From NCBI GenBank assembly GCA_007859835.1, contig SJPJ01000001.1, positions 7,147,400 through 7,211,399 on the forward strand: a stretch of DNA of 64,000 nt, written 5' to 3'. Position numbers and translations under genes: made by a program. Source of the stretch: Novipirellula herctigrandis (lineage in GTDB: Bacteria; Planctomycetota; Planctomycetia; Pirellulales; Pirellulaceae). Under the pieces are notes generated by a model. That model was not told the origin of the DNA. It ran no database searches and worked only from the letters and a program-made list of their open reading frames with translations. Below, piece after piece: positions 1-64,000 of this stretch (position 1 is its first letter; the number at the start of each line of letters is the position of its first letter).

Positions 1-1599
1 TGCTGGTCCAGCTTATTGTTTGCGGCTCCACCGAACGTGCTACTTATTTGTGTCGATGACTTAAAACCAACCATCGGCTGCTTCGGCGATCCCGTTGCCG
101 TGACACCCCACATCGACCAATTGGCGTCGCGAGGATTGCGTTTCGATGCCGCGTATTGCAACCAAGCGATTTGTTCACCCAGTCGCATTGCTTTGATGAC
201 TGGGCTGCGTCCCCAAACAATAGGTATCTATGATTTGGGAACAAATTTGCGGTTAGCCGTCCCCGACGCAGTCACGTTTAGCCAACATTTCATGAACCAG
301 GGTTACCAAGCCGAGGCGCTTGGCAAGATCTATCACCTTGGTCACGGCAACACTGATGATCGACGGTCATGGAGCATCGATGGGTGGCGACCAAAAGCAC
401 CACAATATGTCGACAAGGATAGCCTTCGCCAGATGGTGAAAGACAAGAAGGGACGAAATCGCGGTCCGGCGACCGAATTAGCCGATGTTGCGGATGACAC
501 CTATGGCGATGGCAAAATTGCGACCGAGGCGATCAAGCGGCTTGCAACGTTTTCCCAGAATCCCGACAAACCTTTCTTCTTGGCTGTCGGTTTCCTGAAA
601 CCGCATCTGCCTTTCGTGGCTCCGAAAAAGTATTGGGACCTTTACGATCCCGCTTTGCTTCCCATGCCAAAGGTTCTTTCCAAACCAACCGATGCACCCG
701 AATACGCAGCGACCAACTTTGGCGAACTTCGAGAATATTCCGATATGCGAAGCAAAGGGAAAATTGACGAAGCGACCACGCGACATCTGATTCACGGCTA
801 TTACGCAGCGACAACTTACATGGACACCCAGCTTGGAAGAGTGATCGATGCACTCGACGAGCATGACCTTGCTAAGAACACGATCGTTGTCCTGTGGGGC
901 GACCATGGATGGCATCTTGGCGATCACGGTCAGTGGTGCAAACACACCAACTACCAACAAGCCACTCAGATTCCGGTTGTGATTGTTGCGCCCGATGGTC
1001 GTCATGGCGATGCGACCGATGCGATGCTCGAAACCGTTGACCTTTATCCCACCGTTTGCGAGCTAGCGGGCATCCATTTGCCAACTGGAATCGACGGAAC
1101 CAGTCTGGCGTCGGTGGTTCGCAGCGGCAATGCGAACGGCCGCGACTATGTCACCCATGTGTATCCACGCGGAAATCGAATGGGACGCGCCATTCGCAAT
1201 GCTCGTTATCGAATGGTTGAGTGGAAAGTGCCCGGCGATCCATCCACGTTTGCTGATCTCGAATTATACGATTACCAAACGGATCCACTGGAGACCCAAA
1301 ACGTCGCGATGGAAAAGCCGGAAGTGGTGGCTGCGATGCGGGCGATTCTTGCGACACATCCCGAGGCGAAACCGCAGATTGGCAAGAAGGAAAAATGGCT
1401 GCTCGGCAGTCAAGAGCAAGCCAAACGCCGCAGGATGTTTCGCAGCCGCGATGCCAACCAAGACGGATTGTTGACAATGGAAGAGTTTTTATCTAATCAA
1501 CCCGATCCCGAGGAAGCGCCAAAGCGTTTTCCACGGTTTGATCGAAATCGCGACGGCAAGTTGTCCGCCGACGAGTTTATCTTTAGCGGAGGCCAATAA
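1..1599 (+). CDS. Sulfatase with C-terminal EF-hands (5' partial)
   Basis: A type I sulfatase, resembling the iduronate-2-sulfatase group, that hydrolyses sulfate esters, probably of polysaccharides, outside the cytoplasm. The reading frame is open to base 1, and codons before the TTG at 16 encode a hydrophobic run ending FAAPP, which looks like the end of a signal peptide, so the true start lies upstream of the window. Counting from that TTG, the metal-binding VDD is at residues 13-15, and CSPSR at 53-57 is the site where Cys is converted to formylglycine. A GDHGWHLGDH metal/substrate motif lies near 294-304. The C-terminus adds two EF-hand loops (DANQDG near 478, DRNRDG near 508), which suggests calcium binding. 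The RluA gene follows after 7 bp. The family is certain; the substrate is unknown. Confidence 0.93.
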   Translation, partial: CWSSLLFAAPPNVLLICVDDLKPTIGCFGDPVAVTPHIDQLASRGLRFDAAYCNQAICSPSRIALMTGLRPQTIGIYDLGTNLRLAVPDAVTFSQHFMNQGYQAEALGKIYHLGHGNTDDRRSWSIDGWRPKAPQYVDKDSLRQMVKDKKGRNRGPATELADVADDTYGDGKIATEAIKRLATFSQNPDKPFFLAVGFLKPHLPFVAPKKYWDLYDPALLPMPKVLSKPTDAPEYAATNFGELREYSDMRSKGKIDEATTRHLIHGYYAATTYMDTQLGRVIDALDEHDLAKNTIVVLWGDHGWHLGDHGQWCKHTNYQQATQIPVVIVAPDGRHGDATDAMLETVDLYPTVCELAGIHLPTGIDGTSLASVVRSGNANGRDYVTHVYPRGNRMGRAIRNARYRMVEWKVPGDPSTFADLELYDYQTDPLETQNVAMEKPEVVAAMRAILATHPEAKPQIGKKEKWLLGSQEQAKRRRMFRSRDANQDGLLTMEEFLSNQPDPEEAPKRFPRFDRNRDGKLSADEFIFSGGQ

Positions 1600-1606
1600 T
1601 CGATCC

Positions 1607-2539
1607 ATGCCCATCACAACACTTTCTACAACCGTTCAAGCGGACGCCGCCGGGCGAGTCGACTTGGTCATTCGTGATCTGGCGGCGGTTTCTCGCAGCC
1701 AAGTACGCGGCTTGGTCGATCATGGTTGCGTTTCGGTGAACGGCAATATTTGCAGGAATATTGGCGCGACAGTCAAAGAGGGCGATAGTGTTTCGATTCG
1801 CTTTGATCCTGCGCAACGCTACCGCGAGAAAAAGAAGAGCTGGGAGGATCGAACGTTTAGCGTTCTGTACGAAGACGACATTCTGATCGTGGTCGACAAA
1901 TCGGCCGGATCGCTGACGGTGCCGACGGACAACAAAGAAAAGAACTCGCTGGTTGATCGCGTCTCGGTTTACTTGAGTCATTCACGAGGTGAGCGAGAGG
2001 CGTTTGTCGTCCATCGACTCGACCGCGAAGTGAGCGGCCTATTGGTTTTCGGCAAACGCAAAGATGTTGCGGATGCCTTGATCGAGCAATTTAAGCAACG
2101 CAAACCCGAACGGTTTTACATAGCGATTGTCTCCGGGGTGATGGACCGCGACGAAGGTAAATTCCACTCACATTTAGCGACCGGCAATAACCTCGACCGA
2201 TACATCACCCGGCCGTCGGCTAATACAGAAGAGGCGATCACGTTGTTTCGCGTCCTCAAGCGAATGCAGGACACGACGCTCGTGGAACTGCAACTTGAAA
2301 CGGGAAAGCGAAATCAAATTCGAGTCCAACTTGCCGACGTCGGGCATCCCGTGCTCGGTGATCCACGCTACCAAACCAAAAAGGCCCAGCATCCACGATG
2401 GGTGCGCAAGCGAATTGCTTTGCACGCCAAGTCGTTGTCGTTTGTCCATCCCGGAACGGGGGAAATGGTTTCCTTTGAATCACCACTCCCTTCCGCGATG
2501 GAGAAGTTCATCGCGTTTCGGGAAAAAGCGAAGTCATAG
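1607..2539 (+). CDS. RluA-family pseudouridine synthase
   Basis: Isomerises uridine to pseudouridine in rRNA or tRNA. An N-terminal S4-like RNA-binding segment (about residues 15-75; RSQVRGLVDHGCVSVNG) is followed by the RluA catalytic domain. The signature HRLDREVSG begins at His136, with Asp139 as the catalytic aspartate, and a later GRKNQIR-like segment (TGKRNQIRVQ) is also typical of the family. The ATG at 1607 is preferred to an upstream in-frame ATG at 1538 because 1538 lies inside the sulfatase gene and the family fold starts after 1607. It sits 7 bp downstream of the sulfatase, so the two may share a transcript. The target RNA position cannot be told from the sequence. It converges with the methyltransferase at 2580. 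Confidence 0.92.
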   Translation: MPITTLSTTVQADAAGRVDLVIRDLAAVSRSQVRGLVDHGCVSVNGNICRNIGATVKEGDSVSIRFDPAQRYREKKKSWEDRTFSVLYEDDILIVVDKSAGSLTVPTDNKEKNSLVDRVSVYLSHSRGEREAFVVHRLDREVSGLLVFGKRKDVADALIEQFKQRKPERFYIAIVSGVMDRDEGKFHSHLATGNNLDRYITRPSANTEEAITLFRVLKRMQDTTLVELQLETGKRNQIRVQLADVGHPVLGDPRYQTKKAQHPRWVRKRIALHAKSLSFVHPGTGEMVSFESPLPSAMEKFIAFREKAKS

Positions 2540-2579
2540 CATTACCATTCGCAAGACCAATGGCGTGGTTGGAAAACGG

Positions 2580-3317
2580 TCATGCAAAGGCGGGTGAAGC
2601 GATCGGTTCCACCATTTCGTCAGCCGTCATTAAGAAACGGCAAGGCATGACCGAGCGGATTTTTACAGGCCTTGCCAGAGCTGACTCAGCGAGTCGTCTG
2701 AACTCCTCGCGTGTGAAGGAAGCGTTTACCGTTGTGACGCTGTCGTGACGCAGCACCGGTGAACGGCTAAGTAAATGAGACGCTGTTTTTAAAACAGCCA
2801 AGTTCCAACGTGTCCGTTCAATATCGCACACCATAACCGACCGGTTCGACGATTGTGCCATCGACTGCAGCAATCGAAACGCCTGTGGTTCGTCAAGTTG
2901 ATGCATCAGAAGCGTGCAAACCACCACATCAAATCCAACCGGCAAATCGCCTTTTCGACAATCCAGACGAACACTTTGAATTGTCACGTTCGCGTTTTGT
3001 GCCAAGCGTTGTTGCTGATCGATCGCGTTTTCGCTTTTGTCGCTGGCTGTGATGCAAAGGTTTAGGCCTGCTCTGTTGGCTTTCGCCGCCCAAGAAATGG
3101 GCAATTCACCATTGCCGCTGGCAAGATCCAAAACGCGAAGCGGGCGGTCGGGTATGTCGCGAGCGTAACGTTCGAGTTGGTGGAACAGAACTTCTGCCAA
3201 CCCGGTAAGTCGATTGATACGCGACAATCCGTTCAAGGCCCGCTGCCGCTCTGATTCGGGTAGATTCGGGTCCTCAATCCACTCCGTTTCTCGCACTCGA
3301 TTCATCCCCCAGATCAC
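2580..3317 (-). CDS. Class I SAM-dependent methyltransferase
   Basis: A Rossmann-fold methyltransferase. Motif I is VLDLASGNGELP (near residues 62-73), followed by an acidic strand end (TASDKSE) for the SAM ribose and VVVCTLLMHQLDEP as the post-motif II segment. The substrate is unknown; this type occurs as an accessory enzyme in lipid, quinone and polyketide pathways. The GTG start at 3317 overlaps the stop codon of the upstream lgt-like gene (GTGA, 3314-3317), which indicates translational coupling. An alternative ATG lies at 3305. The coupling to Lgt is the only functional context and does not establish a shared pathway. Confidence 0.8.
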   Translation of the reverse strand: MIWGMNRVRETEWIEDPNLPESERQRALNGLSRINRLTGLAEVLFHQLERYARDIPDRPLRVLDLASGNGELPISWAAKANRAGLNLCITASDKSENAIDQQQRLAQNANVTIQSVRLDCRKGDLPVGFDVVVCTLLMHQLDEPQAFRLLQSMAQSSNRSVMVCDIERTRWNLAVLKTASHLLSRSPVLRHDSVTTVNASFTREEFRRLAESALARPVKIRSVMPCRFLMTADEMVEPIASPAFA

Positions 3318-4621
3318 AGTTTCACCTGCGCTCCTTTTACGACCAATCCATCTCCTTCATGACCGCCCTGCTTGCGATAATAGATCCAAAACAAACCAAT
3401 CAGTGCACCTAGAAACACGAGCACACTGACCCACTGGGAAATGGATAAATCGGTTCCGAATTGACCTTCTTCGTCAACGCGAACCCACTCTAGAAAAAAC
3501 CTTAGGATCGCATAGCTGGCGAACCCTATCATCATAACCGCTCCTTGCCGACGAAGCACGTAGGATGCTGCGCATAACAGTCCACATAGGATTATCGCCG
3601 AGAAACTGCTGATCAATTGTGCTGGCTGAACCGCCACGGCATGCACCGGCAAGTCGTTTGGCGTCCAGCGGTACATTTTCCCGTCGATTAATGCCAATAG
3701 GCCACGTGGTCCACGTTCGGCCGCGACGGTTTTGGGCATATCGAGCAGGAATCGGTCGTCGAGTTGAAGACTTTCGACAACACTTCCCGATTTGATGCCG
3801 GCTTGGTCCGCGAGGCTCCCACTGCGGACCTCTTCGATTATCCCCGTTTGGCGGTCAATCGTTAGGCCTACCAACACGCCCGACTCTAATTGGTCTACGT
3901 AGACGGGGCTGCCCTGGGGAAAATGCAGCGCAGCCCAATACTCCTCACATTGCCCGCCGTAACAGCAGCCATTTAGAAAACAGCCGATCCGTCCAAAGAA
4001 CAAGCCAAGGAACATGCACGGTACGATTGCGTCACCAAGTTTAAGAATCGGCAATTTGTGTCGAACGATGAAAAACACGGCTGCAAGCGTCCCAACAATA
4101 AATCCGCCGTAGACGACCAAACCGCCTTCGGTGAAGGTCAGCATGCTTCGAGCGGTTTCGGCAAACGAGTCATGGATAAAGTGATCGCGGTACTGGATCA
4201 CGTAAAATAATCTGGCACCGCCAATTCCGCCAATAAAGACCCAGGGAGCCATGTTGATGATCACATCGGGGTCGATCCCGCGTCGTTTGGCTCGCCACAT
4301 CGCTAACCCGACCGCTGACAAAACGCCCAGTAGCAGCATCACGCCATAGCCGCGGATTGCCATCCCAATCGGGTCCCCGTCAATGTTTTTCACTTCCACC
4401 GCTGGCAACACAAATAGGATTGCGCCGGCGAACAACGCCCACATCAAGCCTTCGCCGGCCAAGTAGCCACCGATCGATTCACCGGATTTCCTTTGAATCC
4501 CTTGGCGGAGAATCACCAATCGGACCACCAACGCAATCGCGAAAAAGATTAACACCCACCCGAAGCCAAACACGGTCAGTCCGGCGATTTCGTGCGGAAT
4601 GGAAAACAGGGTGCTACGCAT
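3314..4621 (-). CDS. lgt: Prolipoprotein diacylglyceryl transferase with PDZ-like insertion
   Basis: Transfers diacylglycerol from phosphatidylglycerol to the lipobox cysteine of prelipoproteins in the inner membrane. Several hydrophobic segments are visible, and the Lgt signature is at about residues 206-222 (GLFFGRIGCFLNGCCYG, with Arg211 in the place of the essential Arg143 of E. coli). It is much longer than usual (435 versus about 290 residues). Between the HFPQGSPVY segment (near 233-241) and the QPAQL segment (near 332-336, in the place of E. coli HPSQL) lies an extra stretch of roughly 85 residues that reads like a PDZ fold (GIIEEVRSGSLADQAG, 260-275). The GGxxxHGG motif of E. coli reads GGLVVYGG, so Tyr171 replaces His103. 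Lgt identity is firm; the PDZ reading is an inference. Confidence 0.9.
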   Translation of the reverse strand: MRSTLFSIPHEIAGLTVFGFGWVLIFFAIALVVRLVILRQGIQRKSGESIGGYLAGEGLMWALFAGAILFVLPAVEVKNIDGDPIGMAIRGYGVMLLLGVLSAVGLAMWRAKRRGIDPDVIINMAPWVFIGGIGGARLFYVIQYRDHFIHDSFAETARSMLTFTEGGLVVYGGFIVGTLAAVFFIVRHKLPILKLGDAIVPCMFLGLFFGRIGCFLNGCCYGGQCEEYWAALHFPQGSPVYVDQLESGVLVGLTIDRQTGIIEEVRSGSLADQAGIKSGSVVESLQLDDRFLLDMPKTVAAERGPRGLLALIDGKMYRWTPNDLPVHAVAVQPAQLISSFSAIILCGLLCAASYVLRRQGAVMMIGFASYAILRFFLEWVRVDEEGQFGTDLSISQWVSVLVFLGALIGLFWIYYRKQGGHEGDGLVVKGAQVKL

Positions 4622-4660
4622 AACGATGGAATCTTGAATCGTGAATGAAATGAAAGCGAG

Positions 4661-4732
4661 CGTGCCAGCTTGGGTCTACGTGCCAGCTTTGATCTACGTG
4701 CCAGCTTTGATCTACGTGCCAGCTTTGGTCTA
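4661..4732. repeat. Four tandem 18-bp repeats
   Basis: Four adjacent copies of an 18-bp unit (cgtgccagctttgatcta and close variants) at 4661-4678, 4679-4696, 4697-4714 and 4715-4732. Copies 2 and 3 are identical. Copy 4 differs at one base and copy 1 at two. The array fills much of the 197-bp spacer between the divergent lgt-like and 4819 genes. The unit is a multiple of three, which keeps spurious reading frames open through it (KLARRS-type repeats on the minus strand); these are not taken as genes. Confidence 0.95.
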
Positions 4733-4818
4733 GACGCGTCCTTACTCTCTTTTCTACGCTCCACCATGCCGAAACGTCCAGACGTCTTGCACTCCTCGAA
4801 TCGACACGTACCAATCTA

Positions 4819-5583
4819 ATGTTAGCAAAAATCACGTTTCACCGTGTCCCTGCCCTGCACCGTGTCCCTGCCCTGCTTTGTCTGGTGTTGGGCCTGACTT
4901 TGAGCCTGTGTGTGGATGCCGCCGACTTTCGAGTCGAAACGAAGATTTATGAAGGAAAGAGTGAACAACCTGCGGCGGAGCATTTAATCCTGTTCCAGAC
5001 TGGCTTGGTATACGATCTTCCTCAACTCGATGACCGGTATTTGACAGTCTACGACATGGAACGAAAACGGGTTATTTTGCTGGACCAGCAATCCAAAACT
5101 CGCACCACCCTCAGCGTCGATGACTTGGTCCGGATCACGGCCCAGGCCCGCAGTGCAGCGGAAACACGGGATCAACAAACACGTCTGGGCATCTTAGCAG
5201 CACCTGATATCGATCCCGAAACCAATCTGTACCGAATCCAATTCGGCGATACCGAGTATACGACGACCGTCCAAGAGATTGCGGACATCAATCTAGCAAT
5301 TCAGTACGGACAATTCGCTGACTTGGCATCCCGACTCAATTTAGTGCGTCGAATCGGTTTGCCTCCGTTCGCTCGGATGTCACTAAATCAGCGCATTGCT
5401 TCGGATGGGAAGTTACCAAAAGAAACCACCCTGGCAATTCGCCGAGGGATCGCAACGGATCGATTTCGTTCGACTCATGACGTGATTGGACACATCAGTC
5501 AATCGGATCGCAAGCGGATCGAAGAAGCGGGCAGCATGTTGGCGCTCTACCGCGAAATCCCGCTTGGCGAAATGGAGCCGTAG
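4819..5583 (+). CDS. Exported protein of unknown function
   Basis: 254 residues. The N-terminus carries a basic/hydrophobic segment ending near CVDAADF (about residue 34), consistent with a signal peptide, so the protein is probably periplasmic or secreted. The remainder is soluble, with beta-rich phrases such as YLTVYDMERKRVILLD. I do not recognise the family. The signal peptide contains a perfect 18-bp tandem duplication (4840-4875) that gives the peptide repeat HRVPAL-HRVPAL, so its length may vary between strains. The gene is divergent from the lgt-like gene, and no partner is evident downstream. Confidence 0.7.
   Translation: MLAKITFHRVPALHRVPALLCLVLGLTLSLCVDAADFRVETKIYEGKSEQPAAEHLILFQTGLVYDLPQLDDRYLTVYDMERKRVILLDQQSKTRTTLSVDDLVRITAQARSAAETRDQQTRLGILAAPDIDPETNLYRIQFGDTEYTTTVQEIADINLAIQYGQFADLASRLNLVRRIGLPPFARMSLNQRIASDGKLPKETTLAIRRGIATDRFRSTHDVIGHISQSDRKRIEEAGSMLALYREIPLGEMEP
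4840..4875. repeat. 18-bp tandem duplication in a signal-peptide region
   Basis: Two perfect adjacent copies of caccgtgtccctgccctg (4840-4857 and 4858-4875), in frame within the first 20 codons of the gene at 4819. It has the same unit length as the nearby array at 4661 but an unrelated sequence. Confidence 0.95.
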
Positions 5584-6080
5584 TTGAGCACAACGCACAA
5601 CGCTGGACACAATTCACACCGTTGAGCACAATGCCTCATGGTTGTCAGTGCGTTGATTTGCGCCTAGTCCGCTCAGCACGCCGTGAAACTCGAACGTGCC
5701 ATTTCTTTTGTTGCCTTCATGGTGGACAACGCCTATCGTACTTTTGGAAGCCATGATGACTTTGCGTCATCTCACGTGCAACGGACGCACACAACGGTGA
5801 AACAAGGCGTGAAACTTGTTTGCTCGGGTTGACCTTCTCTTTGAGTCAGCCTGCAAGACCGGAACATTTGCGTCGACCCGATTGCCAGCTTACCAGCTGT
5901 TAGGTCTGCGTTGAGTTTTCCAATTTTTCATCGCATCGTTTTTTTGACCAGGCACCATTCGTGACCTATATTCCCGTAGCTGCGTGGTCTGAGCGTCTTT
6001 GCGCAGCTTGAACCAGATGTCACCTCCCTTGGCGTCTGCGGGACCTCCGCCTGACAACGCTCATTACGGATTATCCACGC
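5584..6080. other. Intergenic spacer, about 500 bp
   Basis: No convincing gene. The only clear signal is the promoter-like sequence at 5944-5972 in front of the ctp-like gene. Reading frames here have no family features, and the one at 5999-6202 runs into the ctp gene out of frame. Confidence 0.6.
5944..5972 (+). promoter_or_regulatory. Sigma-70-type promoter for the ctp-like gene
   Basis: TTGACC (5944-5949), a 17-bp spacer, then TATATT (5967-5972). Both hexamers differ from the consensus at one base and the spacing is optimal. Transcription would begin near 5979, giving a leader of about 100 nt before the ATG at 6081. Seen by eye; not tested. Confidence 0.55.
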
Positions 6081-7808
6081 ATGGATTGGATCAACAAGAT
6101 CTCGGCGTTACGCCCAAGCGGTCAATGTTGCCTTCGCTTTGTCGTCGCCTTTACGATCTCTGCTGTTTCGCTACTCGGCCCTTCGCTCGACCAACGCAAT
6201 AGGTTGTGTGCGGAATCCGCCGCAGCAACGAGCGACGTTGTCACTCAAAGCGAACAGGCGGCGATCGCGCACGGTTTGGAACTCGAACAATCACGTTTGT
6301 GGGCCGATGCTGTTCGTCACTATGAAAAAGCGACGAAGAAGTTTTCCGACGACTCCGCATTGTACCAACGTTTGGTGATCGCCAAATTGCATTACGATGT
6401 GAACCGTCGCTACCAAGACACCAGCTTTGTCCGATCGGTTGACCAATTGTCGGCTGAACAATCACTCGACTTGTATTCGGAAATTCTTGCCAACTTGCAA
6501 ACGCACTACGTCGACAACGTTGACTGGGCTCGTGTAATGCTGCACGGCACCGCAGCTCTCGAAGTAGCATTGACTGAGCCAAAGTTCGTCCAGCACACGT
6601 TGGCTAAAGCCGATCCAAAAGCTGTTGAAAACTTTCGCCAGAACGTTCACCACGAGTTGACCAATCGCAGCACCGAGACACGATTCGATTTGCGAGCGAA
6701 CGTTGCCTATGTATCGTCGATTGCACAGAGTCGGCTCGGTTTGTCGCCGACCGCCGTGGCACTGGAATACCTCAGCGGCGCAGTATCGACGCTCGACCCT
6801 TACACCCGCTTATTGTCAGGTAACCAACTTGACGAAATGTTCTCAAACATCGAAGGCAACTTTGTTGGTTTGGGGATTGAATTGAAGGCGGAAAGCGATT
6901 GTCTGAAAATCGTGTCTGTCATCCCGGGCGGACCTGCCGAAGAAGCCGGGATCGTCGCAGGTGAAAAGATCGTTCGCGTCGAATCGACCAGCACAGAAAC
7001 CGACGACACCGGTTACGCAGCCGACCTGCTACGCGGACCTGAAAACTCGTTCGTCTCGATCGGATTGCTTAGCGTCGAAGGAACAAAACGTGATCTGAGT
7101 GTTCAACGGCGGCGTGTTGATGTGCCATGTGTCGAAAATGTCCACATGGTAGATCCGGCGAACAAGGTGGGCTACTTGCGTTTGACTAACTTTCAAAAAA
7201 CGACGACTCGCGATGTCGAGCAAGCGTTGTGGGATTTGCATCGCCAAGGAATGAAATCCCTGGTCTTGGACGTGCGTGGCAATCCCGGCGGACTGTTGTC
7301 AGCAGCAGTGGAAGTCGCCGACCGTTTCTTAGGCAACGGTCGCATCGTGACGACGCGTGGACGCAATGTCCGCGAGAACTTTGACTACACTGCTCACCGT
7401 CCAAACACTTGGAACATCCCGTTAGCGGTTCTGATTGACCGTGACAGTGCAAGTGCGAGCGAGATTTTCGCGGGTGCAATTGCTGATAGCGGTCGCGGCG
7501 CCGTCGTGGGTGAAACAAGTTATGGCAAAGGGAGTGTTCAAGGCATCTTTCGAATGCAAACGTCCAAATTCGGTCTGTGTTTGACCACTGCCAAGTTCTA
7601 TTCGCCAAGTGGTCAAGCGATTAGTCGTCACGGGGTGATTCCTAGCGTGCCGGTTGAATCGACTTATGTTGCCGCTCGCCCGAACGCCGACGGTGAAATG
7701 ACGACTGACCGAGAAGACGCTGTTTTGCAACGAGCGATCCTGGCTTTGGCCGAAACGGCACCCGAAAAACAAGATTCGCAGTTGAATTGGATTAGTCGAC
7801 GCCCCTAA
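6081..7808 (+). CDS. S41-family C-terminal processing protease (CtpA type)
   Basis: A serine protease that trims exported proteins. It has an N-terminal hydrophobic signal or anchor (about residues 17-35), a helical N-terminal region of about 200 residues, a PDZ domain (near 260-300; FVGLGIELKAES then GGPAEEAGI), and the S41 core (VGYLRLTNFQ from about 363; LVLDVRGNPGGLL). The catalytic Ser/Lys dyad is Ser458, the middle serine of DSASASE, and Lys483 in YGKGSVQ. The 25-residue spacing matches the Ser430/Lys455 pair of E. coli Prc. The ATG at 6081 is chosen because the hydrophobic segment follows directly. A promoter-like sequence lies upstream and an intrinsic terminator downstream, so it is probably transcribed alone. 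Its targets are unknown. Confidence 0.93.
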   Translation: MDWINKISALRPSGQCCLRFVVAFTISAVSLLGPSLDQRNRLCAESAAATSDVVTQSEQAAIAHGLELEQSRLWADAVRHYEKATKKFSDDSALYQRLVIAKLHYDVNRRYQDTSFVRSVDQLSAEQSLDLYSEILANLQTHYVDNVDWARVMLHGTAALEVALTEPKFVQHTLAKADPKAVENFRQNVHHELTNRSTETRFDLRANVAYVSSIAQSRLGLSPTAVALEYLSGAVSTLDPYTRLLSGNQLDEMFSNIEGNFVGLGIELKAESDCLKIVSVIPGGPAEEAGIVAGEKIVRVESTSTETDDTGYAADLLRGPENSFVSIGLLSVEGTKRDLSVQRRRVDVPCVENVHMVDPANKVGYLRLTNFQKTTTRDVEQALWDLHRQGMKSLVLDVRGNPGGLLSAAVEVADRFLGNGRIVTTRGRNVRENFDYTAHRPNTWNIPLAVLIDRDSASASEIFAGAIADSGRGAVVGETSYGKGSVQGIFRMQTSKFGLCLTTAKFYSPSGQAISRHGVIPSVPVESTYVAARPNADGEMTTDREDAVLQRAILALAETAPEKQDSQLNWISRRP

Positions 7809-7848
7809 CGCGTAGCGGGCCAAAACGTGATTGCTGATACAAATGGCG

Positions 7849-7882
7849 AAAAGCCGGTTGCCGATTGCAGCCGGCTTTTTTT
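7849..7882. terminator. Bidirectional intrinsic terminator
   Basis: A 9-bp perfect stem, AAAAGCCGG (7849-7857) paired with CCGGCTTTT (7871-7879), with a 13-nt loop. The T run continues to 7882 on the plus strand, and four Ts end the stem on the minus strand. It sits between the convergent ctp-like gene and the gamma-glutamylcyclotransferase-like gene and can serve both. Confidence 0.85.
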
Positions 7883-7915
7883 ATGCCTTTGTTGGTTTCG
7901 AGATCACCTAAAAAA

Positions 7916-8320
7916 TCACGGCCATATCACGAAACCATTTTCGTTGGTTGCATCGATTTTTTGGAAACCATCCCGCTGGGGATCGGTCGCGTAGTGGTAT
8001 CCGTAGGCTTGTCCCAATCGATTGCCATTGAGATCAAACACATCGACACAAACACGGCGATACAAATCATCGCACCCGTGTTGGTTGGCCCCTTCAATCG
8101 AATCTAGTCGATCGAGAACTATCGGAAGTTCTTCTACGGCGAACGCTCTATGCTCTCCTCGTACTCGATCGGTCCCGATCGTCATGGCCGGGTAATCTTT
8201 TCGGCCATAGAGAGTTCCAAACGCCCACGCCGGTTGGATTGTTTTTGCGGCGCAAGGCCAAAGCGATTCACGGCATTGCCCCTGTTTGAGAGTTCCGTAG
8301 ACAAATACGGAATCGATCAT
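7916..8320 (-). CDS. Gamma-glutamylcyclotransferase-like (AIG2) protein
   Basis: 134 residues with the GGCT/AIG2 fold signature: FVYGTLKQG at the N-terminus (substrate-binding YGTL) and LDRLDSIEG, which carries the glutamate expected to act as general acid/base. Family members cleave gamma-glutamyl amides with release of 5-oxoproline, but many small AIG2-like proteins have unknown substrates. Its ATG overlaps the stop codon of the upstream ligase gene (ATGA, 8317-8320), so the two are translationally coupled. A cyclotransferase paired with an amide-forming ligase suggests making and breaking of a gamma-glutamyl-type amide; that is inference. Confidence 0.82.
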   Translation of the reverse strand: MIDSVFVYGTLKQGQCRESLWPCAAKTIQPAWAFGTLYGRKDYPAMTIGTDRVRGEHRAFAVEELPIVLDRLDSIEGANQHGCDDLYRRVCVDVFDLNGNRLGQAYGYHYATDPQRDGFQKIDATNENGFVIWP

Positions 8321-9669
8321 GCGTGCAATTCCGTAAACGCGCGGCGATAATCGCTGTCCAACGCGGGGAATATCTTCGAGAAGCTGGCGGTGGAAGCGGC
8401 GCCATGTTGAAATCGTCGCTTCGGATAAACCGGCATATCAAAACCGGTGACTGCTTTCACGCCGCGCCGGACGACCTCGCCTTTGAGTGCGTATAGCTTT
8501 CGATGGTCCCATTGAGTGAGTTCAATAAAGGGTATGCCTTCGGCGATCTCGATCACATTCGGAAGTGCATAGGGACTCAAGCCACTGAATCCAAACAGCC
8601 GTCCTGGTGCCCACGTGCGAGCGTGCCCGCGACTTTGGCCGCCCGAATAGGTCTTCGAATGCTTCAACGCATCAATCCCCCAGCCTTCCTGATACAACAT
8701 TCGATTTTCTAAAACGTCTTGGATGGTTAGTCCTCGGTTGTCCTCGATTGGATAGTCTTTCAAGTTCTCATCACCGCCGTCACCGTCAATCAGCCAACGC
8801 CAATCGGGATAACGATTTCGAATTGCTTCGCAGACTGCATAGCCAACGGTTGCGGATTGAATATCGAGCGGTTTGTAATCCTCGACCGCAGCGATCGCTT
8901 TGCGATAGTCAATTGCATCGAGAGGAACCGAAACGATTTCCAAGACCGAGTCTAAGTTCAGTTGTTCAAGAAAATCTTTTGATTGTGCTGCATCGGATCC
9001 TTCGCCGTCAATCGACAGCGTGAATGCATGCAGTCGCTCCAAGGAATCGCCTCGCTTGTGAAGCAGATGATTCAGGAGTAAGAACACTGATCCGCTATCG
9101 ATACCACCTGAGAACATTACCCCGATCGGTTCTTTCGGTTCGACAATATCGAGCCATCGATCGAGCTCGCTGGTCAATTGGCGGATATAGGTTTCACCGA
9201 TCGTATCCAAATCGGCGGGCAAGCAATGCCGCTTTGGAGTTAGGAACCGCTCGTAACGGATGCTCGTTTCGGTTGGATCATTCAAATTTACTTCTAACAA
9301 ATAGTGTGCGGGCACCATTCGTGTGTCGACCGGGTCAAAGGATCCGGCGGCATCGTGTTGAGTGAGGTAGTCGCGTATCTCGTCAATCCGTTCTGCCACC
9401 ACCAATTGAGTGACCTGGTTGGGGTCATCACCGATTTTTGCAAAGTAATATCGCATCGGCCGGGCGATCGTTCGGGCCATTCGAACGAGTGGGCCGGTTT
9501 GATGGACCACCGCGTATTGGCCGTCGATTTGCCTGATTTGGTCAACTTCGCCGCTGCCGACTGCCAGCGCCGCTTGGTTGGCCGTTAGATCGAAAAACAA
9601 ATTGACACTCGGGTCAATCAAATTGACGAGCGAGCAGAGCGGCTTCGGTTCATGGTTCGATGGAGACAT
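8317..9669 (-). CDS. Asparagine-synthetase-like amide ligase lacking the glutaminase Cys
   Basis: 450 residues from the ATG at 9669. The C-terminal half has the asparagine synthetase ATP-pyrophosphatase fold with the PP-loop FSGGIDSGS (near residues 184-191) and the substrate-side motif IDGDGGDENL. The N-terminal half resembles the beta-sandwich of AsnB (QIDGQYAVVHQ; aRPMRYYF) but does not start with Met-Cys and so lacks the Ntn nucleophile. It should therefore not hydrolyse glutamine and would use ammonia or an amine, as in beta-lactam synthetases and lasso-peptide cyclases. An in-frame ATG at 9753 exists, but the added 28 residues look non-coding. It overlaps the cyclotransferase-like gene downstream. 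The complete AsnB at 25012 makes a housekeeping role unlikely. Confidence 0.85.
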   Translation of the reverse strand: MSPSNHEPKPLCSLVNLIDPSVNLFFDLTANQAALAVGSGEVDQIRQIDGQYAVVHQTGPLVRMARTIARPMRYYFAKIGDDPNQVTQLVVAERIDEIRDYLTQHDAAGSFDPVDTRMVPAHYLLEVNLNDPTETSIRYERFLTPKRHCLPADLDTIGETYIRQLTSELDRWLDIVEPKEPIGVMFSGGIDSGSVFLLLNHLLHKRGDSLERLHAFTLSIDGEGSDAAQSKDFLEQLNLDSVLEIVSVPLDAIDYRKAIAAVEDYKPLDIQSATVGYAVCEAIRNRYPDWRWLIDGDGGDENLKDYPIEDNRGLTIQDVLENRMLYQEGWGIDALKHSKTYSGGQSRGHARTWAPGRLFGFSGLSPYALPNVIEIAEGIPFIELTQWDHRKLYALKGEVVRRGVKAVTGFDMPVYPKRRFQHGAASTASFSKIFPALDSDYRRAFTELHA

Positions 9670-9854
9670 AGCAAACGAGTATCGAAACTCGGCAGAAAAC
9701 AGGAAGAGGGGATTGAGACTTAGCCGCCTGAGTGAATTGTTGCGAAACCACACGGTAAACTCAAGCGTCAGCCGTTTTGACTGGTTGTGTCGGCAATTTT
9801 CGGCCCTCTAGGGCCGTAGCAGTGGTGTTTGGTGCCTTGTTCCCAGCGGCTCGT

Positions 9855-9883
9855 TTGGACGTAGACTAAGATCCTCGTATTTT
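9855..9883 (+). promoter_or_regulatory. Possible promoter of the oxidase subunit III-like gene
   Basis: TTGGAC (9855-9860), a 17-bp spacer and TATTTT (9878-9883), about 38 bp before the chosen ATG at 9922. A moderate match to the sigma-70 consensus. If it is real, the in-frame TTG at 9883 would lie upstream of the transcript start, which supports the ATG at 9922. Confidence 0.35.
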
Positions 9884-9921
9884 TGCTCGTTCTTCTCATT
9901 TGTCAAAGTGGTCCAATTTTG

Positions 9922-10512
9922 ATGCCCGTTTCTGCATCTTCGCTTCCGATCGATCGACGTTACCAACAGGGGGGCGTCTTGTTGCTCGCATCGCTAATGA
10001 TGTTTTTTCTTAGCAGCATATTGCTCTATGCCCTCTACGCTTATTGGCGACGCGATGATCCGATGTCGATGGTTCCACTTCCTAGTGCATTTCTGGTTAG
10101 CACGTTAATTCTGATGCTGATCAGCGGCCTGCTCCATTTGTCCACGCTGGCGATGCGGCGCGAGAAGCGATTTCAGACCGTCACATTGCTGTTCGCCAGC
10201 ATTGTCCTAGCGATTGTGTTTACCGCCGTCCAATTGGTAACCATGAATGCCATGCTTGAGGGGCCCGCACTGGTTGAAGGAAATGGAAAGGGGTTGGTCG
10301 GCATGGTTGCGGTGCTGGTGATATTGCATGCCCTGCACGTGGCCGGCGGTGTCGCTGCACTGGGAATCGTTTTGGTCCGAACGATCCAACACAAGTACGA
10401 TCACGAGAGCTATTGGCCGATCCGTTTCGCGGCACAATATTGGCATTTTCTTGACATCGTTTGGCTCTGCATGCTCGCTGCGTTTTGGTTCACTACCGGC
10501 GGATTCGCGTGA
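9922..10512 (+). CDS. Heme-copper oxidase subunit III family protein
   Basis: 196 residues, nearly all in transmembrane helices (about five to six hydrophobic segments). Subunit III signatures are visible: HALHVAGGVAALG and, near the C-terminus, AAQYWHFLDIVWL. In cytochrome oxidases this subunit stabilises the catalytic subunit and helps proton uptake. The ATG at 9922 is preferred to the TTG at 9883. No subunit I or II gene lies nearby, so it either works with an oxidase encoded elsewhere or is one of the stand-alone subunit III-like proteins. It converges with the response regulator at 10673. Confidence 0.85.
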   Translation: MPVSASSLPIDRRYQQGGVLLLASLMMFFLSSILLYALYAYWRRDDPMSMVPLPSAFLVSTLILMLISGLLHLSTLAMRREKRFQTVTLLFASIVLAIVFTAVQLVTMNAMLEGPALVEGNGKGLVGMVAVLVILHALHVAGGVAALGIVLVRTIQHKYDHESYWPIRFAAQYWHFLDIVWLCMLAAFWFTTGGFA

Positions 10513-10672
10513 GCTGAAATTCAAACGCAAAGAGTTTGGGACCAATCGTCAAACGTGCGCCGTATCGACGAAAAAAGCCAACCTTTTTCGAAGGCGGCTC
10601 TTCGTTGAAATTTTCTTTCTCGATTCACTCGTTGCGATCACTTTTAAACGGTCCAAACAAAACGGTCGCCGT

Positions 10673-11101
10673 TTACTGCTGATCTTCCATTTGTTGTATG
10701 TATTGACGCAGTCGCTCGAGTTCGTCTTCGGTGCCTTTTAGCTTTAGCATGTTTTCAACACGTTTTAGCAATTCGATCTTGTTGACGGGTTTGGTTAGAA
10801 AGTCGTCGGTCCCGGCGGCAACCGCACGTTCGATATCACCAAGCTCATTGAGCGCCGTGACCATCAAAACCATTACCCGTTTGGTCGCACCATCACCCTT
10901 GATCTTCTCACAGACCTCGAACCCACTGAGCTTGGGCATCATCACGTCTAAAAGTACCAAGTCAGGACCAAACGCTGCGACCTTGTCGAGCGTATCTTGG
11001 CCATCAATGGACGTTTCAATTTCGCAGTCCACGTTCGCTAGATAGGCCTCGAGTAGTTCTCGGTTGGCGACGTTGTCATCAGCAATCAGGATGCGGTGCA
11101 T
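10673..11101 (-). CDS. Single-domain response regulator (REC)
   Basis: 142 residues forming one CheY-like receiver domain with no output domain. The acidic pair Asp8/Asp9, phosphoacceptor Asp52 (LLDVMMP), Thr82 and Lys104 (LTKPV) are all present, so it should be phosphorylated normally. A short charged helical tail (about residues 120-142) follows and may mediate partner binding. It lies 55 bp downstream of glyA on the same strand and could be co-transcribed. No histidine kinase is in the window, so its partner is unknown. Confidence 0.93.
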   Translation of the reverse strand: MHRILIADDNVANRELLEAYLANVDCEIETSIDGQDTLDKVAAFGPDLVLLDVMMPKLSGFEVCEKIKGDGATKRVMVLMVTALNELGDIERAVAAGTDDFLTKPVNKIELLKRVENMLKLKGTEDELERLRQYIQQMEDQQ

Positions 11102-11156
11102 GATCGAAGTGTTTTCGGTGAGTTTTGAAAGGGTGAAATCGTATTGGATTCGCGTG

Positions 11157-12407
11157 TTAAGCGAGTTGTCGTTCGGCAGGAACCGGGAAACTTTTGCACA
11201 GTTCTCGGATTTCGTTGCGGATCGATTCGTGCAGCGAGGTATCGTCAGGATTGGAAAGCCCTTGATAAATCCATGCTCCGACGCGTTTCATTTCGTCGCT
11301 GCCCATGCCGCGCGTTGTCAGTGCGGGGGTTCCGATCCGAATCCCCGATGGGTCCATTGGTTTGCGGGTGTCAAATGGGATCATGTTCATATTGACCGTG
11401 ATACCACATTGATCCAAGACCGCTTCGGCTTTCTTGCCCCCAAGGTCCACTGCCGTGACATCGACCAACATCAAATGGTTGTCGGTCCCGCCGCTGACCA
11501 AAGGCAATCCCGCTTGCATCAAGGTGTCCGCTAGAACTTTGGCATTTTCGACGACGGCTTTTCCATAGGCCTTGAAGTCATCGGTCATCGCTTCTGCAAA
11601 ACAAACTGCCTTGCCCGCGATCACATGCATCAGCGGGCCACCTTGGGTTCCCGGGAATACGTTGCGATTGACCAACTTCAAATGTTCCTGTTTGCATAGG
11701 ATCAAACCACTTCGCGGGCCACGCAGCGTCTTATGTGTCGTGGTGGTCACGTAGTCCGCATAGGGAACGGGGCTGTTGTGTTGGCCCGATGCGACCAAGC
11801 CGGCATAGTGGGCCATATCGACCATCAACTTCGCGCCGACTTCTTCCGCGATTTCCGCAAACCGATCATGCGGAATTTCTCGCGGGTAGGCGCTGGCACC
11901 GGCGACAATCATTTTTGGTTTCTGCTCGCGAGCCAGCTTGGCGATTTGGTCAAAATCAAGCCGATGGTTCTTCGCGTCAACGCCGTAACTTTGGAAATTG
12001 TATAGCCGGCCGCTAATGTTTAGCTTCATGCCGTGGGTCAAGTGGCCGCCCTGAGCCAAGTCCAAACCGAGGACCGTATCGCCAACTTCCAAAGCGGCCA
12101 AATAGACCGCCGTGTTGGCTTGCGATCCACTGTGTGGTTGAACGTTGGCAGCCTCGGCACCGAACAACTGCTTCGCTCGCTCAATCGCCAAGGTTTCGAC
12201 CACGTCGACATGCTCACAACCGCCGTAATAACGTCGGCCTGGGTACCCTTCGGCATATTTGTTGGTCAGCACACTACCGGCAGCTTCCATCACTGCGGGA
12301 CTGGTGTAATTCTCACTAGCAATCATTTCCAACCCGTCCTGTTGACGAGTGGCTTCAGCTTCCATGGCTTTCCAGATTTCAGGATCCTGCGATTGCAGAA
12401 AGTTCAT
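11157..12407 (-). CDS. glyA: Serine hydroxymethyltransferase
   Basis: A PLP enzyme interconverting serine plus tetrahydrofolate with glycine plus methylene-tetrahydrofolate, the main source of one-carbon units. 416 residues, the normal bacterial length. Signatures: [15 protein letters not shown] and [17 protein letters not shown] near the N-terminus, [11 protein letters not shown] in the middle, and the PLP lysine Lys226 in [12 protein letters not shown]. The order on the minus strand is aminotransferase (12576-13841), glyA, response regulator, with gaps of about 170 and 55 bp. Confidence 0.97.
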
Positions 12408-12575
12408 AAGCTTTTCGTAGTTTCTGGGGTTTTGGTGGAGGTTTCGAAGGTGGATGGGAGCGAACGGGCGGCCTGCCCGAAGTCTTCAGCCGTGATTGTC
12501 CGCGCAGAAACGATGGTCGTCAATGTCCGACCAACGTGTAATTGGAACCGACATAAAATACTGGCAGACTATTAA

Positions 12576-13841
12576 TCACGACCGGAACGATTTCACCACC
12601 GCAACCAACCGATCTAAGTCTTCCTCGTTGTTGTACGCATGCACGCTCGCCCGTACTCCACTACCGCGGCAACTCAGCACCACGTTCTGTTCGAGACCTC
12701 GTTCGCGTATTTTGGCCGGTTCGGTTCCGTCGAGCCGGAAATTGACGATGCTGCTTTGGTTTTCCCGATCCGCCGCCAGGGACGTTTTCACGCCCATCGC
12801 ACGTAGTTTTTGATCAAGTTCGGTCGCCAACCCGACCACGCGCTGCTCGATCGCATCGGCACCATGGTGGTCAAGCACGGCGAGGAAAATATCGAGACTG
12901 GCCGACAATCCCGCCAATCCGACCATGTTGGCCGAACCCGATTCGTAACGAGCCGCTTCGTTCCTCAGATCCATTTTGGGTTCAGCGTAGTTATAAGAAT
13001 TTTTGACGCTGCCCCAGCCGATATTGCCGAGGCGGAGTTTTCCAAAATGTTCGCGTCGAATCATAGCTAGGCCCGCTCCTTCGGGGCCCAGCAGCCATTT
13101 GTGGCCGTCCGCAGCGAGAAAATCGACTGGTGTTTTCTTCAAATCAAGCGGATACATCCCGAGTCCTTGGATCGCATCCAAAAATACCAACACGCCCCGT
13201 TCGTGCGACTGACGCACCAATTCGGCGACATCCAGCCGGTATCCGCTGGCGTATCCGACCCAGCTAGCCGCAACGATCCGTGTCGAATCGTCCATCGCAT
13301 CGACCAAATCAGCGACATTCACTTCGTGCGTTTCGCCATGTTTAGATTGTCGCCTGGGCACGATCCTCAGTTCGACGCCTCGGGATTGTTGGTTCATCCA
13401 AGGGAACAGATTGCTTGGGAATTCGCCCTCGGGAATCACCACGTTATCGCCCGGTTTCCAGTCCCAACCTTCGGCAACAAAGTTGATTCCGGCAGTCGTA
13501 TTGGGGATCAATGCGATTTCCTTCGACTCGCATCCAAGTAATCTTGCGGCATTTCGACGCAGCTTTTCGTTCGAATCGGCCCAAGTTGGCCAAACGGTGT
13601 CGCCTTGTCGCGACGCTTGGTCGGCGAATTGGGTGATCGCGGTTGCTGCGGGGCCGCTGAGCGGGGCCACCGCGGCGTGGTCAAAATAGGCCCACGTTTT
13701 GGCGATTGGCATTTGGCTTCGCCACCACTTCCAAGGGGCTGTTTCGCACTTCCAGCGGCCCGTTTCGCATTGTGGAGCATCAGTTTGGGCCCGTTCAGCA
13801 TCCGATTGGAGACTAACTGACGAATATTTTGGATTTTCCAT
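12576..13841 (-). CDS. Class V aminotransferase / cysteine-desulfurase-like enzyme
   Basis: A fold-type I PLP enzyme. The conserved core starts at YFDHAAVAPLSGPA, has NTTAGINFVAEGWDW (cofactor phosphate region), FLDAIQGLG with the PLP-ring Asp, and the Schiff-base lysine in ADGHKWLLGPEG (Lys248 from the ATG at 13841). The family includes cysteine desulfurases, isopenicillin-N epimerase-like enzymes and others; the substrate cannot be assigned, and no Suf/Isc partner is present. The start is uncertain: the ATG at 13841 gives a low-complexity Trp/Lys-rich leader with a 21-bp imperfect duplication, and an ATG at 13712 begins right before the conserved core. Confidence 0.88.
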   Translation of the reverse strand: MENPKYSSVSLQSDAERAQTDAPQCETGRWKCETAPWKWWRSQMPIAKTWAYFDHAAVAPLSGPAATAITQFADQASRQGDTVWPTWADSNEKLRRNAARLLGCESKEIALIPNTTAGINFVAEGWDWKPGDNVVIPEGEFPSNLFPWMNQQSRGVELRIVPRRQSKHGETHEVNVADLVDAMDDSTRIVAASWVGYASGYRLDVAELVRQSHERGVLVFLDAIQGLGMYPLDLKKTPVDFLAADGHKWLLGPEGAGLAMIRREHFGKLRLGNIGWGSVKNSYNYAEPKMDLRNEAARYESGSANMVGLAGLSASLDIFLAVLDHHGADAIEQRVVGLATELDQKLRAMGVKTSLAADRENQSSIVNFRLDGTEPAKIRERGLEQNVVLSCRGSGVRASVHAYNNEEDLDRLVAVVKSFRS

Positions 13842-14083
13842 AACCTCGCTATGCTCTCTGCAAAACCTGTGAATAGACTGTTCAGAGCTTAGCAAATCGC
13901 TCCACCTACTGCTCCCTATTTTCGTTGTAACCAGTACAAACCCAGTCCAGATTCAAAAAACGTCAATTTAGGACCCCTGCGTGGGTCTGGGGAACAAGGC
14001 GAAGAGCAACTATACTCTGAGGCACCCCACGTTCGATTTACCACATTGATTCACAAACTTTCTTCCCAAACGCGAGGTTATTG

Positions 14084-14287
14084 ATGCCCAAGGCTCTCTG
14101 CTTGATCAGCCTTGTTGCGTCGATCCTGATCCTGGTGCTGTTTCTAGCCGATGCAGCAATGGGGATGCTTGGAATGACCGATATGGCACCTCTCCGATCG
14201 GCCAATATGCTGATGGACATTACCTTCGTGATTATCGGCGGGATCATGGTCTATCTCAGTTGGTCGACCTATCGCGAACAGCGATAA
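14084..14287 (+). CDS. Small two-helix membrane protein
   Basis: 67 residues with two hydrophobic segments (about 4-24 and 42-60) joined by a short Met-rich loop and ending in a basic tail (STYREQR). The ATG at 14084 has a GAGG sequence 8 bases upstream, and a TATACT element lies about 70 bp upstream, near 14012. An in-frame TTG at 14081 is disregarded. I do not recognise the family, and the neighbours give no clue. Confidence 0.6.
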   Translation: MPKALCLISLVASILILVLFLADAAMGMLGMTDMAPLRSANMLMDITFVIIGGIMVYLSWSTYREQR

Positions 14288-14397
14288 GTACACTTTTGCT
14301 TCTTTGGCGAGCCGATCTTTGGGTTGGTAGTTGCCCTTGCATTGGCAATCGGCCTTGCGATGGGTCCGAGCGGGCAAAATGTCACGAATTTCGCATG

Positions 14398-15540
14398 TCA
14401 CGAATTCCGCCCCGCACGGAACTGGTGAAAAACATGGTCGTCACTGAGTTTCGCGAACATCTTGGGTCCGAAAAACGGTGATACCGTCGCCATCAAATTT
14501 GGCTCGCCCGGATCGTACCTCAATTTTGCGTGTCCCGACGTGACTCCGACGGCCACGTAGCGATCCGTTTTCTTGTCTTTGGCTATCCAAGGACATCCAC
14601 TCGCTCCGCCCCCAAAATTGGTCGCGATCACAGGTGAATAGTCATCGTCGCCACCACTGCTTCGGCTGAATAGATACTCGCCGCGAGATCGCCAAAGCTG
14701 TTTGCCAAAATCAAAACCGCTGGTGGCCGGGTAGCCAACAATCGCTACCGCCGTGGTGTTGAAAAAATGGTTATCGGTCAAGGTTTCCAACGGGATCTCC
14801 GCATTTACGATATCACCGATGTTGCGATCGACATAGCAGAATGCGACATCGTTGTTCGTCGTTGGATTCTCGAAATAACCGCGAGGAATATGGCAACTCG
14901 TGATCCGGCACTTGGGACGCTCGGTTACCGAGTAGTAGTCATAGCCGGGATAGAATTCGAGTGAACGCGACCATGTGCGGTCCGTCGTGTCGAACAAATT
15001 ATGTGCACTGGTCACTAGCAAACTCGGACCCGCGATCCAAGCGGACCCCATCGCTGGGTCTCCCCAGGAACTTCGCTGGGTGTAGATGAACAATTTGCCT
15101 ATCGCCCGTAGTTGGCTATTGTCCGAATCGACAACCAATTGAGTGTCGAAGTAGGGAGTCAGCGGAATGCGTCCGAGAGTATCCACATCAGGAAAATTTT
15201 TGGATGGCAACACATTGACGATCGCGCCGTGACTCTGTTTGTAATTTACTGCGGGAGGAATATCACGATGATTCGGACTTGAGAACGAATTCGGACTTGA
15301 GAACGTAGGCCCATCGACGACATTCCCATGCACCTCCGATGGCTGCACGTAGCCGCCGTCCGCTGCGGGGTAAGTTGGTAGCGAAGCTGTTTCCGTAAGT
15401 GGGCTTTCACGGAACAGTCGGTAACCTTTGGGCGTCAAGAAAGGATGGTCGTTGTAGCCCGGATCCGGATTCCCTGAACCATACGAACCGGGATATTGAG
15501 TATAGCGGTCGCGTCGTGGGCGATTGTTGGGTCCAGGCAT
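14398..15540 (-). CDS. V8-like (glutamyl endopeptidase-type) serine protease
   Basis: A chymotrypsin-fold protease with a complete catalytic triad: His180 (VTSAHNLFD), Asp231 (NNDVAFCYV) and Ser314 (GGGASGCPW). The context matches extracellular V8/trypsin-like endopeptidases. The first 130 residues are Pro/Ser/Gly-rich and look disordered, and no hydrophobic signal peptide is visible (the protein begins MPGPNNRPRRDR). It is therefore cytoplasmic, exported by another route, or mis-started. The N-terminal region carries an in-frame 18-bp duplication giving FSSPNS-FSSPNH. Divergent from the glycerophosphodiesterase gene. Confidence 0.85.
   Translation of the reverse strand: MPGPNNRPRRDRYTQYPGSYGSGNPDPGYNDHPFLTPKGYRLFRESPLTETASLPTYPAADGGYVQPSEVHGNVVDGPTFSSPNSFSSPNHRDIPPAVNYKQSHGAIVNVLPSKNFPDVDTLGRIPLTPYFDTQLVVDSDNSQLRAIGKLFIYTQRSSWGDPAMGSAWIAGPSLLVTSAHNLFDTTDRTWSRSLEFYPGYDYYSVTERPKCRITSCHIPRGYFENPTTNNDVAFCYVDRNIGDIVNAEIPLETLTDNHFFNTTAVAIVGYPATSGFDFGKQLWRSRGEYLFSRSSGGDDDYSPVIATNFGGGASGCPWIAKDKKTDRYVAVGVTSGHAKLRYDPGEPNLMATVSPFFGPKMFAKLSDDHVFHQFRAGRNS
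15271..15306. repeat. 18-bp tandem duplication inside the V8-like protease gene
   Basis: attcggacttgagaacga (15271-15288) is repeated at 15289-15306 with one change at the last base. In frame, it lies in the disordered N-terminal region of the protease. Confidence 0.95.
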
Positions 15541-15675
15541 TCAGTGTTCCACCTAGTTTGTTAGAATGGGCTCCGTGCTGGTAGTGTACCTTCCAACACT
15601 GTTTTGCAAAGTGTTTCGGTCGTTCTAATTCTGGCACCTTGTTGTCCAACCAAATACCAAATCTCGGATTCAGCG

Positions 15676-16509
15676 ATGGGGATTTCAACCAATTCGACCT
15701 GTTTATTCCTCGTCGTAATCGGCGCGATGTCGCTAGCGGGTCTTCCCTCGAACACGGCTGCCCAGATGATTGTTGCCCACCGCGGTGCGTCGAATGATGC
15801 GCCCGAAAATACGTTGGCTGCCTTCGAACTCGCTTGGCAGCAAAACGCGGATGGGATCGAAGGCGACTTCTATTTAACGGCAGATAGTGAAATCGTCTGC
15901 ATTCACGATGATTCGACCAAGCGGACCGCAAAAGTCGAATTGAACGTCGAATCCTCGACGCTCGCTGAGCTTCGCAGCCTCGAAGTTGGCCGTTGGAAGT
16001 CCCCCAAATTTGATGGCGAAAAGATTCCGACTTTTGCTGAAGTATTGGCGACGGTGCCACAGGGCCGAACGTTTGTCATTGAACTGAAAAGTGATCACAA
16101 GATTGTCGAGCCGCTCGTCGCGGCGCTGGCGAGGCTCGACCATGCGAATATCAAATTGCTTGTCATTTCCTTTGACGAACAAACCGTTACCGATTGCAAA
16201 AAGCGATTGCCGAACGTCGAGGCGCATTGGTTGACGAGCTTTAAACGCAAAGCCCCCGGTTTGCCTTATCATCCTAGCGCCGATGAAATCGCGGCGGTGG
16301 TTCGACGCTGTGGTGCGGATGGTGTTGGGATGAAAAGCATGCCAAAGTTGATTGACCAAGCATTCGTCAGCCGGCTCCATGCCGGTGGTTGTCCTGCCTT
16401 TCATGTTTGGACGGTTGATTTGCCCACTGACGCGAAACATTTTCAAAGTCTCGGAGCCATGGGCATTACAACGAATGTACCAAAAGAGATTCGTGCTGCG
16501 ATCGATTGA
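15676..16509 (+). CDS. Exported glycerophosphodiester phosphodiesterase
   Basis: Cleaves glycerophosphodiesters to glycerol-3-phosphate and an alcohol. A signal peptide (residues 1 to about 29, ending SNTAAQ) is followed at once by the GDPD core: His35-Arg36 in VAHRGASNDAPENT with Glu44, IEGDFYLTADSEIVCIHDDS with the second catalytic His, FVIELKS, and a C-terminal HVWTVD. The ATG at 15676 is chosen over the in-frame ATG at 15604 because the signal peptide begins there. Of normal length for the family (277 residues). It probably works in the periplasm on phospholipid head groups. It converges with the mutarotase gene. Confidence 0.93.
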   Translation: MGISTNSTCLFLVVIGAMSLAGLPSNTAAQMIVAHRGASNDAPENTLAAFELAWQQNADGIEGDFYLTADSEIVCIHDDSTKRTAKVELNVESSTLAELRSLEVGRWKSPKFDGEKIPTFAEVLATVPQGRTFVIELKSDHKIVEPLVAALARLDHANIKLLVISFDEQTVTDCKKRLPNVEAHWLTSFKRKAPGLPYHPSADEIAAVVRRCGADGVGMKSMPKLIDQAFVSRLHAGGCPAFHVWTVDLPTDAKHFQSLGAMGITTNVPKEIRAAID

Positions 16510-16550
16510 AACCTTGGCCGAACCTTGCTACCTGTTAAAGCCAAGATGGT

Positions 16551-16619
16551 AAAAAAAACGTCGCCTTCTATCTCGCGAATGGGCGTTAACAAAACGCATC
16601 TTCGCGGACCGAAGGCGAC
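16551..16619 (-). terminator. Long bulged intrinsic terminator of the galactose module
   Basis: The outer 9-bp stem is GTCGCCTTC (16560-16568) with GAAGGCGAC (16611-16619). Inside it are CGCGAA (16574-16579) with TTCGCG (16601-16606) and GCGTT (16583-16587) with AACGC (16593-16597). On the minus strand the hairpin is followed by eight Ts (As at 16551-16558 on the plus strand). It lies just downstream of the mutarotase stop codon. Confidence 0.75.
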
Positions 16620-16650
16620 AATAAGATTGCTGCGACCGTTACTTGGGCCG

Positions 16651-17778
16651 TTACTTGGCCGAAAACTTGAAGGCAGTGGTCGTACGGTATTCTTCGCCAG
16701 GACTGAGGATTGTCGAGGGGAAGTTCGGTTGATTAGGGCTGTCGGGATAGTGTTGAGTTTCCAAACAGAATCCGCCACGATGCAAGTATGTCTTGCCCGA
16801 CTTACCCTTCAAGCGGCCATCAAGAAAGTTGCCGCAATAGAATTGGATGCCTGGCTCGGTCGTGTGAACTTCAAGGACTCGGCCCGAATCCGATTCTGTA
16901 ACGCGAGCGGCTAGGGTCATCGCGTCGCTATCGCCACTTTTGTCCAAGACAAAGTTGTGGTCAAAGCCCAGTCCGAATTCCAACTGTTCGTTCTCTTGTC
17001 CAATATCGCATCCGATCGCTTTTGCAGTCGTGAAGTCGAATGGAGTACCAGCGACATCCGGCATTTCGCCAGTCGGGATTAGGCCTTCATCTACTGGCGT
17101 GTACCGTTTGGCGTTGAGCATTAACGCATGGTCCAAGATCGTTCCTTCGCCTTCACCCTTTAAGTTGAAGTAAGTGTGCTGAGTGAGGTTGACGGGCGTC
17201 TTCTTGTCAGTCGTTGCAAAATAATCGATCACCAATTCGTTCGCATTGGTCAATCGATAGGTCACCTTCACGTTTAGGTTCCCCGGATAACCTTCCTCCA
17301 TGTCTTTGGCCAAATAGTTCAGTTCCAAACCGGACCATCCATCCCCTTCGACTGGTTTTGCATCCCACACTACTTTGTCGAAACCGATGATCCCGCCGTG
17401 CAAGTGATTTTCGTTATTGTTGGTCGCCAATGAGTAAGTTTCGCCATCAATGGTGAACTCTCCTTTGGCAATACGGTTTCCGTAGCGACCGACGACCGCA
17501 CCAAAGTAAGGTTTGTCGACAGCATTGATATAGTCTTTCAAGTGGTTGTAACCAAGTACAACATCTTCCATGTTGCCGTCGCGATCCGGTACCAGGATGG
17601 ATGTGATGATCGCGCCGAAGTTGGTCACTTTGACCGTCATCCCGGAGCTATTTTTCAGCGTGTAAAGTTTAATACTGTCAAAGTCTTCCACAGCGACCTC
17701 TGCGAAGGTTGGTTTGGGGGTTGATCCGAGTATCGCAATGGTTGCGACAATCAGCGAAAGGATTGATTTTGTTTTCAC
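16651..17778 (-). CDS. galM: Exported aldose 1-epimerase (galactose mutarotase)
   Basis: Interconverts alpha and beta anomers of aldoses. The core motifs of the family are present: NENHLHGGIIGFDKVVWDA, the catalytic His in LTQHTYFNLKGEG, and the catalytic Glu in GFCLETQHYPDSPN near the C-terminus. The N-terminus is a signal peptide (residues 1 to about 26, ending PTFAEVA), so unlike E. coli GalM this enzyme should act in the periplasm. It is the last gene of a minus-strand series galK, symporter, galM, and a terminator follows. A role in galactose uptake is inferred from this neighbourhood; the sequence alone does not prove sugar specificity. Confidence 0.93.
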   Translation of the reverse strand: MKTKSILSLIVATIAILGSTPKPTFAEVAVEDFDSIKLYTLKNSSGMTVKVTNFGAIITSILVPDRDGNMEDVVLGYNHLKDYINAVDKPYFGAVVGRYGNRIAKGEFTIDGETYSLATNNNENHLHGGIIGFDKVVWDAKPVEGDGWSGLELNYLAKDMEEGYPGNLNVKVTYRLTNANELVIDYFATTDKKTPVNLTQHTYFNLKGEGEGTILDHALMLNAKRYTPVDEGLIPTGEMPDVAGTPFDFTTAKAIGCDIGQENEQLEFGLGFDHNFVLDKSGDSDAMTLAARVTESDSGRVLEVHTTEPGIQFYCGNFLDGRLKGKSGKTYLHRGGFCLETQHYPDSPNQPNFPSTILSPGEEYRTTTAFKFSAK

Positions 17779-17870
17779 GGGATTACCAAGTGGAGGGTGT
17801 CATTCATAGGAAAGGAAGGGCACGCCACGAATTCTGATTTCATGGCTGCCCCCTGAGTCAGTACGCCAGT

Positions 17871-19532
17871 TTAATAGAAAACAGCATACAGAATAAACAT
17901 AGACACAATCACAACGCCACCAAAGAACTTTGCCGATTTTGAACCGGTTAAATCCATGTTCTTGTTAACCGGCAGCACAACAGGCACTTTCAGAGGGAAC
18001 AATAGCGTGATTACGGTCAAAACCGCCAGAACGGCACCGAAGCAAATTGCCATTCGATTTAGGAATGTAATATCCGAAGTTTGAGGCAACAGTTTGAGTG
18101 TTCCATACAAGATCGGACACAAGAGCAATCCAACCGTTCCGCTCCAGCGAGGAGCTCGGTGGACGAGGATGCCGAAGATGAAAATGGCTAATATTCCTGG
18201 TGAGATGAATCCTTGGAATTCTTGGATGTAAGCGAAAATTCCGCCAAAAGAATCAAGCCGTGGAGCGATCAGCAAAGCGATCAACACAAAGACGATCGTA
18301 CAGGCTCGACCGACACGAACCAATTCTGTTTGCGAGGCACTCTTCTTCAGTTTGTTGTAAATGTCCATCGTGAAAATCGTCGAAGCGGAGTTCAACATCG
18401 AAGCGAGCGATGAGACGACCGCGCCGAAAATCGCTGCCAAAACGAAGCCGAGTAGCCCGCTACCGGGCGTCAGCAAATTCTTTAGCAAAAGCGGAAACGC
18501 CGAATCGTAGTCACCAGTGACTTGTTCGTTGTACAAGTTGAACGCCATGATCCCCGGCATCACCACAATGAACGGAATGATCAATTTTAAGGCTGCGGCG
18601 AAGATAATGCCCTTTTGACCTTCGGCCAATGACTTCGATCCGAGCGTTCGTTGAGTGATGTATTGATTAAGGCCCCAGTAGAAAAAGTTGGGGATCCACA
18701 AACCAATCATTAATGCCGTCCAAGGAATTTCCGGATCGTCCGCTGGGCGAACCATATGTAGCTTACCTTCCGGTAGCGGAGCGGAGTTCAGCGAAAAGAA
18801 CCGTTCGATACCTCCTTGTGATGCGATCTCTTCGGCAGTGACCGATTGGTTTCGAGCAGTTGCTGCAAGCTTCTCGGGATCGGCATCACCGAGTGCGGTG
18901 ACAGCCAAGTAGGCAAGAATTGCACCACCCACGATCAATGCAGCCCCTTGAATCAAATCGGCCCAGGCACAGGCTTTCAATCCTCCGGCGAAAACGTAAG
19001 CCGCAGCGAGTATACCGATGATCCAACATCCAACCGTGATGCTGCCCAGGTCGAGTCCTAAGAGAATCTGGCCTTCGAAAAAGACGCTGATCACTTTTGC
19101 ACCAGAATAAATGACCGATGCGGTGGGAACGCCCACCAAGATCACCATTGTGCTAACGGCCATCACCGAGCGAGCGAACGTGTTGTAGCGATACTCCAAG
19201 AATTCCGGGATTGTGTAGATACCGCTTTTGAGAAAAACGGGCAGAAACACAAACGCGGTCACGACCAATGTGGCCGCCGCCATCCACTCGTAGCTTGCGA
19301 TCGCCATCCCCAACCAATTCGCGGCTGATCCGGTCATTCCAACGAACTGCTCGGTGGATATATTCGCAGCAATCAGCGAAAAACCGACCAAATACCAAGT
19401 CAGACCACGTCCAGCAAGAAAATAGTCCTGAGCGTCCTTTGCCTCATTGTCTTCGTCACGACTCTTCCACAAACCGATGGATATCACCGAAATGACGAAC
19501 CCAACGAAAACAACAATGTCCAATATGCCCAT
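17871..19532 (-). CDS. Sodium/solute symporter (SSS family), probable sugar importer
   Basis: A 553-residue integral membrane protein of the SSS/SGLT family with about 14 hydrophobic helices. Recognisable family segments: YFLAGRGLTWYLVGFSLIAANIS (partly, near residues 40-60), the FAGGLKACAWADLIQG loop, and AAIFGAVVSSLASMLNSAST, part of the sodium-binding region. The ATG at 19532 starts directly before the first helix (MGILDIVVF). The longer frame back to 19655 is basic and has no family similarity, so I leave it out. It sits between galactokinase and mutarotase, which suggests galactose or a related sugar as substrate. Confidence 0.93.
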   Translation of the reverse strand: MGILDIVVFVGFVISVISIGLWKSRDEDNEAKDAQDYFLAGRGLTWYLVGFSLIAANISTEQFVGMTGSAANWLGMAIASYEWMAAATLVVTAFVFLPVFLKSGIYTIPEFLEYRYNTFARSVMAVSTMVILVGVPTASVIYSGAKVISVFFEGQILLGLDLGSITVGCWIIGILAAAYVFAGGLKACAWADLIQGAALIVGGAILAYLAVTALGDADPEKLAATARNQSVTAEEIASQGGIERFFSLNSAPLPEGKLHMVRPADDPEIPWTALMIGLWIPNFFYWGLNQYITQRTLGSKSLAEGQKGIIFAAALKLIIPFIVVMPGIMAFNLYNEQVTGDYDSAFPLLLKNLLTPGSGLLGFVLAAIFGAVVSSLASMLNSASTIFTMDIYNKLKKSASQTELVRVGRACTIVFVLIALLIAPRLDSFGGIFAYIQEFQGFISPGILAIFIFGILVHRAPRWSGTVGLLLCPILYGTLKLLPQTSDITFLNRMAICFGAVLAVLTVITLLFPLKVPVVLPVNKNMDLTGSKSAKFFGGVVIVSMFILYAVFY

Positions 19533-19635
19533 GAGTGTTTGCCTGATTGATCTATAAGGAAGGAGAAGGGATTGTGGGAATGGAAACGACCGAAGTTTGG
19601 CTTCGATGCGTCTCGAGTTCGCTTTGCGATGTAGT

Positions 19636-20853
19636 TTATTTGATTCGGTGAGCACCGATTGCGGGACGGCTTGCGAACGAATGTGGCTCGATGCCGGTTT
19701 TTTCCTGGTACTGTTTTTCCATCTCAGCCGTCACTTCGGCAACCTTCGTTGACTCCACGAGGGTTACGGTGCATCCGCCGAATCCGCCACCGGTCATTCG
19801 CGATCCGTAGACGCCGCCTTGGCTGCCAATCGAATTTGCCAATTCGACGAGCAAATCCAATTCTTCACAGCTCACCTCGTAGTCGTCTTTCAGCGAAGCG
19901 TGGCTAGCGTACATCATTTCGCCAAGCTCATCCCACTGGCCCGATTCAATTGCCTTGGCTGCTTTCCAGGTTCGGTCAATCTCTGTGACAACGTGGCGTG
20001 CTCGGCGGAATTCGACGTCGCCGAGTTGATCTTTCGCTGCTTCAACCTGCGCCATGGTGACGTTTCGCCAAGAATCAGCGCCCAATTTTTTGAGTGCCGA
20101 ATCGCATTGGCTGCGACGTTGGCCGTATTCGCCGCCGGACAATTCGTGCTTGACGTTGGTGTTGGTAATGAGCACCGAAATGTTGTCGCTCGAAAACGGT
20201 ACGTGTTTCAATTCTTGCGAGCGACAATCGAGCAACATGAATGCGTTCTCCTGGCCAAACACGCTGCTGAATTGGTCCATGATGCCGCAGGGAACCCCAG
20301 CAAAATCGTGCTCGGCTTTTTGACACAACAGAGCTTTTTCGTCGAGGCCCATGGCAACGCCGGTGACTGCCTCAAGCAGCGTCGCTGTGGCGACTTCTAA
20401 GGCCGCGCTACTGCTAAGACCGCCTCCCAACGGAACGTTTGATTCCAAAAGCAAGTTCATCGCGGGCAGTTTGCTAGACGCATCGGCGCCGATCTTTTTC
20501 ATGAAACCGGCAAACACACCCTCGATGTAGCTGTGCCATTTGGGCGGCAACGACGGTTCGGGGACTTTCGTTAGATCAAGTTGGGCGACTTGGTCCATGT
20601 TGACGCTTCGCAGATTGACCACCGCTTCGTCGGAATCGCTTTTCGCAGCAGCAATCACGATGTATCGCTCGATCGCCATCGGCAACACAAAGCCGTCGTT
20701 ATAGTCGATGTGTTCGCCGATCAAGTTGACGCGTCCAGGGGCTGCAACGATCCATTCGGGCGGAGACGAATTCTCGGCAATGAAGGTTTCAGCCAATCGT
20801 TGAACCAAGTCGGCGAGAGGGCCAGTGTAGGAATTGATTTCTTGAGAAGTCAT
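19636..20853 (-). CDS. galK: Galactokinase
   Basis: A GHMP-family kinase that phosphorylates galactose at C1 with ATP, the entry step of the Leloir pathway. The galactokinase signature PGRVNLIGEHIDYNDGFVLP lies near residues 40-59, the GHMP ATP loop NVPLGGGLSSSAALEVA is in the middle, and the third motif SRMTGGGFGGCTV is near the C-terminus. 405 residues, a normal length. First gene of the set with the symporter (about 100 bp gap) and mutarotase. No galT or galE is present in the window. Confidence 0.96.
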   Translation of the reverse strand: MTSQEINSYTGPLADLVQRLAETFIAENSSPPEWIVAAPGRVNLIGEHIDYNDGFVLPMAIERYIVIAAAKSDSDEAVVNLRSVNMDQVAQLDLTKVPEPSLPPKWHSYIEGVFAGFMKKIGADASSKLPAMNLLLESNVPLGGGLSSSAALEVATATLLEAVTGVAMGLDEKALLCQKAEHDFAGVPCGIMDQFSSVFGQENAFMLLDCRSQELKHVPFSSDNISVLITNTNVKHELSGGEYGQRRSQCDSALKKLGADSWRNVTMAQVEAAKDQLGDVEFRRARHVVTEIDRTWKAAKAIESGQWDELGEMMYASHASLKDDYEVSCEELDLLVELANSIGSQGGVYGSRMTGGGFGGCTVTLVESTKVAEVTAEMEKQYQEKTGIEPHSFASRPAIGAHRIK

Positions 20854-21279
20854 TTCGGAATGGGTTGGTGATGCTGTGATTGAATGCGGCTTTCTTCCAA
20901 AAAGGGGGCTCGATACCGCTGGTAGAGGTGTGCGAGCGAGTTTTTGGGTGGTGAAAGGCCCATTTGGGGGAGGATTTGACAGCGATTATGAACTGACAGG
21001 GAACCCAGCACAATGAGATGCGTCACTTTAGACGGGATAATCAATATAGAAATTGGCCCAAGATGCGAGCCTAACCGCTCCAAACGTCGACGCATCCGTA
21101 ACCGGAATCCCTTGCCGAGTTCGCCCGGCATTCACCGATCGGCTCGATTTTGCATTCGCGTTGGCTACCAACCATAATGACTTGCTTCCATTGTGAGTGT
21201 GCTGTCGCAATCGCCCCCATTGAAGCTTTCAAGCCTCAAGCCAGTCTTGCCCCCCTGTCTTGCACCCCATTGCTTCCCA
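20854..21279. other. Intergenic spacer, about 425 bp
   Basis: Divergent region between galactokinase and the CHAD gene, so it should hold promoters for both. I see no clear paired hexamers and no hairpin or repeat worth naming. If the CHAD protein starts at the GTG at 21193, the spacer shortens to about 340 bp. Confidence 0.5.
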
Positions 21280-22167
21280 ATGCCATTTCGATTCGATGTC
21301 GAACAGACTGTTACCCGAAACCTTCGTCAAATAGCGACCGAGCAAGTCCGGCAATCGATCGCTGAGTTATCGGATCCACAGCTTGACCGAACCGAAACCG
21401 TTCACAATGCGCGAAAACGATGCAAGAAAATCCGTGGATTATTGCGTCTGGTGCGTCCTTCCGTTGAGGGAATCTTCCGCAACGAAAACTTGCATTTCCG
21501 CGACGCTGCCCAGCGATTATCCGAAGTGCGGGATGCCGATGCCCTTGTCGAAGCGTTTGAACTCTTTCGCAACGAGGAAGGCCAATCGCTTTCGCCCGAT
21601 ATTCTCGACTCGATCGCGGATCGATTGGCCAAGCACAGCGAATCCGTTGGGATTAGCAAGGTGGAGAGTGATCGTCGCATCACTGAGTTCCTGGCCGACA
21701 TGGAAGCGGCTCTTGAGCGGATACCCACTTGGAAATGTGGCTGTCGTGGCTTCAGGGCGCTTCGCGGTGGCATCGAAAAGACGTACAGCCGAGGCTGTGA
21801 AACAATGACACGAGCGGCGGATATTCCGTCGGATGACAATCTGCATCAATGGCGAAAGCGAGCCAAGTACCACTGGTATCATGTTCGATTGCTTCGCGAT
21901 TATTGCAGAAGCAAATTCAAGGCACGAGCGAAGCGATTGAAAAAGTTGTCGGATGTTCTCGGGGACGACCACGATTTAGCGGTTCTGCGCCAATTTGTAA
22001 TCGAACACCCCGATTCCGTGCCGTCCCCAGGGACGATGTTCGAAGTGGTTCAAGCGGTTGATAGCCGACGTCATCGTTTGCAACATGAATCGCAGCAAAT
22101 TGGTAAAACACTTTACGTGGAATCGCCGAAGTCATGGACGCGGCATTTGGAAAAGCGATTTAAGTAA
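21280..22167 (+). CDS. CHAD domain protein
   Basis: An all-helical CHAD domain: conserved His and many basic residues face a positively charged groove that in this family binds polyphosphate. Visible signatures are VHNARKRCKKIRGLLRLVRP near residue 40, RDAAQRLSEVRDADALVEAFE, and the second half LHQWRKRAKYHWYHVRLL with LSDVLGDDHDL. No CYTH triphosphatase domain is fused or adjacent. The ATG at 21280 (MPFRFDVEQ) is preferred to the GTG at 21193, since the extra residues are Pro/Leu-rich and unlike the family. Converges with the methyltransferase at 22176. Confidence 0.9.
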   Translation: MPFRFDVEQTVTRNLRQIATEQVRQSIAELSDPQLDRTETVHNARKRCKKIRGLLRLVRPSVEGIFRNENLHFRDAAQRLSEVRDADALVEAFELFRNEEGQSLSPDILDSIADRLAKHSESVGISKVESDRRITEFLADMEAALERIPTWKCGCRGFRALRGGIEKTYSRGCETMTRAADIPSDDNLHQWRKRAKYHWYHVRLLRDYCRSKFKARAKRLKKLSDVLGDDHDLAVLRQFVIEHPDSVPSPGTMFEVVQAVDSRRHRLQHESQQIGKTLYVESPKSWTRHLEKRFK

Positions 22168-22175
22168 GCATCAAA

Positions 22176-23210
22176 TTAGGCTACCTGTAAACGCATTGAT
22201 TCGGCGACTTGTTCGATCGTACCACCGGCGGAGTAGTCAAATGCCATTTCGATCGAGTCGTCCTTGGACACGTCAAAGGGTGAACCGATCGGAAGAACCA
22301 AGCACTGGTTTGGCCACGTGATCGCTTGCTCTTTGCTCATATCAACAGCAAGCACGTTTTGTGTCACGAACCGAATTGCGTTGATTGCGCCCGAGCGAAT
22401 TGCGGTTAGCTGTTCTTGGACTTGGAACTGCAACGGTATTGGTTCGTCGTAGCTGATAGTCGCGTAGGCCGATAGTGACGCAAAATCGGTCGTGCGGGGT
22501 TGGTCCAGTAGCGGTGCTTGGAACATCGGCACCGGAGCATGGTAGCCTGAAAAATCGAACGATTGATGAACCGGTTGTGCCATCAGGATCGAAACTTCTG
22601 GAATGAATACCGGCAATTTTTTGCCGTGAGCTTGGCGGTAACGCCGCTTGAAAGCAGCGATCACCTGAGCTTGTTTTTCCCGCAGCAGTCCCACGTGCAG
22701 CATTTCACAGATAACGACATCGACTTCGGTATCAGGAACAAACTCGGTGGCGTCTTGATGGATCACTTCGATTTGTTCGTCGAGTCCGTTGTCGCGTATC
22801 AAACCTCGCGCACATGCGACCAATTCGGCGTTCCGCTCGACGCATGTCACACGCGCACCACGACGAGCAGCGAAGGACGATAGAATTCCGGTTCCGCCGC
22901 CAAGTTCGACCACATGCATCCCAGGGGAAACGAGCAAATTGATCGCTTGCTGGAACGCGCCGACGCGATCTTCGTCTTGCAACATGTTGTAGTGGTACAG
23001 CAGCGGGATGTATTGACCGAGAACATGATCCCCGGTTGCGGAGCGACTATCGGCTTGATCACGATTGGTTGAAGATTTAGCGGAAATCGCTGCCTGCATC
23101 GGTGCCTCGGGCGGTTGCGGGGGGCTTGGGCAATGAATCGGACCGGTTCGAGTGACCGGACCGCTTGGAGGCGGAGGGTAGGTGGTTTGGGCGACTCGTT
23201 TCAATAGCAT
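22176..23210 (-). CDS. PRMT-like SAM-dependent methyltransferase
   Basis: The Rossmann methyltransferase core has VVELGGGTGILSSFAARRGA as motif I, TCVERN with the ribose-binding Glu, and VDVVICEMLHVGLL, which resembles the first half of the double-E loop of protein arginine methyltransferases. A long beta-rich C-terminal half follows, as in PRMTs. The N-terminal 50 residues are Pro-rich. The ATG at 23210 is chosen because longer versions run into deoC; an ATG at 23099 is the alternative. It lies 53 bp downstream of deoC on the same strand. A protein substrate is possible but unproven. Confidence 0.75.
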   Translation of the reverse strand: MLLKRVAQTTYPPPPSGPVTRTGPIHCPSPPQPPEAPMQAAISAKSSTNRDQADSRSATGDHVLGQYIPLLYHYNMLQDEDRVGAFQQAINLLVSPGMHVVELGGGTGILSSFAARRGARVTCVERNAELVACARGLIRDNGLDEQIEVIHQDATEFVPDTEVDVVICEMLHVGLLREKQAQVIAAFKRRYRQAHGKKLPVFIPEVSILMAQPVHQSFDFSGYHAPVPMFQAPLLDQPRTTDFASLSAYATISYDEPIPLQFQVQEQLTAIRSGAINAIRFVTQNVLAVDMSKEQAITWPNQCLVLPIGSPFDVSKDDSIEMAFDYSAGGTIEQVAESMRLQVA

Positions 23211-23263
23211 TTCAAAGCACCCTCGCCGTTGCGGGCCAAGCTCACGCAAAAAACGAGTTTCGC

Positions 23264-24004
23264 TCAATAATTTGGGTTGTCGTTTTTGTTCGCCGCAATG
23301 GTACCGAGATTGATTTCGGGCATCCCGAGTTTCTTTCTCAGTGGATCGAGCATCTCTCGTGTCCGACTGGCCCCACATCGTGAAACGCCAAGCTCGCGAA
23401 CCGCGATCAACGAATCGAGATCACGAACCCCACCGGCTGCTTTGACTTGCACATGATCCGCTGCGTGCTCTCGCATTAGTTTTAGATCTTCGTGAGTCGC
23501 ACCACCCGTTCCGTAGCCCGTGGATGTTTTGACCCAATCGGCTCCTAGCTCGCTACAAATTTCACACAACTTGATCTTTTGGGCATCGTTCAAATAGCAG
23601 TTCTCGAAGATCACTTTCACTTTTTGTTCCGCAACATGGGCTACCTCGATCACTGCCTTGACGTCTTTGCGGACGTAGTCCCAATGGCCGCTCAAGACTT
23701 GGCTGATGTTGACCACCATATCCAATTCTTCGCAACCATCCGCAATCGCACGCTCAGCCTCGGCCCGCTTGATTTCCGTTGTATGCCCACCATGAGGAAA
23801 CCCGATGGTCGTGGAGGCTTTGACGCCTGTACCACTTAGCAGTTCGGCACATCGTTTCAGGTAGTACGGCATGATACAGACGCTGGCGACATCGTACGCG
23901 ATGGCTAATTGAATTCCCGCTTCGAAATCCTCCGTCGTCATCGTGGGGACCAGTAGCGAATGGTCAATCATTTTTGATAAATCGGTGTAGCTGTATTCCA
24001 TCAT
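23264..24004 (-). CDS. deoC: Deoxyribose-phosphate aldolase
   Basis: A TIM-barrel class I aldolase converting 2-deoxyribose-5-phosphate to glyceraldehyde-3-phosphate and acetaldehyde in deoxynucleoside breakdown. The Schiff-base lysine is Lys159 in WVKTSTGYGTGGAT. MIDHSLL at the N-terminus, ELDMVVNI in the middle and VKAAGGVRDL near the C-terminus are typical. Two consecutive ATGs (24004, 24001) are candidate starts; the TTG at 24019 is less likely. No other nucleoside catabolism gene lies beside it. Confidence 0.94.
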   Translation of the reverse strand: MMEYSYTDLSKMIDHSLLVPTMTTEDFEAGIQLAIAYDVASVCIMPYYLKRCAELLSGTGVKASTTIGFPHGGHTTEIKRAEAERAIADGCEELDMVVNISQVLSGHWDYVRKDVKAVIEVAHVAEQKVKVIFENCYLNDAQKIKLCEICSELGADWVKTSTGYGTGGATHEDLKLMREHAADHVQVKAAGGVRDLDSLIAVRELGVSRCGASRTREMLDPLRKKLGMPEINLGTIAANKNDNPNY

Positions 24005-24175
24005 GTTAATCCGAGACAAGAGAGAGAATGGATGTGCCCTACGGCGAAAGCATTGGAGCGAAAGTTTGTGTTTTTAGCAACTCGGCACCCTTGGCGACTT
24101 GGGAATGCGCTAGAATGAACGCCGTCGGCAAATCCTCACCTGACCACTTTTCATTTCTTGGCGAAGGCTAATCTG

Positions 24176-25006
24176 ATGCGTCAAAACCCACTGCTTTGTG
24201 CGTCCTGTTTTTTGGCATTGATTCCCCATATATCATGGGGCCAAAACGAAGATCCCTTCGGGCAACCTCCACGGAGCAATGGACAACCTGCGATGCAAGA
24301 TCCGTTTGGTGGTGGAGGTGGTCGCAGTGATGATCCGTTTGGTGGTGGAGGTGGTCGCAGTGATGATCCGTTTGGTGGCCCTGCCGCGCATTCAGATCGA
24401 TCGAGTCGTGATCCATTTGCTCCCGTCATTCCAGCTGCTAGCACCCCCGTCGATCTAACAACGCGTCGCATTTCGACGACTTCCAGGGCAGAGAAAATGC
24501 TCTTGGAAAAATTGGGTGACAAGACTTCGATGACGTTTATCGAGACCCCCTTGGTAGAAGCCGTTCAAGAAATATCTCAGCAACATGGAATCCAGATGTT
24601 TGTGGATCAGCGTAGTTTTGAGGAGATTGGTTTGACTGATGATACGCCTGTCACACTTGACGTTGCGAATGTCTCGTTGCGCAGTTGCCTGAACTTGCTG
24701 CTGCGTGACCTTGATTCGACCTACGTTGTCCGAGACGAAGTGCTATTGATTACCACAATCGAAGCTGCGGAACAAATGCTTGCCTTGCGAACCTATGCGT
24801 TCCCTAAGGCTTTGTCGAGTAAAGCGGACCAAGTCGTCGCGATTATGTTGAAAACCGTGAAGCCCAATGACTGGGACGAACTTGGTGGTTATTGCTCAGC
24901 CGGTGCGGTCGAGAATGTCTTGGTGGTTTCGGCAACCGAAGAAGTTCATGAAGCGGTGATTGAATTCTTGGTAAAACTTGAGGCTGCCTTCAACGCTCGT
25001 CAATAA
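24176..25006 (+). CDS. Exported protein with glycine-rich linker and STN-like domain
   Basis: 276 residues from the ATG at 24176, which has GAAGG 9 bases upstream. A signal peptide (ending near ISWGQNEDPFG) is followed by a low-complexity DPFGGGGGRSD linker made of a 33-bp tandem repeat, then a folded region from about residue 100. In that region, TSMTFIETPLVEAVQEISQQHGIQ (partly) and VTLDVANVSLRSCLNLLLRDL resemble the short secretin/TonB N-terminal (STN) alpha-beta domain found in many planctomycete exported proteins. The end is another small alpha/beta unit. No membrane or catalytic motif is visible, so the function is unknown. Confidence 0.72.
   Translation: MRQNPLLCASCFLALIPHISWGQNEDPFGQPPRSNGQPAMQDPFGGGGGRSDDPFGGGGGRSDDPFGGPAAHSDRSSRDPFAPVIPAASTPVDLTTRRISTTSRAEKMLLEKLGDKTSMTFIETPLVEAVQEISQQHGIQMFVDQRSFEEIGLTDDTPVTLDVANVSLRSCLNLLLRDLDSTYVVRDEVLLITTIEAAEQMLALRTYAFPKALSSKADQVVAIMLKTVKPNDWDELGGYCSAGAVENVLVVSATEEVHEAVIEFLVKLEAAFNARQ
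24299..24378. repeat. 33-bp in-frame tandem repeat (Gly-rich linker)
   Basis: Two identical 33-bp units at 24299-24331 and 24332-24364 plus a partial third (24365-24378). Each encodes DPFGGGGGRSD. Part of the linker of the exported protein at 24176. Confidence 0.95.
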
Positions 25007-25011
25007 TTGGA

Positions 25012-26919
25012 TCAGGTCCATCGACGTAGCCACTTTTCCAGAATCAATAAATTCCACAACCGGTAACCATGGTTGTGTTCGTTTTGTTCGTGAGCACGGA
25101 CCAATTCCTCGATGACCTCTCGGCGCATGTACGGAGCGATCCTGGCGTCATCGCCGAGTAGCGTATCGTGCACCATTGGTTTGAGTTCGTTACGGAACCA
25201 ATTCGCGATCGGAATCCCGAAGCCCATTTTCTTGCGAGTGAAAATCTCTTTGGGAATCATCGATCCGAACGTATCTTGCAAGATCAGCTTGCCGCGCCGG
25301 CCGCGGAATTTCAGATTCACTGGTAATGATGCGGCATATTCAACCAAGCGGTAATCCAGTAGCGGTTGGCGAACTTCCAATCCATTTCCCATCGAGGCGA
25401 TATCTACTTTGGTACACAAATCGCAAGGCAAATACGTCAATACGTCACTGGTCGACGCTCGCGTCACGACGTCGCGTCCTTTTGATCTTGTCCATGCGGC
25501 GTCCAGGAAATCGAACGGATCGTCACCGGGAAGTTCTTTCAAGAAGTCATCCGTGTAAAGGCCCGCACGCATCGATTCAGGGAAAATTTGCAGCCACTCC
25601 AAATACCGCCGTGCCGCGGGGCGGCCGAGCGCTTCGGTGAACCGTTTCGCTCGCCTCATCAATGATCGCTGTTTCTGCGAATCGGGTAGACGCTGGATCA
25701 AGCCAATCCCAGGGATCCGATGGATCGGAAAAATCTTTTGCAATTTGTTGCTCAACCACAACGCTTGATAACGCTCATACCCTGCGAACAACTCATCACC
25801 ACCGTCGCCTGACAAGGCAACGGTCACTTTTCGCCGCGTCAACTCCGACAAATACCAAGTGGGGACCGCAGACGAATCGCCGAATGGTTCGTCATAGTGC
25901 CATACCAATTTGTCGATGATTTCGACGCCATTGGGCATTACCTCAAACCGTTCATGTTGAGTTCCCAAATGCTTAGCGACCTGAGCGGCGTAGGCTGTTT
26001 CGTCAAAGTCCGAAACTGGAAACCCAATGCTGAATGTTCGCACCGGAGTATCGGACAACGATTGAGCGATTGCGGTGACCAACGACGAATCGATGCCGCC
26101 CGACAAGAACGAACCGAGCGGCACGTCACTTTGCATTCTAAGTCGAACCGAATCGGTTAACAGTTCTCGGATTCGTTCGCACGCTTCTTCACGACGCGTA
26201 GGAACTTCGACGCTGGGATCGTAATTCCAATATCGCTCGACACGTATCCGCCCATTTTCAAATACCGCAAAATGCCCCGGAGCCAATTTGTGGACGCCTT
26301 TCCATATCGTGCTTGGCGGCGGAATGTACTGGTAGGTCAAAAATTCGTCGATCGCACCTGGATCGATTTCATTGCAGACGCCACCCGCCTGGACAAGGCA
26401 TTTCAATTCACTTCCGAAGACCAATCGATTGTTTTTGACGGCATAGTAGAGCGGTTTTTGTCCGATCCGATCTCTTGCTAATACCATTCGATTTCGGTTG
26501 GTATCCCAAATTGCGATCGCGAACATCCCATTTAACTGCGAGAAACAATCGGTTCCTTCGTCTTCATAGAGATGCAAGATCGATTCGCCGTCGCCGTGCG
26601 TGGCGAACGTGTGCCCGGTTCCTTCGAGTCGTCGCCGAAGGGTTTGGAAATTGTAGATCTCGCCATTGAAAACCATTCGCACCGAGCCATCCTCGTTGGC
26701 CATCGGTTGGCGGGCTCCTTCGAGGTCGATAATGCTGAGTCGGCGAAAACCCAAACCCACCCCGACACGGTTCCCGTAAGCGTCGTGGTGATTCGTATCG
26801 AGCCAAGTTTGGGAGTCGTCCGGACCGCGATGGGCGATCGCGTCGGTCATCTTAGTAAGTAAGGATTGGTCAATCGATTGTCGAGAGTCGAGCCATACCG
26901 CACCGGTGATCCCACACAT
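25012..26919 (-). CDS. asnB: Asparagine synthase (glutamine-hydrolysing)
   Basis: A 635-residue complete AsnB. The N-terminal Ntn glutaminase begins MCGITGAVW with catalytic Cys2, then AHRGPDDS and NGEIYNF. The synthetase domain carries the PP-loop SFLSGGIDSSLV (near residues 268-279) and VALSGDGGDELFAGY. It makes asparagine, or amidates another carboxylate, from glutamine and ATP. Such long AsnB forms are also common in exopolysaccharide loci, but no such locus adjoins. Divergent from the metal-efflux operon. Compare the Cys-less relative at 8317-9669. Confidence 0.95.
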   Translation of the reverse strand: MCGITGAVWLDSRQSIDQSLLTKMTDAIAHRGPDDSQTWLDTNHHDAYGNRVGVGLGFRRLSIIDLEGARQPMANEDGSVRMVFNGEIYNFQTLRRRLEGTGHTFATHGDGESILHLYEDEGTDCFSQLNGMFAIAIWDTNRNRMVLARDRIGQKPLYYAVKNNRLVFGSELKCLVQAGGVCNEIDPGAIDEFLTYQYIPPPSTIWKGVHKLAPGHFAVFENGRIRVERYWNYDPSVEVPTRREEACERIRELLTDSVRLRMQSDVPLGSFLSGGIDSSLVTAIAQSLSDTPVRTFSIGFPVSDFDETAYAAQVAKHLGTQHERFEVMPNGVEIIDKLVWHYDEPFGDSSAVPTWYLSELTRRKVTVALSGDGGDELFAGYERYQALWLSNKLQKIFPIHRIPGIGLIQRLPDSQKQRSLMRRAKRFTEALGRPAARRYLEWLQIFPESMRAGLYTDDFLKELPGDDPFDFLDAAWTRSKGRDVVTRASTSDVLTYLPCDLCTKVDIASMGNGLEVRQPLLDYRLVEYAASLPVNLKFRGRRGKLILQDTFGSMIPKEIFTRKKMGFGIPIANWFRNELKPMVHDTLLGDDARIAPYMRREVIEELVRAHEQNEHNHGYRLWNLLILEKWLRRWT

Positions 26920-27082
26920 GAATAGATTGTCTTATTTGGATGAGGAAATGTTTGGGGACCAATGACCGATGGATGAATACTGCTGCCCTAGTATGGCTTC
27001 CTTGGCCAGTCCGGGCAACGCCGTGTTGGGAACGAATTGCGACGAATTGACGCAGGATCGTTTCGTAGTTACGATCGATCAA

Positions 27083-27589
27083 ATGATGAGTAGTGTCCAA
27101 TTGCGTCATGATCGGAACCGAACAAAGTCTCTTCGCAATGTCGGTTTGTGGATGGTTGCATGGTTGTTGGCTTGCCAATTTCCGATGCCCGTTTCGCATT
27201 TTCATGCCACAATGTCTGAAGCTTCCCTGCTAGCTCATTTAGATCAATCCCACGGGGCAGTCGCGGTATCAGAGAAAGAAACGCATTGGCACTGGTGCAT
27301 GCCGTGGAACTCGCCGGTTTGCGGAGATGAAGACCAGCGTGACGATCCGTTTGACCATCAGGGTCGAGTGGCAAATTCGCCGACCGGTTTTTGGGGATCA
27401 GGGGATGGGTTAGTCGTTGATCAAGATTCCGATCCGGAGTTAATCCCTGCCGCAGCGGTTAGGATCGCGTGTGCGGGCGACGATCCCAAGCGAAGTTTGG
27501 AACGTTCTTCTTCAAGTGTGCCCCTCTCTTTTTTGCACACCTTCTCGGCGGTGCGTCTGCTGACGCTCGTTTGTGTTTGTTTGCGTTGA
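27083..27589 (+). CDS. Small exported protein heading a metal-efflux operon, unknown family
   Basis: 168 residues from the ATG at 27083. One hydrophobic segment (about residues 20-32, GLWMVAWLLACQFP) looks like a signal or anchor. It is followed by a His/Trp/Cys-rich stretch: SHFHATM, then THWHWCMPWNSPVC, residues well suited to bind copper or zinc. The C-terminal part is acidic, with a final hydrophobic run. The gene lies 61 bp before the adaptor gene of an RND metal pump. A TTGACG-N17-TACGAT pair at 27047-27075 would place the transcript start almost on the ATG. The frame is open back to 26969, but that extension has no features. I do not recognise the family. Confidence 0.6.
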   Translation: MMSSVQLRHDRNRTKSLRNVGLWMVAWLLACQFPMPVSHFHATMSEASLLAHLDQSHGAVAVSEKETHWHWCMPWNSPVCGDEDQRDDPFDHQGRVANSPTGFWGSGDGLVVDQDSDPELIPAAAVRIACAGDDPKRSLERSSSSVPLSFLHTFSAVRLLTLVCVCLR

Positions 27590-27650
27590 TCGATTGCGAC
27601 TTTTGTTTTGATTTGTCGCTGATTTCGATTCACTACGCATTCAAATTCTC

Positions 27651-29114
27651 ATGTCAAAAAAACTTGTTTACGCGGTTTCGCTATGCGCCGTGATCGTGGC
27701 GGGCGGATGGTTGTTTTGGGCGCTGCTGCCTGACGAGCCTGTAATAACGGCAACGCAATCCACCGCTTCTACGGAGCTTCAAACGGAGATCAACACGGTC
27801 CGTTTGACTCCTGAAAACAGGGTGTCCGTTGGAATTGTAGTCGAAACGGCAAAGGTGCATTCGCTCGTTCCCACGCGGACGTTACCGGGCCGGCTTGATT
27901 ATGACCAAGATCTGCACGTCGCGATCAAGTCCGCCTGTGATGGCATCGTTACCGAAGTAATGGCTCACCCCGGTACCATGGTGTCCAGAGGCCAAGTGGT
28001 TGCCACGATTGTCAGCCCCGAGGTTGGCCAAGCTCGGAGCCTCGTTCAATCACGGTTAGCGGACCAAAGCCTCGCTGAATCTGCACGCGATCGAGACCAC
28101 GCGATTTGCTTGGGGGTCCAAAGACTTGTCGAAATGATTCGTGAGGGAAAGACGCCCGACCAAATCGAAGAGGAACTCGCGGACGAATCGCTAGGCGTCT
28201 ATCGCCGCACTTTGATTAGCGCTTACACTCGAGAGCGTTTGGCGAAGGAAGTAGCCAAAAGCTCGCGAGAGGCGGCTTCACGTGGCGCACTGGCAGGCCG
28301 AATTCAGAGTGAGCGAGAAAATGAGCAACAAGCTGCAGAAGCTTCGTTGGCTTCGTTGGCCGATTCCTCTCTCTTTGAAGTTCACCAAAAATGCAAACAA
28401 TCCGAAGCTGCGTTTGCCGCTGCAAAACGCGAAGTCAAAATCAGCTTGCAGAGGCTCAACGCGTTACTCGGGCCGGCTGCACCTCACGCGACCGAAACCA
28501 CCTTTGATACCGGACAAAGCGATACAATTTCCAATGTCGACTTAGTGTCTCCGATTGACGGCACCGTCGAAGAACGCTTGTTGACTGCGACCGAACGAGT
28601 GATTGCGGGCGATTCGATTTTTACCATCGCAGATACCGATCGCCTATGGGCGGTGGCGGACGTGCGCGAACGTGATTGGTCGGCGATCACGGTGTCGACG
28701 GGGCAACGCGTGAAAGTCACTTTGCCGGCGATGGAGGAAGCTGCGTTCGACGCCGAGATTATTATCGTCGGACGTCGAGTGGATCCGGCAACTGGCGCGG
28801 CCCCACTCGTTGCGGCACTGCAATCGAGCGACACACGGCTCCGCCCTGGGTTGTTTCTGCGCATGAAAGTTCCCACCGGTCCACCAACAGACGTCATCGC
28901 CGTTCCGGAGCAAGCGGTGGTAGTGCATGAGAACGAGTCATTTGTTTTTGTAGCGGAAGGCGAAGATACATTTCGCCGCGTCAATGTCAGCACCGGTCGA
29001 TCCGAGGATGGCTATACCGAAATCGAATGCGGGATTGACGAAGGTGATCCGGTTGTCGTTGCGGGCGTGTTTAAGCTAAAGAGCGAATTGCTGCTCGCCG
29101 GCGAGGGAGAATAA
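27651..29114 (+). CDS. RND efflux periplasmic adaptor subunit (CusB/CzcB type)
   Basis: The membrane fusion protein of a tripartite metal pump. An N-terminal anchor helix (about residues 5-25) is followed by the barrel-sandwich half-motif VAIKSACDGIVTEVMAHPGTMVSRGQVV (partly), a long helical hairpin (roughly residues 120-290, rich in Glu/Arg/Ala), and the second lipoyl half DLVSPIDGTVEERL. The beta-barrel segment LWAVADVRERDW and the membrane-proximal region with VFVAEGEDTFRRVNV come last. It links the inner-membrane pump to an outer-membrane channel. The stop is two bases before the GTG of the pump gene. No cytoplasmic or His-rich extension is seen. Confidence 0.92.
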   Translation: MSKKLVYAVSLCAVIVAGGWLFWALLPDEPVITATQSTASTELQTEINTVRLTPENRVSVGIVVETAKVHSLVPTRTLPGRLDYDQDLHVAIKSACDGIVTEVMAHPGTMVSRGQVVATIVSPEVGQARSLVQSRLADQSLAESARDRDHAICLGVQRLVEMIREGKTPDQIEEELADESLGVYRRTLISAYTRERLAKEVAKSSREAASRGALAGRIQSERENEQQAAEASLASLADSSLFEVHQKCKQSEAAFAAAKREVKISLQRLNALLGPAAPHATETTFDTGQSDTISNVDLVSPIDGTVEERLLTATERVIAGDSIFTIADTDRLWAVADVRERDWSAITVSTGQRVKVTLPAMEEAAFDAEIIIVGRRVDPATGAAPLVAALQSSDTRLRPGLFLRMKVPTGPPTDVIAVPEQAVVVHENESFVFVAEGEDTFRRVNVSTGRSEDGYTEIECGIDEGDPVVVAGVFKLKSELLLAGEGE

Positions 29115-29116
29115 CG

Positions 29117-32100
29117 GTGCTAAGAAAACTCATTGAATTTTGTCTCGAAAATCGCTTTATCATTTTGGCGTCGACGTTCCTGATGGCCATAGCTGGCGTT
29201 AAGAGTGCCATCGAATTGCCAATCGATGCGGTTCCGGATATGACCAACGTCCAAGTCGCCGTAATCACCGATGCAGGTTCATTGTCACCGGTGGAAGTCG
29301 AACAATATATTACTTATCCGATCGAATCGACGATGGGCGGTTTGCCGAATGTCGAAGAGGTCCGCAGCGTTTCAAAGTTTGGCATTTCCGTGGTCACGAT
29401 CGTTTTCAACGAAGGGACCGACGTCTACTTTGCTCGCCAAGTTGTCACCGAGCGATTGCCAACCGCTGCGGCTGCGATTCCACCGGGATATGGCACACCC
29501 GAACTGGGGCCGCTGACGACGGCGCTTGGCGAAATTCTGCAATTCGAAGTCCGTGGCGACGAATATACGCCGATGCAACTGCGGACGATGTTGGAATGGG
29601 AAATCGCACCTAAAATGCGCGAAGTGCGTGGCGTTACGGAAATCAATACGCACGGCGGCTTCTACAAATCGTTTGAAATTCGTCCCGATCCTGATCAATT
29701 GGCAAGCAACAACATTACGCTCAGCGAATTGTTTGATCGAATTCAACAAAACAACGGTTCCACAGGTGGCGGATATGTCGTCCACCACGATGAACAACGC
29801 TTTATCCGTGGCGAAGCACTCTTGAAGGGGATCGACGATATTCGCCAAATTGTGATTCGTCGCGATGAAAATGTGGCGCCCCTTTTGTTGTCGGACATCG
29901 CGGAAGTCACGGTCGCGCCGTTGACACGCCAAGGCGCGGTGACTCGCGATGGACGTGGCGAAGCGGTTACAGGCCTAGTGATGATGTTGATTGGTGAAAA
30001 TTCGCGAGAGGTGGTCGCGCGGGTCAAAGAGCGAATCGACGAGATCGGACAAACGCTTGCGCCTGGCGTGTCGCTTGAAATTACCTACGACCGATCGGCC
30101 TTAATTGGGCGAACCTTGCATACGGTAACAAAGAACCTCCTCGAAGGAGGTGTTTTGGTGATTTTGGTTTTGCTGATGATGCTAGGAAGTATTCGAGCGG
30201 GATTGATCGTGGCACTTGCGATTCCGCTTTCGATGTTGTTCGCTGCGAATTTGATGTATGCGACGGCAATCTCGGCAAGTCTGATGAGTCTCGGAGCGAT
30301 CGACTTTGGTTTGATCGTCGATTCGTCTGTCATTATGGTTGAAAATTGCATGCACCGTTTGTCTGAAAACACGTTGGGCGTGAGGAAACGTATCGATGTG
30401 ATTCGCGATGCTTGTATCGAGGTGCGAAAGCCAACGTTGTTTGGTGAATTGATCATCGCGGTCGTCTATATCCCTGTGCTACTACTCCAAGGGACCGAGG
30501 GAAAGTTGTTTCGTCCGATGGCGTTAACGGTTTTGTTCGCGTTGTTTGGATCGCTCATTTTGTCCATGACACTGATGCCCGTGTTGGCGTCGTTGGCGCT
30601 GCCGCGAAATTTGTCTGACAAGGATGTGTTCTTCGTCCGTTGGATCAAAGTGATTTATCGGCCATTGGTTCATCAAGCAATTCGAGCGCCGATGATGATT
30701 GCGTTAGTTGCCTTTACCGTGTTTGCCGTAAGCATTCCGGTATCGATGCGTTTGGGTGCCGAGTTCATGCCGCGACTCGAAGAAGGCGATTTACTTGTCG
30801 AAGCTCAACGGTTACCAAGTGCCACGATCGAGGGGGCAACCGAGATGAGTACCGAGATCGAAAAGATCTTGATGGACTTTCCCGAGGTGAAAACGGTATT
30901 CTGTAAAACCGGACGGCCCGAGATTGCCAACGATGTGATGGGCGTCCATCAAACGGACGTTTGGGTCATCTTGAAATCGCACGATCAATGGCGAGCAGGC
31001 GTTTCGCGAAACGATTTGATTGCTGAGATGGACGAACAACTCAATCGACGCGTCGCTGGTGTCGCCTTTGGATTCACTCAGCCAATCGAGATGCGGGTGG
31101 ACGAATTGGTTGCGGGAGTAAAGTCGGATGTGGCGGTATTGTTATACGGCGACGATCTAGAGATGCTTGCGAAAAAATCAAAAGAGATTGAATCGGTGTT
31201 GTCTTTGATCGACGGATCGGCTGACGTACGTGCCGACTATCAAGCAAATCTGCAAACCTTGTCGATCCGTCCGCGTCGCGATGCATTGGCCCGCTATGGA
31301 ATTGATGCTTCAAAAGTGCTTGGCGCAATCGAATCGCTTGGTGGGCGACCGGTCGGTGTTATCATCGACGGTCGGGCACGCTACCCGATTCTGGTACGAA
31401 TTCCTGAATCGTGGCGAAAAGAAATGTCGCTTTTGAAGCAATTGCCGGTCGACCAGGCAGGTGGACGGATCGTTTCGCTTGGTGAATTGGCTGATTTAAC
31501 GCTTGAGGAAACGCCACCCTCGGTTGAGCATGACAACGTCCGGCGGCGGACCTTCATCGCAGCGAATGTCCGCGGTCGCGATGTTGCCAGCTTTGTAAAC
31601 GATGCTAAGCGGGCGGTCGCGGAGAATGTTCAATTGCCGCCTGGATACGAGATTCGGTGGGGAGGTGACTTTGAGAACTTACAATCGGCTAGCCGGCGAT
31701 TGATGTTGATCACGCCGTTGGTGCTGCTGCTGATCTTCTTGCTGCTTCATACGACATTCGGAAGCGTATCGTTGGCGATGTTGATTTTCCTTGCGGTTCC
31801 GATGGCCGCCAGTGGCGGGATCTTTGCCTTGGCGATTCGAGGCATGCCATTTAGTATTTCTGCTGGGGTGGGGTTCATTGCATTGTTTGGCGTTGCGGTC
31901 TTGAACGGTTTGGTTTGGGTAAGTGCAGCCGAACGCGCTCGGATTGCAGGCTTATCAATGAAAGAAGTGACCGAGCAAACGGCACTGAACCGAATGCGCC
32001 CGGTTTTGATGACGGCCTTGGTCGCCAGTTTAGGGTTCGTGCCGATGGCGTTATCCGGTAGCGACGGCGCGGAGCTTCAACGCCCGCTTGCAACGGTTGT

Positions 32101-32203
32101 CATCGGAGGTCTGATTACCAGCACGCTATTAACTGGGTTGGTCATCCCCGCAATCTATCCATGGTTTGCACCGAGAAGAAACCCAGCAGCAGAATTGGAA
32201 TAA
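29117..32203 (+). CDS. Heavy-metal efflux RND pump (CusA/CzcA family)
   Basis: A 1028-residue proton-driven inner-membrane exporter. Twelve transmembrane segments in two halves; the N-terminus begins LIEFCLENRFIILAS as in CzcA. The TM4 proton-relay motif reads AIDFGLIVDSSVIMVEN, with the Asp-x-Asp/Glu pattern of the divalent-metal (CzcA-like) group rather than the CusA pattern, so zinc, cobalt or nickel are at least as likely as copper. GTG start with GAGGGAG upstream. Translationally close-coupled to the adaptor (2-bp gap). No outer-membrane factor gene follows, which leaves the tripartite system incomplete in this window. Confidence 0.95.
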   Translation: MLRKLIEFCLENRFIILASTFLMAIAGVKSAIELPIDAVPDMTNVQVAVITDAGSLSPVEVEQYITYPIESTMGGLPNVEEVRSVSKFGISVVTIVFNEGTDVYFARQVVTERLPTAAAAIPPGYGTPELGPLTTALGEILQFEVRGDEYTPMQLRTMLEWEIAPKMREVRGVTEINTHGGFYKSFEIRPDPDQLASNNITLSELFDRIQQNNGSTGGGYVVHHDEQRFIRGEALLKGIDDIRQIVIRRDENVAPLLLSDIAEVTVAPLTRQGAVTRDGRGEAVTGLVMMLIGENSREVVARVKERIDEIGQTLAPGVSLEITYDRSALIGRTLHTVTKNLLEGGVLVILVLLMMLGSIRAGLIVALAIPLSMLFAANLMYATAISASLMSLGAIDFGLIVDSSVIMVENCMHRLSENTLGVRKRIDVIRDACIEVRKPTLFGELIIAVVYIPVLLLQGTEGKLFRPMALTVLFALFGSLILSMTLMPVLASLALPRNLSDKDVFFVRWIKVIYRPLVHQAIRAPMMIALVAFTVFAVSIPVSMRLGAEFMPRLEEGDLLVEAQRLPSATIEGATEMSTEIEKILMDFPEVKTVFCKTGRPEIANDVMGVHQTDVWVILKSHDQWRAGVSRNDLIAEMDEQLNRRVAGVAFGFTQPIEMRVDELVAGVKSDVAVLLYGDDLEMLAKKSKEIESVLSLIDGSADVRADYQANLQTLSIRPRRDALARYGIDASKVLGAIESLGGRPVGVIIDGRARYPILVRIPESWRKEMSLLKQLPVDQAGGRIVSLGELADLTLEETPPSVEHDNVRRRTFIAANVRGRDVASFVNDAKRAVAENVQLPPGYEIRWGGDFENLQSASRRLMLITPLVLLLIFLLLHTTFGSVSLAMLIFLAVPMAASGGIFALAIRGMPFSISAGVGFIALFGVAVLNGLVWVSAAERARIAGLSMKEVTEQTALNRMRPVLMTALVASLGFVPMALSGSDGAELQRPLATVVIGGLITSTLLTGLVIPAIYPWFAPRRNPAAELE

Positions 32204-32303
32204 ACGCGTCGCAAGACATAGGCCGCCGTCGCTAAACTGCAAGCGACCATATACTCGGTGTTGAAACTTGCCGGTGGCGATTGAATCGTCTTCTGGGAAA
32301 ATT

Positions 32304-32900
32304 TCAATCGCGGAAATCGTAGCGTTTTTGTTCGGCGTGGATCACCGTTGAGAAGAAACTGCGAAGCTTTGGTTGACTATGCTCGGTCAGCCGAACGCTC
32401 TTGGTGTTTTCGCCGTCGCCAACCCAACCGCTTTCGAGTTCCAAATCGATTACGATCGGTTCGAAACGATTGGCGGTTGGGTCAGTGATTCGCAGGCGAA
32501 TCAGTCGGGAATTCAATTTGTCACCAACCGTACGCGACCCAAGTGGGTTCATGCTGCTGGTCGTCCAGTCGTAGCTTCGCTCGTCGAGCATTGCGTGGCG
32601 TAATAGTCCCAACCCCGGCATTGTCGTCAGTTCGATCGAGTTCGGTGTTTCGCCGTTTGACGACACGTCAGTAATGGGTTCGTCTATCGGAATCAGCTCT
32701 ATCCGTTCGCCGATTTGAAACGCCGTGATCATATCATCACCCCAAAACGATCGGGTTTTTTCCAGTCGCGTTCGCCGACCCTTGATGCTGGCGATTGCTC
32801 CGATCACAGCTAAACAAGCGACCGCGAGCCCAATCAGGACGCCTCGGCGCGTGATTCGGGCTCGTGGATCGTTGTATTTGTCGTCGTGTTGTGTTGACAT
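32304..32900 (-). CDS. Single-span membrane protein of unknown function
   Basis: 198 residues: a basic N-terminus, one transmembrane helix (about residues 19-40, GVLIGLAVACLAVIGAIAS), then a soluble, probably periplasmic, domain with beta-rich phrases (RLIRLRITDP, PIVIDLELESGW). I do not recognise it. The ATG overlaps the stop codon of the LRR lipoprotein gene by one base (TAATG at 32898-32902, minus strand), so the two are translationally coupled and probably act together at the membrane. Confidence 0.62.
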   Translation of the reverse strand: MSTQHDDKYNDPRARITRRGVLIGLAVACLAVIGAIASIKGRRTRLEKTRSFWGDDMITAFQIGERIELIPIDEPITDVSSNGETPNSIELTTMPGLGLLRHAMLDERSYDWTTSSMNPLGSRTVGDKLNSRLIRLRITDPTANRFEPIVIDLELESGWVGDGENTKSVRLTEHSQPKLRSFFSTVIHAEQKRYDFRD

Positions 32901-34246
32901 TAGTTTTCGAACTCAACGACTTTTAGCTCAGCGTATTTTTCCACCAATTCGTCAATCACATCATAACCGATCGAAGTGTTGGCCACGTTTAACAGTTTCA
33001 GCTTTGGCAGTGCCGCCAGTTTGCGGAAACTGTCATCGGTCAATTGCGTGCCTGCGACGTTGATATTTTCGATGTCTTGAAATTTCAAAAGCGTGTCGAT
33101 CGATTCATCGGTGATGTCGGTACTTTTCAAATTCAGCTCTTTCAGCTTTGTCAGCCCACCGAATTGGTTAAGTGCCTCATCATCGGTCTTGGTTTCCCAA
33201 AGCCCGAGGTAGGTCAGTTGAGTTAGCTTTCCAATCTCTGCCAACCCCTCGGAATTGACCAAACGACATTCGGCAATGTCGAGGAAGTTGACTTTGGGTA
33301 GCGACGCGATGATTTTCAGTCCGTCACTATCGAGTGAAGTGTCGCGCAATTCCAATCTCGTAAGATTTTTCAGGCCAGCAATCGATTTGAAGCCTTCGCC
33401 GGTCACATCGGAACCGCGAATCCGCAATCGCTTTAACTTTGAAAGTCCCTCAAGGTGTTTCATTCCTTCGTCGTTGATTTTGGTGTAGTCCAATTGGATG
33501 GACTCGAGCGACTTCATCGCACCGAGGATTTTCAACGATACGTTACTGATCGAAGTGCAGTAGTTGGCATTGAACGATTTAAGTTTCAAGTCAGCCAACT
33601 TGGCCACTCCGTCATCGGTGACCTTCGATTTTTCAAGCTGGATATCGACGAGCGATTTAATTTTGGCCAATTCATCAAGCGCGGCGTCTTGGACATTCGT
33701 GTTTCGTAAATCGATCGCGCGTAACTTGCTAAGCGATTGGAGTTTCGCCAATCCTTCTTTGGACGCGGCAGTGCGGCGAAGGAACAACGCTTCGAGAGTC
33801 GGTAGCTTTGCGATCGAGTCAAGCGTTTTGTTGCTAATGGCCGAATCTGTAAAATCAAGTCGCTTGATCTTGGACCATGATTCAATCACCGACATCCCTT
33901 CATCTGAAACACCTGGCCCCGTGAACCGAGCGATTTCAACGTTGGGGACGCCTGACAAATGGCTTAGCGAATCGGCGATGCTCTCATCACTTGCGACTGC
34001 CAATTCGACGACGTTTCCGGCTTGGTTGTTCTTAAGCAAGTATCCTGCTTCGCGCAGAGCTTCGACATCAGCAGGCGTATCAGCCACGATCGTCACTTTG
34101 ATCGGTGGCGTCTTCTCGGCCGAAGGCTGTTTTTCAGCAACTTCACTGGATGACTTTGGGGCGCATCCGCTCATGACAAAGAGTATTAGAAGCATGGAGC
34201 ATCGCAGGCTATTCGACCATACCGGTGCGAGGTTTTTCCTCGACAT
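32900..34246 (-). CDS. Leucine-rich-repeat lipoprotein
   Basis: 448 residues from the ATG at 34246. A lipoprotein signal peptide ends in the lipobox MSGC (cysteine near residue 28), so it should be lipid-anchored. A short polar linker leads to about a dozen LRR units of roughly 24 residues with the pattern LxxLxxLxLxxTxIxDxGL (for example LEALFLRRTAASKEGLAKL), of the GALA/internalin-like class common in planctomycetes. Such solenoids bind proteins or glycans. The in-frame extension to 34420 is ignored because it lacks a signal peptide and reads as spacer. Coupled to the membrane protein at 32304. Confidence 0.88.
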   Translation of the reverse strand: MSRKNLAPVWSNSLRCSMLLILFVMSGCAPKSSSEVAEKQPSAEKTPPIKVTIVADTPADVEALREAGYLLKNNQAGNVVELAVASDESIADSLSHLSGVPNVEIARFTGPGVSDEGMSVIESWSKIKRLDFTDSAISNKTLDSIAKLPTLEALFLRRTAASKEGLAKLQSLSKLRAIDLRNTNVQDAALDELAKIKSLVDIQLEKSKVTDDGVAKLADLKLKSFNANYCTSISNVSLKILGAMKSLESIQLDYTKINDEGMKHLEGLSKLKRLRIRGSDVTGEGFKSIAGLKNLTRLELRDTSLDSDGLKIIASLPKVNFLDIAECRLVNSEGLAEIGKLTQLTYLGLWETKTDDEALNQFGGLTKLKELNLKSTDITDESIDTLLKFQDIENINVAGTQLTDDSFRKLAALPKLKLLNVANTSIGYDVIDELVEKYAELKVVEFEN

Positions 34247-34560
34247 TTGGTGAACTGTGTGATTGTTTGTAGTGGGTTTTGGGGTCCAAAAAGCGGACAT
34301 GGCAACGAAGGCTCCAAAGCGAGGCAGAGTGGATTGGGGGCAGGCAACCGAACAACCAAGCGTAAACCTTTTGAGCCGATTTGGCAACGAACCCTCAGGG
34401 GCGAATCGATCGCTGCGCACGAAAGACTGCGAATGCGGGGCACAGGTGAAAATCGATTGTTGTCTGCCGATTCAAGCCCTGCTATTCTGTTACCGTGGTT
34501 TTGAGAATCTCGTCAAAACTTCCTACCCATTTCCCCACCTCCTCTTCGAAAGAATATTGT
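34247..34560. other. Divergent intergenic spacer, about 310 bp
   Basis: Separates the LRR lipoprotein from the oxidoreductase. It contains the promoter-like pair at 34460-34488. No other gene, hairpin or repeat seen. Confidence 0.55.
34460..34488 (+). promoter_or_regulatory. Promoter-like sequence for the exported oxidoreductase
   Basis: TTGTCT (34460-34465), a 17-bp spacer and TATTCT (34483-34488), 72 bp before the ATG at 34561. A reasonable sigma-70 match. Confidence 0.42.
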
Positions 34561-35967
34561 ATGAGTAAAAAAACAACAAGAAGAACCTTCCTAGGTCAAA
34601 GTGCAGCTGTCGGTGCTGGCGTTGGCTTCTGGTCAGGTACATCGATGGTCAGTCGCGGAGAAGATTCTGCGTTACAAGGACTCGCTGCTGCGTGCGTTGG
34701 CGTTGGTGGAAAGGGTGGTAGTGACACCAGCCACATCGGCGACCAAGGCGTTGCGATCGTTGGCCTTTGCGACGTCGATGGCGGAACGCTAACCAAGAAG
34801 GGACGTGAGTTCCCGGACGCGAAGCAGTACAATGATTTCCGCGAAATGCTCGATCAGTTGGGCGACAAAGTGGATATCGTGACTGTCAGCACGCCTGACC
34901 ACACACACGCTTCCGCAGCACTTCGTGCGATGAAGATGAAGAAGCACGTGTATTGTCAAAAGCCCATGACTTGGTCGATCCGAGAAGCTCGCATGATGCG
35001 CGAGACAGCGGAAGAAATGGGTGTTGTCACTCAAATGGGCAACCAAGGCACTGCTGAAGACGGACTTCGCGAATCCGTGGAAATTATCCAAAGCGGAGCC
35101 ATTGGCGATGTCGCGGAAGTTCACATTTGGTCGAACCGCCCGATTTGGCCACAAGGTAAAGGACGTCCCTCAGGCGAAGATCCGATTCCCGAAGATTTGA
35201 ACTGGGATGCGTGGATCGGACCAGCACCAATGCGTCCGTTCAAGAAGGGCGAGTATCACTCGTTCAATTGGCGTGGTTGGGTTGACTTTGGAACGGGCGC
35301 ACTGGGTGACATGGCTTGTCATACAACAAACATGCCAGTGATGGCATTGAAGTTGTGGGACCCGATTGCTGTTACCGCCGTGAAGAACCCTGGTATCTTC
35401 GAAGGCGAAACCTATCCAGCTAGCTCGTCATTGATGTTCGAGTTCCCTGAGCGTGAAGGCTTGCCAGCGTGCAAGTTCTATTGGTACGACGGTGGCGAGT
35501 TGCCACCCGAGGACGTGCTCGCCCAGTTGCCCAAGTCGTTCCAAAGACGGATCGCGGCCCAAAAAGAAGGTGGCGGCAAAACGAGCGGATCGCTCGTGCT
35601 TGGCAGCAAAGGCGCGTTGTTCTCGCCTGACGATTACGGCGCACGCCACGTATTGTTGCCAGAAACCGATTTTGCTGACTACAAGATGCCGGCACAGACA
35701 TTGCCACGCATTCCGTTCAAAGCAGGTGGCGATGAGCGACACAAGTGGGAATTTGTCAGCTCGTGCAAGGGGGAATACGAACCCGGCACGATGTCCAACT
35801 TTAGCTACGCAGGCCGCCTGACCGAGACAATTCTCGCCGGCAACTTGGCCATGCGAAGCGAAGAAGGTAAGCGGATCGAGTGGAACGCGAAGGAATTGAT
35901 GAGCCCGAATGTTCCTGAAGTGAACCAATTCGTTCAACGCGAATATCGTGACGGTTGGGAAGCGTAA
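34561..35967 (+). CDS. TAT-exported Gfo/Idh/MocA-family oxidoreductase
   Basis: 468 residues. The N-terminus is a twin-arginine signal (KKTTRRTFLGQSAAVGAG), so the folded, cofactor-loaded enzyme is exported. The Rossmann NAD(P)-binding part has AACVGVGGKGG with VGLCDVD, the family motif HVYCQKPMTWSIREA (usual form EKP, here QKP), and TPDHTH. The C-terminal part has GALGDMACHTTNMP, characteristic of the planctomycete paralogues of this family. Substrates are typically sugars or inositols. The ATG at 34561 is chosen because the TAT motif follows directly. A strong terminator follows, so it is probably monocistronic. Confidence 0.93.
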   Translation: MSKKTTRRTFLGQSAAVGAGVGFWSGTSMVSRGEDSALQGLAAACVGVGGKGGSDTSHIGDQGVAIVGLCDVDGGTLTKKGREFPDAKQYNDFREMLDQLGDKVDIVTVSTPDHTHASAALRAMKMKKHVYCQKPMTWSIREARMMRETAEEMGVVTQMGNQGTAEDGLRESVEIIQSGAIGDVAEVHIWSNRPIWPQGKGRPSGEDPIPEDLNWDAWIGPAPMRPFKKGEYHSFNWRGWVDFGTGALGDMACHTTNMPVMALKLWDPIAVTAVKNPGIFEGETYPASSSLMFEFPEREGLPACKFYWYDGGELPPEDVLAQLPKSFQRRIAAQKEGGGKTSGSLVLGSKGALFSPDDYGARHVLLPETDFADYKMPAQTLPRIPFKAGGDERHKWEFVSSCKGEYEPGTMSNFSYAGRLTETILAGNLAMRSEEGKRIEWNAKELMSPNVPEVNQFVQREYRDGWEA

Positions 35968-35996
35968 GCTCCACATCGTCTAACGATTTGAAATCG

Positions 35997-36036
35997 AAAA
36001 CTCTGCATACAACCGTTTGTATGCAGAGTTTTTTTG
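35997..36036. terminator. Strong intrinsic terminator
   Basis: A perfect 16-bp stem, AAAACTCTGCATACAA (35997-36012), loop CCGT, then its exact complement (36017-36032) and a T run to 36035. It ends the oxidoreductase transcript and, by symmetry, may also stop the methyltransferase transcript from the other strand. Confidence 0.92.
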
Positions 36037-36069
36037 TGCCTTGAACAGACTCGTGCCTTGAACAGGAAC
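36036..36069. repeat. 17-bp imperfect tandem duplication after a terminator
   Basis: gtgccttgaacagactc (36036-36052) is followed by gtgccttgaacaggaac (36053-36069). The first 13 bases are identical. It abuts the terminator. Confidence 0.8.
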
Positions 36070-36074
36070 GGGCT

Positions 36075-36680
36075 CTACCCGACGCGCCGTTGCAGTACCA
36101 ATTGGTTACGCCCGTCATACGTCATTAGCAACGCACCGTCGCTTGCGCAGCCGTCAAACAACTCTGCAAAGTATTGATGCTCGCCCGGCCATGGAAATGC
36201 AAAGATCAAATCGAACTCATCAATCGAACTGCCGAGTTCTTCATAAGCGCTAGCGGCATCGAGGTCGACATGGTCGATGTCTTGGATACGATCGGCAATC
36301 GCCGATCGATCCTCTGGCAAGAAGCTTCCTTCGACAAAACCAGCGGGAATCGAAAAGTCATCTGCTAACCGCCGTGCTTCGTCAATTAAGTCACTTTCGA
36401 CTTCGATACCAACTGCATCAAATCCCTGAATTGCCGCCATCATCGTCACCACGCCCAATCCGCTACCCCATTCACAAAACGCATTGCCGCAGATCAAGTT
36501 TTCATTCGCGATCCACTCAATTGCTGCACCGACGACGGCAAAATCACAGACAACGAAGTTGTGAATCGTTTCCCTTCTCGACTTTGTGAACGCATCGACT
36601 CGGCGGTTCGCTTCGGCAATGAGTTTTGCATGCTCGGCGATTGAGGACGGAAGTCTTGGTATTGGAATGGTTTGTAGCAT
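36075..36680 (-). CDS. Methyltransferase-like Rossmann protein
   Basis: About 200 residues. Glycine-rich motif FCEWGSGLGVVTMMAAIQG is followed by AVGIEVESDLIDEARRLAD, whose acidic residue fits the SAM ribose. FDLIFAFPWPGEHQYF replaces the usual post-motif II segment and could hold the active site. No target can be proposed. In-frame ATGs at 36734, 36701 and 36680 are possible; the last is used because the sequence from there (MLQTIPIPRL) reads as protein. It lies about 140 bp downstream of the truncated decarboxylase gene. Confidence 0.72.
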   Translation of the reverse strand: MLQTIPIPRLPSSIAEHAKLIAEANRRVDAFTKSRRETIHNFVVCDFAVVGAAIEWIANENLICGNAFCEWGSGLGVVTMMAAIQGFDAVGIEVESDLIDEARRLADDFSIPAGFVEGSFLPEDRSAIADRIQDIDHVDLDAASAYEELGSSIDEFDLIFAFPWPGEHQYFAELFDGCASDGALLMTYDGRNQLVLQRRVG

Positions 36681-36819
36681 TGTAAGTTCTTCGAGCGGCA
36701 TAACCGCGATCAGCGAGTTTCTGGTCGGAGGCAAAACGGTCGGTGCGGCAAACGGAAGCAGGTCGTCAAACGTGCCCCTGCCAAAACGGACGCCCGCCGT
36801 CGCATGTCAAGCTTTACGC

Positions 36820-37080
36820 CTACTGCACCGTTGGGTTTTCAGGCAATCGGCAAGGTGCTTCCTGTCCCGCGACAATCTCGCCATCATCGATCGACAAAAT
36901 AAAGGCCGATGCGCGAGATTGCTGCTGGGCGAATTGGGATAAATCGCCGTAGCTTGTGGCACCGATGACTTCGGCGCCTTCGTTTTCGATCGCTTCGGCT
37001 AAGGCACGAATTCCCAGCCCCGATGCGTTTTCGGATCGGAAATCCTCGTCAATAATCAGAATCGGGAAATGAAATTTCAT
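36820..37080 (-). pseudogene. Orn/Lys/Arg decarboxylase truncated to its N-terminal domain
   Basis: The first 66 or so residues match, from memory, the N-terminal CheY-like wing of biodegradative arginine/lysine/ornithine decarboxylases: FPILIIDEDFRSENASGLG, then TSYGDLSQFAQQQSRASAF and ILSIDD. After IDD the similarity stops and about 20 unrelated residues lead to a stop codon at 36820. The PLP and C-terminal domains (some 650 further residues) are missing. I looked for them in the other minus-strand frames just downstream and found nothing, so this is a truncation and not a single frameshift. The conserved part has stayed intact, so a recent deletion or a stand-alone domain are both possible. 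Confidence 0.7.
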
Positions 37081-37237
37081 AGGGGGCCTTTGTCAGTCTT
37101 TCGAAGTCGTGGCAGTTTACGGCGTAGACGAGCTTCATCCCAGATCCGTTTTGGAAAGGGCGTTGACAGTTCCCGTTTTACAGTTGACAGTAAAGGTTAC
37201 CGCTTTTGACCCCTTCTAACCGGTTCTTCATACGAAA

Positions 37238-38695
37238 ATGACTGATTCACCGTCTGGCACTACCGCCGCCTTTGAGGCGAAATCCTCTTCCCCCCGAACG
37301 ATGCTCGACAAGATTTGGGACGAGCACGTTGTCTACCAACCTGAATCGGGCCCTACGATCCTGTACATTGATTTGCACTTGGTCCATGAAGTCACCAGTG
37401 CCCAAGCGTTTGAGGGACTTCGTTTGGCGGGCCGAAAACTACGTCGGCCCGAACGGACAATCGCAACGCCCGACCATAACGTGCCGACGAGTGATCGTAG
37501 TTTACCGATTGCGGATCAAACCAGTCGCAAGCAAATCGAAACGCTTCGTGAGAATTGCAAAGAGTTTGGTGTTACCCTGTTCGACATTCATGATGTCCGG
37601 CAAGGGATCGTGCACGTGATCGGACCCGAAAACGGTTACACACAACCTGGTATGACAATCGTTTGTGGCGACAGTCATACTGCGACGCATGGTGCGTTTG
37701 GCGCGTTGGCGTTCGGTATTGGGACCAGCGAAGTCGAGCATGTCTTGGCCACCCAAACGCTTCTGCAATTTAAGCCAAAGACGTTCGAGTTGCGTGTCGA
37801 CGGCGAGTTGTCACGCGGTGTGACTGCCAAAGACATGATCCTCTATTTGATCGGCCAAATCGGTACCGCCGGCGGTACCGGCTATGTGCTTGAATATACC
37901 GGCGACTGTGTCCGCAATCTTTCGATGGAAGAACGGATGACCGTTTGCAACATGTCCATCGAGGCGGGGGCTCGGGCGGGAATGATCGCACCGGACCAAA
38001 CGACGTTCGACTATTTGCGAGGAAAGCCGGAGTCGCCAAAAGATTTTGAATCGGCGATCGAGCGTTGGAAGAGGTTGCCAACTGATCCAGGAGCAAAGTA
38101 CGACTTGTCGAATGTTTATCAAGGTTCATCGATTGAACCCCAGGTCACTTGGGGGACCAACCCAGGTCAAGTCCGCAGTGTGACCGACGTGATCCCCGAT
38201 CCGTCGGAGTTCAGCGATGCGACCGAGCAAAAGTCGACCGCGCAGGCATTGGAATACATGGGGCTAAAGGCTCGTACGCCGATCCAAGATGTGACCCTCA
38301 ATCGTGTCTTTATCGGTTCTTGCACAAACGCACGGATCGAAGATTTGCGGGCCGCAGCGGCGGTTGTGAAAGGTCACCATGTTTCGAGTAGTGTGGATGC
38401 GATGGTTGTGCCGGGAAGTGGCCAAGTGAAGAAGCAAGCGGAACAGGAAGGTCTCAATAAGATTTTCACAGAGGCCGGTTTCGATTGGCGAGAGGCTGGT
38501 TGCAGCATGTGTTTGGCAATGAACCCCGATAAGTTGGCCCCCGGCGAACGGTGTGCCAGCACGAGCAATCGGAACTTTGAAGGACGCCAAGGCAAAGGGG
38601 GGCGAACGCATTTGGTCAGCCCCGCGATGGCCGCTGCCGCAGCCGTGAAAGGCCACTTTGTGGACATCCGCGATTGGGATTTTAAGTCGGCTTAA
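37238..38695 (+). CDS. leuC: 3-isopropylmalate dehydratase, large subunit
   Basis: Aconitase-type enzyme of leucine biosynthesis, isomerising 2- and 3-isopropylmalate. 4Fe-4S ligands are Cys362 ([12 protein letters not shown]) and Cys422/Cys425 ([11 protein letters not shown]). [21 protein letters not shown] and TPDHNVPT are family signatures. About 20 residues longer than E. coli LeuC because of an N-terminal Ser/Pro extension ([19 protein letters not shown]) ahead of the usual LDKIW; a later start cannot be excluded. leuD follows after 69 bp. Confidence 0.97.
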
Positions 38696-38764
38696 GACGC
38701 CGGAAATTGGATCGTTCGGATCGAACCGATATCATCATCAACCGTCACCACCTCATTAAACAAC

Positions 38765-39358
38765 ATGCAAGACTTTACAAAACATACCGGTGTCGTCGCT
38801 ACGCTTGACCGCGCCAATGTCGATACGGATCAAATCATCCCAAAGCAATTCTTGAAGCGAATTGAGCGAACGGGTTTTGGTCAATTCCTATTTTTCGATT
38901 GGCGATTCCTCGATGACGGCACGACGCCAAACAGCGATTTTGAGCTGAACCAACCCGCGGTGAAGGACGCGTCGATTCTAATCACGCGTAAAAACTTCGG
39001 CAGTGGCAGTAGTCGCGAGCATGCGGTGTGGGCGCTGGATGATTACGGATTCCGATCGGTGATCGCGCCCTCGTTCGCGGATATCTTTTTCAACAATTGC
39101 TTCAAGAATGGCGTATTGCCGATTGCACTTCCCGAAGCTGACATCGACGAGCTATTCAAGCGAGCGGAAGCCAATTCGCCGTACACGCTAACCGTCGATC
39201 TTGAAAATCAAGTGATTCGTGATGACGCGGGTTTTGAACGCAGTTTCGAAGTGGAATCGAGCCGTCGCCACAACTTGCTCAACGGACTCGATGATATCGG
39301 GTTGACGTTGATGCAAGAAGCCAAAATCACCGAGTACGAAAACGCCCGAACTTGGTAA
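38765..39358 (+). CDS. leuD: 3-isopropylmalate dehydratase, small subunit
   Basis: Swivel subunit that completes the isopropylmalate isomerase with LeuC. 197 residues, the normal length. Typical segments: [21 protein letters not shown], the substrate-binding [15 protein letters not shown], and [21 protein letters not shown]. Same strand and probably same transcript as leuC. The stop codon lies within the first copy of a 17-bp duplication. Confidence 0.97.
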
Positions 39359-39378
39359 TGACCCGAATTTGGTCATGA
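39345..39378. repeat. 17-bp tandem duplication over the leuD stop codon
   Basis: cccgaacttggtaatga (39345-39361) is repeated as cccgaatttggtcatga (39362-39378), 15 of 17 bases identical. The first copy contains the last codons and TAA of leuD. Confidence 0.85.
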
Positions 39379-39391
39379 ATGGGGCTGGATG

Positions 39392-40759
39392 TTACTTGCG
39401 ATGGTGAATCAACTTCTTGTTGACGAACTCGAGAATGCCCAAACGCGATAGCTCGCGTCCGTAACCCGATTTTTTCACGCCACCGAATGGTAATTCGGCT
39501 TGAGATCGGGTGGGTTGGTTAATGAACACCATTCCAGATTCAATTTGCCTTGCAGCTCGCCGGGCGCGGTCGATGTCTTTGCAAAAAACACTTCCGCCCA
39601 AACCGTATGTTGAATGGTTGGCTAGTTCGATCGCTTCGGCCTCGTTGTCTACGACGTAAACGGTTGCAACAGGACCAAACAGCTCTTGGTCAAACGTCGG
39701 CATGTCGGGTGTGACGCCGGTCAAGATTGTCGGATTGAAATACGCACCCTTACGATCGGGACGATCTCCGCCAAGCACGATCGTCGCTCCAGCATCAATC
39801 GAAGATTGAACTTGTTCGAGCAAGTTGACGGCCGCCGCCTCCGTCGACAACGGTCCAAGTGTCGTTGCTTCGTCGGTTGGGTCGCCAAGGGTTAATTGCG
39901 ACATTCGCTTCTTGAACGCGTCGATGAACTGCTGAGCGACGGCTTTAACCACGATGAATCGTTTCGAAGCCACACAGGATTGGCCTGCATTGACGATTCG
40001 TCCTTTGATGGCCAAGTCGGCGATTTCATCAACGTCGACATCATCGAGGACGATAAAGGGATCGTTGCCACCGAGTTCCAAAACTGATCGCTTTAAGTTC
40101 TGGCCCGCCATTGCAGCTACGGAGGCACCCGCCCTCTCGCTGCCGGTTAATGAGACGCCCTGGACGCGTGGGTCCGATACCGCGACTTCGACGAGCTCTG
40201 ATGGGATGAACAGGTTCGCGTAGACGCCATCGGGTAAATCACATTCATGAAACAGCGATTCTATCATTCGAGCACATTGCGGCACATTTGAGGCATGTTT
40301 CACCAAGACAGTGTTGCCGGCCATGATGTTGGGTGTTGCAAACCGAACGACCTGATAGAAGGGAAAGTTCCAAGGCATGACTCCCATGATTACCCCAAGC
40401 GGCGCGTATTGAATGAAGGCATCCGCGTCGTCGACGGGCACCGGTTCATCGGCTAAGAATTTTTGGGCGCCGTTCGCATAGAATTCCGATATCTTGGCAC
40501 AGTACTCGATTTCGTAGCGGCTCTCCGAGATTCGTTTACCCATCTCGCGAGTGATCAAATGAGCCAGCTCTTCACTGCGGCTTCGCAGACGCTGTGCGAA
40601 TTTTAAGAGGAACGATTTTCGACCGTCGAGAGAGGTCATTTTCCAATCGCGATACGCACCGTCTGCTCGATCGATTGCCGCTATTGTCTGTTCCGTGGTC
40701 AGAGGGTCGACGGTGAGGAGGGTTTCACCCGTCGCCGGGTTGATGCTGATAATTGCCAT
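39392..40759 (-). CDS. NAD(P)-dependent succinate-semialdehyde dehydrogenase-like enzyme
   Basis: A 455-residue aldehyde dehydrogenase. Landmarks: MPWNFPFYQVVRFATP (cofactor side), VSLTGSERAG, the general base Glu in LELGGNDPF, and the nucleophile Cys in NAGQSCVASKR. The short form, starting directly with ISINPATGETL, and PFGGVKKSGYGRELSRLG at the end match the succinate-semialdehyde dehydrogenase group that acts in GABA and related catabolism. The substrate is not proven. Convergent with leuD, monocistronic by position. Confidence 0.92.
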   Translation of the reverse strand: MAIISINPATGETLLTVDPLTTEQTIAAIDRADGAYRDWKMTSLDGRKSFLLKFAQRLRSRSEELAHLITREMGKRISESRYEIEYCAKISEFYANGAQKFLADEPVPVDDADAFIQYAPLGVIMGVMPWNFPFYQVVRFATPNIMAGNTVLVKHASNVPQCARMIESLFHECDLPDGVYANLFIPSELVEVAVSDPRVQGVSLTGSERAGASVAAMAGQNLKRSVLELGGNDPFIVLDDVDVDEIADLAIKGRIVNAGQSCVASKRFIVVKAVAQQFIDAFKKRMSQLTLGDPTDEATTLGPLSTEAAAVNLLEQVQSSIDAGATIVLGGDRPDRKGAYFNPTILTGVTPDMPTFDQELFGPVATVYVVDNEAEAIELANHSTYGLGGSVFCKDIDRARRAARQIESGMVFINQPTRSQAELPFGGVKKSGYGRELSRLGILEFVNKKLIHHRK

Positions 40760-40810
40760 GGATCGGTGGGTGGTTGGTGAATGAAACGTGTCTGGGCCTT
40801 AGCGACGAAT

Positions 40811-40846
40811 ACTTTAGGATAAACCGATACTTTACGATAAACCGAC
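40811..40846. repeat. 18-bp imperfect tandem duplication
   Basis: actttaggataaaccgat (40811-40828) and actttacgataaaccgac (40829-40846), 16 of 18 identical. Confidence 0.85.
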
Positions 40847-41041
40847 GCTCACGTCGGCGGGATCGCCTCATGGCTGGAAACATGCCAAACGCCCCGAGAC
40901 GGAAAAGATTCGCTGATTGGTACATTCCGAGCCCCCTGTGCATTAGAATCCCGCTCTGAGAGCGATGGGAAGTAGACCAATGATCGACGGATCGTTAGCC
41001 TACATATCGAACGAAGTTGTGTATTGACCAATCGTGGCTGC

Positions 41042-41082
41042 GCGGGCAGTGACGGGCTGGGCGGGCAGTGACGGGCTGGGCG
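41042..41082. repeat. 19-bp perfect tandem duplication
   Basis: gcgggcagtgacgggctgg at 41042-41060 and 41061-41079, then gcg. About 60 bp before the MMPL start. Confidence 0.95.
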
Positions 41083-41140
41083 AATTAGAGCCACCCTACC
41101 CCCCGCTCCGCATAGGGCCCCCGATTTCCGAGAATCCATT

Positions 41141-44100
41141 TTGACAAAGCCGCCTTTCTTAGAGCGACGTAGCCCTGTGCGGGTTTCGTATGCGCTGTTG
41201 ATTCTGATGGGGTTCTTTTTCCTAATCCCATCGATCTTTCGCGCTGCCCGGTTGAGCCTTGGAGAAAAGCAAAATGAGGTGAAGGATTGGTTGCCGAGTG
41301 ATTTCCCCGAAACCGCAGAATTGGAGTGGTTCGGTGATCACTTCGTGGGCGAAAGTTTTGTGTTGGCAACTTGGGAAGGATGTACCAGTGATGACCAGCG
41401 GTTGCAGCTGCTCGAGAAAAAACTGGTCCACGAATCAGGCAACTTTGATCCTAGCAAGACCTTGTCGCCGGCGGATTTAGACGACTACGGCCGGGGTAAA
41501 AAACTTGGCGAAGAACTTGGCCTGCTTTCCACAGGACGCAAATACAACAATTGGGGTAACAAACAAGAGAAATGGGTTCGCGCGGCCAAGGGGGCATGGT
41601 ACTACCTGACGCCTGATGGTCGGCTCTATCGATGGGAAGAATCGATGACGGGGCCCGCGTCATTGATTCGCTCGATCAAACGTACGCTTGGGGCCTATGA
41701 ACTTAAGGGGACTTTTGTCACGGCATTTGGCCAAGCTCGTGGTGAAGATGAAAGTAATCCGTTTCACAATGACCCGTCGCTGATTTGTGCGCCGTTGTTT
41801 CATACGGTTCAAACAGGCGATTCGATTGCAAAGGAGTTGTCCGCAGAGGGCGGTCCGCTGTGGCCCGTCGATTTGACTGAGGATGTTCATCGTCCGAAAG
41901 TGGCGCGGCGACGTGCGATAGAGCGATTGACCGGGACGCTGTTTGCACCGGCTGTTCCGCATGGATTTGCATGGACCGCCGAAGCGTTTCGTGATGCTGT
42001 TCCCGAAGATCAGCGAGACGCGTTGCCGGTGGATTTCGAAGCGTCGGTTCAAACGAAACTCGATGAACTACTGGCTTCCAAGTTTGATGGTTCGCTCGAG
42101 CAATTGAAATTGGCGACGAGCGACGAACAAGCCGAGGTTTGGTATGCGATTTATGATTCCACGAAAGTTGCATTGCCACCGCGTTTGACTTGCGTCGTGG
42201 TGACGTTGACGGATTTAGCACAAGCGAATTTGCCCTACGTGCTCGGTCGTGGCACGGCCGGTGGTCCGCGAGGTCGGTTGTTGCAATTGGCCGAGGAATC
42301 GGGCCTCTATCCCGCTCCGCCACCATCGCTTGCACCGCCACCATTCAATCGCCAAGTCGCTGATTCGATGCCCGGGATGCCGTCGTTGCATCTTGGTGGA
42401 CCGCCCGTGGACAATTTGGCGATCGATGAAGAAGGGACGGTAACTCTGATTCGATTGCTTGGTTATAGCCTGCTGTTGGGAATCGTGCTTTCGTACATTT
42501 GTTTTACCAGCGTCCGAATTACGGTGATGGTATTTGTCGTAGGCGGTAGTGCCGCGATGGTCAGCATGGCGTTTGTGTGGTGGACCGGTGGCAAAGTCGA
42601 TGCGATTTTGATGAGTATGCCGTCGTTGGTTTACGTGCTCGGTTTATCAGGGGCGATTCACGTCGTGAATTACTATCGCGACGAAGTTCGAAGCAGCGGC
42701 GAAAGCGGTGCTGCGGGGCGTGCGATTCGCCATGCATTTTTACCATGTACGTTGGCTTCACTCACGACGGCGATTGGCTTGGTGTCGCTGTTCACCAGCA
42801 ACTTAGCGCCAATTAGTAACTTTGGCTTATACGCCGCGATCGGCGTGATGGCAACTCTTGGAATACTGTTTTCCTACTTACCCGCGGCATTGCAAACTTT
42901 TCCGCCATTGGTTGACGCCGAAGGGGCCGACGACGTACCCGAATCGGTCGACACGGAAAAACGTGGCATTGCGAGCGCCGAGAAAGGCAATGTTGCGGCG
43001 AAAGCTAACGTCGCCGCAATCAATTCGCCGCGTAATGAAAGCCGAATTGCCGAGGCGTGGGCGTCCGTGGGGCGATGGATCACATCGCATCATGCGCTGG
43101 TAGCCTGCACTTGCTTGTTAGTACTGTTTTTGAGTGCGAGCGGACTGCGGCACATCCGAACGTCCGTGCAACTATTGAAGTTGTTTGATCCACAATCCCG
43201 CATCATTCGTGACTACGCTTGGCTTGAAGATCACTTTGGCAAACTGGTGCCAATGGAAATGATCGTTCGTGTGCCGGCGTTACCCGACGGCGCCAAGGTG
43301 GGCGGAAACCCGCCTGATCCGCAATCGCTCACAATGCTAGAACGTGCCGAGGTGGTTTCGCGTATTACCACCGTGGTTCGGCGAACGCTTGGGGAAACCG
43401 GCACCGGGGTGATCGGTCAAGCGATCAGTGCTGATACGTTTTTGCCGCCGATGCCTGAGCCAAGTAATTCGTACAATGTCGTGCGATCGAAGTTTAATCG
43501 TGAATTGACAAAATCGCGAACGGATTTGCTCGATAGTGACTACGTTCGCATCGAGAAGCGAGGTCCCTTTGCCGGCAGCGAATTGTGGCGTATCAGTTTG
43601 CGTGTAGGGGCGCTATCGGATGTTGACTACGGTCATTTCATTAAAACATTGCGAGTCGCCGTGGAGCCGGTGATCCGAGCTTATGACACTCGCGAAGCTC
43701 TGCTCGGGGCGCTAACGCATGATGAACAAGGCAATCCGATCGCATTGTCAGGAAAAGATCGCATATTGATCGTTGGTCATTCGCGTCCGGAGTCACTCGA
43801 TACGGCACGGTTGCTCGAAGCAGACCACGAAACGATCGATGTCAAAGGTGTTTTCCTGTCGACCCTCGAAGAGCTTTTGGCGGGTGAGCGGATTAGGCGT
43901 CCGGTTTGGATCGATCCCGCGGCGGAAGGTTCTTCGCTTGAAATTGGCAGCGAGAAGTGGAACCAAGCGATCGCTGCAGTGGACGCGGTCGTTTGGCTCG
44001 GAGACGAATTGCCTGAACAAGCCGATATTCAATCGGCAAAACGCTGGATCGACGCAACGGCGATTCTTGAAAAGCCAGTCGCACCGGTATTGGCGGAAGG

Positions 44101-44968
44101 ACGCGTACCGGACGTCGAGAATTCGGGCTCGCTACAAGTTGTTTACACGGGCGTCATTCCGGTCGTCTACAAAGCACAGCGGACTTTGCTATTTAGCCTC
44201 GTCGAATCGATTGCGTTGGCGTTTGTATTGATCGCGTGCGTGATGGCGATGCTACTGAACCCCGGTCGTTTTCCGTTAGGTTGGACCGTGCCGAGTAACT
44301 TGGGTTACGGAATCTTAGCTGGTTCGATTGCCATGATCCCCAATGTTTTTCCAGTGCTGTTGGTTTTTGGGGTGATGTGCCACATGGACATCGCGATCGA
44401 TATCGGCACGATGATGACCGCGTCGGTTGCGATGGGAGTCGCCGTGGATGATACGATTCACTTTTTGGCGTGGTTTCGGGTGAACTTGGATGCCGGGATG
44501 AGCCGTGTTGAAGCGGTGATCGAAACCTACCGCCGGGTTGGGCCTGCGATGACCCAAACGACGCTCGTCGGTGGACTTGGGTTGTTTGTCTTTGCGTTAT
44601 CGACGTTCACGCCTACCCAACGGTTTGGAACGCTGATGTTAGTAATGCTGGCGGCGGCCTTGGTCGGTGATTTGATTCTGTTGCCGTCGCTTTTGGCAGG
44701 ACCGCTCGGGCGTTTCTTCAAGCCGCGAGTGCCTGTGGATGGTCCGGTCGTCGAGCCCCGTTTGCCGGACGCTGCTTCGTCCGTGCCGGAATCTGCGGGG
44801 GCCGAATCGGTGGTGCCAGCATCGGCCGCCTCTGATTCCGTCGAGCAGGCAAATGTCGAGCAGGCAAAGGGGGACTCGAAAACGGAGTCGGTTGATGAAG
44901 TTCCATCGTTGAAAGTCCATTTCCCGCCTGGCCGCGTCGATTCTCCTCATCGCGTACCTCGGAAGTAG
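41141..44968 (+). CDS. Large MMPL/RND-superfamily transporter with extra alpha/beta insertion
   Basis: 1275 residues. First helix near residues 17-33, then a periplasmic loop of about 400 residues, helices 2-6 (from about 430; YSLLLGIVLSYICF), a spacer, and a second half with TM7 near 655, a second periplasmic loop and TM8-12 near 1015-1190. ASVAMGVAVDDTIHFLAWF and the following segments are the RND/SSD core of MMPL proteins, which export lipids or hydrophobic molecules. The second loop holds an unusual stretch (about 867-990: RILIVGHSRPESLDTARLL, AVDAVVWLGDELPE) with the look of a Rossmann-like unit. Pro/Ala-rich cytoplasmic tail with a VEQAN/VEQAK duplication. The TTG start is the only reasonable one before the first helix. 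Confidence 0.88.
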   Translation: MTKPPFLERRSPVRVSYALLILMGFFFLIPSIFRAARLSLGEKQNEVKDWLPSDFPETAELEWFGDHFVGESFVLATWEGCTSDDQRLQLLEKKLVHESGNFDPSKTLSPADLDDYGRGKKLGEELGLLSTGRKYNNWGNKQEKWVRAAKGAWYYLTPDGRLYRWEESMTGPASLIRSIKRTLGAYELKGTFVTAFGQARGEDESNPFHNDPSLICAPLFHTVQTGDSIAKELSAEGGPLWPVDLTEDVHRPKVARRRAIERLTGTLFAPAVPHGFAWTAEAFRDAVPEDQRDALPVDFEASVQTKLDELLASKFDGSLEQLKLATSDEQAEVWYAIYDSTKVALPPRLTCVVVTLTDLAQANLPYVLGRGTAGGPRGRLLQLAEESGLYPAPPPSLAPPPFNRQVADSMPGMPSLHLGGPPVDNLAIDEEGTVTLIRLLGYSLLLGIVLSYICFTSVRITVMVFVVGGSAAMVSMAFVWWTGGKVDAILMSMPSLVYVLGLSGAIHVVNYYRDEVRSSGESGAAGRAIRHAFLPCTLASLTTAIGLVSLFTSNLAPISNFGLYAAIGVMATLGILFSYLPAALQTFPPLVDAEGADDVPESVDTEKRGIASAEKGNVAAKANVAAINSPRNESRIAEAWASVGRWITSHHALVACTCLLVLFLSASGLRHIRTSVQLLKLFDPQSRIIRDYAWLEDHFGKLVPMEMIVRVPALPDGAKVGGNPPDPQSLTMLERAEVVSRITTVVRRTLGETGTGVIGQAISADTFLPPMPEPSNSYNVVRSKFNRELTKSRTDLLDSDYVRIEKRGPFAGSELWRISLRVGALSDVDYGHFIKTLRVAVEPVIRAYDTREALLGALTHDEQGNPIALSGKDRILIVGHSRPESLDTARLLEADHETIDVKGVFLSTLEELLAGERIRRPVWIDPAAEGSSLEIGSEKWNQAIAAVDAVVWLGDELPEQADIQSAKRWIDATAILEKPVAPVLAEGRVPDVENSGSLQVVYTGVIPVVYKAQRTLLFSLVESIALAFVLIACVMAMLLNPGRFPLGWTVPSNLGYGILAGSIAMIPNVFPVLLVFGVMCHMDIAIDIGTMMTASVAMGVAVDDTIHFLAWFRVNLDAGMSRVEAVIETYRRVGPAMTQTTLVGGLGLFVFALSTFTPTQRFGTLMLVMLAAALVGDLILLPSLLAGPLGRFFKPRVPVDGPVVEPRLPDAASSVPESAGAESVVPASAASDSVEQANVEQAKGDSKTESVDEVPSLKVHFPPGRVDSPHRVPRK
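44840..44869. repeat. 15-bp in-frame tandem duplication in the MMPL tail
   Basis: gtcgagcaggcaaat (44840-44854) and gtcgagcaggcaaag (44855-44869), coding VEQAN-VEQAK in the disordered C-terminal tail. Confidence 0.92.
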
Positions 44969-45126
44969 AGGATTTGGGCTGTTTGGCTTGTTTGCGAATT
45001 CTGGTGTTTTCGAATCGGCGTTGACCTACCGTTTGGCTGCATGCTATCGGAAGTCTATGTGAGCGGAATTTCTGCACACGTTTACTTACCCAACTGAACG
45101 CGAAAGCCAAGAAACTCGCCAAAATC

Positions 45127-46299
45127 GTGGCCCTTTCTCGCATCTCTCACCAATCGATATCCCATATTCACGCTGTTAACTCAGTGGGACGGGGGGCCGC
45201 GCGAGTTATTTTTGCGACGATGGTACTGTTGAGCCTGACGGTTGGTTGCCAAAGCCGTGCTCACAATGATTTGTATCGGCAACGGATGGCGAATGAAATT
45301 CGTGTTCTGGAGGATCAGCTTTATGATGCGGATTATCAAAACAAAGTCCTTCAAGAGCAACTAACACGGGCCAAAGAACGATCCACGCCTGCTCCGACGC
45401 CCGTAGCCCCTTACGGCCCGCCCGTGTTGGACTTGTATCCAAATGAGCCTACGCTTGCACCACCCTCATCCTCGATTGATATGGAAGATGGGTTCGACGA
45501 TATTCTGATCGATCCAGGAACTGCCTTTGATCCGGCAGTAGCGGTTCCAACGGACCGGCTCGATAATCCATTCCAAGACGAAGATGCGGAAGCTCCACCG
45601 CCTGGAAAAGAATCGCAGCCGAGATCACGCGACGAGTCACCCGCGGAATTGGAGAGCCCGAACGATTCACTGCCGCTTCCGCCGCCGATTGGCGGTCCCG
45701 AGCCTCCAGGGAAATTGGATACTGAATTTTCGCCAATTGAACCGGGTGAATTATTGCCACCGCCAGATCCCGATTCCGAAGAGTTGCCGGCACCGCCGGG
45801 GCAAATCAAGTTGCCGGATGCGGTGAAAGCGACTCAGCCGAATTTGACGGTTCCGGAGACATTGAAATTGCATCTTGGCTTATCGGGCGGTCATCATAGT
45901 GACGCTGTTACCGCGGGTGAGAAAGCCGATGGTTTGTACTTAGTGATCCATGCACTGGATCGGCGCGGCGTGATGGTCGACTTAGATCGCTTTGAAGTGG
46001 ATGCCGAATTGACGATCGTCGTGCTTGATCCTGAACGTGATCCCGCGGATGCCAAGATCGGTCGTTGGGAATTTGATCCGGATCAAACAGCAAACTTGGT
46101 CCGATCGAAACCCATTAGTGGTTTGCATGTTCCCATCACGTGGCAAGACAAATTGCCCAAGGGCGACGCGGTAATCGTTCACGTGCGGTTGCGTAGCGAG
46201 GCAGATGAGATGCGTTGCGAAGGTAAACTCAACGTCGACGAGTCATCTGCGATCGCCAAATGGTTGCCTCGCGCTGACGAGCCACCCGTTGCTCGGTAA
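45127..46299 (+). CDS. Lipoprotein with coiled coil and proline-rich linker, unknown family
   Basis: 390 residues, GTG start. A signal peptide ends in a lipobox (LSLTVGC, cysteine near residue 41). Then come a short coiled coil (about 47-85, MANEIRVLEDQLYDADYQNK in part), a long acidic Pro-rich linker (about 90-230), and a folded beta-rich C-terminal domain (about 240-390; GLYLVIHALDRRG, LTIVVLDPE, VIVHVRLRSE). It may be anchored in a membrane with a spacer reaching into the periplasm. Follows the MMPL gene after 158 bp on the same strand, which allows a functional link but does not prove one. Confidence 0.72.
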   Translation: MALSRISHQSISHIHAVNSVGRGAARVIFATMVLLSLTVGCQSRAHNDLYRQRMANEIRVLEDQLYDADYQNKVLQEQLTRAKERSTPAPTPVAPYGPPVLDLYPNEPTLAPPSSSIDMEDGFDDILIDPGTAFDPAVAVPTDRLDNPFQDEDAEAPPPGKESQPRSRDESPAELESPNDSLPLPPPIGGPEPPGKLDTEFSPIEPGELLPPPDPDSEELPAPPGQIKLPDAVKATQPNLTVPETLKLHLGLSGGHHSDAVTAGEKADGLYLVIHALDRRGVMVDLDRFEVDAELTIVVLDPERDPADAKIGRWEFDPDQTANLVRSKPISGLHVPITWQDKLPKGDAVIVHVRLRSEADEMRCEGKLNVDESSAIAKWLPRADEPPVAR

Positions 46300-46405
46300 T
46301 GTCGAATACCTTGTCTAGCGACCCACATGCGCCGATAAACAGAAGCCCGTTCTGATCTTGAAAGCCGCTCGCGTCCTCGGAATCGATTGGCGACACTTAG
46401 AAAAG

Positions 46406-49093
46406 TTAGGGGGCTTTGAAATCCTGTAATTCCGCTTGAGCGATCTCGCGGATGATCACGTCAAAGCGATCTTCATCGGGCATCACGATTCGAGCCTTGC
46501 GAGCCTCGGTTAATGCTTCTTCACGCCGGTTTTGTTGTCGTAACCGGCCGATCAATTTGATTCTCAATCGAGTGTCGTTTGGCTTGAACTTTATCGCTTC
46601 TTGATAGGCGTCGTAAGCTTCGTCGAATTTCTCTAAAACGTATGCAGTATCACCGGCAAGTTCTTCGCACTTGGCCCGTTCGGCGATTGTCTCGCAGGTG
46701 TCGCAGGCGAGTCCCGCGTAGGCAGCCGTTAGGAATTTCGAATCAGGCTCGGGGCGATTGATCAGAAACTTCGCTGCTTGCCGGTAATTCCCGGACGTGG
46801 GAGGAACGATTTCCGACGGTGTGATCTCTGGATGCTCTTCCATGATTCGTAGGATGCTGGTGGTATAGCGTGGCTGGCGTTCAAGGACGTTGCGGAAGCA
46901 TTCTGCGGCGATGTCGTGTTCATTGCTGTCGAGGGCCAATCCGCCGATTTGCTGTGTTGCCTTGGTGTTGGTTTTGTAAAGCGACTGCAGCTGGTTTAGC
47001 AATGTACGAGTGCGAGCGTGATCGCTATTTAAAAAATCGAGGTAAATGCCTGATGATCTCGACTCGCGTGAAAGGGGGCGAGCAACAAGTTCGGCTTCGG
47101 TGTTCTCAAGCGCTTGGCGATAGTGCGGAGATAGATCTGCGTTACCAGCCAATGCATCGAGATTCTCTGGTGATGCATCTTGGCTGCTGCCGGAACCCGA
47201 AGTCATCGACACACCGGGCTGTTGTTTCAGCCACGTCAACCGCCGGATCACGGGCGAGGTTTGCCGATACAGCTCTTGGATTTGTTCAATCGATTTTGGA
47301 TTCGCGCTTGCGACCTCTTCGTAGCGGGCCAAGCGATGATGTAGGTCTGACAGCGTCCGATACGCCTCGGGTGAATGGCTTTTTTCCGCGAGTAGGGTGA
47401 GTTCGCTAACGAAATGGTCGAGTTTATCTGAATCCGGCTTCTTGCTATCCAGTTCAAACCGTGATTGCCGCGCTAACGCTTCAATTTTGGCATCGGTACT
47501 GAGGACCGAAAGAGCCCAAACAGACGGGACAATCGCCGCTGCGGCAACCAACGCAGGAACCACGAACGTTCGGCGGGTTTGAAATTTGATCTTCGGAGAC
47601 TTTTCTTCGGAGGCTCGGTCTTCAAAATCGGCGTCCTCTGCGGCTTGGTCCTTACGCAGATGCGACGCGAGCAAGAACTGCCGTGTTGCGACGATCGGTA
47701 AAAAGACACCACAAGCGAGCAGGTTGGCCGGAATGATCAATCCAAAGTCAAAGATTTGGGATATCACAATCGCCGAAAGGATGTACCAACCGGCCACTCG
47801 TAAACCATGGTCTACGGCATCGGGGGATTCACGAAGGTGGTGGAGCGAGATCAGCAGTCCGACGATCAAGACGATGGCGAACATGACCCCTGGAAGCCCT
47901 TGTTCGGTTAACAGTTCAAGCCAAAGATTGTCGGCATGGTGAAACCACGTCTCGGCACTGCGATCCAAGTAGGGCAAATGGGCATCGGCATAAGTTCCAA
48001 GGCCGCTGCCCATCGGCAAATACGCTTTGGCCGCCTGGAATCCGTCTGACCAATGCGGAATACGTCCGTCGTGCATCAAGGTCGAATTATCACGATTGAC
48101 GAAAATTTCGAGCCGTTGAATCGATTCTAAGTCCAAATTCAAAGGGACCAGTAGCATGATCACGGCAACGGCAACGACGCCGACAATCACCGGAATGCTC
48201 AAAATGCTTCGGCGGGCTCGAATCCAGCCAAAGCCAAGAACAAAACCGAATAGCGCAGCGACCAATCCGCCTCGCGAACCGCAAACCAAAATCGCCGACG
48301 AGCAGAGGACAAGGCTCACCATCGCAATCGAGCTGTCTCGGTCACTCACTAACGAGATCAAGTCGTTCAACTCAAAATGCTCGTCATCGACTTCTTGGCC
48401 GATCAATGCCGATAAGCGCCACGCTAACAAACCGAGGCTGGCTCCGACTCCAATATTCATTAGTAGAGCGGCATTGTTTCGACAAACGAATGCAGCGAAT
48501 GGGGAACCGTGGCGTGCGACATCCATTCCCAACAGGGTTGTATCAGGGACGACTAATTGAAAAATCCCCAAAGCCCCATGGATCGCCGCCCCGGTAGCTA
48601 GACCCACTAAAATGGTCGCCAACCGAGCCCGGGTTTGGAAAACGGTCGCCGAAGTCCAAGCCAATGTGACGACCATCAACAACATTGCTGATGCGTGTTT
48701 GGTGCTCCAAGGGTCCACGGAAATTGGATGCGACGCATCGGCAGCAGCGGAACCGACGATGGGCGAAAGCCACGTGGTATAGGCCGCCTCGGACCCAGGG
48801 CTAAGGAACGAATGGAGTGAATCGGGGAGCGGAAGCGTTTGAAACCAAGCGAATCCGGCCCAACCCAGTAGCAAGAGGGCCAGCCAATGAAACCCGAGAC
48901 CACCTTGGTGCTCGCGGTCGGTCAAAGCTGGCAAGGCAAGCAAGGCTGCTAGCAGAACCGCTGCCCCCGCGGCCCACTGCGTCCATTTCAGAACACCGGC
49001 ATAATCGAGTGCGACTAGGCACGGCAAAGCTGTCAAAATCGCGGCGGATACCCAAATTGACAGGTTTCGCAGTTTCGGAAGTAATTGTTGCAT
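46406..49093 (-). CDS. O-antigen ligase/polymerase-like membrane protein with TPR tail
   Basis: 895 residues. The first 500 hold about 12 hydrophobic helices, with an O-antigen ligase (Wzy/WaaL-type) core: a large loop with GSGLGTYADAHLPYLD and WFHHADNLWLELLTEQGLPG, which carries the family's conserved His. A further helix near 515-535 is followed by a soluble region of about 350 residues with TPR-like helical pairs (EKFDEAYDAYQEAIKFKPND, RREEALTEARKARI). Such fusions ligate or polymerise glycans, with the TPRs binding partners. No other LPS genes adjoin except the distant Kdo transferase. Convergent with the lipoprotein gene. Confidence 0.85.
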   Translation of the reverse strand: MQQLLPKLRNLSIWVSAAILTALPCLVALDYAGVLKWTQWAAGAAVLLAALLALPALTDREHQGGLGFHWLALLLLGWAGFAWFQTLPLPDSLHSFLSPGSEAAYTTWLSPIVGSAAADASHPISVDPWSTKHASAMLLMVVTLAWTSATVFQTRARLATILVGLATGAAIHGALGIFQLVVPDTTLLGMDVARHGSPFAAFVCRNNAALLMNIGVGASLGLLAWRLSALIGQEVDDEHFELNDLISLVSDRDSSIAMVSLVLCSSAILVCGSRGGLVAALFGFVLGFGWIRARRSILSIPVIVGVVAVAVIMLLVPLNLDLESIQRLEIFVNRDNSTLMHDGRIPHWSDGFQAAKAYLPMGSGLGTYADAHLPYLDRSAETWFHHADNLWLELLTEQGLPGVMFAIVLIVGLLISLHHLRESPDAVDHGLRVAGWYILSAIVISQIFDFGLIIPANLLACGVFLPIVATRQFLLASHLRKDQAAEDADFEDRASEEKSPKIKFQTRRTFVVPALVAAAAIVPSVWALSVLSTDAKIEALARQSRFELDSKKPDSDKLDHFVSELTLLAEKSHSPEAYRTLSDLHHRLARYEEVASANPKSIEQIQELYRQTSPVIRRLTWLKQQPGVSMTSGSGSSQDASPENLDALAGNADLSPHYRQALENTEAELVARPLSRESRSSGIYLDFLNSDHARTRTLLNQLQSLYKTNTKATQQIGGLALDSNEHDIAAECFRNVLERQPRYTTSILRIMEEHPEITPSEIVPPTSGNYRQAAKFLINRPEPDSKFLTAAYAGLACDTCETIAERAKCEELAGDTAYVLEKFDEAYDAYQEAIKFKPNDTRLRIKLIGRLRQQNRREEALTEARKARIVMPDEDRFDVIIREIAQAELQDFKAP

Positions 49094-49511
49094 AGAGATT
49101 TTTCGACGTCTAGAAAATACGACGTATGGGAAAAAATGTCAGACAGAAAAGGAAAAAAGTAAAAGTACTTTTCAGCTTACCATTGTAAAACGAAATGACC
49201 GATAGGCTCGCAAAAAGTTCCCTTGAAAAGGATTCTCGGGATTCGGAACGCTCAATTCAGCCGTTTTTTCCGGAATGACAGAGGAATCGGAACCCAACTG
49301 GCCGAGCTAACCGATTGACCAAGCAAACCGATCAGACGGGACCGGCCTGCGATTAGGCAGGCAGTGAATCGTCTGATCTATACTCGTTTGGGCTGAGCTG
49401 TGTTCGGGTTAGCTGGCCTGCGACTGTGCCAATTGCCATGAAATTCCGTCATCCGGCGCTCGGCTTCGCCAATTAACGTCCATTTTTCCTTCTCTTCGAA
49501 CCAGCCAAGCC
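49094..49511. other. Divergent intergenic spacer, about 420 bp
   Basis: Lies between the O-antigen-ligase-like gene and the YjfB-like gene. It contains the nested inverted repeat at 49330-49378. An AT-richer stretch (about 49100-49200) may hold promoters, but no clear hexamer pair was found. Confidence 0.5.
49330..49378. other. Nested inverted repeat, possible structured RNA or operator
   Basis: Outer arms GATCAGACG (49330-49338) and CGTCTGATC (49370-49378) are perfectly complementary over 9 bp. Inner arms GCCTGC (49345-49350) and GCAGGC (49357-49362) are perfectly complementary over 6 bp around a 6-base loop. The two stems are separated by an internal loop of 6 and 7 bases. No T tract follows on either strand, so it is not an ordinary terminator. 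Confidence 0.4.
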
Positions 49512-49709
49512 ATGTCCGCGATTCCACCAGCAGTGTCTAGCGTCCTCAATGCTCGCGCTGACGCGACCAACCAGAAAGTTCAGATTGAATTGCTTTCGAA
49601 GCAATTGGACGCACAAAAACAGACTGGCGATGCCATCAATAATTTGCTTGAGCAGGCGAAGCAGGTTCAAGCACAGATCCAAGACGGGCATATTGACGTC
49701 CGAATCTGA
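49512..49709 (+). CDS. Small YjfB-like protein
   Basis: 65 residues, no hydrophobic segment, predicted helical throughout. The pattern (short N-terminus, helix, then LLSKQLDAQKQTGDAINNLLEQA) resembles the YjfB 'putative motility protein' family, small proteins of about 60 residues with a KxxDxQxxxGxxxxxLL core. ATG start. A 17-bp duplication array begins at its stop codon. The function of the family is unknown; no flagellar gene is nearby. Moderate confidence that it is real, lower for the family. Confidence 0.55.
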   Translation: MSAIPPAVSSVLNARADATNQKVQIELLSKQLDAQKQTGDAINNLLEQAKQVQAQIQDGHIDVRI

Positions 49710-49751
49710 GCGCAGGCCGAATCGGAGCGCAGGCCGAATCGGAGCGCAGGC
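49708..49751. repeat. 17-bp tandem array at a stop codon (2.6 copies)
   Basis: gagcgcaggccgaatcg at 49708-49724 and 49725-49741, with a third partial copy to 49751. The first copy overlaps the TGA of the YjfB-like gene, and the last abuts the stop of the convergent gene at 49751. Confidence 0.93.
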
Positions 49752-50332
49752 TACATCGTTTGGCTGTAGCTGTACAGAAACAACATCAGGTGCACCACCA
49801 GCAATCCGCTCGCCAGCAAACGATGTGGGGAGTAGAGTCCAAACACACTCAGAAGGCAGCCTAAGCCCGCTGTCATTGCGGTGCCAATCGGAAACCAAAC
49901 CGCCGCAGTGGCTGCGAACAGAACCACCATTGCCGACGCCGCGACGCTACCCATCGCCGTGTATCTCAGTGGGCTGGCTTGAAAATAGATGTCCTCGGGG
50001 CTGAACGCTTGCGGCCCTGTAGCCAGTGACCGGTTGGCTGATTCGCCTTGCATTGATGTTGCTGGTCCAAACGGTTCACCCCGAAACGGCGACCCAACAC
50101 GCACGACATCAATCGGCTTGTTATTGTCCGGATCGCTATCCCCCGGCTCGTTTTCGGCAGCTCGATGATGGGTCGTTTGTTGGCTTCTATCTTCGTTCAC
50201 GGTTGATCGCACAAAAAAGGCATCAAAGTCTTCACGATTCTCTTCACAATCGCCACCTAAATCTTGCCATGTTTTGGCGTTGATGGCTATCTTAGTAGAG
50301 ACGAAATGAAGCATTCCGAGCTGATTGGCCAA
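49751..50332 (-). CDS. Membrane protein of unknown function
   Basis: 193 residues. The N-terminal 110 residues are polar and probably disordered (many Asp, Asn, Glu, Ser). The C-terminal 75 hold three closely packed hydrophobic segments (SVAASAMVVLFAATAAVW, then MTAGLGCLLSVFGLY, then LASGLLVVHLMLFLYSY). I do not recognise the family. Start uncertain (ATG at 50332, or 50314). It begins 35 bp from the divergent propeller gene, so the two promoters must overlap. Confidence 0.6.
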   Translation of the reverse strand: MANQLGMLHFVSTKIAINAKTWQDLGGDCEENREDFDAFFVRSTVNEDRSQQTTHHRAAENEPGDSDPDNNKPIDVVRVGSPFRGEPFGPATSMQGESANRSLATGPQAFSPEDIYFQASPLRYTAMGSVAASAMVVLFAATAAVWFPIGTAMTAGLGCLLSVFGLYSPHRLLASGLLVVHLMLFLYSYSQTM

Positions 50333-50367
50333 TTCTTTCCATTCAATTTTGTGGACAACACTACGCC

Positions 50368-53300
50368 TTGAACGTCTCCAAACCGCAAATTGTAGGGGTC
50401 GCTTGCCTAGCTGCCTTGCTCTTATTGTCTACTCCAACGACTGCCCAGGAGACGGTGGAGCCTTCGGAAACTGCGGAAACGGCTGCGGCGACGAAACCAG
50501 TAGCGATTGGGCCGCTTGATCCGCAGATCGCCGAAGCTTCCGACGAGGCCGTTGGTGCGATGAAAGGGATTTTCCTTGCGGAAAATTGGGACATCGACTT
50601 GTTCGCCGCCGAGCCGGATGTCGCCAATATTGTTTCCTTCGACATTGACGCTCGTGGCCGCTTGTTTGTGTGCGAATCCTTTCGCCAGGATCGCGGTGTT
50701 AGCGACAATCGAAGTCACGACGAAACCTGGTTGCTGGCTGATCTTGCCTCGAAAACCGTCCAAGACCGAATTGACTACCATCGCAAATTGTTAGGCGATG
50801 CCGCAGTCACTTACACCCAACATGACGATCGCATCCGCCGGCTTGTCGATACCGACCACGATGGCAAAGCCGATCAAAGCGTCGTTCTTGCCAGCGGTTT
50901 TCATCGCTTGGAGGAGGGAACCGGAGCGGGAGTTCTCGTTCGCGGCAATCACATCTATTACACCTGTATCCCGCGACTATGGAATTTAATTGACAAAGAC
51001 GACGATGGCGTTGCAGATGATCGCGTTGTGTTGTCCGATGGATATGGCGTTCGCGTCGCGTTTCGTGGGCACGATTTGCACGGCTTGGTGATCGGACCCG
51101 ACGGACGACTTTACTTTTCAGTTGGCGATCGTGGATACCATGTCACCACCAAGGAAAACGAAGTCTTGGCCAATCCAGCGACTGGGGCCGTTTTTCGATG
51201 TGAACTCGACGGTAGCGGTTTAGAAGTCTACTGCACCGGCCTGAGGAACCCACAGGAATTGGCATTTAACGATCTTGGGGATTGGTTCACGGTCGACAAC
51301 AATAGTGATAGTGGGGATAAGGCTCGCATCGTCCAATTGCTCCATCACGGTGATTCGGGATGGCGAATGTACTATCAATACTTGTCCGACCGCGGGTCAT
51401 TCAACGAAGACCGTTTATGGGAACCGGTACACTCGGAACAGCCGTCGTACATTGTCCCTCCGGTCGCCAACTTCACCGACGGACCCTCTGGATTGGCATT
51501 CTACCCAGGAACGGGTTTTGGGGATGCACTGAAGGACCATTTTTTGATCTGTGATTTCCGCGGAACGGCAAATCAAAGCGGTGTGCGGTCGTTTCAACTT
51601 GATCCTCAAGGTGCATTCTACAAACTTGGTCATTCTGACCAGCCAATCTGGTCCGTTCTCGCAACCGATGTTGCCTTTGGTCCCGATGGTGCGATCTATA
51701 TCAGCGATTGGGTCGACGGATGGAAGGGAGTTGGCAAGGGACGCATCTATCGTGTCACCGATTCGCAACAAACCGAATCCGATATTGTCGGTCAAGTTGC
51801 AACGCGGCTCGCCAGAGATTGGTCTTCTCTGCGATCGGAGGATTTGGTCGAGAGTTTATCTCATGTCGATCGTCGCATTCGGCTCGAAGCCCAATGGGAA
51901 CTTGCCGCCCGAAGCGATACGGATTCCTTTCTTGGAGTCGCCGTGAACGCCGAGGCATTGCCACTGGCCCGCCGGCACGCGATCTGGGGCGTGGACATGA
52001 TCGCGCGGTTGGATTCGTCAAAAACGCCAACCGTGCTCGACGCGCTGCGCCCCTTGACATCGGACCCGGACTCTGCGGTTCGAGCCGAAGTCGCCAAAGT
52101 GCTTGGCCAACGCGGCGACACTGCGGCGCAGTCGCAATTGATTCAATTGCTAGCTGATAAGTCGCCTCGCGTGCGATATGCGGCCGCGATGGCATTGTCG
52201 GTCCAAAAAGCATCGCAGGCGTTTGTCCCCGTCCTTCAAATGATCGCGGAAAACGGAACGGCCGCCGCGCCCATTGATCCCGCAATTCGCCACGCCGGGC
52301 AAACGTATTTGGCGAACGCCATTCCAGTGGAGATGCTTTCAAAGCTAAAGAATCACGACAGTGAATTGGTAAGGCAAAGTGCCGTTGTGGCTTTGCGGCG
52401 AATCAAGAGTGGTGAAGTGACCGCGTTTCTTAATGATAAAAGCTCATTGGTGATGGGTGAAGCAGTAAGGGCGATTCATGACGAACCCATTCCGCAATCC
52501 TTAGAAGCGTTAGCGGCGCTGGTCGAGTCACCGCTCGCGAACGTACCGATTTTGCGACGAGTGATCGCAGCGAATTTTCGGATTGGTACACTCGCCTCGG
52601 CGACCGCATTGGCGAAGTTTGCGGCACGCAATTCGTCACCTGATGCGATGCGCGTCGAAACGCTTGATTGCTTGGCCAATTGGGATAGTCTTGATCCCCG
52701 CGATCGAGTGCTCGGGGATCTGCGCCCTGCGGTAAAACGCGAAATCGAGGACGCCGTTTCTGCAATTTCACCGGAAGTCGATTCGCTACTGGCATCAAGT
52801 GAAACCGTTCGTGAAAAAACAATCGAAGTTGCTGCAAAGCTTGGTATCAAGCAAATCGCACCGTCGCTGGCATCGCGAACCAATGACGCCAACCATAGTT
52901 TTCGCGTTCGCGCGAATGCTCTCATGGGTTTGTCAAAACTCGATACGCCCAAAGCAATCGCCCTTGCCCGAGAGGTTCGTTTGGCGCCCGCGAATGCATT
53001 GGTGGAAGCGTCGTTGAAAGTATTAGCAGAACACGATCGAGCGGGTTCGATCGACCGATTTGTGGAAGCGACCACGAGTCGACGCTTGGCTGTGCGTCAA
53101 TTAGCGTGGGATATCTTGGCAAAATGTGGTAACGAACAGGCAACAGAAACGATCAGCCAAGCTGTTCGGCAATACATCGATGGGACACTTGATGGGGACG
53201 TTCAACTGAATGTGCTGGAAGCCGCCGAAGGTCGAATTCCAGACTCACTTCAAGAAGAACTTCATGAGCATCAGCTAGCGTTAGCCGAAACCAATCCGCT

Positions 53301-53775
53301 TGCTCCTTGGCTCGTTGCGCTCGAAGGCGGTGATTCAAAGAAAGGACGTAGTTTGTTCTTTGACCGAACCGAATTGTCGTGCGTTCGTTGTCACAAAGTC
53401 GACCAAAACGGTGGCGAAGTAGGACCAGACTTAACCGTAATCGGAAAACAAAAAGAGCGAGTTTATTTGCTCGAAAGTATCTGTATCCCAGATTCGAGTA
53501 TCGCCGACGGCTTTGGTTCGATGGTCATCGCGAACGACGCCGGTCAATTATTGACCGGCGTCGTTAAATCGGAAAACGACGAATTGCTTGAGTTGATTCA
53601 AGCGGATGGATCGATCGTACGAATTCCCCAGGACGAAATTGTTACCTCCCGAAAAGGCAAATCGGCCATGCCTGCCGATTTGCTTCAGCATCTCTCGGAA
53701 CGTGAACTACGAGATCTGGTTGCCTATTTGGCAAGTCTGCGAGAAGCAGCCGAGCCAACGGCTAAAGTCCAATAA
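50368..53775 (+). CDS. Secreted beta-propeller/HEAT/heme-binding CxxCH protein
   Basis: 1135 residues of the Pirellula/Verrucomicrobium-type architecture. Signal peptide (about 1-27, ending TPTTAQE), a sugar-dehydrogenase-like propeller (about 50-480; FDIDARGRLFVCESFRQD, GPDGRLYFSVGDRG, LRNPQELAFN, FGPDGAIYISDW), a HEAT-type helical solenoid (about 490-970; AVRAEVAKVLGQRGD), and a cytochrome c domain with CVRCH (Cys1005, Cys1008, His1009). The C-terminal region keeps GPDLTVIGK and a distal Met (SAMPADLL, near 1097). It probably oxidises a periplasmic substrate and passes electrons to its heme. TTG start; the signal peptide follows directly, so this start is favoured. Confidence 0.93.
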   Translation: MNVSKPQIVGVACLAALLLLSTPTTAQETVEPSETAETAAATKPVAIGPLDPQIAEASDEAVGAMKGIFLAENWDIDLFAAEPDVANIVSFDIDARGRLFVCESFRQDRGVSDNRSHDETWLLADLASKTVQDRIDYHRKLLGDAAVTYTQHDDRIRRLVDTDHDGKADQSVVLASGFHRLEEGTGAGVLVRGNHIYYTCIPRLWNLIDKDDDGVADDRVVLSDGYGVRVAFRGHDLHGLVIGPDGRLYFSVGDRGYHVTTKENEVLANPATGAVFRCELDGSGLEVYCTGLRNPQELAFNDLGDWFTVDNNSDSGDKARIVQLLHHGDSGWRMYYQYLSDRGSFNEDRLWEPVHSEQPSYIVPPVANFTDGPSGLAFYPGTGFGDALKDHFLICDFRGTANQSGVRSFQLDPQGAFYKLGHSDQPIWSVLATDVAFGPDGAIYISDWVDGWKGVGKGRIYRVTDSQQTESDIVGQVATRLARDWSSLRSEDLVESLSHVDRRIRLEAQWELAARSDTDSFLGVAVNAEALPLARRHAIWGVDMIARLDSSKTPTVLDALRPLTSDPDSAVRAEVAKVLGQRGDTAAQSQLIQLLADKSPRVRYAAAMALSVQKASQAFVPVLQMIAENGTAAAPIDPAIRHAGQTYLANAIPVEMLSKLKNHDSELVRQSAVVALRRIKSGEVTAFLNDKSSLVMGEAVRAIHDEPIPQSLEALAALVESPLANVPILRRVIAANFRIGTLASATALAKFAARNSSPDAMRVETLDCLANWDSLDPRDRVLGDLRPAVKREIEDAVSAISPEVDSLLASSETVREKTIEVAAKLGIKQIAPSLASRTNDANHSFRVRANALMGLSKLDTPKAIALAREVRLAPANALVEASLKVLAEHDRAGSIDRFVEATTSRRLAVRQLAWDILAKCGNEQATETISQAVRQYIDGTLDGDVQLNVLEAAEGRIPDSLQEELHEHQLALAETNPLAPWLVALEGGDSKKGRSLFFDRTELSCVRCHKVDQNGGEVGPDLTVIGKQKERVYLLESICIPDSSIADGFGSMVIANDAGQLLTGVVKSENDELLELIQADGSIVRIPQDEIVTSRKGKSAMPADLLQHLSERELRDLVAYLASLREAAEPTAKVQ

Positions 53776-53811
53776 GTCTGATGCCATCCCGCGGCGATTG
53801 CAACATTCATC

Positions 53812-53849
53812 GCGTCTTCGATTGACAATTGCGTCTTCGATTGACGATC
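53812..53849. repeat. 19-bp imperfect tandem duplication
   Basis: gcgtcttcgattgacaatt (53812-53830) and gcgtcttcgattgacgatc (53831-53849), 17 of 19 identical. In the spacer between two convergent genes. Confidence 0.88.
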
Positions 53850-53983
53850 GGGGCGAGTCATTTCCTGAAAGGATTTGCCTAGGAGATTTTTATTTGTTTC
53901 GTAGGGCAAGTGAAACCAAACGCCATGTTCTGGCTCGTTTCACTTCACGCCGCCTACTGGGGGGCCTGCATCCTCAAGCGGCT

Positions 53984-55024
53984 CTAAGACAATTCGATGA
54001 CTGCTTTGATCACATTCGAATCGGGCTCGGTGAAGGACTCAAAATCATCAAGTACCGAATCAAATTGCGTTCGGTGAGTGATCCACGGATCCGTGTTGAT
54101 CGCTCCTTCTTCGATCAAGCTTATGATTCGGGTGAAATCGGGTGGCAATGCGTTTCGAGAAGCGAGCAGGGTCGCTTCGGGGCGATGCAGGGTCGGATGC
54201 TTGAACGACACTTCCTCTGTTGTGATCCCCACGTAAACCAACCTGCCTGTTGGTGCTAGGTGATTCAGCGCGCTGGCCATCGAATGCTTGTTTCCCGTCG
54301 CATCGGTGACGACTTGATATTTATCACCGTCGGTTAGTTCGGCGATGCGCTCCATTTCGCTGCCGTCGCCTCGAAACAGAATTGTGTTTTCAATTCCATA
54401 ATTCTGGCGTACAAAATCAAGTCGAGCTTCGTTCATGTCCATCACACTGATGGTTGCTCCGGTCAGTTTGGCAAATTCGAGAGTTGCTAATCCAATGGGG
54501 CCCATGCCTATGATCAATGCGTGATCTTTTGCACCGAATTCACCGGATCCTGGGGCACCTCGATCGTTCGCGTGACAACCGATTGCTAAGGTTTCCACGA
54601 GTGCGAGTTGGTCATAGGAAAGTTTGTTTGATACATGAAGTTTCGCAGCGCGAACCAAAAAGGAATCGCATAGACCGCCGTCGGTCATCACGCCAATGAC
54701 TTTCAAATTTTGGCAACAATTCATTGCTCCGTGCCGGCATGCATAGCATTTGCCACAATTCATATAGGGCTCGACACTGCAACGGTCACCAGGCTTGATG
54801 TTCGTGACACCCTCACCGACGGCAATCACTTCCACGCCAAGTTCATGTCCAGGAATACGCGGAAAATCAAAAAACGGAAACTTGCCCAAGTAACAACTGA
54901 TGTCCGTTCCACACACACCCATGCGGTGTGTTTTGACGAGCGCTTGGCCAGCCGTTGGGCTTGCCGGCGCATCGATTTCGATTCGTTTCAGTGTTTTCGG
55001 TTCGGCTATCTGAATGGCACGCAT
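53984..55024 (-). CDS. Zinc-dependent medium-chain sugar/polyol dehydrogenase
   Basis: 346-residue MDR-family alcohol dehydrogenase. Catalytic zinc ligands are in GVCGTDIS (Cys38) and PGHELGVEV. The structural zinc cluster is NCGKCYACRHGAMNCC. The NAD-binding loop is ALIIGMGPIGLATLEFAKL. Closest in style to sorbitol/threonine/galactitol dehydrogenases. The lactonase-like gene lies directly upstream on the same strand (24-bp gap), so the pair probably oxidises a sugar and opens the lactone, for example in L-fucose breakdown. The substrate is inferred. Confidence 0.9.
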   Translation of the reverse strand: MRAIQIAEPKTLKRIEIDAPASPTAGQALVKTHRMGVCGTDISCYLGKFPFFDFPRIPGHELGVEVIAVGEGVTNIKPGDRCSVEPYMNCGKCYACRHGAMNCCQNLKVIGVMTDGGLCDSFLVRAAKLHVSNKLSYDQLALVETLAIGCHANDRGAPGSGEFGAKDHALIIGMGPIGLATLEFAKLTGATISVMDMNEARLDFVRQNYGIENTILFRGDGSEMERIAELTDGDKYQVVTDATGNKHSMASALNHLAPTGRLVYVGITTEEVSFKHPTLHRPEATLLASRNALPPDFTRIISLIEEGAINTDPWITHRTQFDSVLDDFESFTEPDSNVIKAVIELS

Positions 55025-55048
55025 GACGACTCTGCTTCCTATAAAAGA

Positions 55049-55879
55049 CTAAAGGCTGTAGATGCGGTTGGCATTGTTTGCATAAAAATCGTTTTGTTCG
55101 TCCGCAGATAATTGACTCGTCCATTCCCGTACGGTGCGGAGCCAAGCATCATAATCGGTTTTTAACAAACAAACCGGCCAATCGCTTCCAAACATCAACC
55201 GCTTTGCCGAAAACGCTTCGAGGGTCACGTCAAAGTAGCATCGTAGTGATTCGGTGTCCCACGATGGGTCGCGAACTTCGGTCACGACGCCCGAAAACTT
55301 ACACGACACATTTTCGCGTTTGGCTAGTTCTCGCAGGTTGGTTTCCCACGCATTGTCAAACTGTTTCTTGGCGATGGTTGGTTTCGCGATGTGATCCAGG
55401 ACAAAAGTTTGGTTGGGGTGCATGTCGACAAATTCAATCACGCGGGGCAATTGACGAGCAAAAACCAAAATGTCGTACACCAATTTCCGCTCGGCTAACA
55501 AGGCGATGCCTTGGTTGAAGTCGTTTCCAAGAAGAAAACGATCGTCTGGTTCGTCTTGGACCACATGTCGCACGCCTTTCAAAACCGGCGAATTGGCGTA
55601 GTGATCTAGTATCGCGGTAATTTCAGGAGACGCCAACGGGACCCATCCCACGACACCGCGAATCAGAGGTTCCGATTGGGCGATTCCAAGAAGCCAATCC
55701 GTTTCTTCGAGAGATTGCCTCGCTTGAACAGAGACAAAACCATCAATACCTGACTCCGAAGCGACTCGCTGCAATTCGGCTGCCATGAAATCATGCCGGA
55801 GGATTGGCATGTCGGCTGAAATCCAGGTGTATTCTTCGGGAGAATACTTCCAAAGGTGGTGGTGGCTATCGATAAGCAT
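55049..55879 (-). CDS. Amidohydrolase, L-fuconolactonase-like
   Basis: 276 residues, TIM-barrel amidohydrolase of the fuconolactonase/2-pyrone-dicarboxylate lactonase group. It starts LIDSHHHLWKYSPEEYTWI, in which the HxH metal motif is followed by W-containing loops typical of COG3618. FVLDHIAKP and LMFGSDWPVCLL (with the metal-binding Asp) complete the active site. It likely hydrolyses an aldonolactone from a deoxy sugar. First gene of a two-gene unit with the dehydrogenase at 53984. A sulfatase earlier in the window is consistent with degradation of fucose-containing sulfated polysaccharides, but is not close. Confidence 0.9.
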   Translation of the reverse strand: MLIDSHHHLWKYSPEEYTWISADMPILRHDFMAAELQRVASESGIDGFVSVQARQSLEETDWLLGIAQSEPLIRGVVGWVPLASPEITAILDHYANSPVLKGVRHVVQDEPDDRFLLGNDFNQGIALLAERKLVYDILVFARQLPRVIEFVDMHPNQTFVLDHIAKPTIAKKQFDNAWETNLRELAKRENVSCKFSGVVTEVRDPSWDTESLRCYFDVTLEAFSAKRLMFGSDWPVCLLKTDYDAWLRTVREWTSQLSADEQNDFYANNANRIYSL

Positions 55880-56274
55880 GATGCACCCGGGGGCAAGTGA
55901 CTTTGGGACGGGAATAGCAGGGGCCGCGCAGAATTCATCCCGTGACCGCAGGTTGAAAATACGTTGCTAGCGAAGTGGCCACAATCCCGGCCCTTCTTTT
56001 TCGCCAATCCTGCACTGCCTCCCAACCAGCATAACCCGAATCATCGTTCTCTTTTCGCGGATCGTGAAGGAACGTGGAGTAACTGGTCGATGCTAGCATT
56101 GTTCCCATGATCCCAATCCCTGCCGAGATGATCGGCTCTTTTGCATTCCAGCCCTCCCAGCGTCTTCACGGATTCAGCCGTCGCCACCCTCCAAGTTCGC
56201 GACCAGCCAGAAACCGTGATGATTCGGATGCAAACGAGCCCGACCAGCTTGGCATATCGCCGCTCGAGCCATCC

Positions 56275-57255
56275 ATGACACAATCTGATCTTATATCCGA
56301 CGATGTTGAGACCAATGTCGACACCCCCGTTGATCCTGACGTTGCTTCCGATCTAGCAGCCAATATTGACGTTAAACTTGAACTTGCCGAATCGCGGCTT
56401 TCAAAAATCAAGAAAGGTTCACGAACGGGTGCAGCCCAGTCGCCGTTAGAAACCTACCTCCGCGAAATCAACGAAACGGCATTGTTGACCGCCGATGACG
56501 AGCTTGAGTTAGCAGGGCGAATCGCACAAGGCGACGCCCTGGCACGCGACCGAATGGTGCGAGCCAATCTGCGGCTCGTCGTCAATATTGCACGCGGTTA
56601 CACCGGCAAAGGTCTTGGCCTGCAAGACTTGATCGAAGAAGGCAACTTGGGATTGCTGCGGGCGGTTGAAGGTTTTGATCCCAGCGTCGGAACACGGTTT
56701 AGTACTTACGCAAGCTATTGGATCAAACAATCGATCAAACGAGCACTTATCAATAGTGCCAAGACGATTCGCATACCGGCGTACATGGTTGAGTTGCTTA
56801 GCAAATGGCGACGGGCTACTGCTAGGCTCAATGAAGAATTCGGTCGGACGCCGTCGAACGAAGAAATCGCCCGTTTGCTCGGTTTGCCGAAGAAAAAGTT
56901 GCCGATCATTCGAAAAGCGATCCGGATCAGCAACAGCACGCCGCAAAGTGATCAAACCGAAGCGGGATGGTCACTTGGCGATATGGTGATGGACGAGCGT
57001 TTGAAGGCTCCCGATGAGGAAATGCTTGATCACGATATTCTGCGACACGCAATGGAATTGTTAGGCGATCTCGAGGAGCGTGAGGCGACGGTATTGAAGC
57101 TTCGCTTTGGTCTTGGCGGATGTGAACCCAAGACGCTCAAAGAGATCGGAGCGGAACTAGGTTTAACTCGAGAGCGAGTGCGTCAGATTGAAACGGAAGC
57201 CCTCCGACGATTGGCCGATGGGCTGAGTGATCCGCACGAACGGATTTTTGGCTAA
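56275..57255 (+). CDS. RNA polymerase sigma-70 family factor (primary-like)
   Basis: 326 residues from the ATG at 56275. Region 1.2 (PLETYLREINETALLT), regions 2.1-2.4 (RANLRLVVNIARGYTGKGL, GLQDLIEEGNLGLLRAVEGFD, RFSTYASYWIKQSIKRAL), region 3, and region 4 (ERVRQIETEALRRLADGL) are complete, so it resembles RpoD/RpoS-type factors without the large non-conserved region. Group 2 (alternative) is as likely as the primary factor, because the acidic region 1.1 is only a short Asp-rich stretch. The frame is open to an ATG at 56107; that N-terminal addition is Arg/Ser/Pro-rich and I judge it doubtful. Confidence 0.93.
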   Translation: MTQSDLISDDVETNVDTPVDPDVASDLAANIDVKLELAESRLSKIKKGSRTGAAQSPLETYLREINETALLTADDELELAGRIAQGDALARDRMVRANLRLVVNIARGYTGKGLGLQDLIEEGNLGLLRAVEGFDPSVGTRFSTYASYWIKQSIKRALINSAKTIRIPAYMVELLSKWRRATARLNEEFGRTPSNEEIARLLGLPKKKLPIIRKAIRISNSTPQSDQTEAGWSLGDMVMDERLKAPDEEMLDHDILRHAMELLGDLEEREATVLKLRFGLGGCEPKTLKEIGAELGLTRERVRQIETEALRRLADGLSDPHERIFG

Positions 57256-58049
57256 CTAGCGCATTCTAGGTAGACGTATTCAAACCAAACGCCCAAGCCG
57301 AATCTTGGGGCGTGATTGGGGGGCCAGGCGTCGGTCGATCCTACACCCACGTGTCGAGAGCCCGTCATGCTCGGGCGGCCACAGCCGGATACGAATGTTC
57401 TGGTTTGGGGGACTGCACTGTTCGGGCCTGTTTCATACGGGCCTGTTTCATACGGGCCTGTTTCATACGGGCCTGTTTCATACGGGCCTGTTTCATACGG
57501 GCAAACAGCATTGGGTGATTTTTGCATGTTCCTTTTTTAGGTAACACGAATCAATCCCTCTTCTTTCCGTGCGTGGACTTCTGCGACTCCGCACGCTGGC
57601 TCATCCCGATTCCCACGTTGGGCACGAAAGTCGATTCAAGCGAGTTACAACACTCCTCGGATGATAAAGACGGACGCGGGCATGCGCTCATTCGAGCGAA
57701 AAAAAGGACTACGTTATTCCGCAAACACGGGGCATTGCCAATTTGTGGGCTCTCGTCTCGCCTATTTGAAAAAAACAATCACAGTTGACCCATCTTCGCT
57801 AACCTCGTAACTTGCCCTCATGGAAGCATTTAGGTCGCCATTTTTGGGGCTGTTGCGAGAACCTGTGTGGTCTCAAGACTGTCCATGGCCCCCAATTTGC
57901 CCTGATTGTCGCCGGACGAGCGTCATTGTGCCAATTTGACGCTTCCGCTAACGACTTACAATCGCGCGATTCTGAGCAGGAATCGCCGTAATTTGGCGTT
58001 TTGCCAATCGAATTACGAATAATTTTTACGACACAACGACGATTCAAAC
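57256..58049. other. Large intergenic region before secA, about 790 bp
   Basis: The longest spacer in the window. It contains an imperfect inverted repeat (acgcccaag 57289-57297 / cttggggcgt 57304-57313) without a T tract, and the 15-bp tandem array at 57423-57502. I find no protein-like reading frame. A TTGACG/TACAAT pair in front of secA has only 15 bp between the hexamers and is not called. Might hold a leader or small RNA for secA; not shown. Confidence 0.5.
57423..57502. repeat. Five perfect 15-bp tandem repeats
   Basis: cgggcctgtttcata at 57423-57437, 57438-57452, 57453-57467, 57468-57482 and 57483-57497, then cgggc. All five copies are identical, so the array is young or kept identical. 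It keeps all frames open on both strands in a period of five codons, creating false ORFs. Confidence 0.97.
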
Positions 58050-61000
58050 ATGTCTTTTTTCGAACGCCTTTTCGATATTCTCGGTGTTATTTTCGGTGGC
58101 TTCTTTGGAGGCGTTGAGCGAACGATTACATCGATTTTCGGCTCCGCCAATGCCCGTCAAGTGGCAAAGTTGCAGGTCCGGGCTGAGCGAATCGGAGAGT
58201 TGGAGCCCAAGTATGAGGCAATGTCCGACGAGGAACTCCGTGAACAGACAGAGATTTTTCGCCAGCGTCTGCGCGATGGCGAGACGCTCGATGACATCCT
58301 CGACGAAGCGTTCGCGGTTTGTCGCGAAGGCGGAAAACGGTTTCTTAACATGCGGCATTACGACGTTCAATTCGTCGGCGGGATGGTGCTCCACAGTGGT
58401 GGCATTGCCGAAATGGTGACCGGGGAAGGTAAGACTCTTGTGGCGACTTTGCCAGCGTACTTAAACGCGATCGAAGGCAAGGGAGTTCATGTGGTGACCG
58501 TCAATGACTATTTGGCTCGACGTGACATGGAGTGGATGGCGCCGCTCTATATGAATTTGGGGCTCACGGTCAACGCCATCCAATCGGGTATGTCCACGAG
58601 TGATAAGCAAGCTGCCTATGCGTGTGACATCACCTATGGAACGAACAATGAATTTGGTTTTGACTATTTGCGTGACAACATGCGTCCGGCAGCCAAGGGT
58701 GACGACCGTTACCCGGCTGAAGCACAGCAGTGCCAGGGCCCCTTGAACTTTGCGATCATTGACGAAGTGGACAACATTCTTGTCGACGAAGCGAGGACTC
58801 CGTTGATCATCAGCGGCCCGGCGGATTTGGATCTTGGACGCTACGCCGAAGCAGATCGGGTGGCTCGTCAATTGCAGAAGGAAGTTCACTTCACCGTCGA
58901 CGAAAAACAGCACAACGTCACGCTCAATGACGAAGGGGTTCGCGAAGCCGAAAAGTTGGCTGGCGTCGAGAGTTTCTACACAGCGGGTAACATGGAATGG
59001 CCGCACTTGATCGATAATTCGCTCAAGGCACATTTTCTTTACAAGCTTGATGTGAATTACGTGATCAAGGATCGCCAAATCATCATCGTCGACGAGTTTA
59101 CGGGACGGTTGATGGAAGGACGCCAATGGAGTGACGGATTGCACCAAGCAGTCGAAGCGAAAGAGGGCGTTCCGATCAAGCAGGAAACTCAGACTTTTGC
59201 GACAGCATCGCTGCAGAATATCTTCAAGATGTACAAGAAATTGTCGGGGATGACCGGTACCGCGATGACCGAGGCGACCGAGTTCATGAAAATTTACGGT
59301 CTCGATGTGGTTGCGATACCGACCAACCGCGAGATGAAACGAATCGAGCATCCCGATCTGATTTACTTGACCGAAAAGGACAAATACAAAGCGTTGGCCG
59401 AAGAAGTGGAACGAACGACCAAATGGGACGTCTTGACACTGAAAGATGGCAATGAAATTTGGGGCAAGATTCAAAGTGACGACGATTCGGAAATCACCAT
59501 CGTTGCCAAAGATGAAAAGCGTGCTGAGAAGGTTGATCGATCGAAAGTGACTCGCGTTGAACGGGCGGGGCGACCCATTTTGATTGGTACCGTCAGCATT
59601 GAAAAGAGCGAACGATTGTCCTCGCTTTTGGAACGACGAGGCATCAAACATGATGTGTTGAATGCGAAGAATCACGGTCGTGAGGCGGAGATTGTCGCTC
59701 AAGCAGGTCGAGTCAACTCCGTGACCATTGCAACGAATATGGCCGGTCGTGGTACTGACATTGTGCTCGGTGGGAATCCCGAAACCATGGCATGGGCTCA
59801 AATGCAACACAAATATCCGACTCGTTTGGAAGTCCCCGATGATGAATGGAACACGCTTGTCAAAGAGATCGATGATCGTGAAAAAATGAGCGAGGAAGGC
59901 GACCAGGTTCGCGACCTCGGCGGTCTGTATGTGATTGGAACCGAGCGGCACGAATCGCGACGGATCGATTTGCAGCTTCGAGGTCGTTGCGGTCGTCAAG
60001 GCGACCCCGGTTCAAGCCGTTTTTTCTTGTCGCTTGAAGACGATTTGATGCGGATTTTTGCCGGTGACTTCGTCAAGAGCATGATGGAGCGATTGGGAAT
60101 GCAAGAGGGTGAGGCGATCGAATCGTCACTTGTGACACGGCGAATTGCCGCGGCACAAAAGAAGGTCGAAGAACGCAACTACGAAATTCGGAAGAGTTTG
60201 CTCGATTACGACGAAGTGATGGACGAGCAACGCAAACGCGTTTACCGTTATCGCCAAAACTTGCTCGATGGCCACAGTTCGCGAAACATGATCTTGGAAT
60301 TGATCCGTGCTCAAATCGACAAGTATGTTGGAACTTTTTTGGCTCCATATTATGGAGTAGAGTCGTTTGCTGCCTACGCGGGTGGCCAATTGGATTGCCA
60401 ATTAGATCCCCGCGATTTTGTAAACATGGACTTTGAAATGGCCAAGTCGTATTCGGTCGATCAGGCCGAGCGTGCTGCCGAAACGACCGTAAGCGAGATT
60501 GTTGAAGAAAACTTGCCAGCGGAAATGGAAGACGAATGGAATTGGAAGGCGCTGACGAATTGGTCCAACACGCGATTGGGGACGAACTTCCAAGAGCACC
60601 AGCTCAAAAGCTTGAACCGTGACGAGTTGGTTGACGAGTTGACGATCAAGTCGCACGAGCGCATCGGGAAGGTCGATCTTACCGAAGGCGAACCGCTATT
60701 GGATGCGGATTTTGGGCTTCGAACATTGTGTAGTTGGATGCGACATAAGTTTGGTATCGAAATCACTCCCGATGAGTTCCGTGATGTGGACGACGTTCGG
60801 GCGGTGGCCAAGTCGCTAGTCGAAAAAGCGGAGCATGCCTACTCGGCCAAAGAAGCGGAATACCCAGTAATCGCTGGTATTTCACGTTTCACCGAGAAAC
60901 AAGGGGCACAAGTTGCCTTGGACCGTGAAGGTTTGGTTGCTTGGGTCCAAAGCCGTTTCGGCGTCGAACTTGGACTTGACGATGTGAGGCTAAACCGTGA

Positions 61001-61766
61001 CGACTTGAAAACTCAGTTGGTTGAATATAGTCGTAAGACGGCGGACGCGGCGGAATTGAAATATGGTGTCGCAGCGGAGAAAATGGACGCCATCTTTGAG
61101 GATGCGGACAAGGGCACGACGGCTGCCGTCGCGGCTGGAAAAGAAGGGACACTCGAAGCGTTGATCAAGTGGCTCGAGAATGAGATAAACCACACGGCCG
61201 ACGCTACCGACATGGGCCGGATGACTCGCAGCGAGATGACGTTGGCCGTCGAGGGCGCCGTGGATGACCGCTTCTATCCTGAGATGCGACGAATGGAACG
61301 TCAAATTTTGCTTAGCATTGTCGACGAAGCATGGAAGAATCACTTGTTGACGATGGACCATTTGCGAAGCAGCGTGGGCTTGAAGGGTTACGCCCAAATG
61401 GACCCGAAAGTTGAATACAAACGCGAAGGGATGCGGTTGTTCGATTCAATGTGGGAATCGATTGGTGAACGAGTGACCGATTTGATTTTCCGTATGGAGT
61501 CGTTCAACCAAGAGTTCATCCGCAGCACTTGGGTCGAAGCAAAAGCGACTCACAATGACCCCCAATCGGCCGGTGGTGGTGTTGCAACGATGCAAACCGA
61601 TACTCCCAACCAACGAGCGGCTGAGATGAGCAACCGTGGTGAAGAAGCGAAGCCCGATCCGATTCGCCATGATGAACCACGAATTGGTCGAAACGATCCA
61701 TGTCCATGTGGAAGTGGAAAGAAATACAAGGCATGCTGCATGCGAAAACGAGGGCATGTAGCTTAG
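58050..61766 (+). CDS. secA: Preprotein translocase ATPase SecA, extended form
   Basis: Motor of the general secretion pathway. Walker A TGEGKT (124-129), DEVD box (238-241), the preprotein-binding region, [13 protein letters not shown] motor motifs, and the zinc-binding C-terminus [13 protein letters not shown] (Cys1218, 1220, 1229, 1230). 1238 residues against about 900 in E. coli. The excess lies in two places. One is a beta-rich insertion at about 455-506 between ALAEEVERT and [10 protein letters not shown], with phrases [15 protein letters not shown] and [10 protein letters not shown]. The other is the helical scaffold region (about 830-1060), where a WxxxxFGxxL-type helical module appears to be repeated. 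Start codon supported by the family's N-terminus; no clear Shine-Dalgarno. Confidence 0.96.
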
Positions 61767-61881
61767 TCCAAGGCAATGAGAACAGTGTTTTGCCGGTTCT
61801 CACTAGTCACTTAACCTCGCTTGATACGCAATAAACCAACTGAGAACAATTGTTCTACAGTTTTGTTCGGAAAGGATTCCG

Positions 61882-63210
61882 ATGTTCGCCAATTTGATCT
61901 ACTTTGTCGCATTGCTACTGGTGTCGCCCGTGGTTGTGTATCGCATGTTGCGGCATGGTCGTTATCGTCGCGGTGCAAACGAAAAACTCTTCGGTCTTTC
62001 AAAGGCAGCCGCTCATGCGTTGACTGGTGGGAAACCATGTATTTGGATTCACGCGGTAAGCGTTGGCGAAGTCAACTTGGTTCGCGTGCTCGCCGATCGA
62101 CTTCAAAAGCGACACCCCAATAGTCGGGTTATCGTCAGTTCTTCGACTGACACGGGATACGACTTGGCGGTCAAACTGTTTGGTGCCAAGCGTGTTTTCT
62201 TTTGTCCCCTCGACTTCTCGTGGGCTGTGCGACGGGCAATCGAGAATTTGAACCCGTCGATCTTGCTGCTGGCCGAGTTGGAACTTTGGCCCAACCTGAT
62301 TCGCATCGCTACCGAACGGGAATGTCCTGTGATGGTGTTCAATGCACGGCTAAGCGAAAAGAGCGCCAAACAATACGACCGATTCGGTTTGTTTACTCGC
62401 CGTACGTTCGCGCGGATCGCATGGGCCGGTTGCCAGAACGAACAGAATGCTCAGCGGTTTCTACGTTGTGGAACTTTGTCGGAACGGATCGATGTGACGG
62501 GGTCTATCAAGTTTGACGACGCGCCGTCAACGCGTGAAACGATCGAAGTCCAATCACGAATGCATTGGGCGGGCGTCGATCCTTGGCATCGAGTTTGGAT
62601 GGTGGGCAGTACTCAACCGGGCGAAGAAGAAATGGCGATCGAAATTTACAAGAGGCTTCGAAGGTCTCACAAAGAGCTTCGGTTGATTTTGGTTCCGCGA
62701 CATGTGGAACGTTTCGATGCGGTTGCTGGGTTAGTGAATCGCGCAGGACTAAAAGTTCATCGGCGTAGTATCGATTCTTCACTCGACCAACAAACTTGGA
62801 GCAGTGACACGGTGATCTTGGTCGATACGATCGGTGAGCTACGACATTGGTGGGGTGTCTGTCAGATCGCGACGGTCGGTGGTAGTTTTGGTGACCGAGG
62901 TGGACAGAATATGCTCGAGCCAGCGGGTTACGGGTGTGCAGTTTCATTTGGGCCAGACACACGCAATTTCAAAGAGATCGCCGACCAATTGATTCTTGAA
63001 GGTGGCGCTTTGCGTGTGATGGATTCATCGGAACTGCAGGCGTTTGTGCTGCGATGCTTAGATGACATTCCAATTTCGGATGAGTTAGGCCGAATCGCGC
63101 GCCGCGTGATCCGACAACATCAAGGTGCGACTAATCGCACCATCGAAGCGATTGAGTCGAAGATGGTGTCGAGGGTCGCTGGAGTTCCTGCGAAGGCAAA
63201 ATGCGGCTGA
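61882..63210 (+). CDS. waaA: 3-deoxy-D-manno-octulosonic acid transferase
   Basis: Adds Kdo to lipid A at the cytoplasmic face of the inner membrane. 442 residues: N-terminal helix (5-22), then RRGANEKLFG with the catalytic Glu34, the GT-B N-lobe (IHAVSVGEVNL, SSSTDTGYDLA, LAELELWPNLI), and the C-lobe with VGSTQPGEEEMAIEIYKR and VGGSFGDRGGQNMLEPAGYG, the donor-binding motif. ATG start. 115 bp after secA; an imperfect hairpin at 61777-61802 in the gap has no T run. Its presence indicates that this organism makes Kdo-containing lipopolysaccharide. Confidence 0.96.
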   Translation: MFANLIYFVALLLVSPVVVYRMLRHGRYRRGANEKLFGLSKAAAHALTGGKPCIWIHAVSVGEVNLVRVLADRLQKRHPNSRVIVSSSTDTGYDLAVKLFGAKRVFFCPLDFSWAVRRAIENLNPSILLLAELELWPNLIRIATERECPVMVFNARLSEKSAKQYDRFGLFTRRTFARIAWAGCQNEQNAQRFLRCGTLSERIDVTGSIKFDDAPSTRETIEVQSRMHWAGVDPWHRVWMVGSTQPGEEEMAIEIYKRLRRSHKELRLILVPRHVERFDAVAGLVNRAGLKVHRRSIDSSLDQQTWSSDTVILVDTIGELRHWWGVCQIATVGGSFGDRGGQNMLEPAGYGCAVSFGPDTRNFKEIADQLILEGGALRVMDSSELQAFVLRCLDDIPISDELGRIARRVIRQHQGATNRTIEAIESKMVSRVAGVPAKAKCG

Positions 63211-63298
63211 CAACGCCGGCCCCGCTTGCGTTTGTGATGCTAAACTATTTTGTGAACCTGCGGCCTACGCTAAAAGCGGAACTGTAGCGTCAGCATGA

Positions 63299-63559
63299 CT
63301 AATGGTTGCAAATATTTTCAGGTAGCGTCGTGAATCCGTCTCCGGAATCAACAAACTTGCCTCGCTCCGCCAAAAACGAGATCAAATCTTCCGCTGTCAT
63401 TTCGGATGCGGAGCACGTATGAAAGCGAGCATCTTCGCCGTATTTTTCGACAATCTCTGTTCGTAATGAGTCGCGAGTGTACGGCTTGCCCGCTGCGACC
63501 ATCATGTGCATTATCTCGTGGCCGTGGACGGAGTTGGGGTTTTGAATCGAATCGCTCAT
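63299..63559 (-). CDS. YecH-family small metal-binding protein
   Basis: 86 residues of the DUF2492/YecH family. Signature residues: VHGHEIMHMM at the N-terminus, ARFHTCSASEMTAEDLISFL in the middle (His and Cys probably bind metal), and ENICNH at the C-terminus. Length normal. The function is unknown; the family is recognised by its His/Cys pattern. It stands alone and converges with the Kdo transferase gene. Confidence 0.9.
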   Translation of the reverse strand: MSDSIQNPNSVHGHEIMHMMVAAGKPYTRDSLRTEIVEKYGEDARFHTCSASEMTAEDLISFLAERGKFVDSGDGFTTLPENICNH

Positions 63560-64000
63560 CGAGTGACGTTTCCTAAAGGGTGATTAGTGATAACCGTTAT
63601 CCAATATCGGCTGCTATGCTTCATCGCACCTGCGACCTAAGCGATAGCTGCGAAGGGCGTAAACGGCGACCATTCGGCGACCATTCGGCGAATCTTAAAT
63701 CGCCACATGAAGGTATGGATTAGTAGCATCATTCGCTTTCATCACTGTTTTGGCAACCCGTCGGCGTCTCGGTCGTTGAAAATTGGCAACGATATGCGTG
63801 TCAGCCGAATCCGTGAGCGTCAAAGACAGCCGATTCGTTGGGTGCACGCGGGATGCGAATGCCACCAAATGTTGATCGTAACGGTCCCGATATTTGCGGT
63901 GATGCTCAGGATGGTGCTCAAAACATGCCGCGGTACAGGTAAGCATCGCACCGGAATATATCAGTCAACAACGATTCTCTCGTAAATTCGTCCACTGCCT
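63560..64000. other. End of window without a supported gene
   Basis: Holds the 11-bp duplication at 63665-63692. Overlapping frames on both strands at about 63700-63985 code peptides without family similarity. I do not call either; one might be the end of a gene beyond the window. Confidence 0.5.
63665..63692. repeat. 11-bp tandem duplication
   Basis: cggcgaccatt at 63665-63675 and 63676-63686, then cggcga. Confidence 0.9.

What the first reader, a model, noticed from the sequence alone, without database searches (positions are those of the whole stretch)
4661..63692. Scattered short tandem duplications, mostly 15-19 bp units, as a genome-wide signature
At least 13 unrelated loci in 64 kb carry two to five adjacent copies of a short unit: 4661 (18 bp x4), 4840 (18), 15271 (18), 24299 (33), 36036 (17), 39345 (17), 40811 (18), 41042 (19), 44840 (15), 49708 (17), 53812 (19), 57423 (15 x5), 63665 (11). 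The units share no sequence, so this is not a repeat family but a process that duplicates segments of nearly constant length, with perfect to decayed copies. Most are in spacers or disordered coding segments. A fill-in repair of staggered breaks or a specific slippage mechanism would explain a preferred length.
Basis: partly seen in the sequence, partly recalled or inferred. Interest (0 to 1): 0.72.

Follow-up and report, generated by a model that had tools for sequence, protein, structure and literature searches.

The report
Clade-biased 15-21 bp tandem duplications
This bacterium and many of its close relatives carry an unusual number of short stretches of DNA copied side by side, mostly 12 to 21 letters long, probably because DNA copying slips between tiny repeats at a preferred distance; the slip itself is familiar, the preferred length and the uneven spread between sister groups are not.

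Summary
All 13 listed duplications exist (11 of 13 listed by TRF). In 1.264 Mb of the same genome (Pirellulaceae; 9.5 Mb) there are 139 tandem duplications with 13-24 bp units, 99 of them 15-19 bp; shuffles give almost none from 14 bp up. In spacers lengths form a hump at 15-17 bp. Inside genes 39 of 41 are multiples of three, so selection removes frameshifts and assembly error is unlikely. Units are essentially unrelated.

Density differs between clades: 147/Mb in 20 loci of close relatives, 0 in 118 kb of their sister Rhodopirellula group, 34/Mb in other Pirellulaceae, 0-29/Mb in small samples of unrelated bacteria. Duplicated segments are bounded by short direct repeats: 33 of 53 exact two-copy arrays have 3 or more extra matching bases, 3.4 expected. 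With no Ku match, this argues against fill-in of staggered breaks and for microhomology-primed strand misalignment. What sets the length is unexplained; PolA type, MutS, RecJ and SbcD do not explain the clade difference. New variant of a known kind; strain comparison was not possible.

The parts
4661..4732 (.). 18-bp unit, 4.0 copies, spacer
   Evidence: TRF 94%; 18/18; spacer
4840..4876 (.). 18-bp unit, 2.1 copies, start of ORF 4819-5583 (+), length keeps the frame
   Evidence: TRF 100%
14379..14410 (.). 16-bp unit, 2.0 copies, across the end of ORF 14398-15540 (-)
   Evidence: TRF 93%
15271..15305 (.). 18-bp unit, 1.9 copies, inside ORF 14398-15540 (-), length keeps the frame
   Evidence: TRF; 17/18
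24299..24378 (.). 33-bp unit, 2.4 exact copies, inside ORF 24176-25006 (+), length keeps the frame
   Evidence: TRF 100%; 33/33
36037..36070 (.). 17-bp period, 14/17, directly after a hairpin and T run
   Evidence: not listed by TRF
39345..39378 (.). 17-bp unit, 2.0 copies, 15/17
   Evidence: TRF 88%
40809..40845 (.). 18-bp unit, 2.1 copies, spacer
   Evidence: TRF 94%; 17/18
41036..41082 (.). 19-bp unit, 2.5 copies, spacer
   Evidence: TRF 96%; 19/19
44840..44868 (.). 15-bp unit, 1.9 copies, near the end of ORF 41177-44968 (+), length keeps the frame
   Evidence: TRF 100%; 14/15
49700..49751 (.). 17-bp unit, 3.1 copies, spacer
   Evidence: TRF 97%; 17/17
53813..53850 (.). 19-bp period, 17/19, after ORF 50425-53775
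   Evidence: not listed by TRF
57423..57502 (.). 15-bp unit, 5.3 exact copies, spacer upstream of secA (58050)
   Evidence: TRF 100%
63664..63691 (.). 11-bp unit, 2.5 exact copies, spacer
   Evidence: TRF 100%

Best explanation
These are products of microhomology-primed strand misalignment during DNA synthesis. A strand end or displaced flap pairs with a direct repeat of a few bases lying about 15-21 nt away, synthesis or ligation fixes the loop, and the segment is doubled; later slippage within the pair gives three or more copies. The clade containing this genome does it, or keeps the products, more often than its neighbours, with a preferred loop length. Shown: excess over shuffles, length hump, microhomology at the ends, removal of frameshifts in genes, density differences between clades. 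Inferred: that it happens during synthesis. Speculative: that the length comes from how far a polymerase displaces the downstream strand before the flap is cut or ligated (flap-ligation model), rather than from 3' end slippage.
For: Own genome, exact arrays of about two copies with 13-25 bp units: 33 of 53 have 3 or more extra matching bases, against 3.4 for in-silico duplications at random places; in the 3-8 base band alone 23 of 53 against 3.3. Relatives (L031-L130): 28 of 57 against 3.6. Short direct repeats are about equally common at every spacing apart from the codon period, so the preferred length is not a matter of available microhomology. Exact arrays in spacers: 2-3 per length at 8-11 bp, 13/10/11 at 15/16/17, none at 22-23. 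No clear end motif; hairpin energy differs from shuffles by -0.24 +/- 0.21 kcal/mol, n = 94. By array extent 55 of 139 arrays reach 3 or more copies. Coding units of 13-24 bp are multiples of 3 in 39 of 41, spacer units in 34 of 84.
Against: 9 of 53 own arrays and 17 of 57 in relatives show no extra matching bases, so some may arise without microhomology. Simple slippage predicts falling frequency with length, not a hump. Extensions of 9 or more bases may be worn third copies rather than microhomology. No strain pair was available to see an event; the homologue comparison was possible for 5 of 46 coding arrays and clean in none. No gene tested tracks the trait.
Confidence: 0.62

Rival explanations
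1. Same misalignment, but the 15-21 bp hump is a survivor window: small loops are removed by mismatch repair, and longer duplications are lost quickly by slippage or RecA recombination.
For: Sharp loss above 21 bp. Mismatch repair efficiency drops as the loop grows beyond 1-3 nt (PMC4060949, passages seen). MutS1 matches the family over nearly its whole length in 17 of 17 genomes searched.
Against: Bacterial mismatch repair is not known to clear 8-12 nt loops (recalled), yet these lengths are scarce. MutS1 is present in duplication-rich and duplication-poor genomes alike, so its presence does not explain the clade difference.
Confidence: 0.25
2. Fill-in and ligation of breaks with 15-19 nt staggered ends.
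For: Gives adjacent copies of a length set by the overhang; 9 of 53 own arrays have no extra matching bases.
Against: Microhomology in most arrays; no Ku match in G000 and in 57 of 60 family genomes; lengths spread over 12-21 bp; no clear end motif.
Confidence: 0.07
3. Footprints of transposons that left with both target-site copies in place.
For: Would also leave two adjacent copies without a shared sequence.
Against: Target duplications have about one length per element family (recalled), here 12-21 bp; microhomology at ends; 55 of 139 arrays with 3 or more copies. Flanking elements were not searched for.
Confidence: 0.03
4. Selection for protein repeats or spacer elements, without any special mutation process.
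For: Some coding arrays form low-complexity peptide repeats.
Against: Density is higher in spacers (201/Mb) than genes (35/Mb) for 15-19 bp units, and the hump is seen in spacers without codon constraint.
Confidence: 0.04

Closest known systems
Microhomology-mediated tandem duplications and slipped-strand mispairing (recalled, apart from passages of PMC2374710 on flies and primates and PMC4060949 on prokaryotes)
   Same: Adjacent exact copies, short direct repeats at the ends, no shared motif, further copy-number growth
   Different: Here a length hump at 15-17 bp rather than a steady fall, and a density that jumps between sister clades
Short duplications flanked by direct repeats in flap-processing mutants (yeast rad27, E. 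coli polA; recalled, searches did not bring up these papers)
   Same: Product anatomy: segment doubled between short direct repeats
   Different: PolA here matches 5'-nuclease, 3'-5' exonuclease and polymerase models, and PolA type does not track the trait across the family
Bacterial VNTRs / prokaryotic satellites (PMC6749651, passages seen)
   Same: Arrays of short units scattered in the chromosome; as I read its table, that survey counts 29 satellites in Rhodopirellula baltica
   Different: Mostly two-copy arrays with a narrow unit-length range; the passages seen do not report a preferred length in planctomycetes

Membership tests
Microhomology-mediated tandem duplication / slippage | Short direct repeat at both ends of the duplicated segment | tested here: met
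   33 of 53 with 3 or more extra bases against 3.4; relatives 28 of 57 against 3.6
Microhomology-mediated tandem duplication / slippage | Units unrelated to each other, no end motif | tested here: met
   5 of 9591 unit pairs share an 11-mer, 0-3 in five random draws; end composition near background, first base slightly G/C-richer
Microhomology-mediated tandem duplication / slippage | Second copy is an insertion absent from relatives | tested here: inconclusive
   5 of 46 coding arrays had spanning homologues; two arrays of one protein face a G001 homologue without the extra copies, but within gaps larger than the unit; the window array at 44840 shows no clear gap
Microhomology-mediated tandem duplication / slippage | RecA-independent, arises during DNA synthesis | not testable with these tools
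   Needs experiment
Ku-dependent end joining with fill-in | Ku present | tested here: not met
   0 matches in G000; 3 of 60 family genomes match, 1 over the cut-off
Ku-dependent end joining with fill-in | Segment ends without microhomology beyond chance | tested here: not met
Transposon target-site duplication | One fixed length | tested here: not met
   Spacer units spread over 12-21 bp
Dispersed repeat family (REP/MITE-like) | Shared sequence | tested here: not met
   5 of 9591 pairs share an 11-mer

The most novel reading that the evidence does not exclude
A clade of Pirellulaceae (the window genome with Rubripirellula and Stieleria relatives) runs a length-tuned duplicator: an altered replication or repair step that misaligns by a preferred 15-18 nt and continuously seeds new tandem repeats in spacers and new 5-6 residue repeats in proteins, a trait missing from the sister Rhodopirellula sensu stricto group.
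Probability: 0.25. Interest if true: 0.7.

Novelty: new variant of a known kind. Interest (0 to 1): 0.5.

Why it matters
It is a genome-wide mutation signature with a defined length and sharp differences between sister clades (about 147/Mb against 0 in 118 kb), so the responsible gene could be mapped by comparison. If it is mutational, it would show that a bacterial replication or repair step can have a characteristic slip length, and it would be a steady source of variable repeats and short protein insertions in large planctomycete genomes.

Tried and rejected
Rejected: chance (shuffles); repeat family; codon constraint as the source of the hump, since it is seen in spacers; hairpins; a clear end motif (the first base is slightly G/C-richer and units have GC 0.57 against 0.53 in flanks); more microhomology at 15-18 nt spacing; assembly error (39 of 41 coding arrays keep frame; the peak recurs in other isolates and MAGs).

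PolA as the cause: own-type PolA (63% identity or more) occurs in 16 of 60 family genomes, own one included. Of the 80 named loci, 69 were classified (31 own-type, 38 other; a few on partial matches, and L076 has both an own-type and a partial other-type match); 10 were not given to and L061 had no match. Duplications with 13-24 bp units: inside the 30-locus Rhodopirellula group 147/Mb (own-type, 20 loci) against 21/Mb (other, 10 loci), but outside it 14/Mb (own-type, 11 loci) against 52/Mb (other, 28 loci). So type alone does not set the rate. In 17 genomes (8 taken as rich, 9 as poor): MutS1 over the cut-off in 17 of 17, RecJ in 17 of 17, SbcD in 1 of 17, a poor one: none separates rich from poor. 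Open-frame coverage is 0.92-0.97 in rich and poor groups (crude measure).

Weak points and results against: crude gene caller; one locus of 5-24 kb per named relative; unrelated controls small (E. coli 100 kb, S. meliloti 200 kb, R. etli 50 kb, R. jostii 450 kb, D. radiodurans 50 kb) and, E. coli apart, plasmids. R. jostii has 13 arrays with 13-24 bp units in 450 kb (29/Mb), close to the 34/Mb of other Pirellulaceae, so moderate densities are not special; its counts fall after 12 bp with no hump at 15, on few events. Four further 20-kb samples of family genomes (L254 and L255 own-type PolA, L256 and L257 other-type) held no unit of 12 bp or more. G091, same family, has no 15-19 bp unit in 80 kb. 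G001 has 35/Mb of 15-19 bp units against 95/Mb in G002, so even the genus varies. The 1.264 Mb figure (78/Mb for 15-19 bp) is lower than the first 464 kb suggested (95/Mb).
Full report
What was checked. TRF on the window lists 37 rows, among them 11 of the 13 listed places; the other two, 36036 and 53812, are real but imperfect (14/17 and 17/19). With a detector that asks for 90% identity over a full unit, the window has 9 duplications with 15-19 bp units and one of 33 bp; the mean over 30 dinucleotide-preserving shuffles was 0.0 in that range.

Genome-wide. The window lies in a 9.5 Mb genome; its SecA is nearest to that of Rhodopirellula maiorica SM1 at 85% identity, so it belongs to the Pirellulaceae. 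In 1.264 Mb of it I count 139 duplications with 13-24 bp units (110/Mb), 99 of them 15-19 bp (78/Mb); the shuffle mean is 1.7 at 13 bp, 0.3 at 14 bp and 0.0 above. All thirteen blocks carry them, at 50 to 180 per Mb. By array extent 84 of the 139 have two copies and 55 three or more.

Length. By a home-made gene caller (710 genes, 80% coding), spacer units of 12 to 21 bp number 8, 5, 9, 15, 12, 12, 8, 4, 8, 8; none at 22-23; 3 at 24. Exact arrays in spacers give the same picture: 3, 2, 3, 3 at 8-11 bp (4.8, 0.8, 0.2, 0.0 expected), 5, 4, 5 at 12-14, 13, 10, 11 at 15-17, then 6, 4, 4, 6 at 18-21, and none at 22-23. In genes 39 of 41 units of 13-24 bp are multiples of three, mostly 15 and 18; in spacers 34 of 84 are; 14 more lie across gene ends. 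Density of 15-19 bp units is 35/Mb in genes and 201/Mb in spacers. So the process makes all lengths around 15-18 and selection removes frameshifts; an assembly artefact would not respect the reading frame. Lowering the identity threshold reveals further decayed pairs over shuffles, for example 106 against 13 at 15 bp and 80%.

Ends. In exact arrays of about two copies, the match runs past the unit. For 53 own arrays, 33 extend by 3 bases or more, where in-silico duplication of random segments predicts 3.4; 9 have no extension, 29.3 predicted. In relatives (L031-L130) 28 of 57, 3.6 predicted; 17 without extension, 31.3 predicted. Arrays with mismatches and the 42 of 95 exact own arrays that run to more copies were left out of this count. 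Long extensions may be worn third copies, but the 3-8 base band alone is 23 against 3.3. Direct repeats of 5 bases or more are about equally common at all spacings apart from the codon period, so a preference for 15-18 comes from the process or from survival. I saw no clear motif at the ends (the first base is slightly G/C-richer) and no excess of hairpins.

Who has it. The first 464 kb of the own genome gave 95/Mb for 15-19 bp units, G002 (same genus) 95, G001 (same genus) 35. Eighty named SecA loci were fetched; 30 of them form the Rhodopirellula group with 60 duplications of 13-24 bp in 611 kb (98/Mb), the other 50 have 31 in 914 kb (34/Mb). Inside the group there is strong structure: 20 loci with the own PolA type hold 55 in 374 kb (147/Mb), while the five loci that I call Rhodopirellula sensu stricto (R. 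solitaria, R. rubra, R. sallentina, Neorhodopirellula pilleata, Aporhodopirellula aestuarii) hold 0 in 118 kb (binomial p = 5.5e-7, which ignores relatedness and the choice of groups after seeing the tree). The other Pirellulaceae also peak at 15 bp (15 of 27 units of 14-19 bp). The Mariniblastus group has 1 in about 154 kb, 8 loci. Outside or at the edge: G091 of the same family 0 units of 15-19 bp in 80 kb, same order 0 in 80 kb, same class 2 in 240 kb, rest of the phylum 3 in 400 kb. Unrelated bacteria: E. coli 0 in 100 kb, S. meliloti 1 in 200 kb, R. etli 0 in 50 kb, D. radiodurans 0 in 50 kb, R. jostii 5 in 450 kb without a hump.

Insertion in time. No strain pair is held. Of 46 coding arrays, 5 had homologues that span the site in the fetched relatives. 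In one protein, two arrays (a four-fold PNYTNA and a doubled PHIATN) face a G001 homologue without the extra copies, but the gaps (35 and 11 residues) are larger than the units added; at the window array 44840 the homologues show no clear gap; the other two are too divergent to say. This test is inconclusive.

Mechanism. Microhomology, unrelated units, no clear end motif and no Ku match point to strand misalignment during DNA synthesis rather than to joining of filled-in staggered ends. Ordinary 3' end slippage predicts a fall with length; the hump needs something more. Two readings remain: a characteristic loop, for instance a displaced flap whose 5' end re-pairs at the downstream repeat and is ligated (speculative), or a survivor window between loop repair and loss of longer repeats. 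Known flap-processing mutants of yeast and E. coli make similar duplications (recalled; searches did not bring them up). PolA here matches all its domain models.

Search for a cause. The genus carries a PolA only about 40% identical to that of most of the family. Within the Rhodopirellula group PolA type and duplication density go together, but own-type PolA genomes outside it, such as Mariniblastus, are poor in duplications, so PolA type is not the cause by itself. MutS1, RecJ and SbcD do not separate rich from poor genomes.

Literature. Ten searches of the held library. None returned a report of a preferred tandem-duplication length in planctomycetes (for planctomycetes; for mechanism). I saw passages of PMC6749651, PMC4060949 and PMC2374710, and only listings of the others. 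Subscription papers are mostly missing, so absence from print is not established.

Verdict. A real mutational signature of a known kind, strongest in one clade, with an unusual length preference.

Noticed in passing
L216:1498-4293 (-), G000 contig C2: PolA of this clade is about 40% identical to that of most Pirellulaceae and 63-84% identical to a scattered set of family members including Mariniblastus, which suggests horizontal replacement (no PolA tree was built).
   Followed up: partly
L020:5426-7165 (-): A second, 579-aa protein that matches only the family A polymerase domain (PF00476), near an ORF that looks like a phage-type integrase (the integrase label is by eye).
   Followed up: no
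window 57423-57502: Five exact copies of a 15-bp unit in the long spacer upstream of secA, a good candidate for a strain-variable repeat.
   Followed up: no
window 36001-36035: A hairpin followed by a T run, a likely intrinsic terminator by eye, directly before the 17-bp duplication.
   Followed up: no
window 58050-61766: SecA of 1238 aa; the SecA model matches in three separate stretches, which may mean large inserts.
   Followed up: no
G000, G002, G177-G184, G186-G188, G193, G194, G237, G246: SbcD was found over the family cut-off in only 1 of these 17 genomes (G246); 13 others had weaker matches and 3 none.
   Followed up: no
own genome sample, 1.264 Mb: No unit of 22 or 23 bp among arrays of 90% identity or more, although 20 and 21 bp are well represented.
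   Followed up: no
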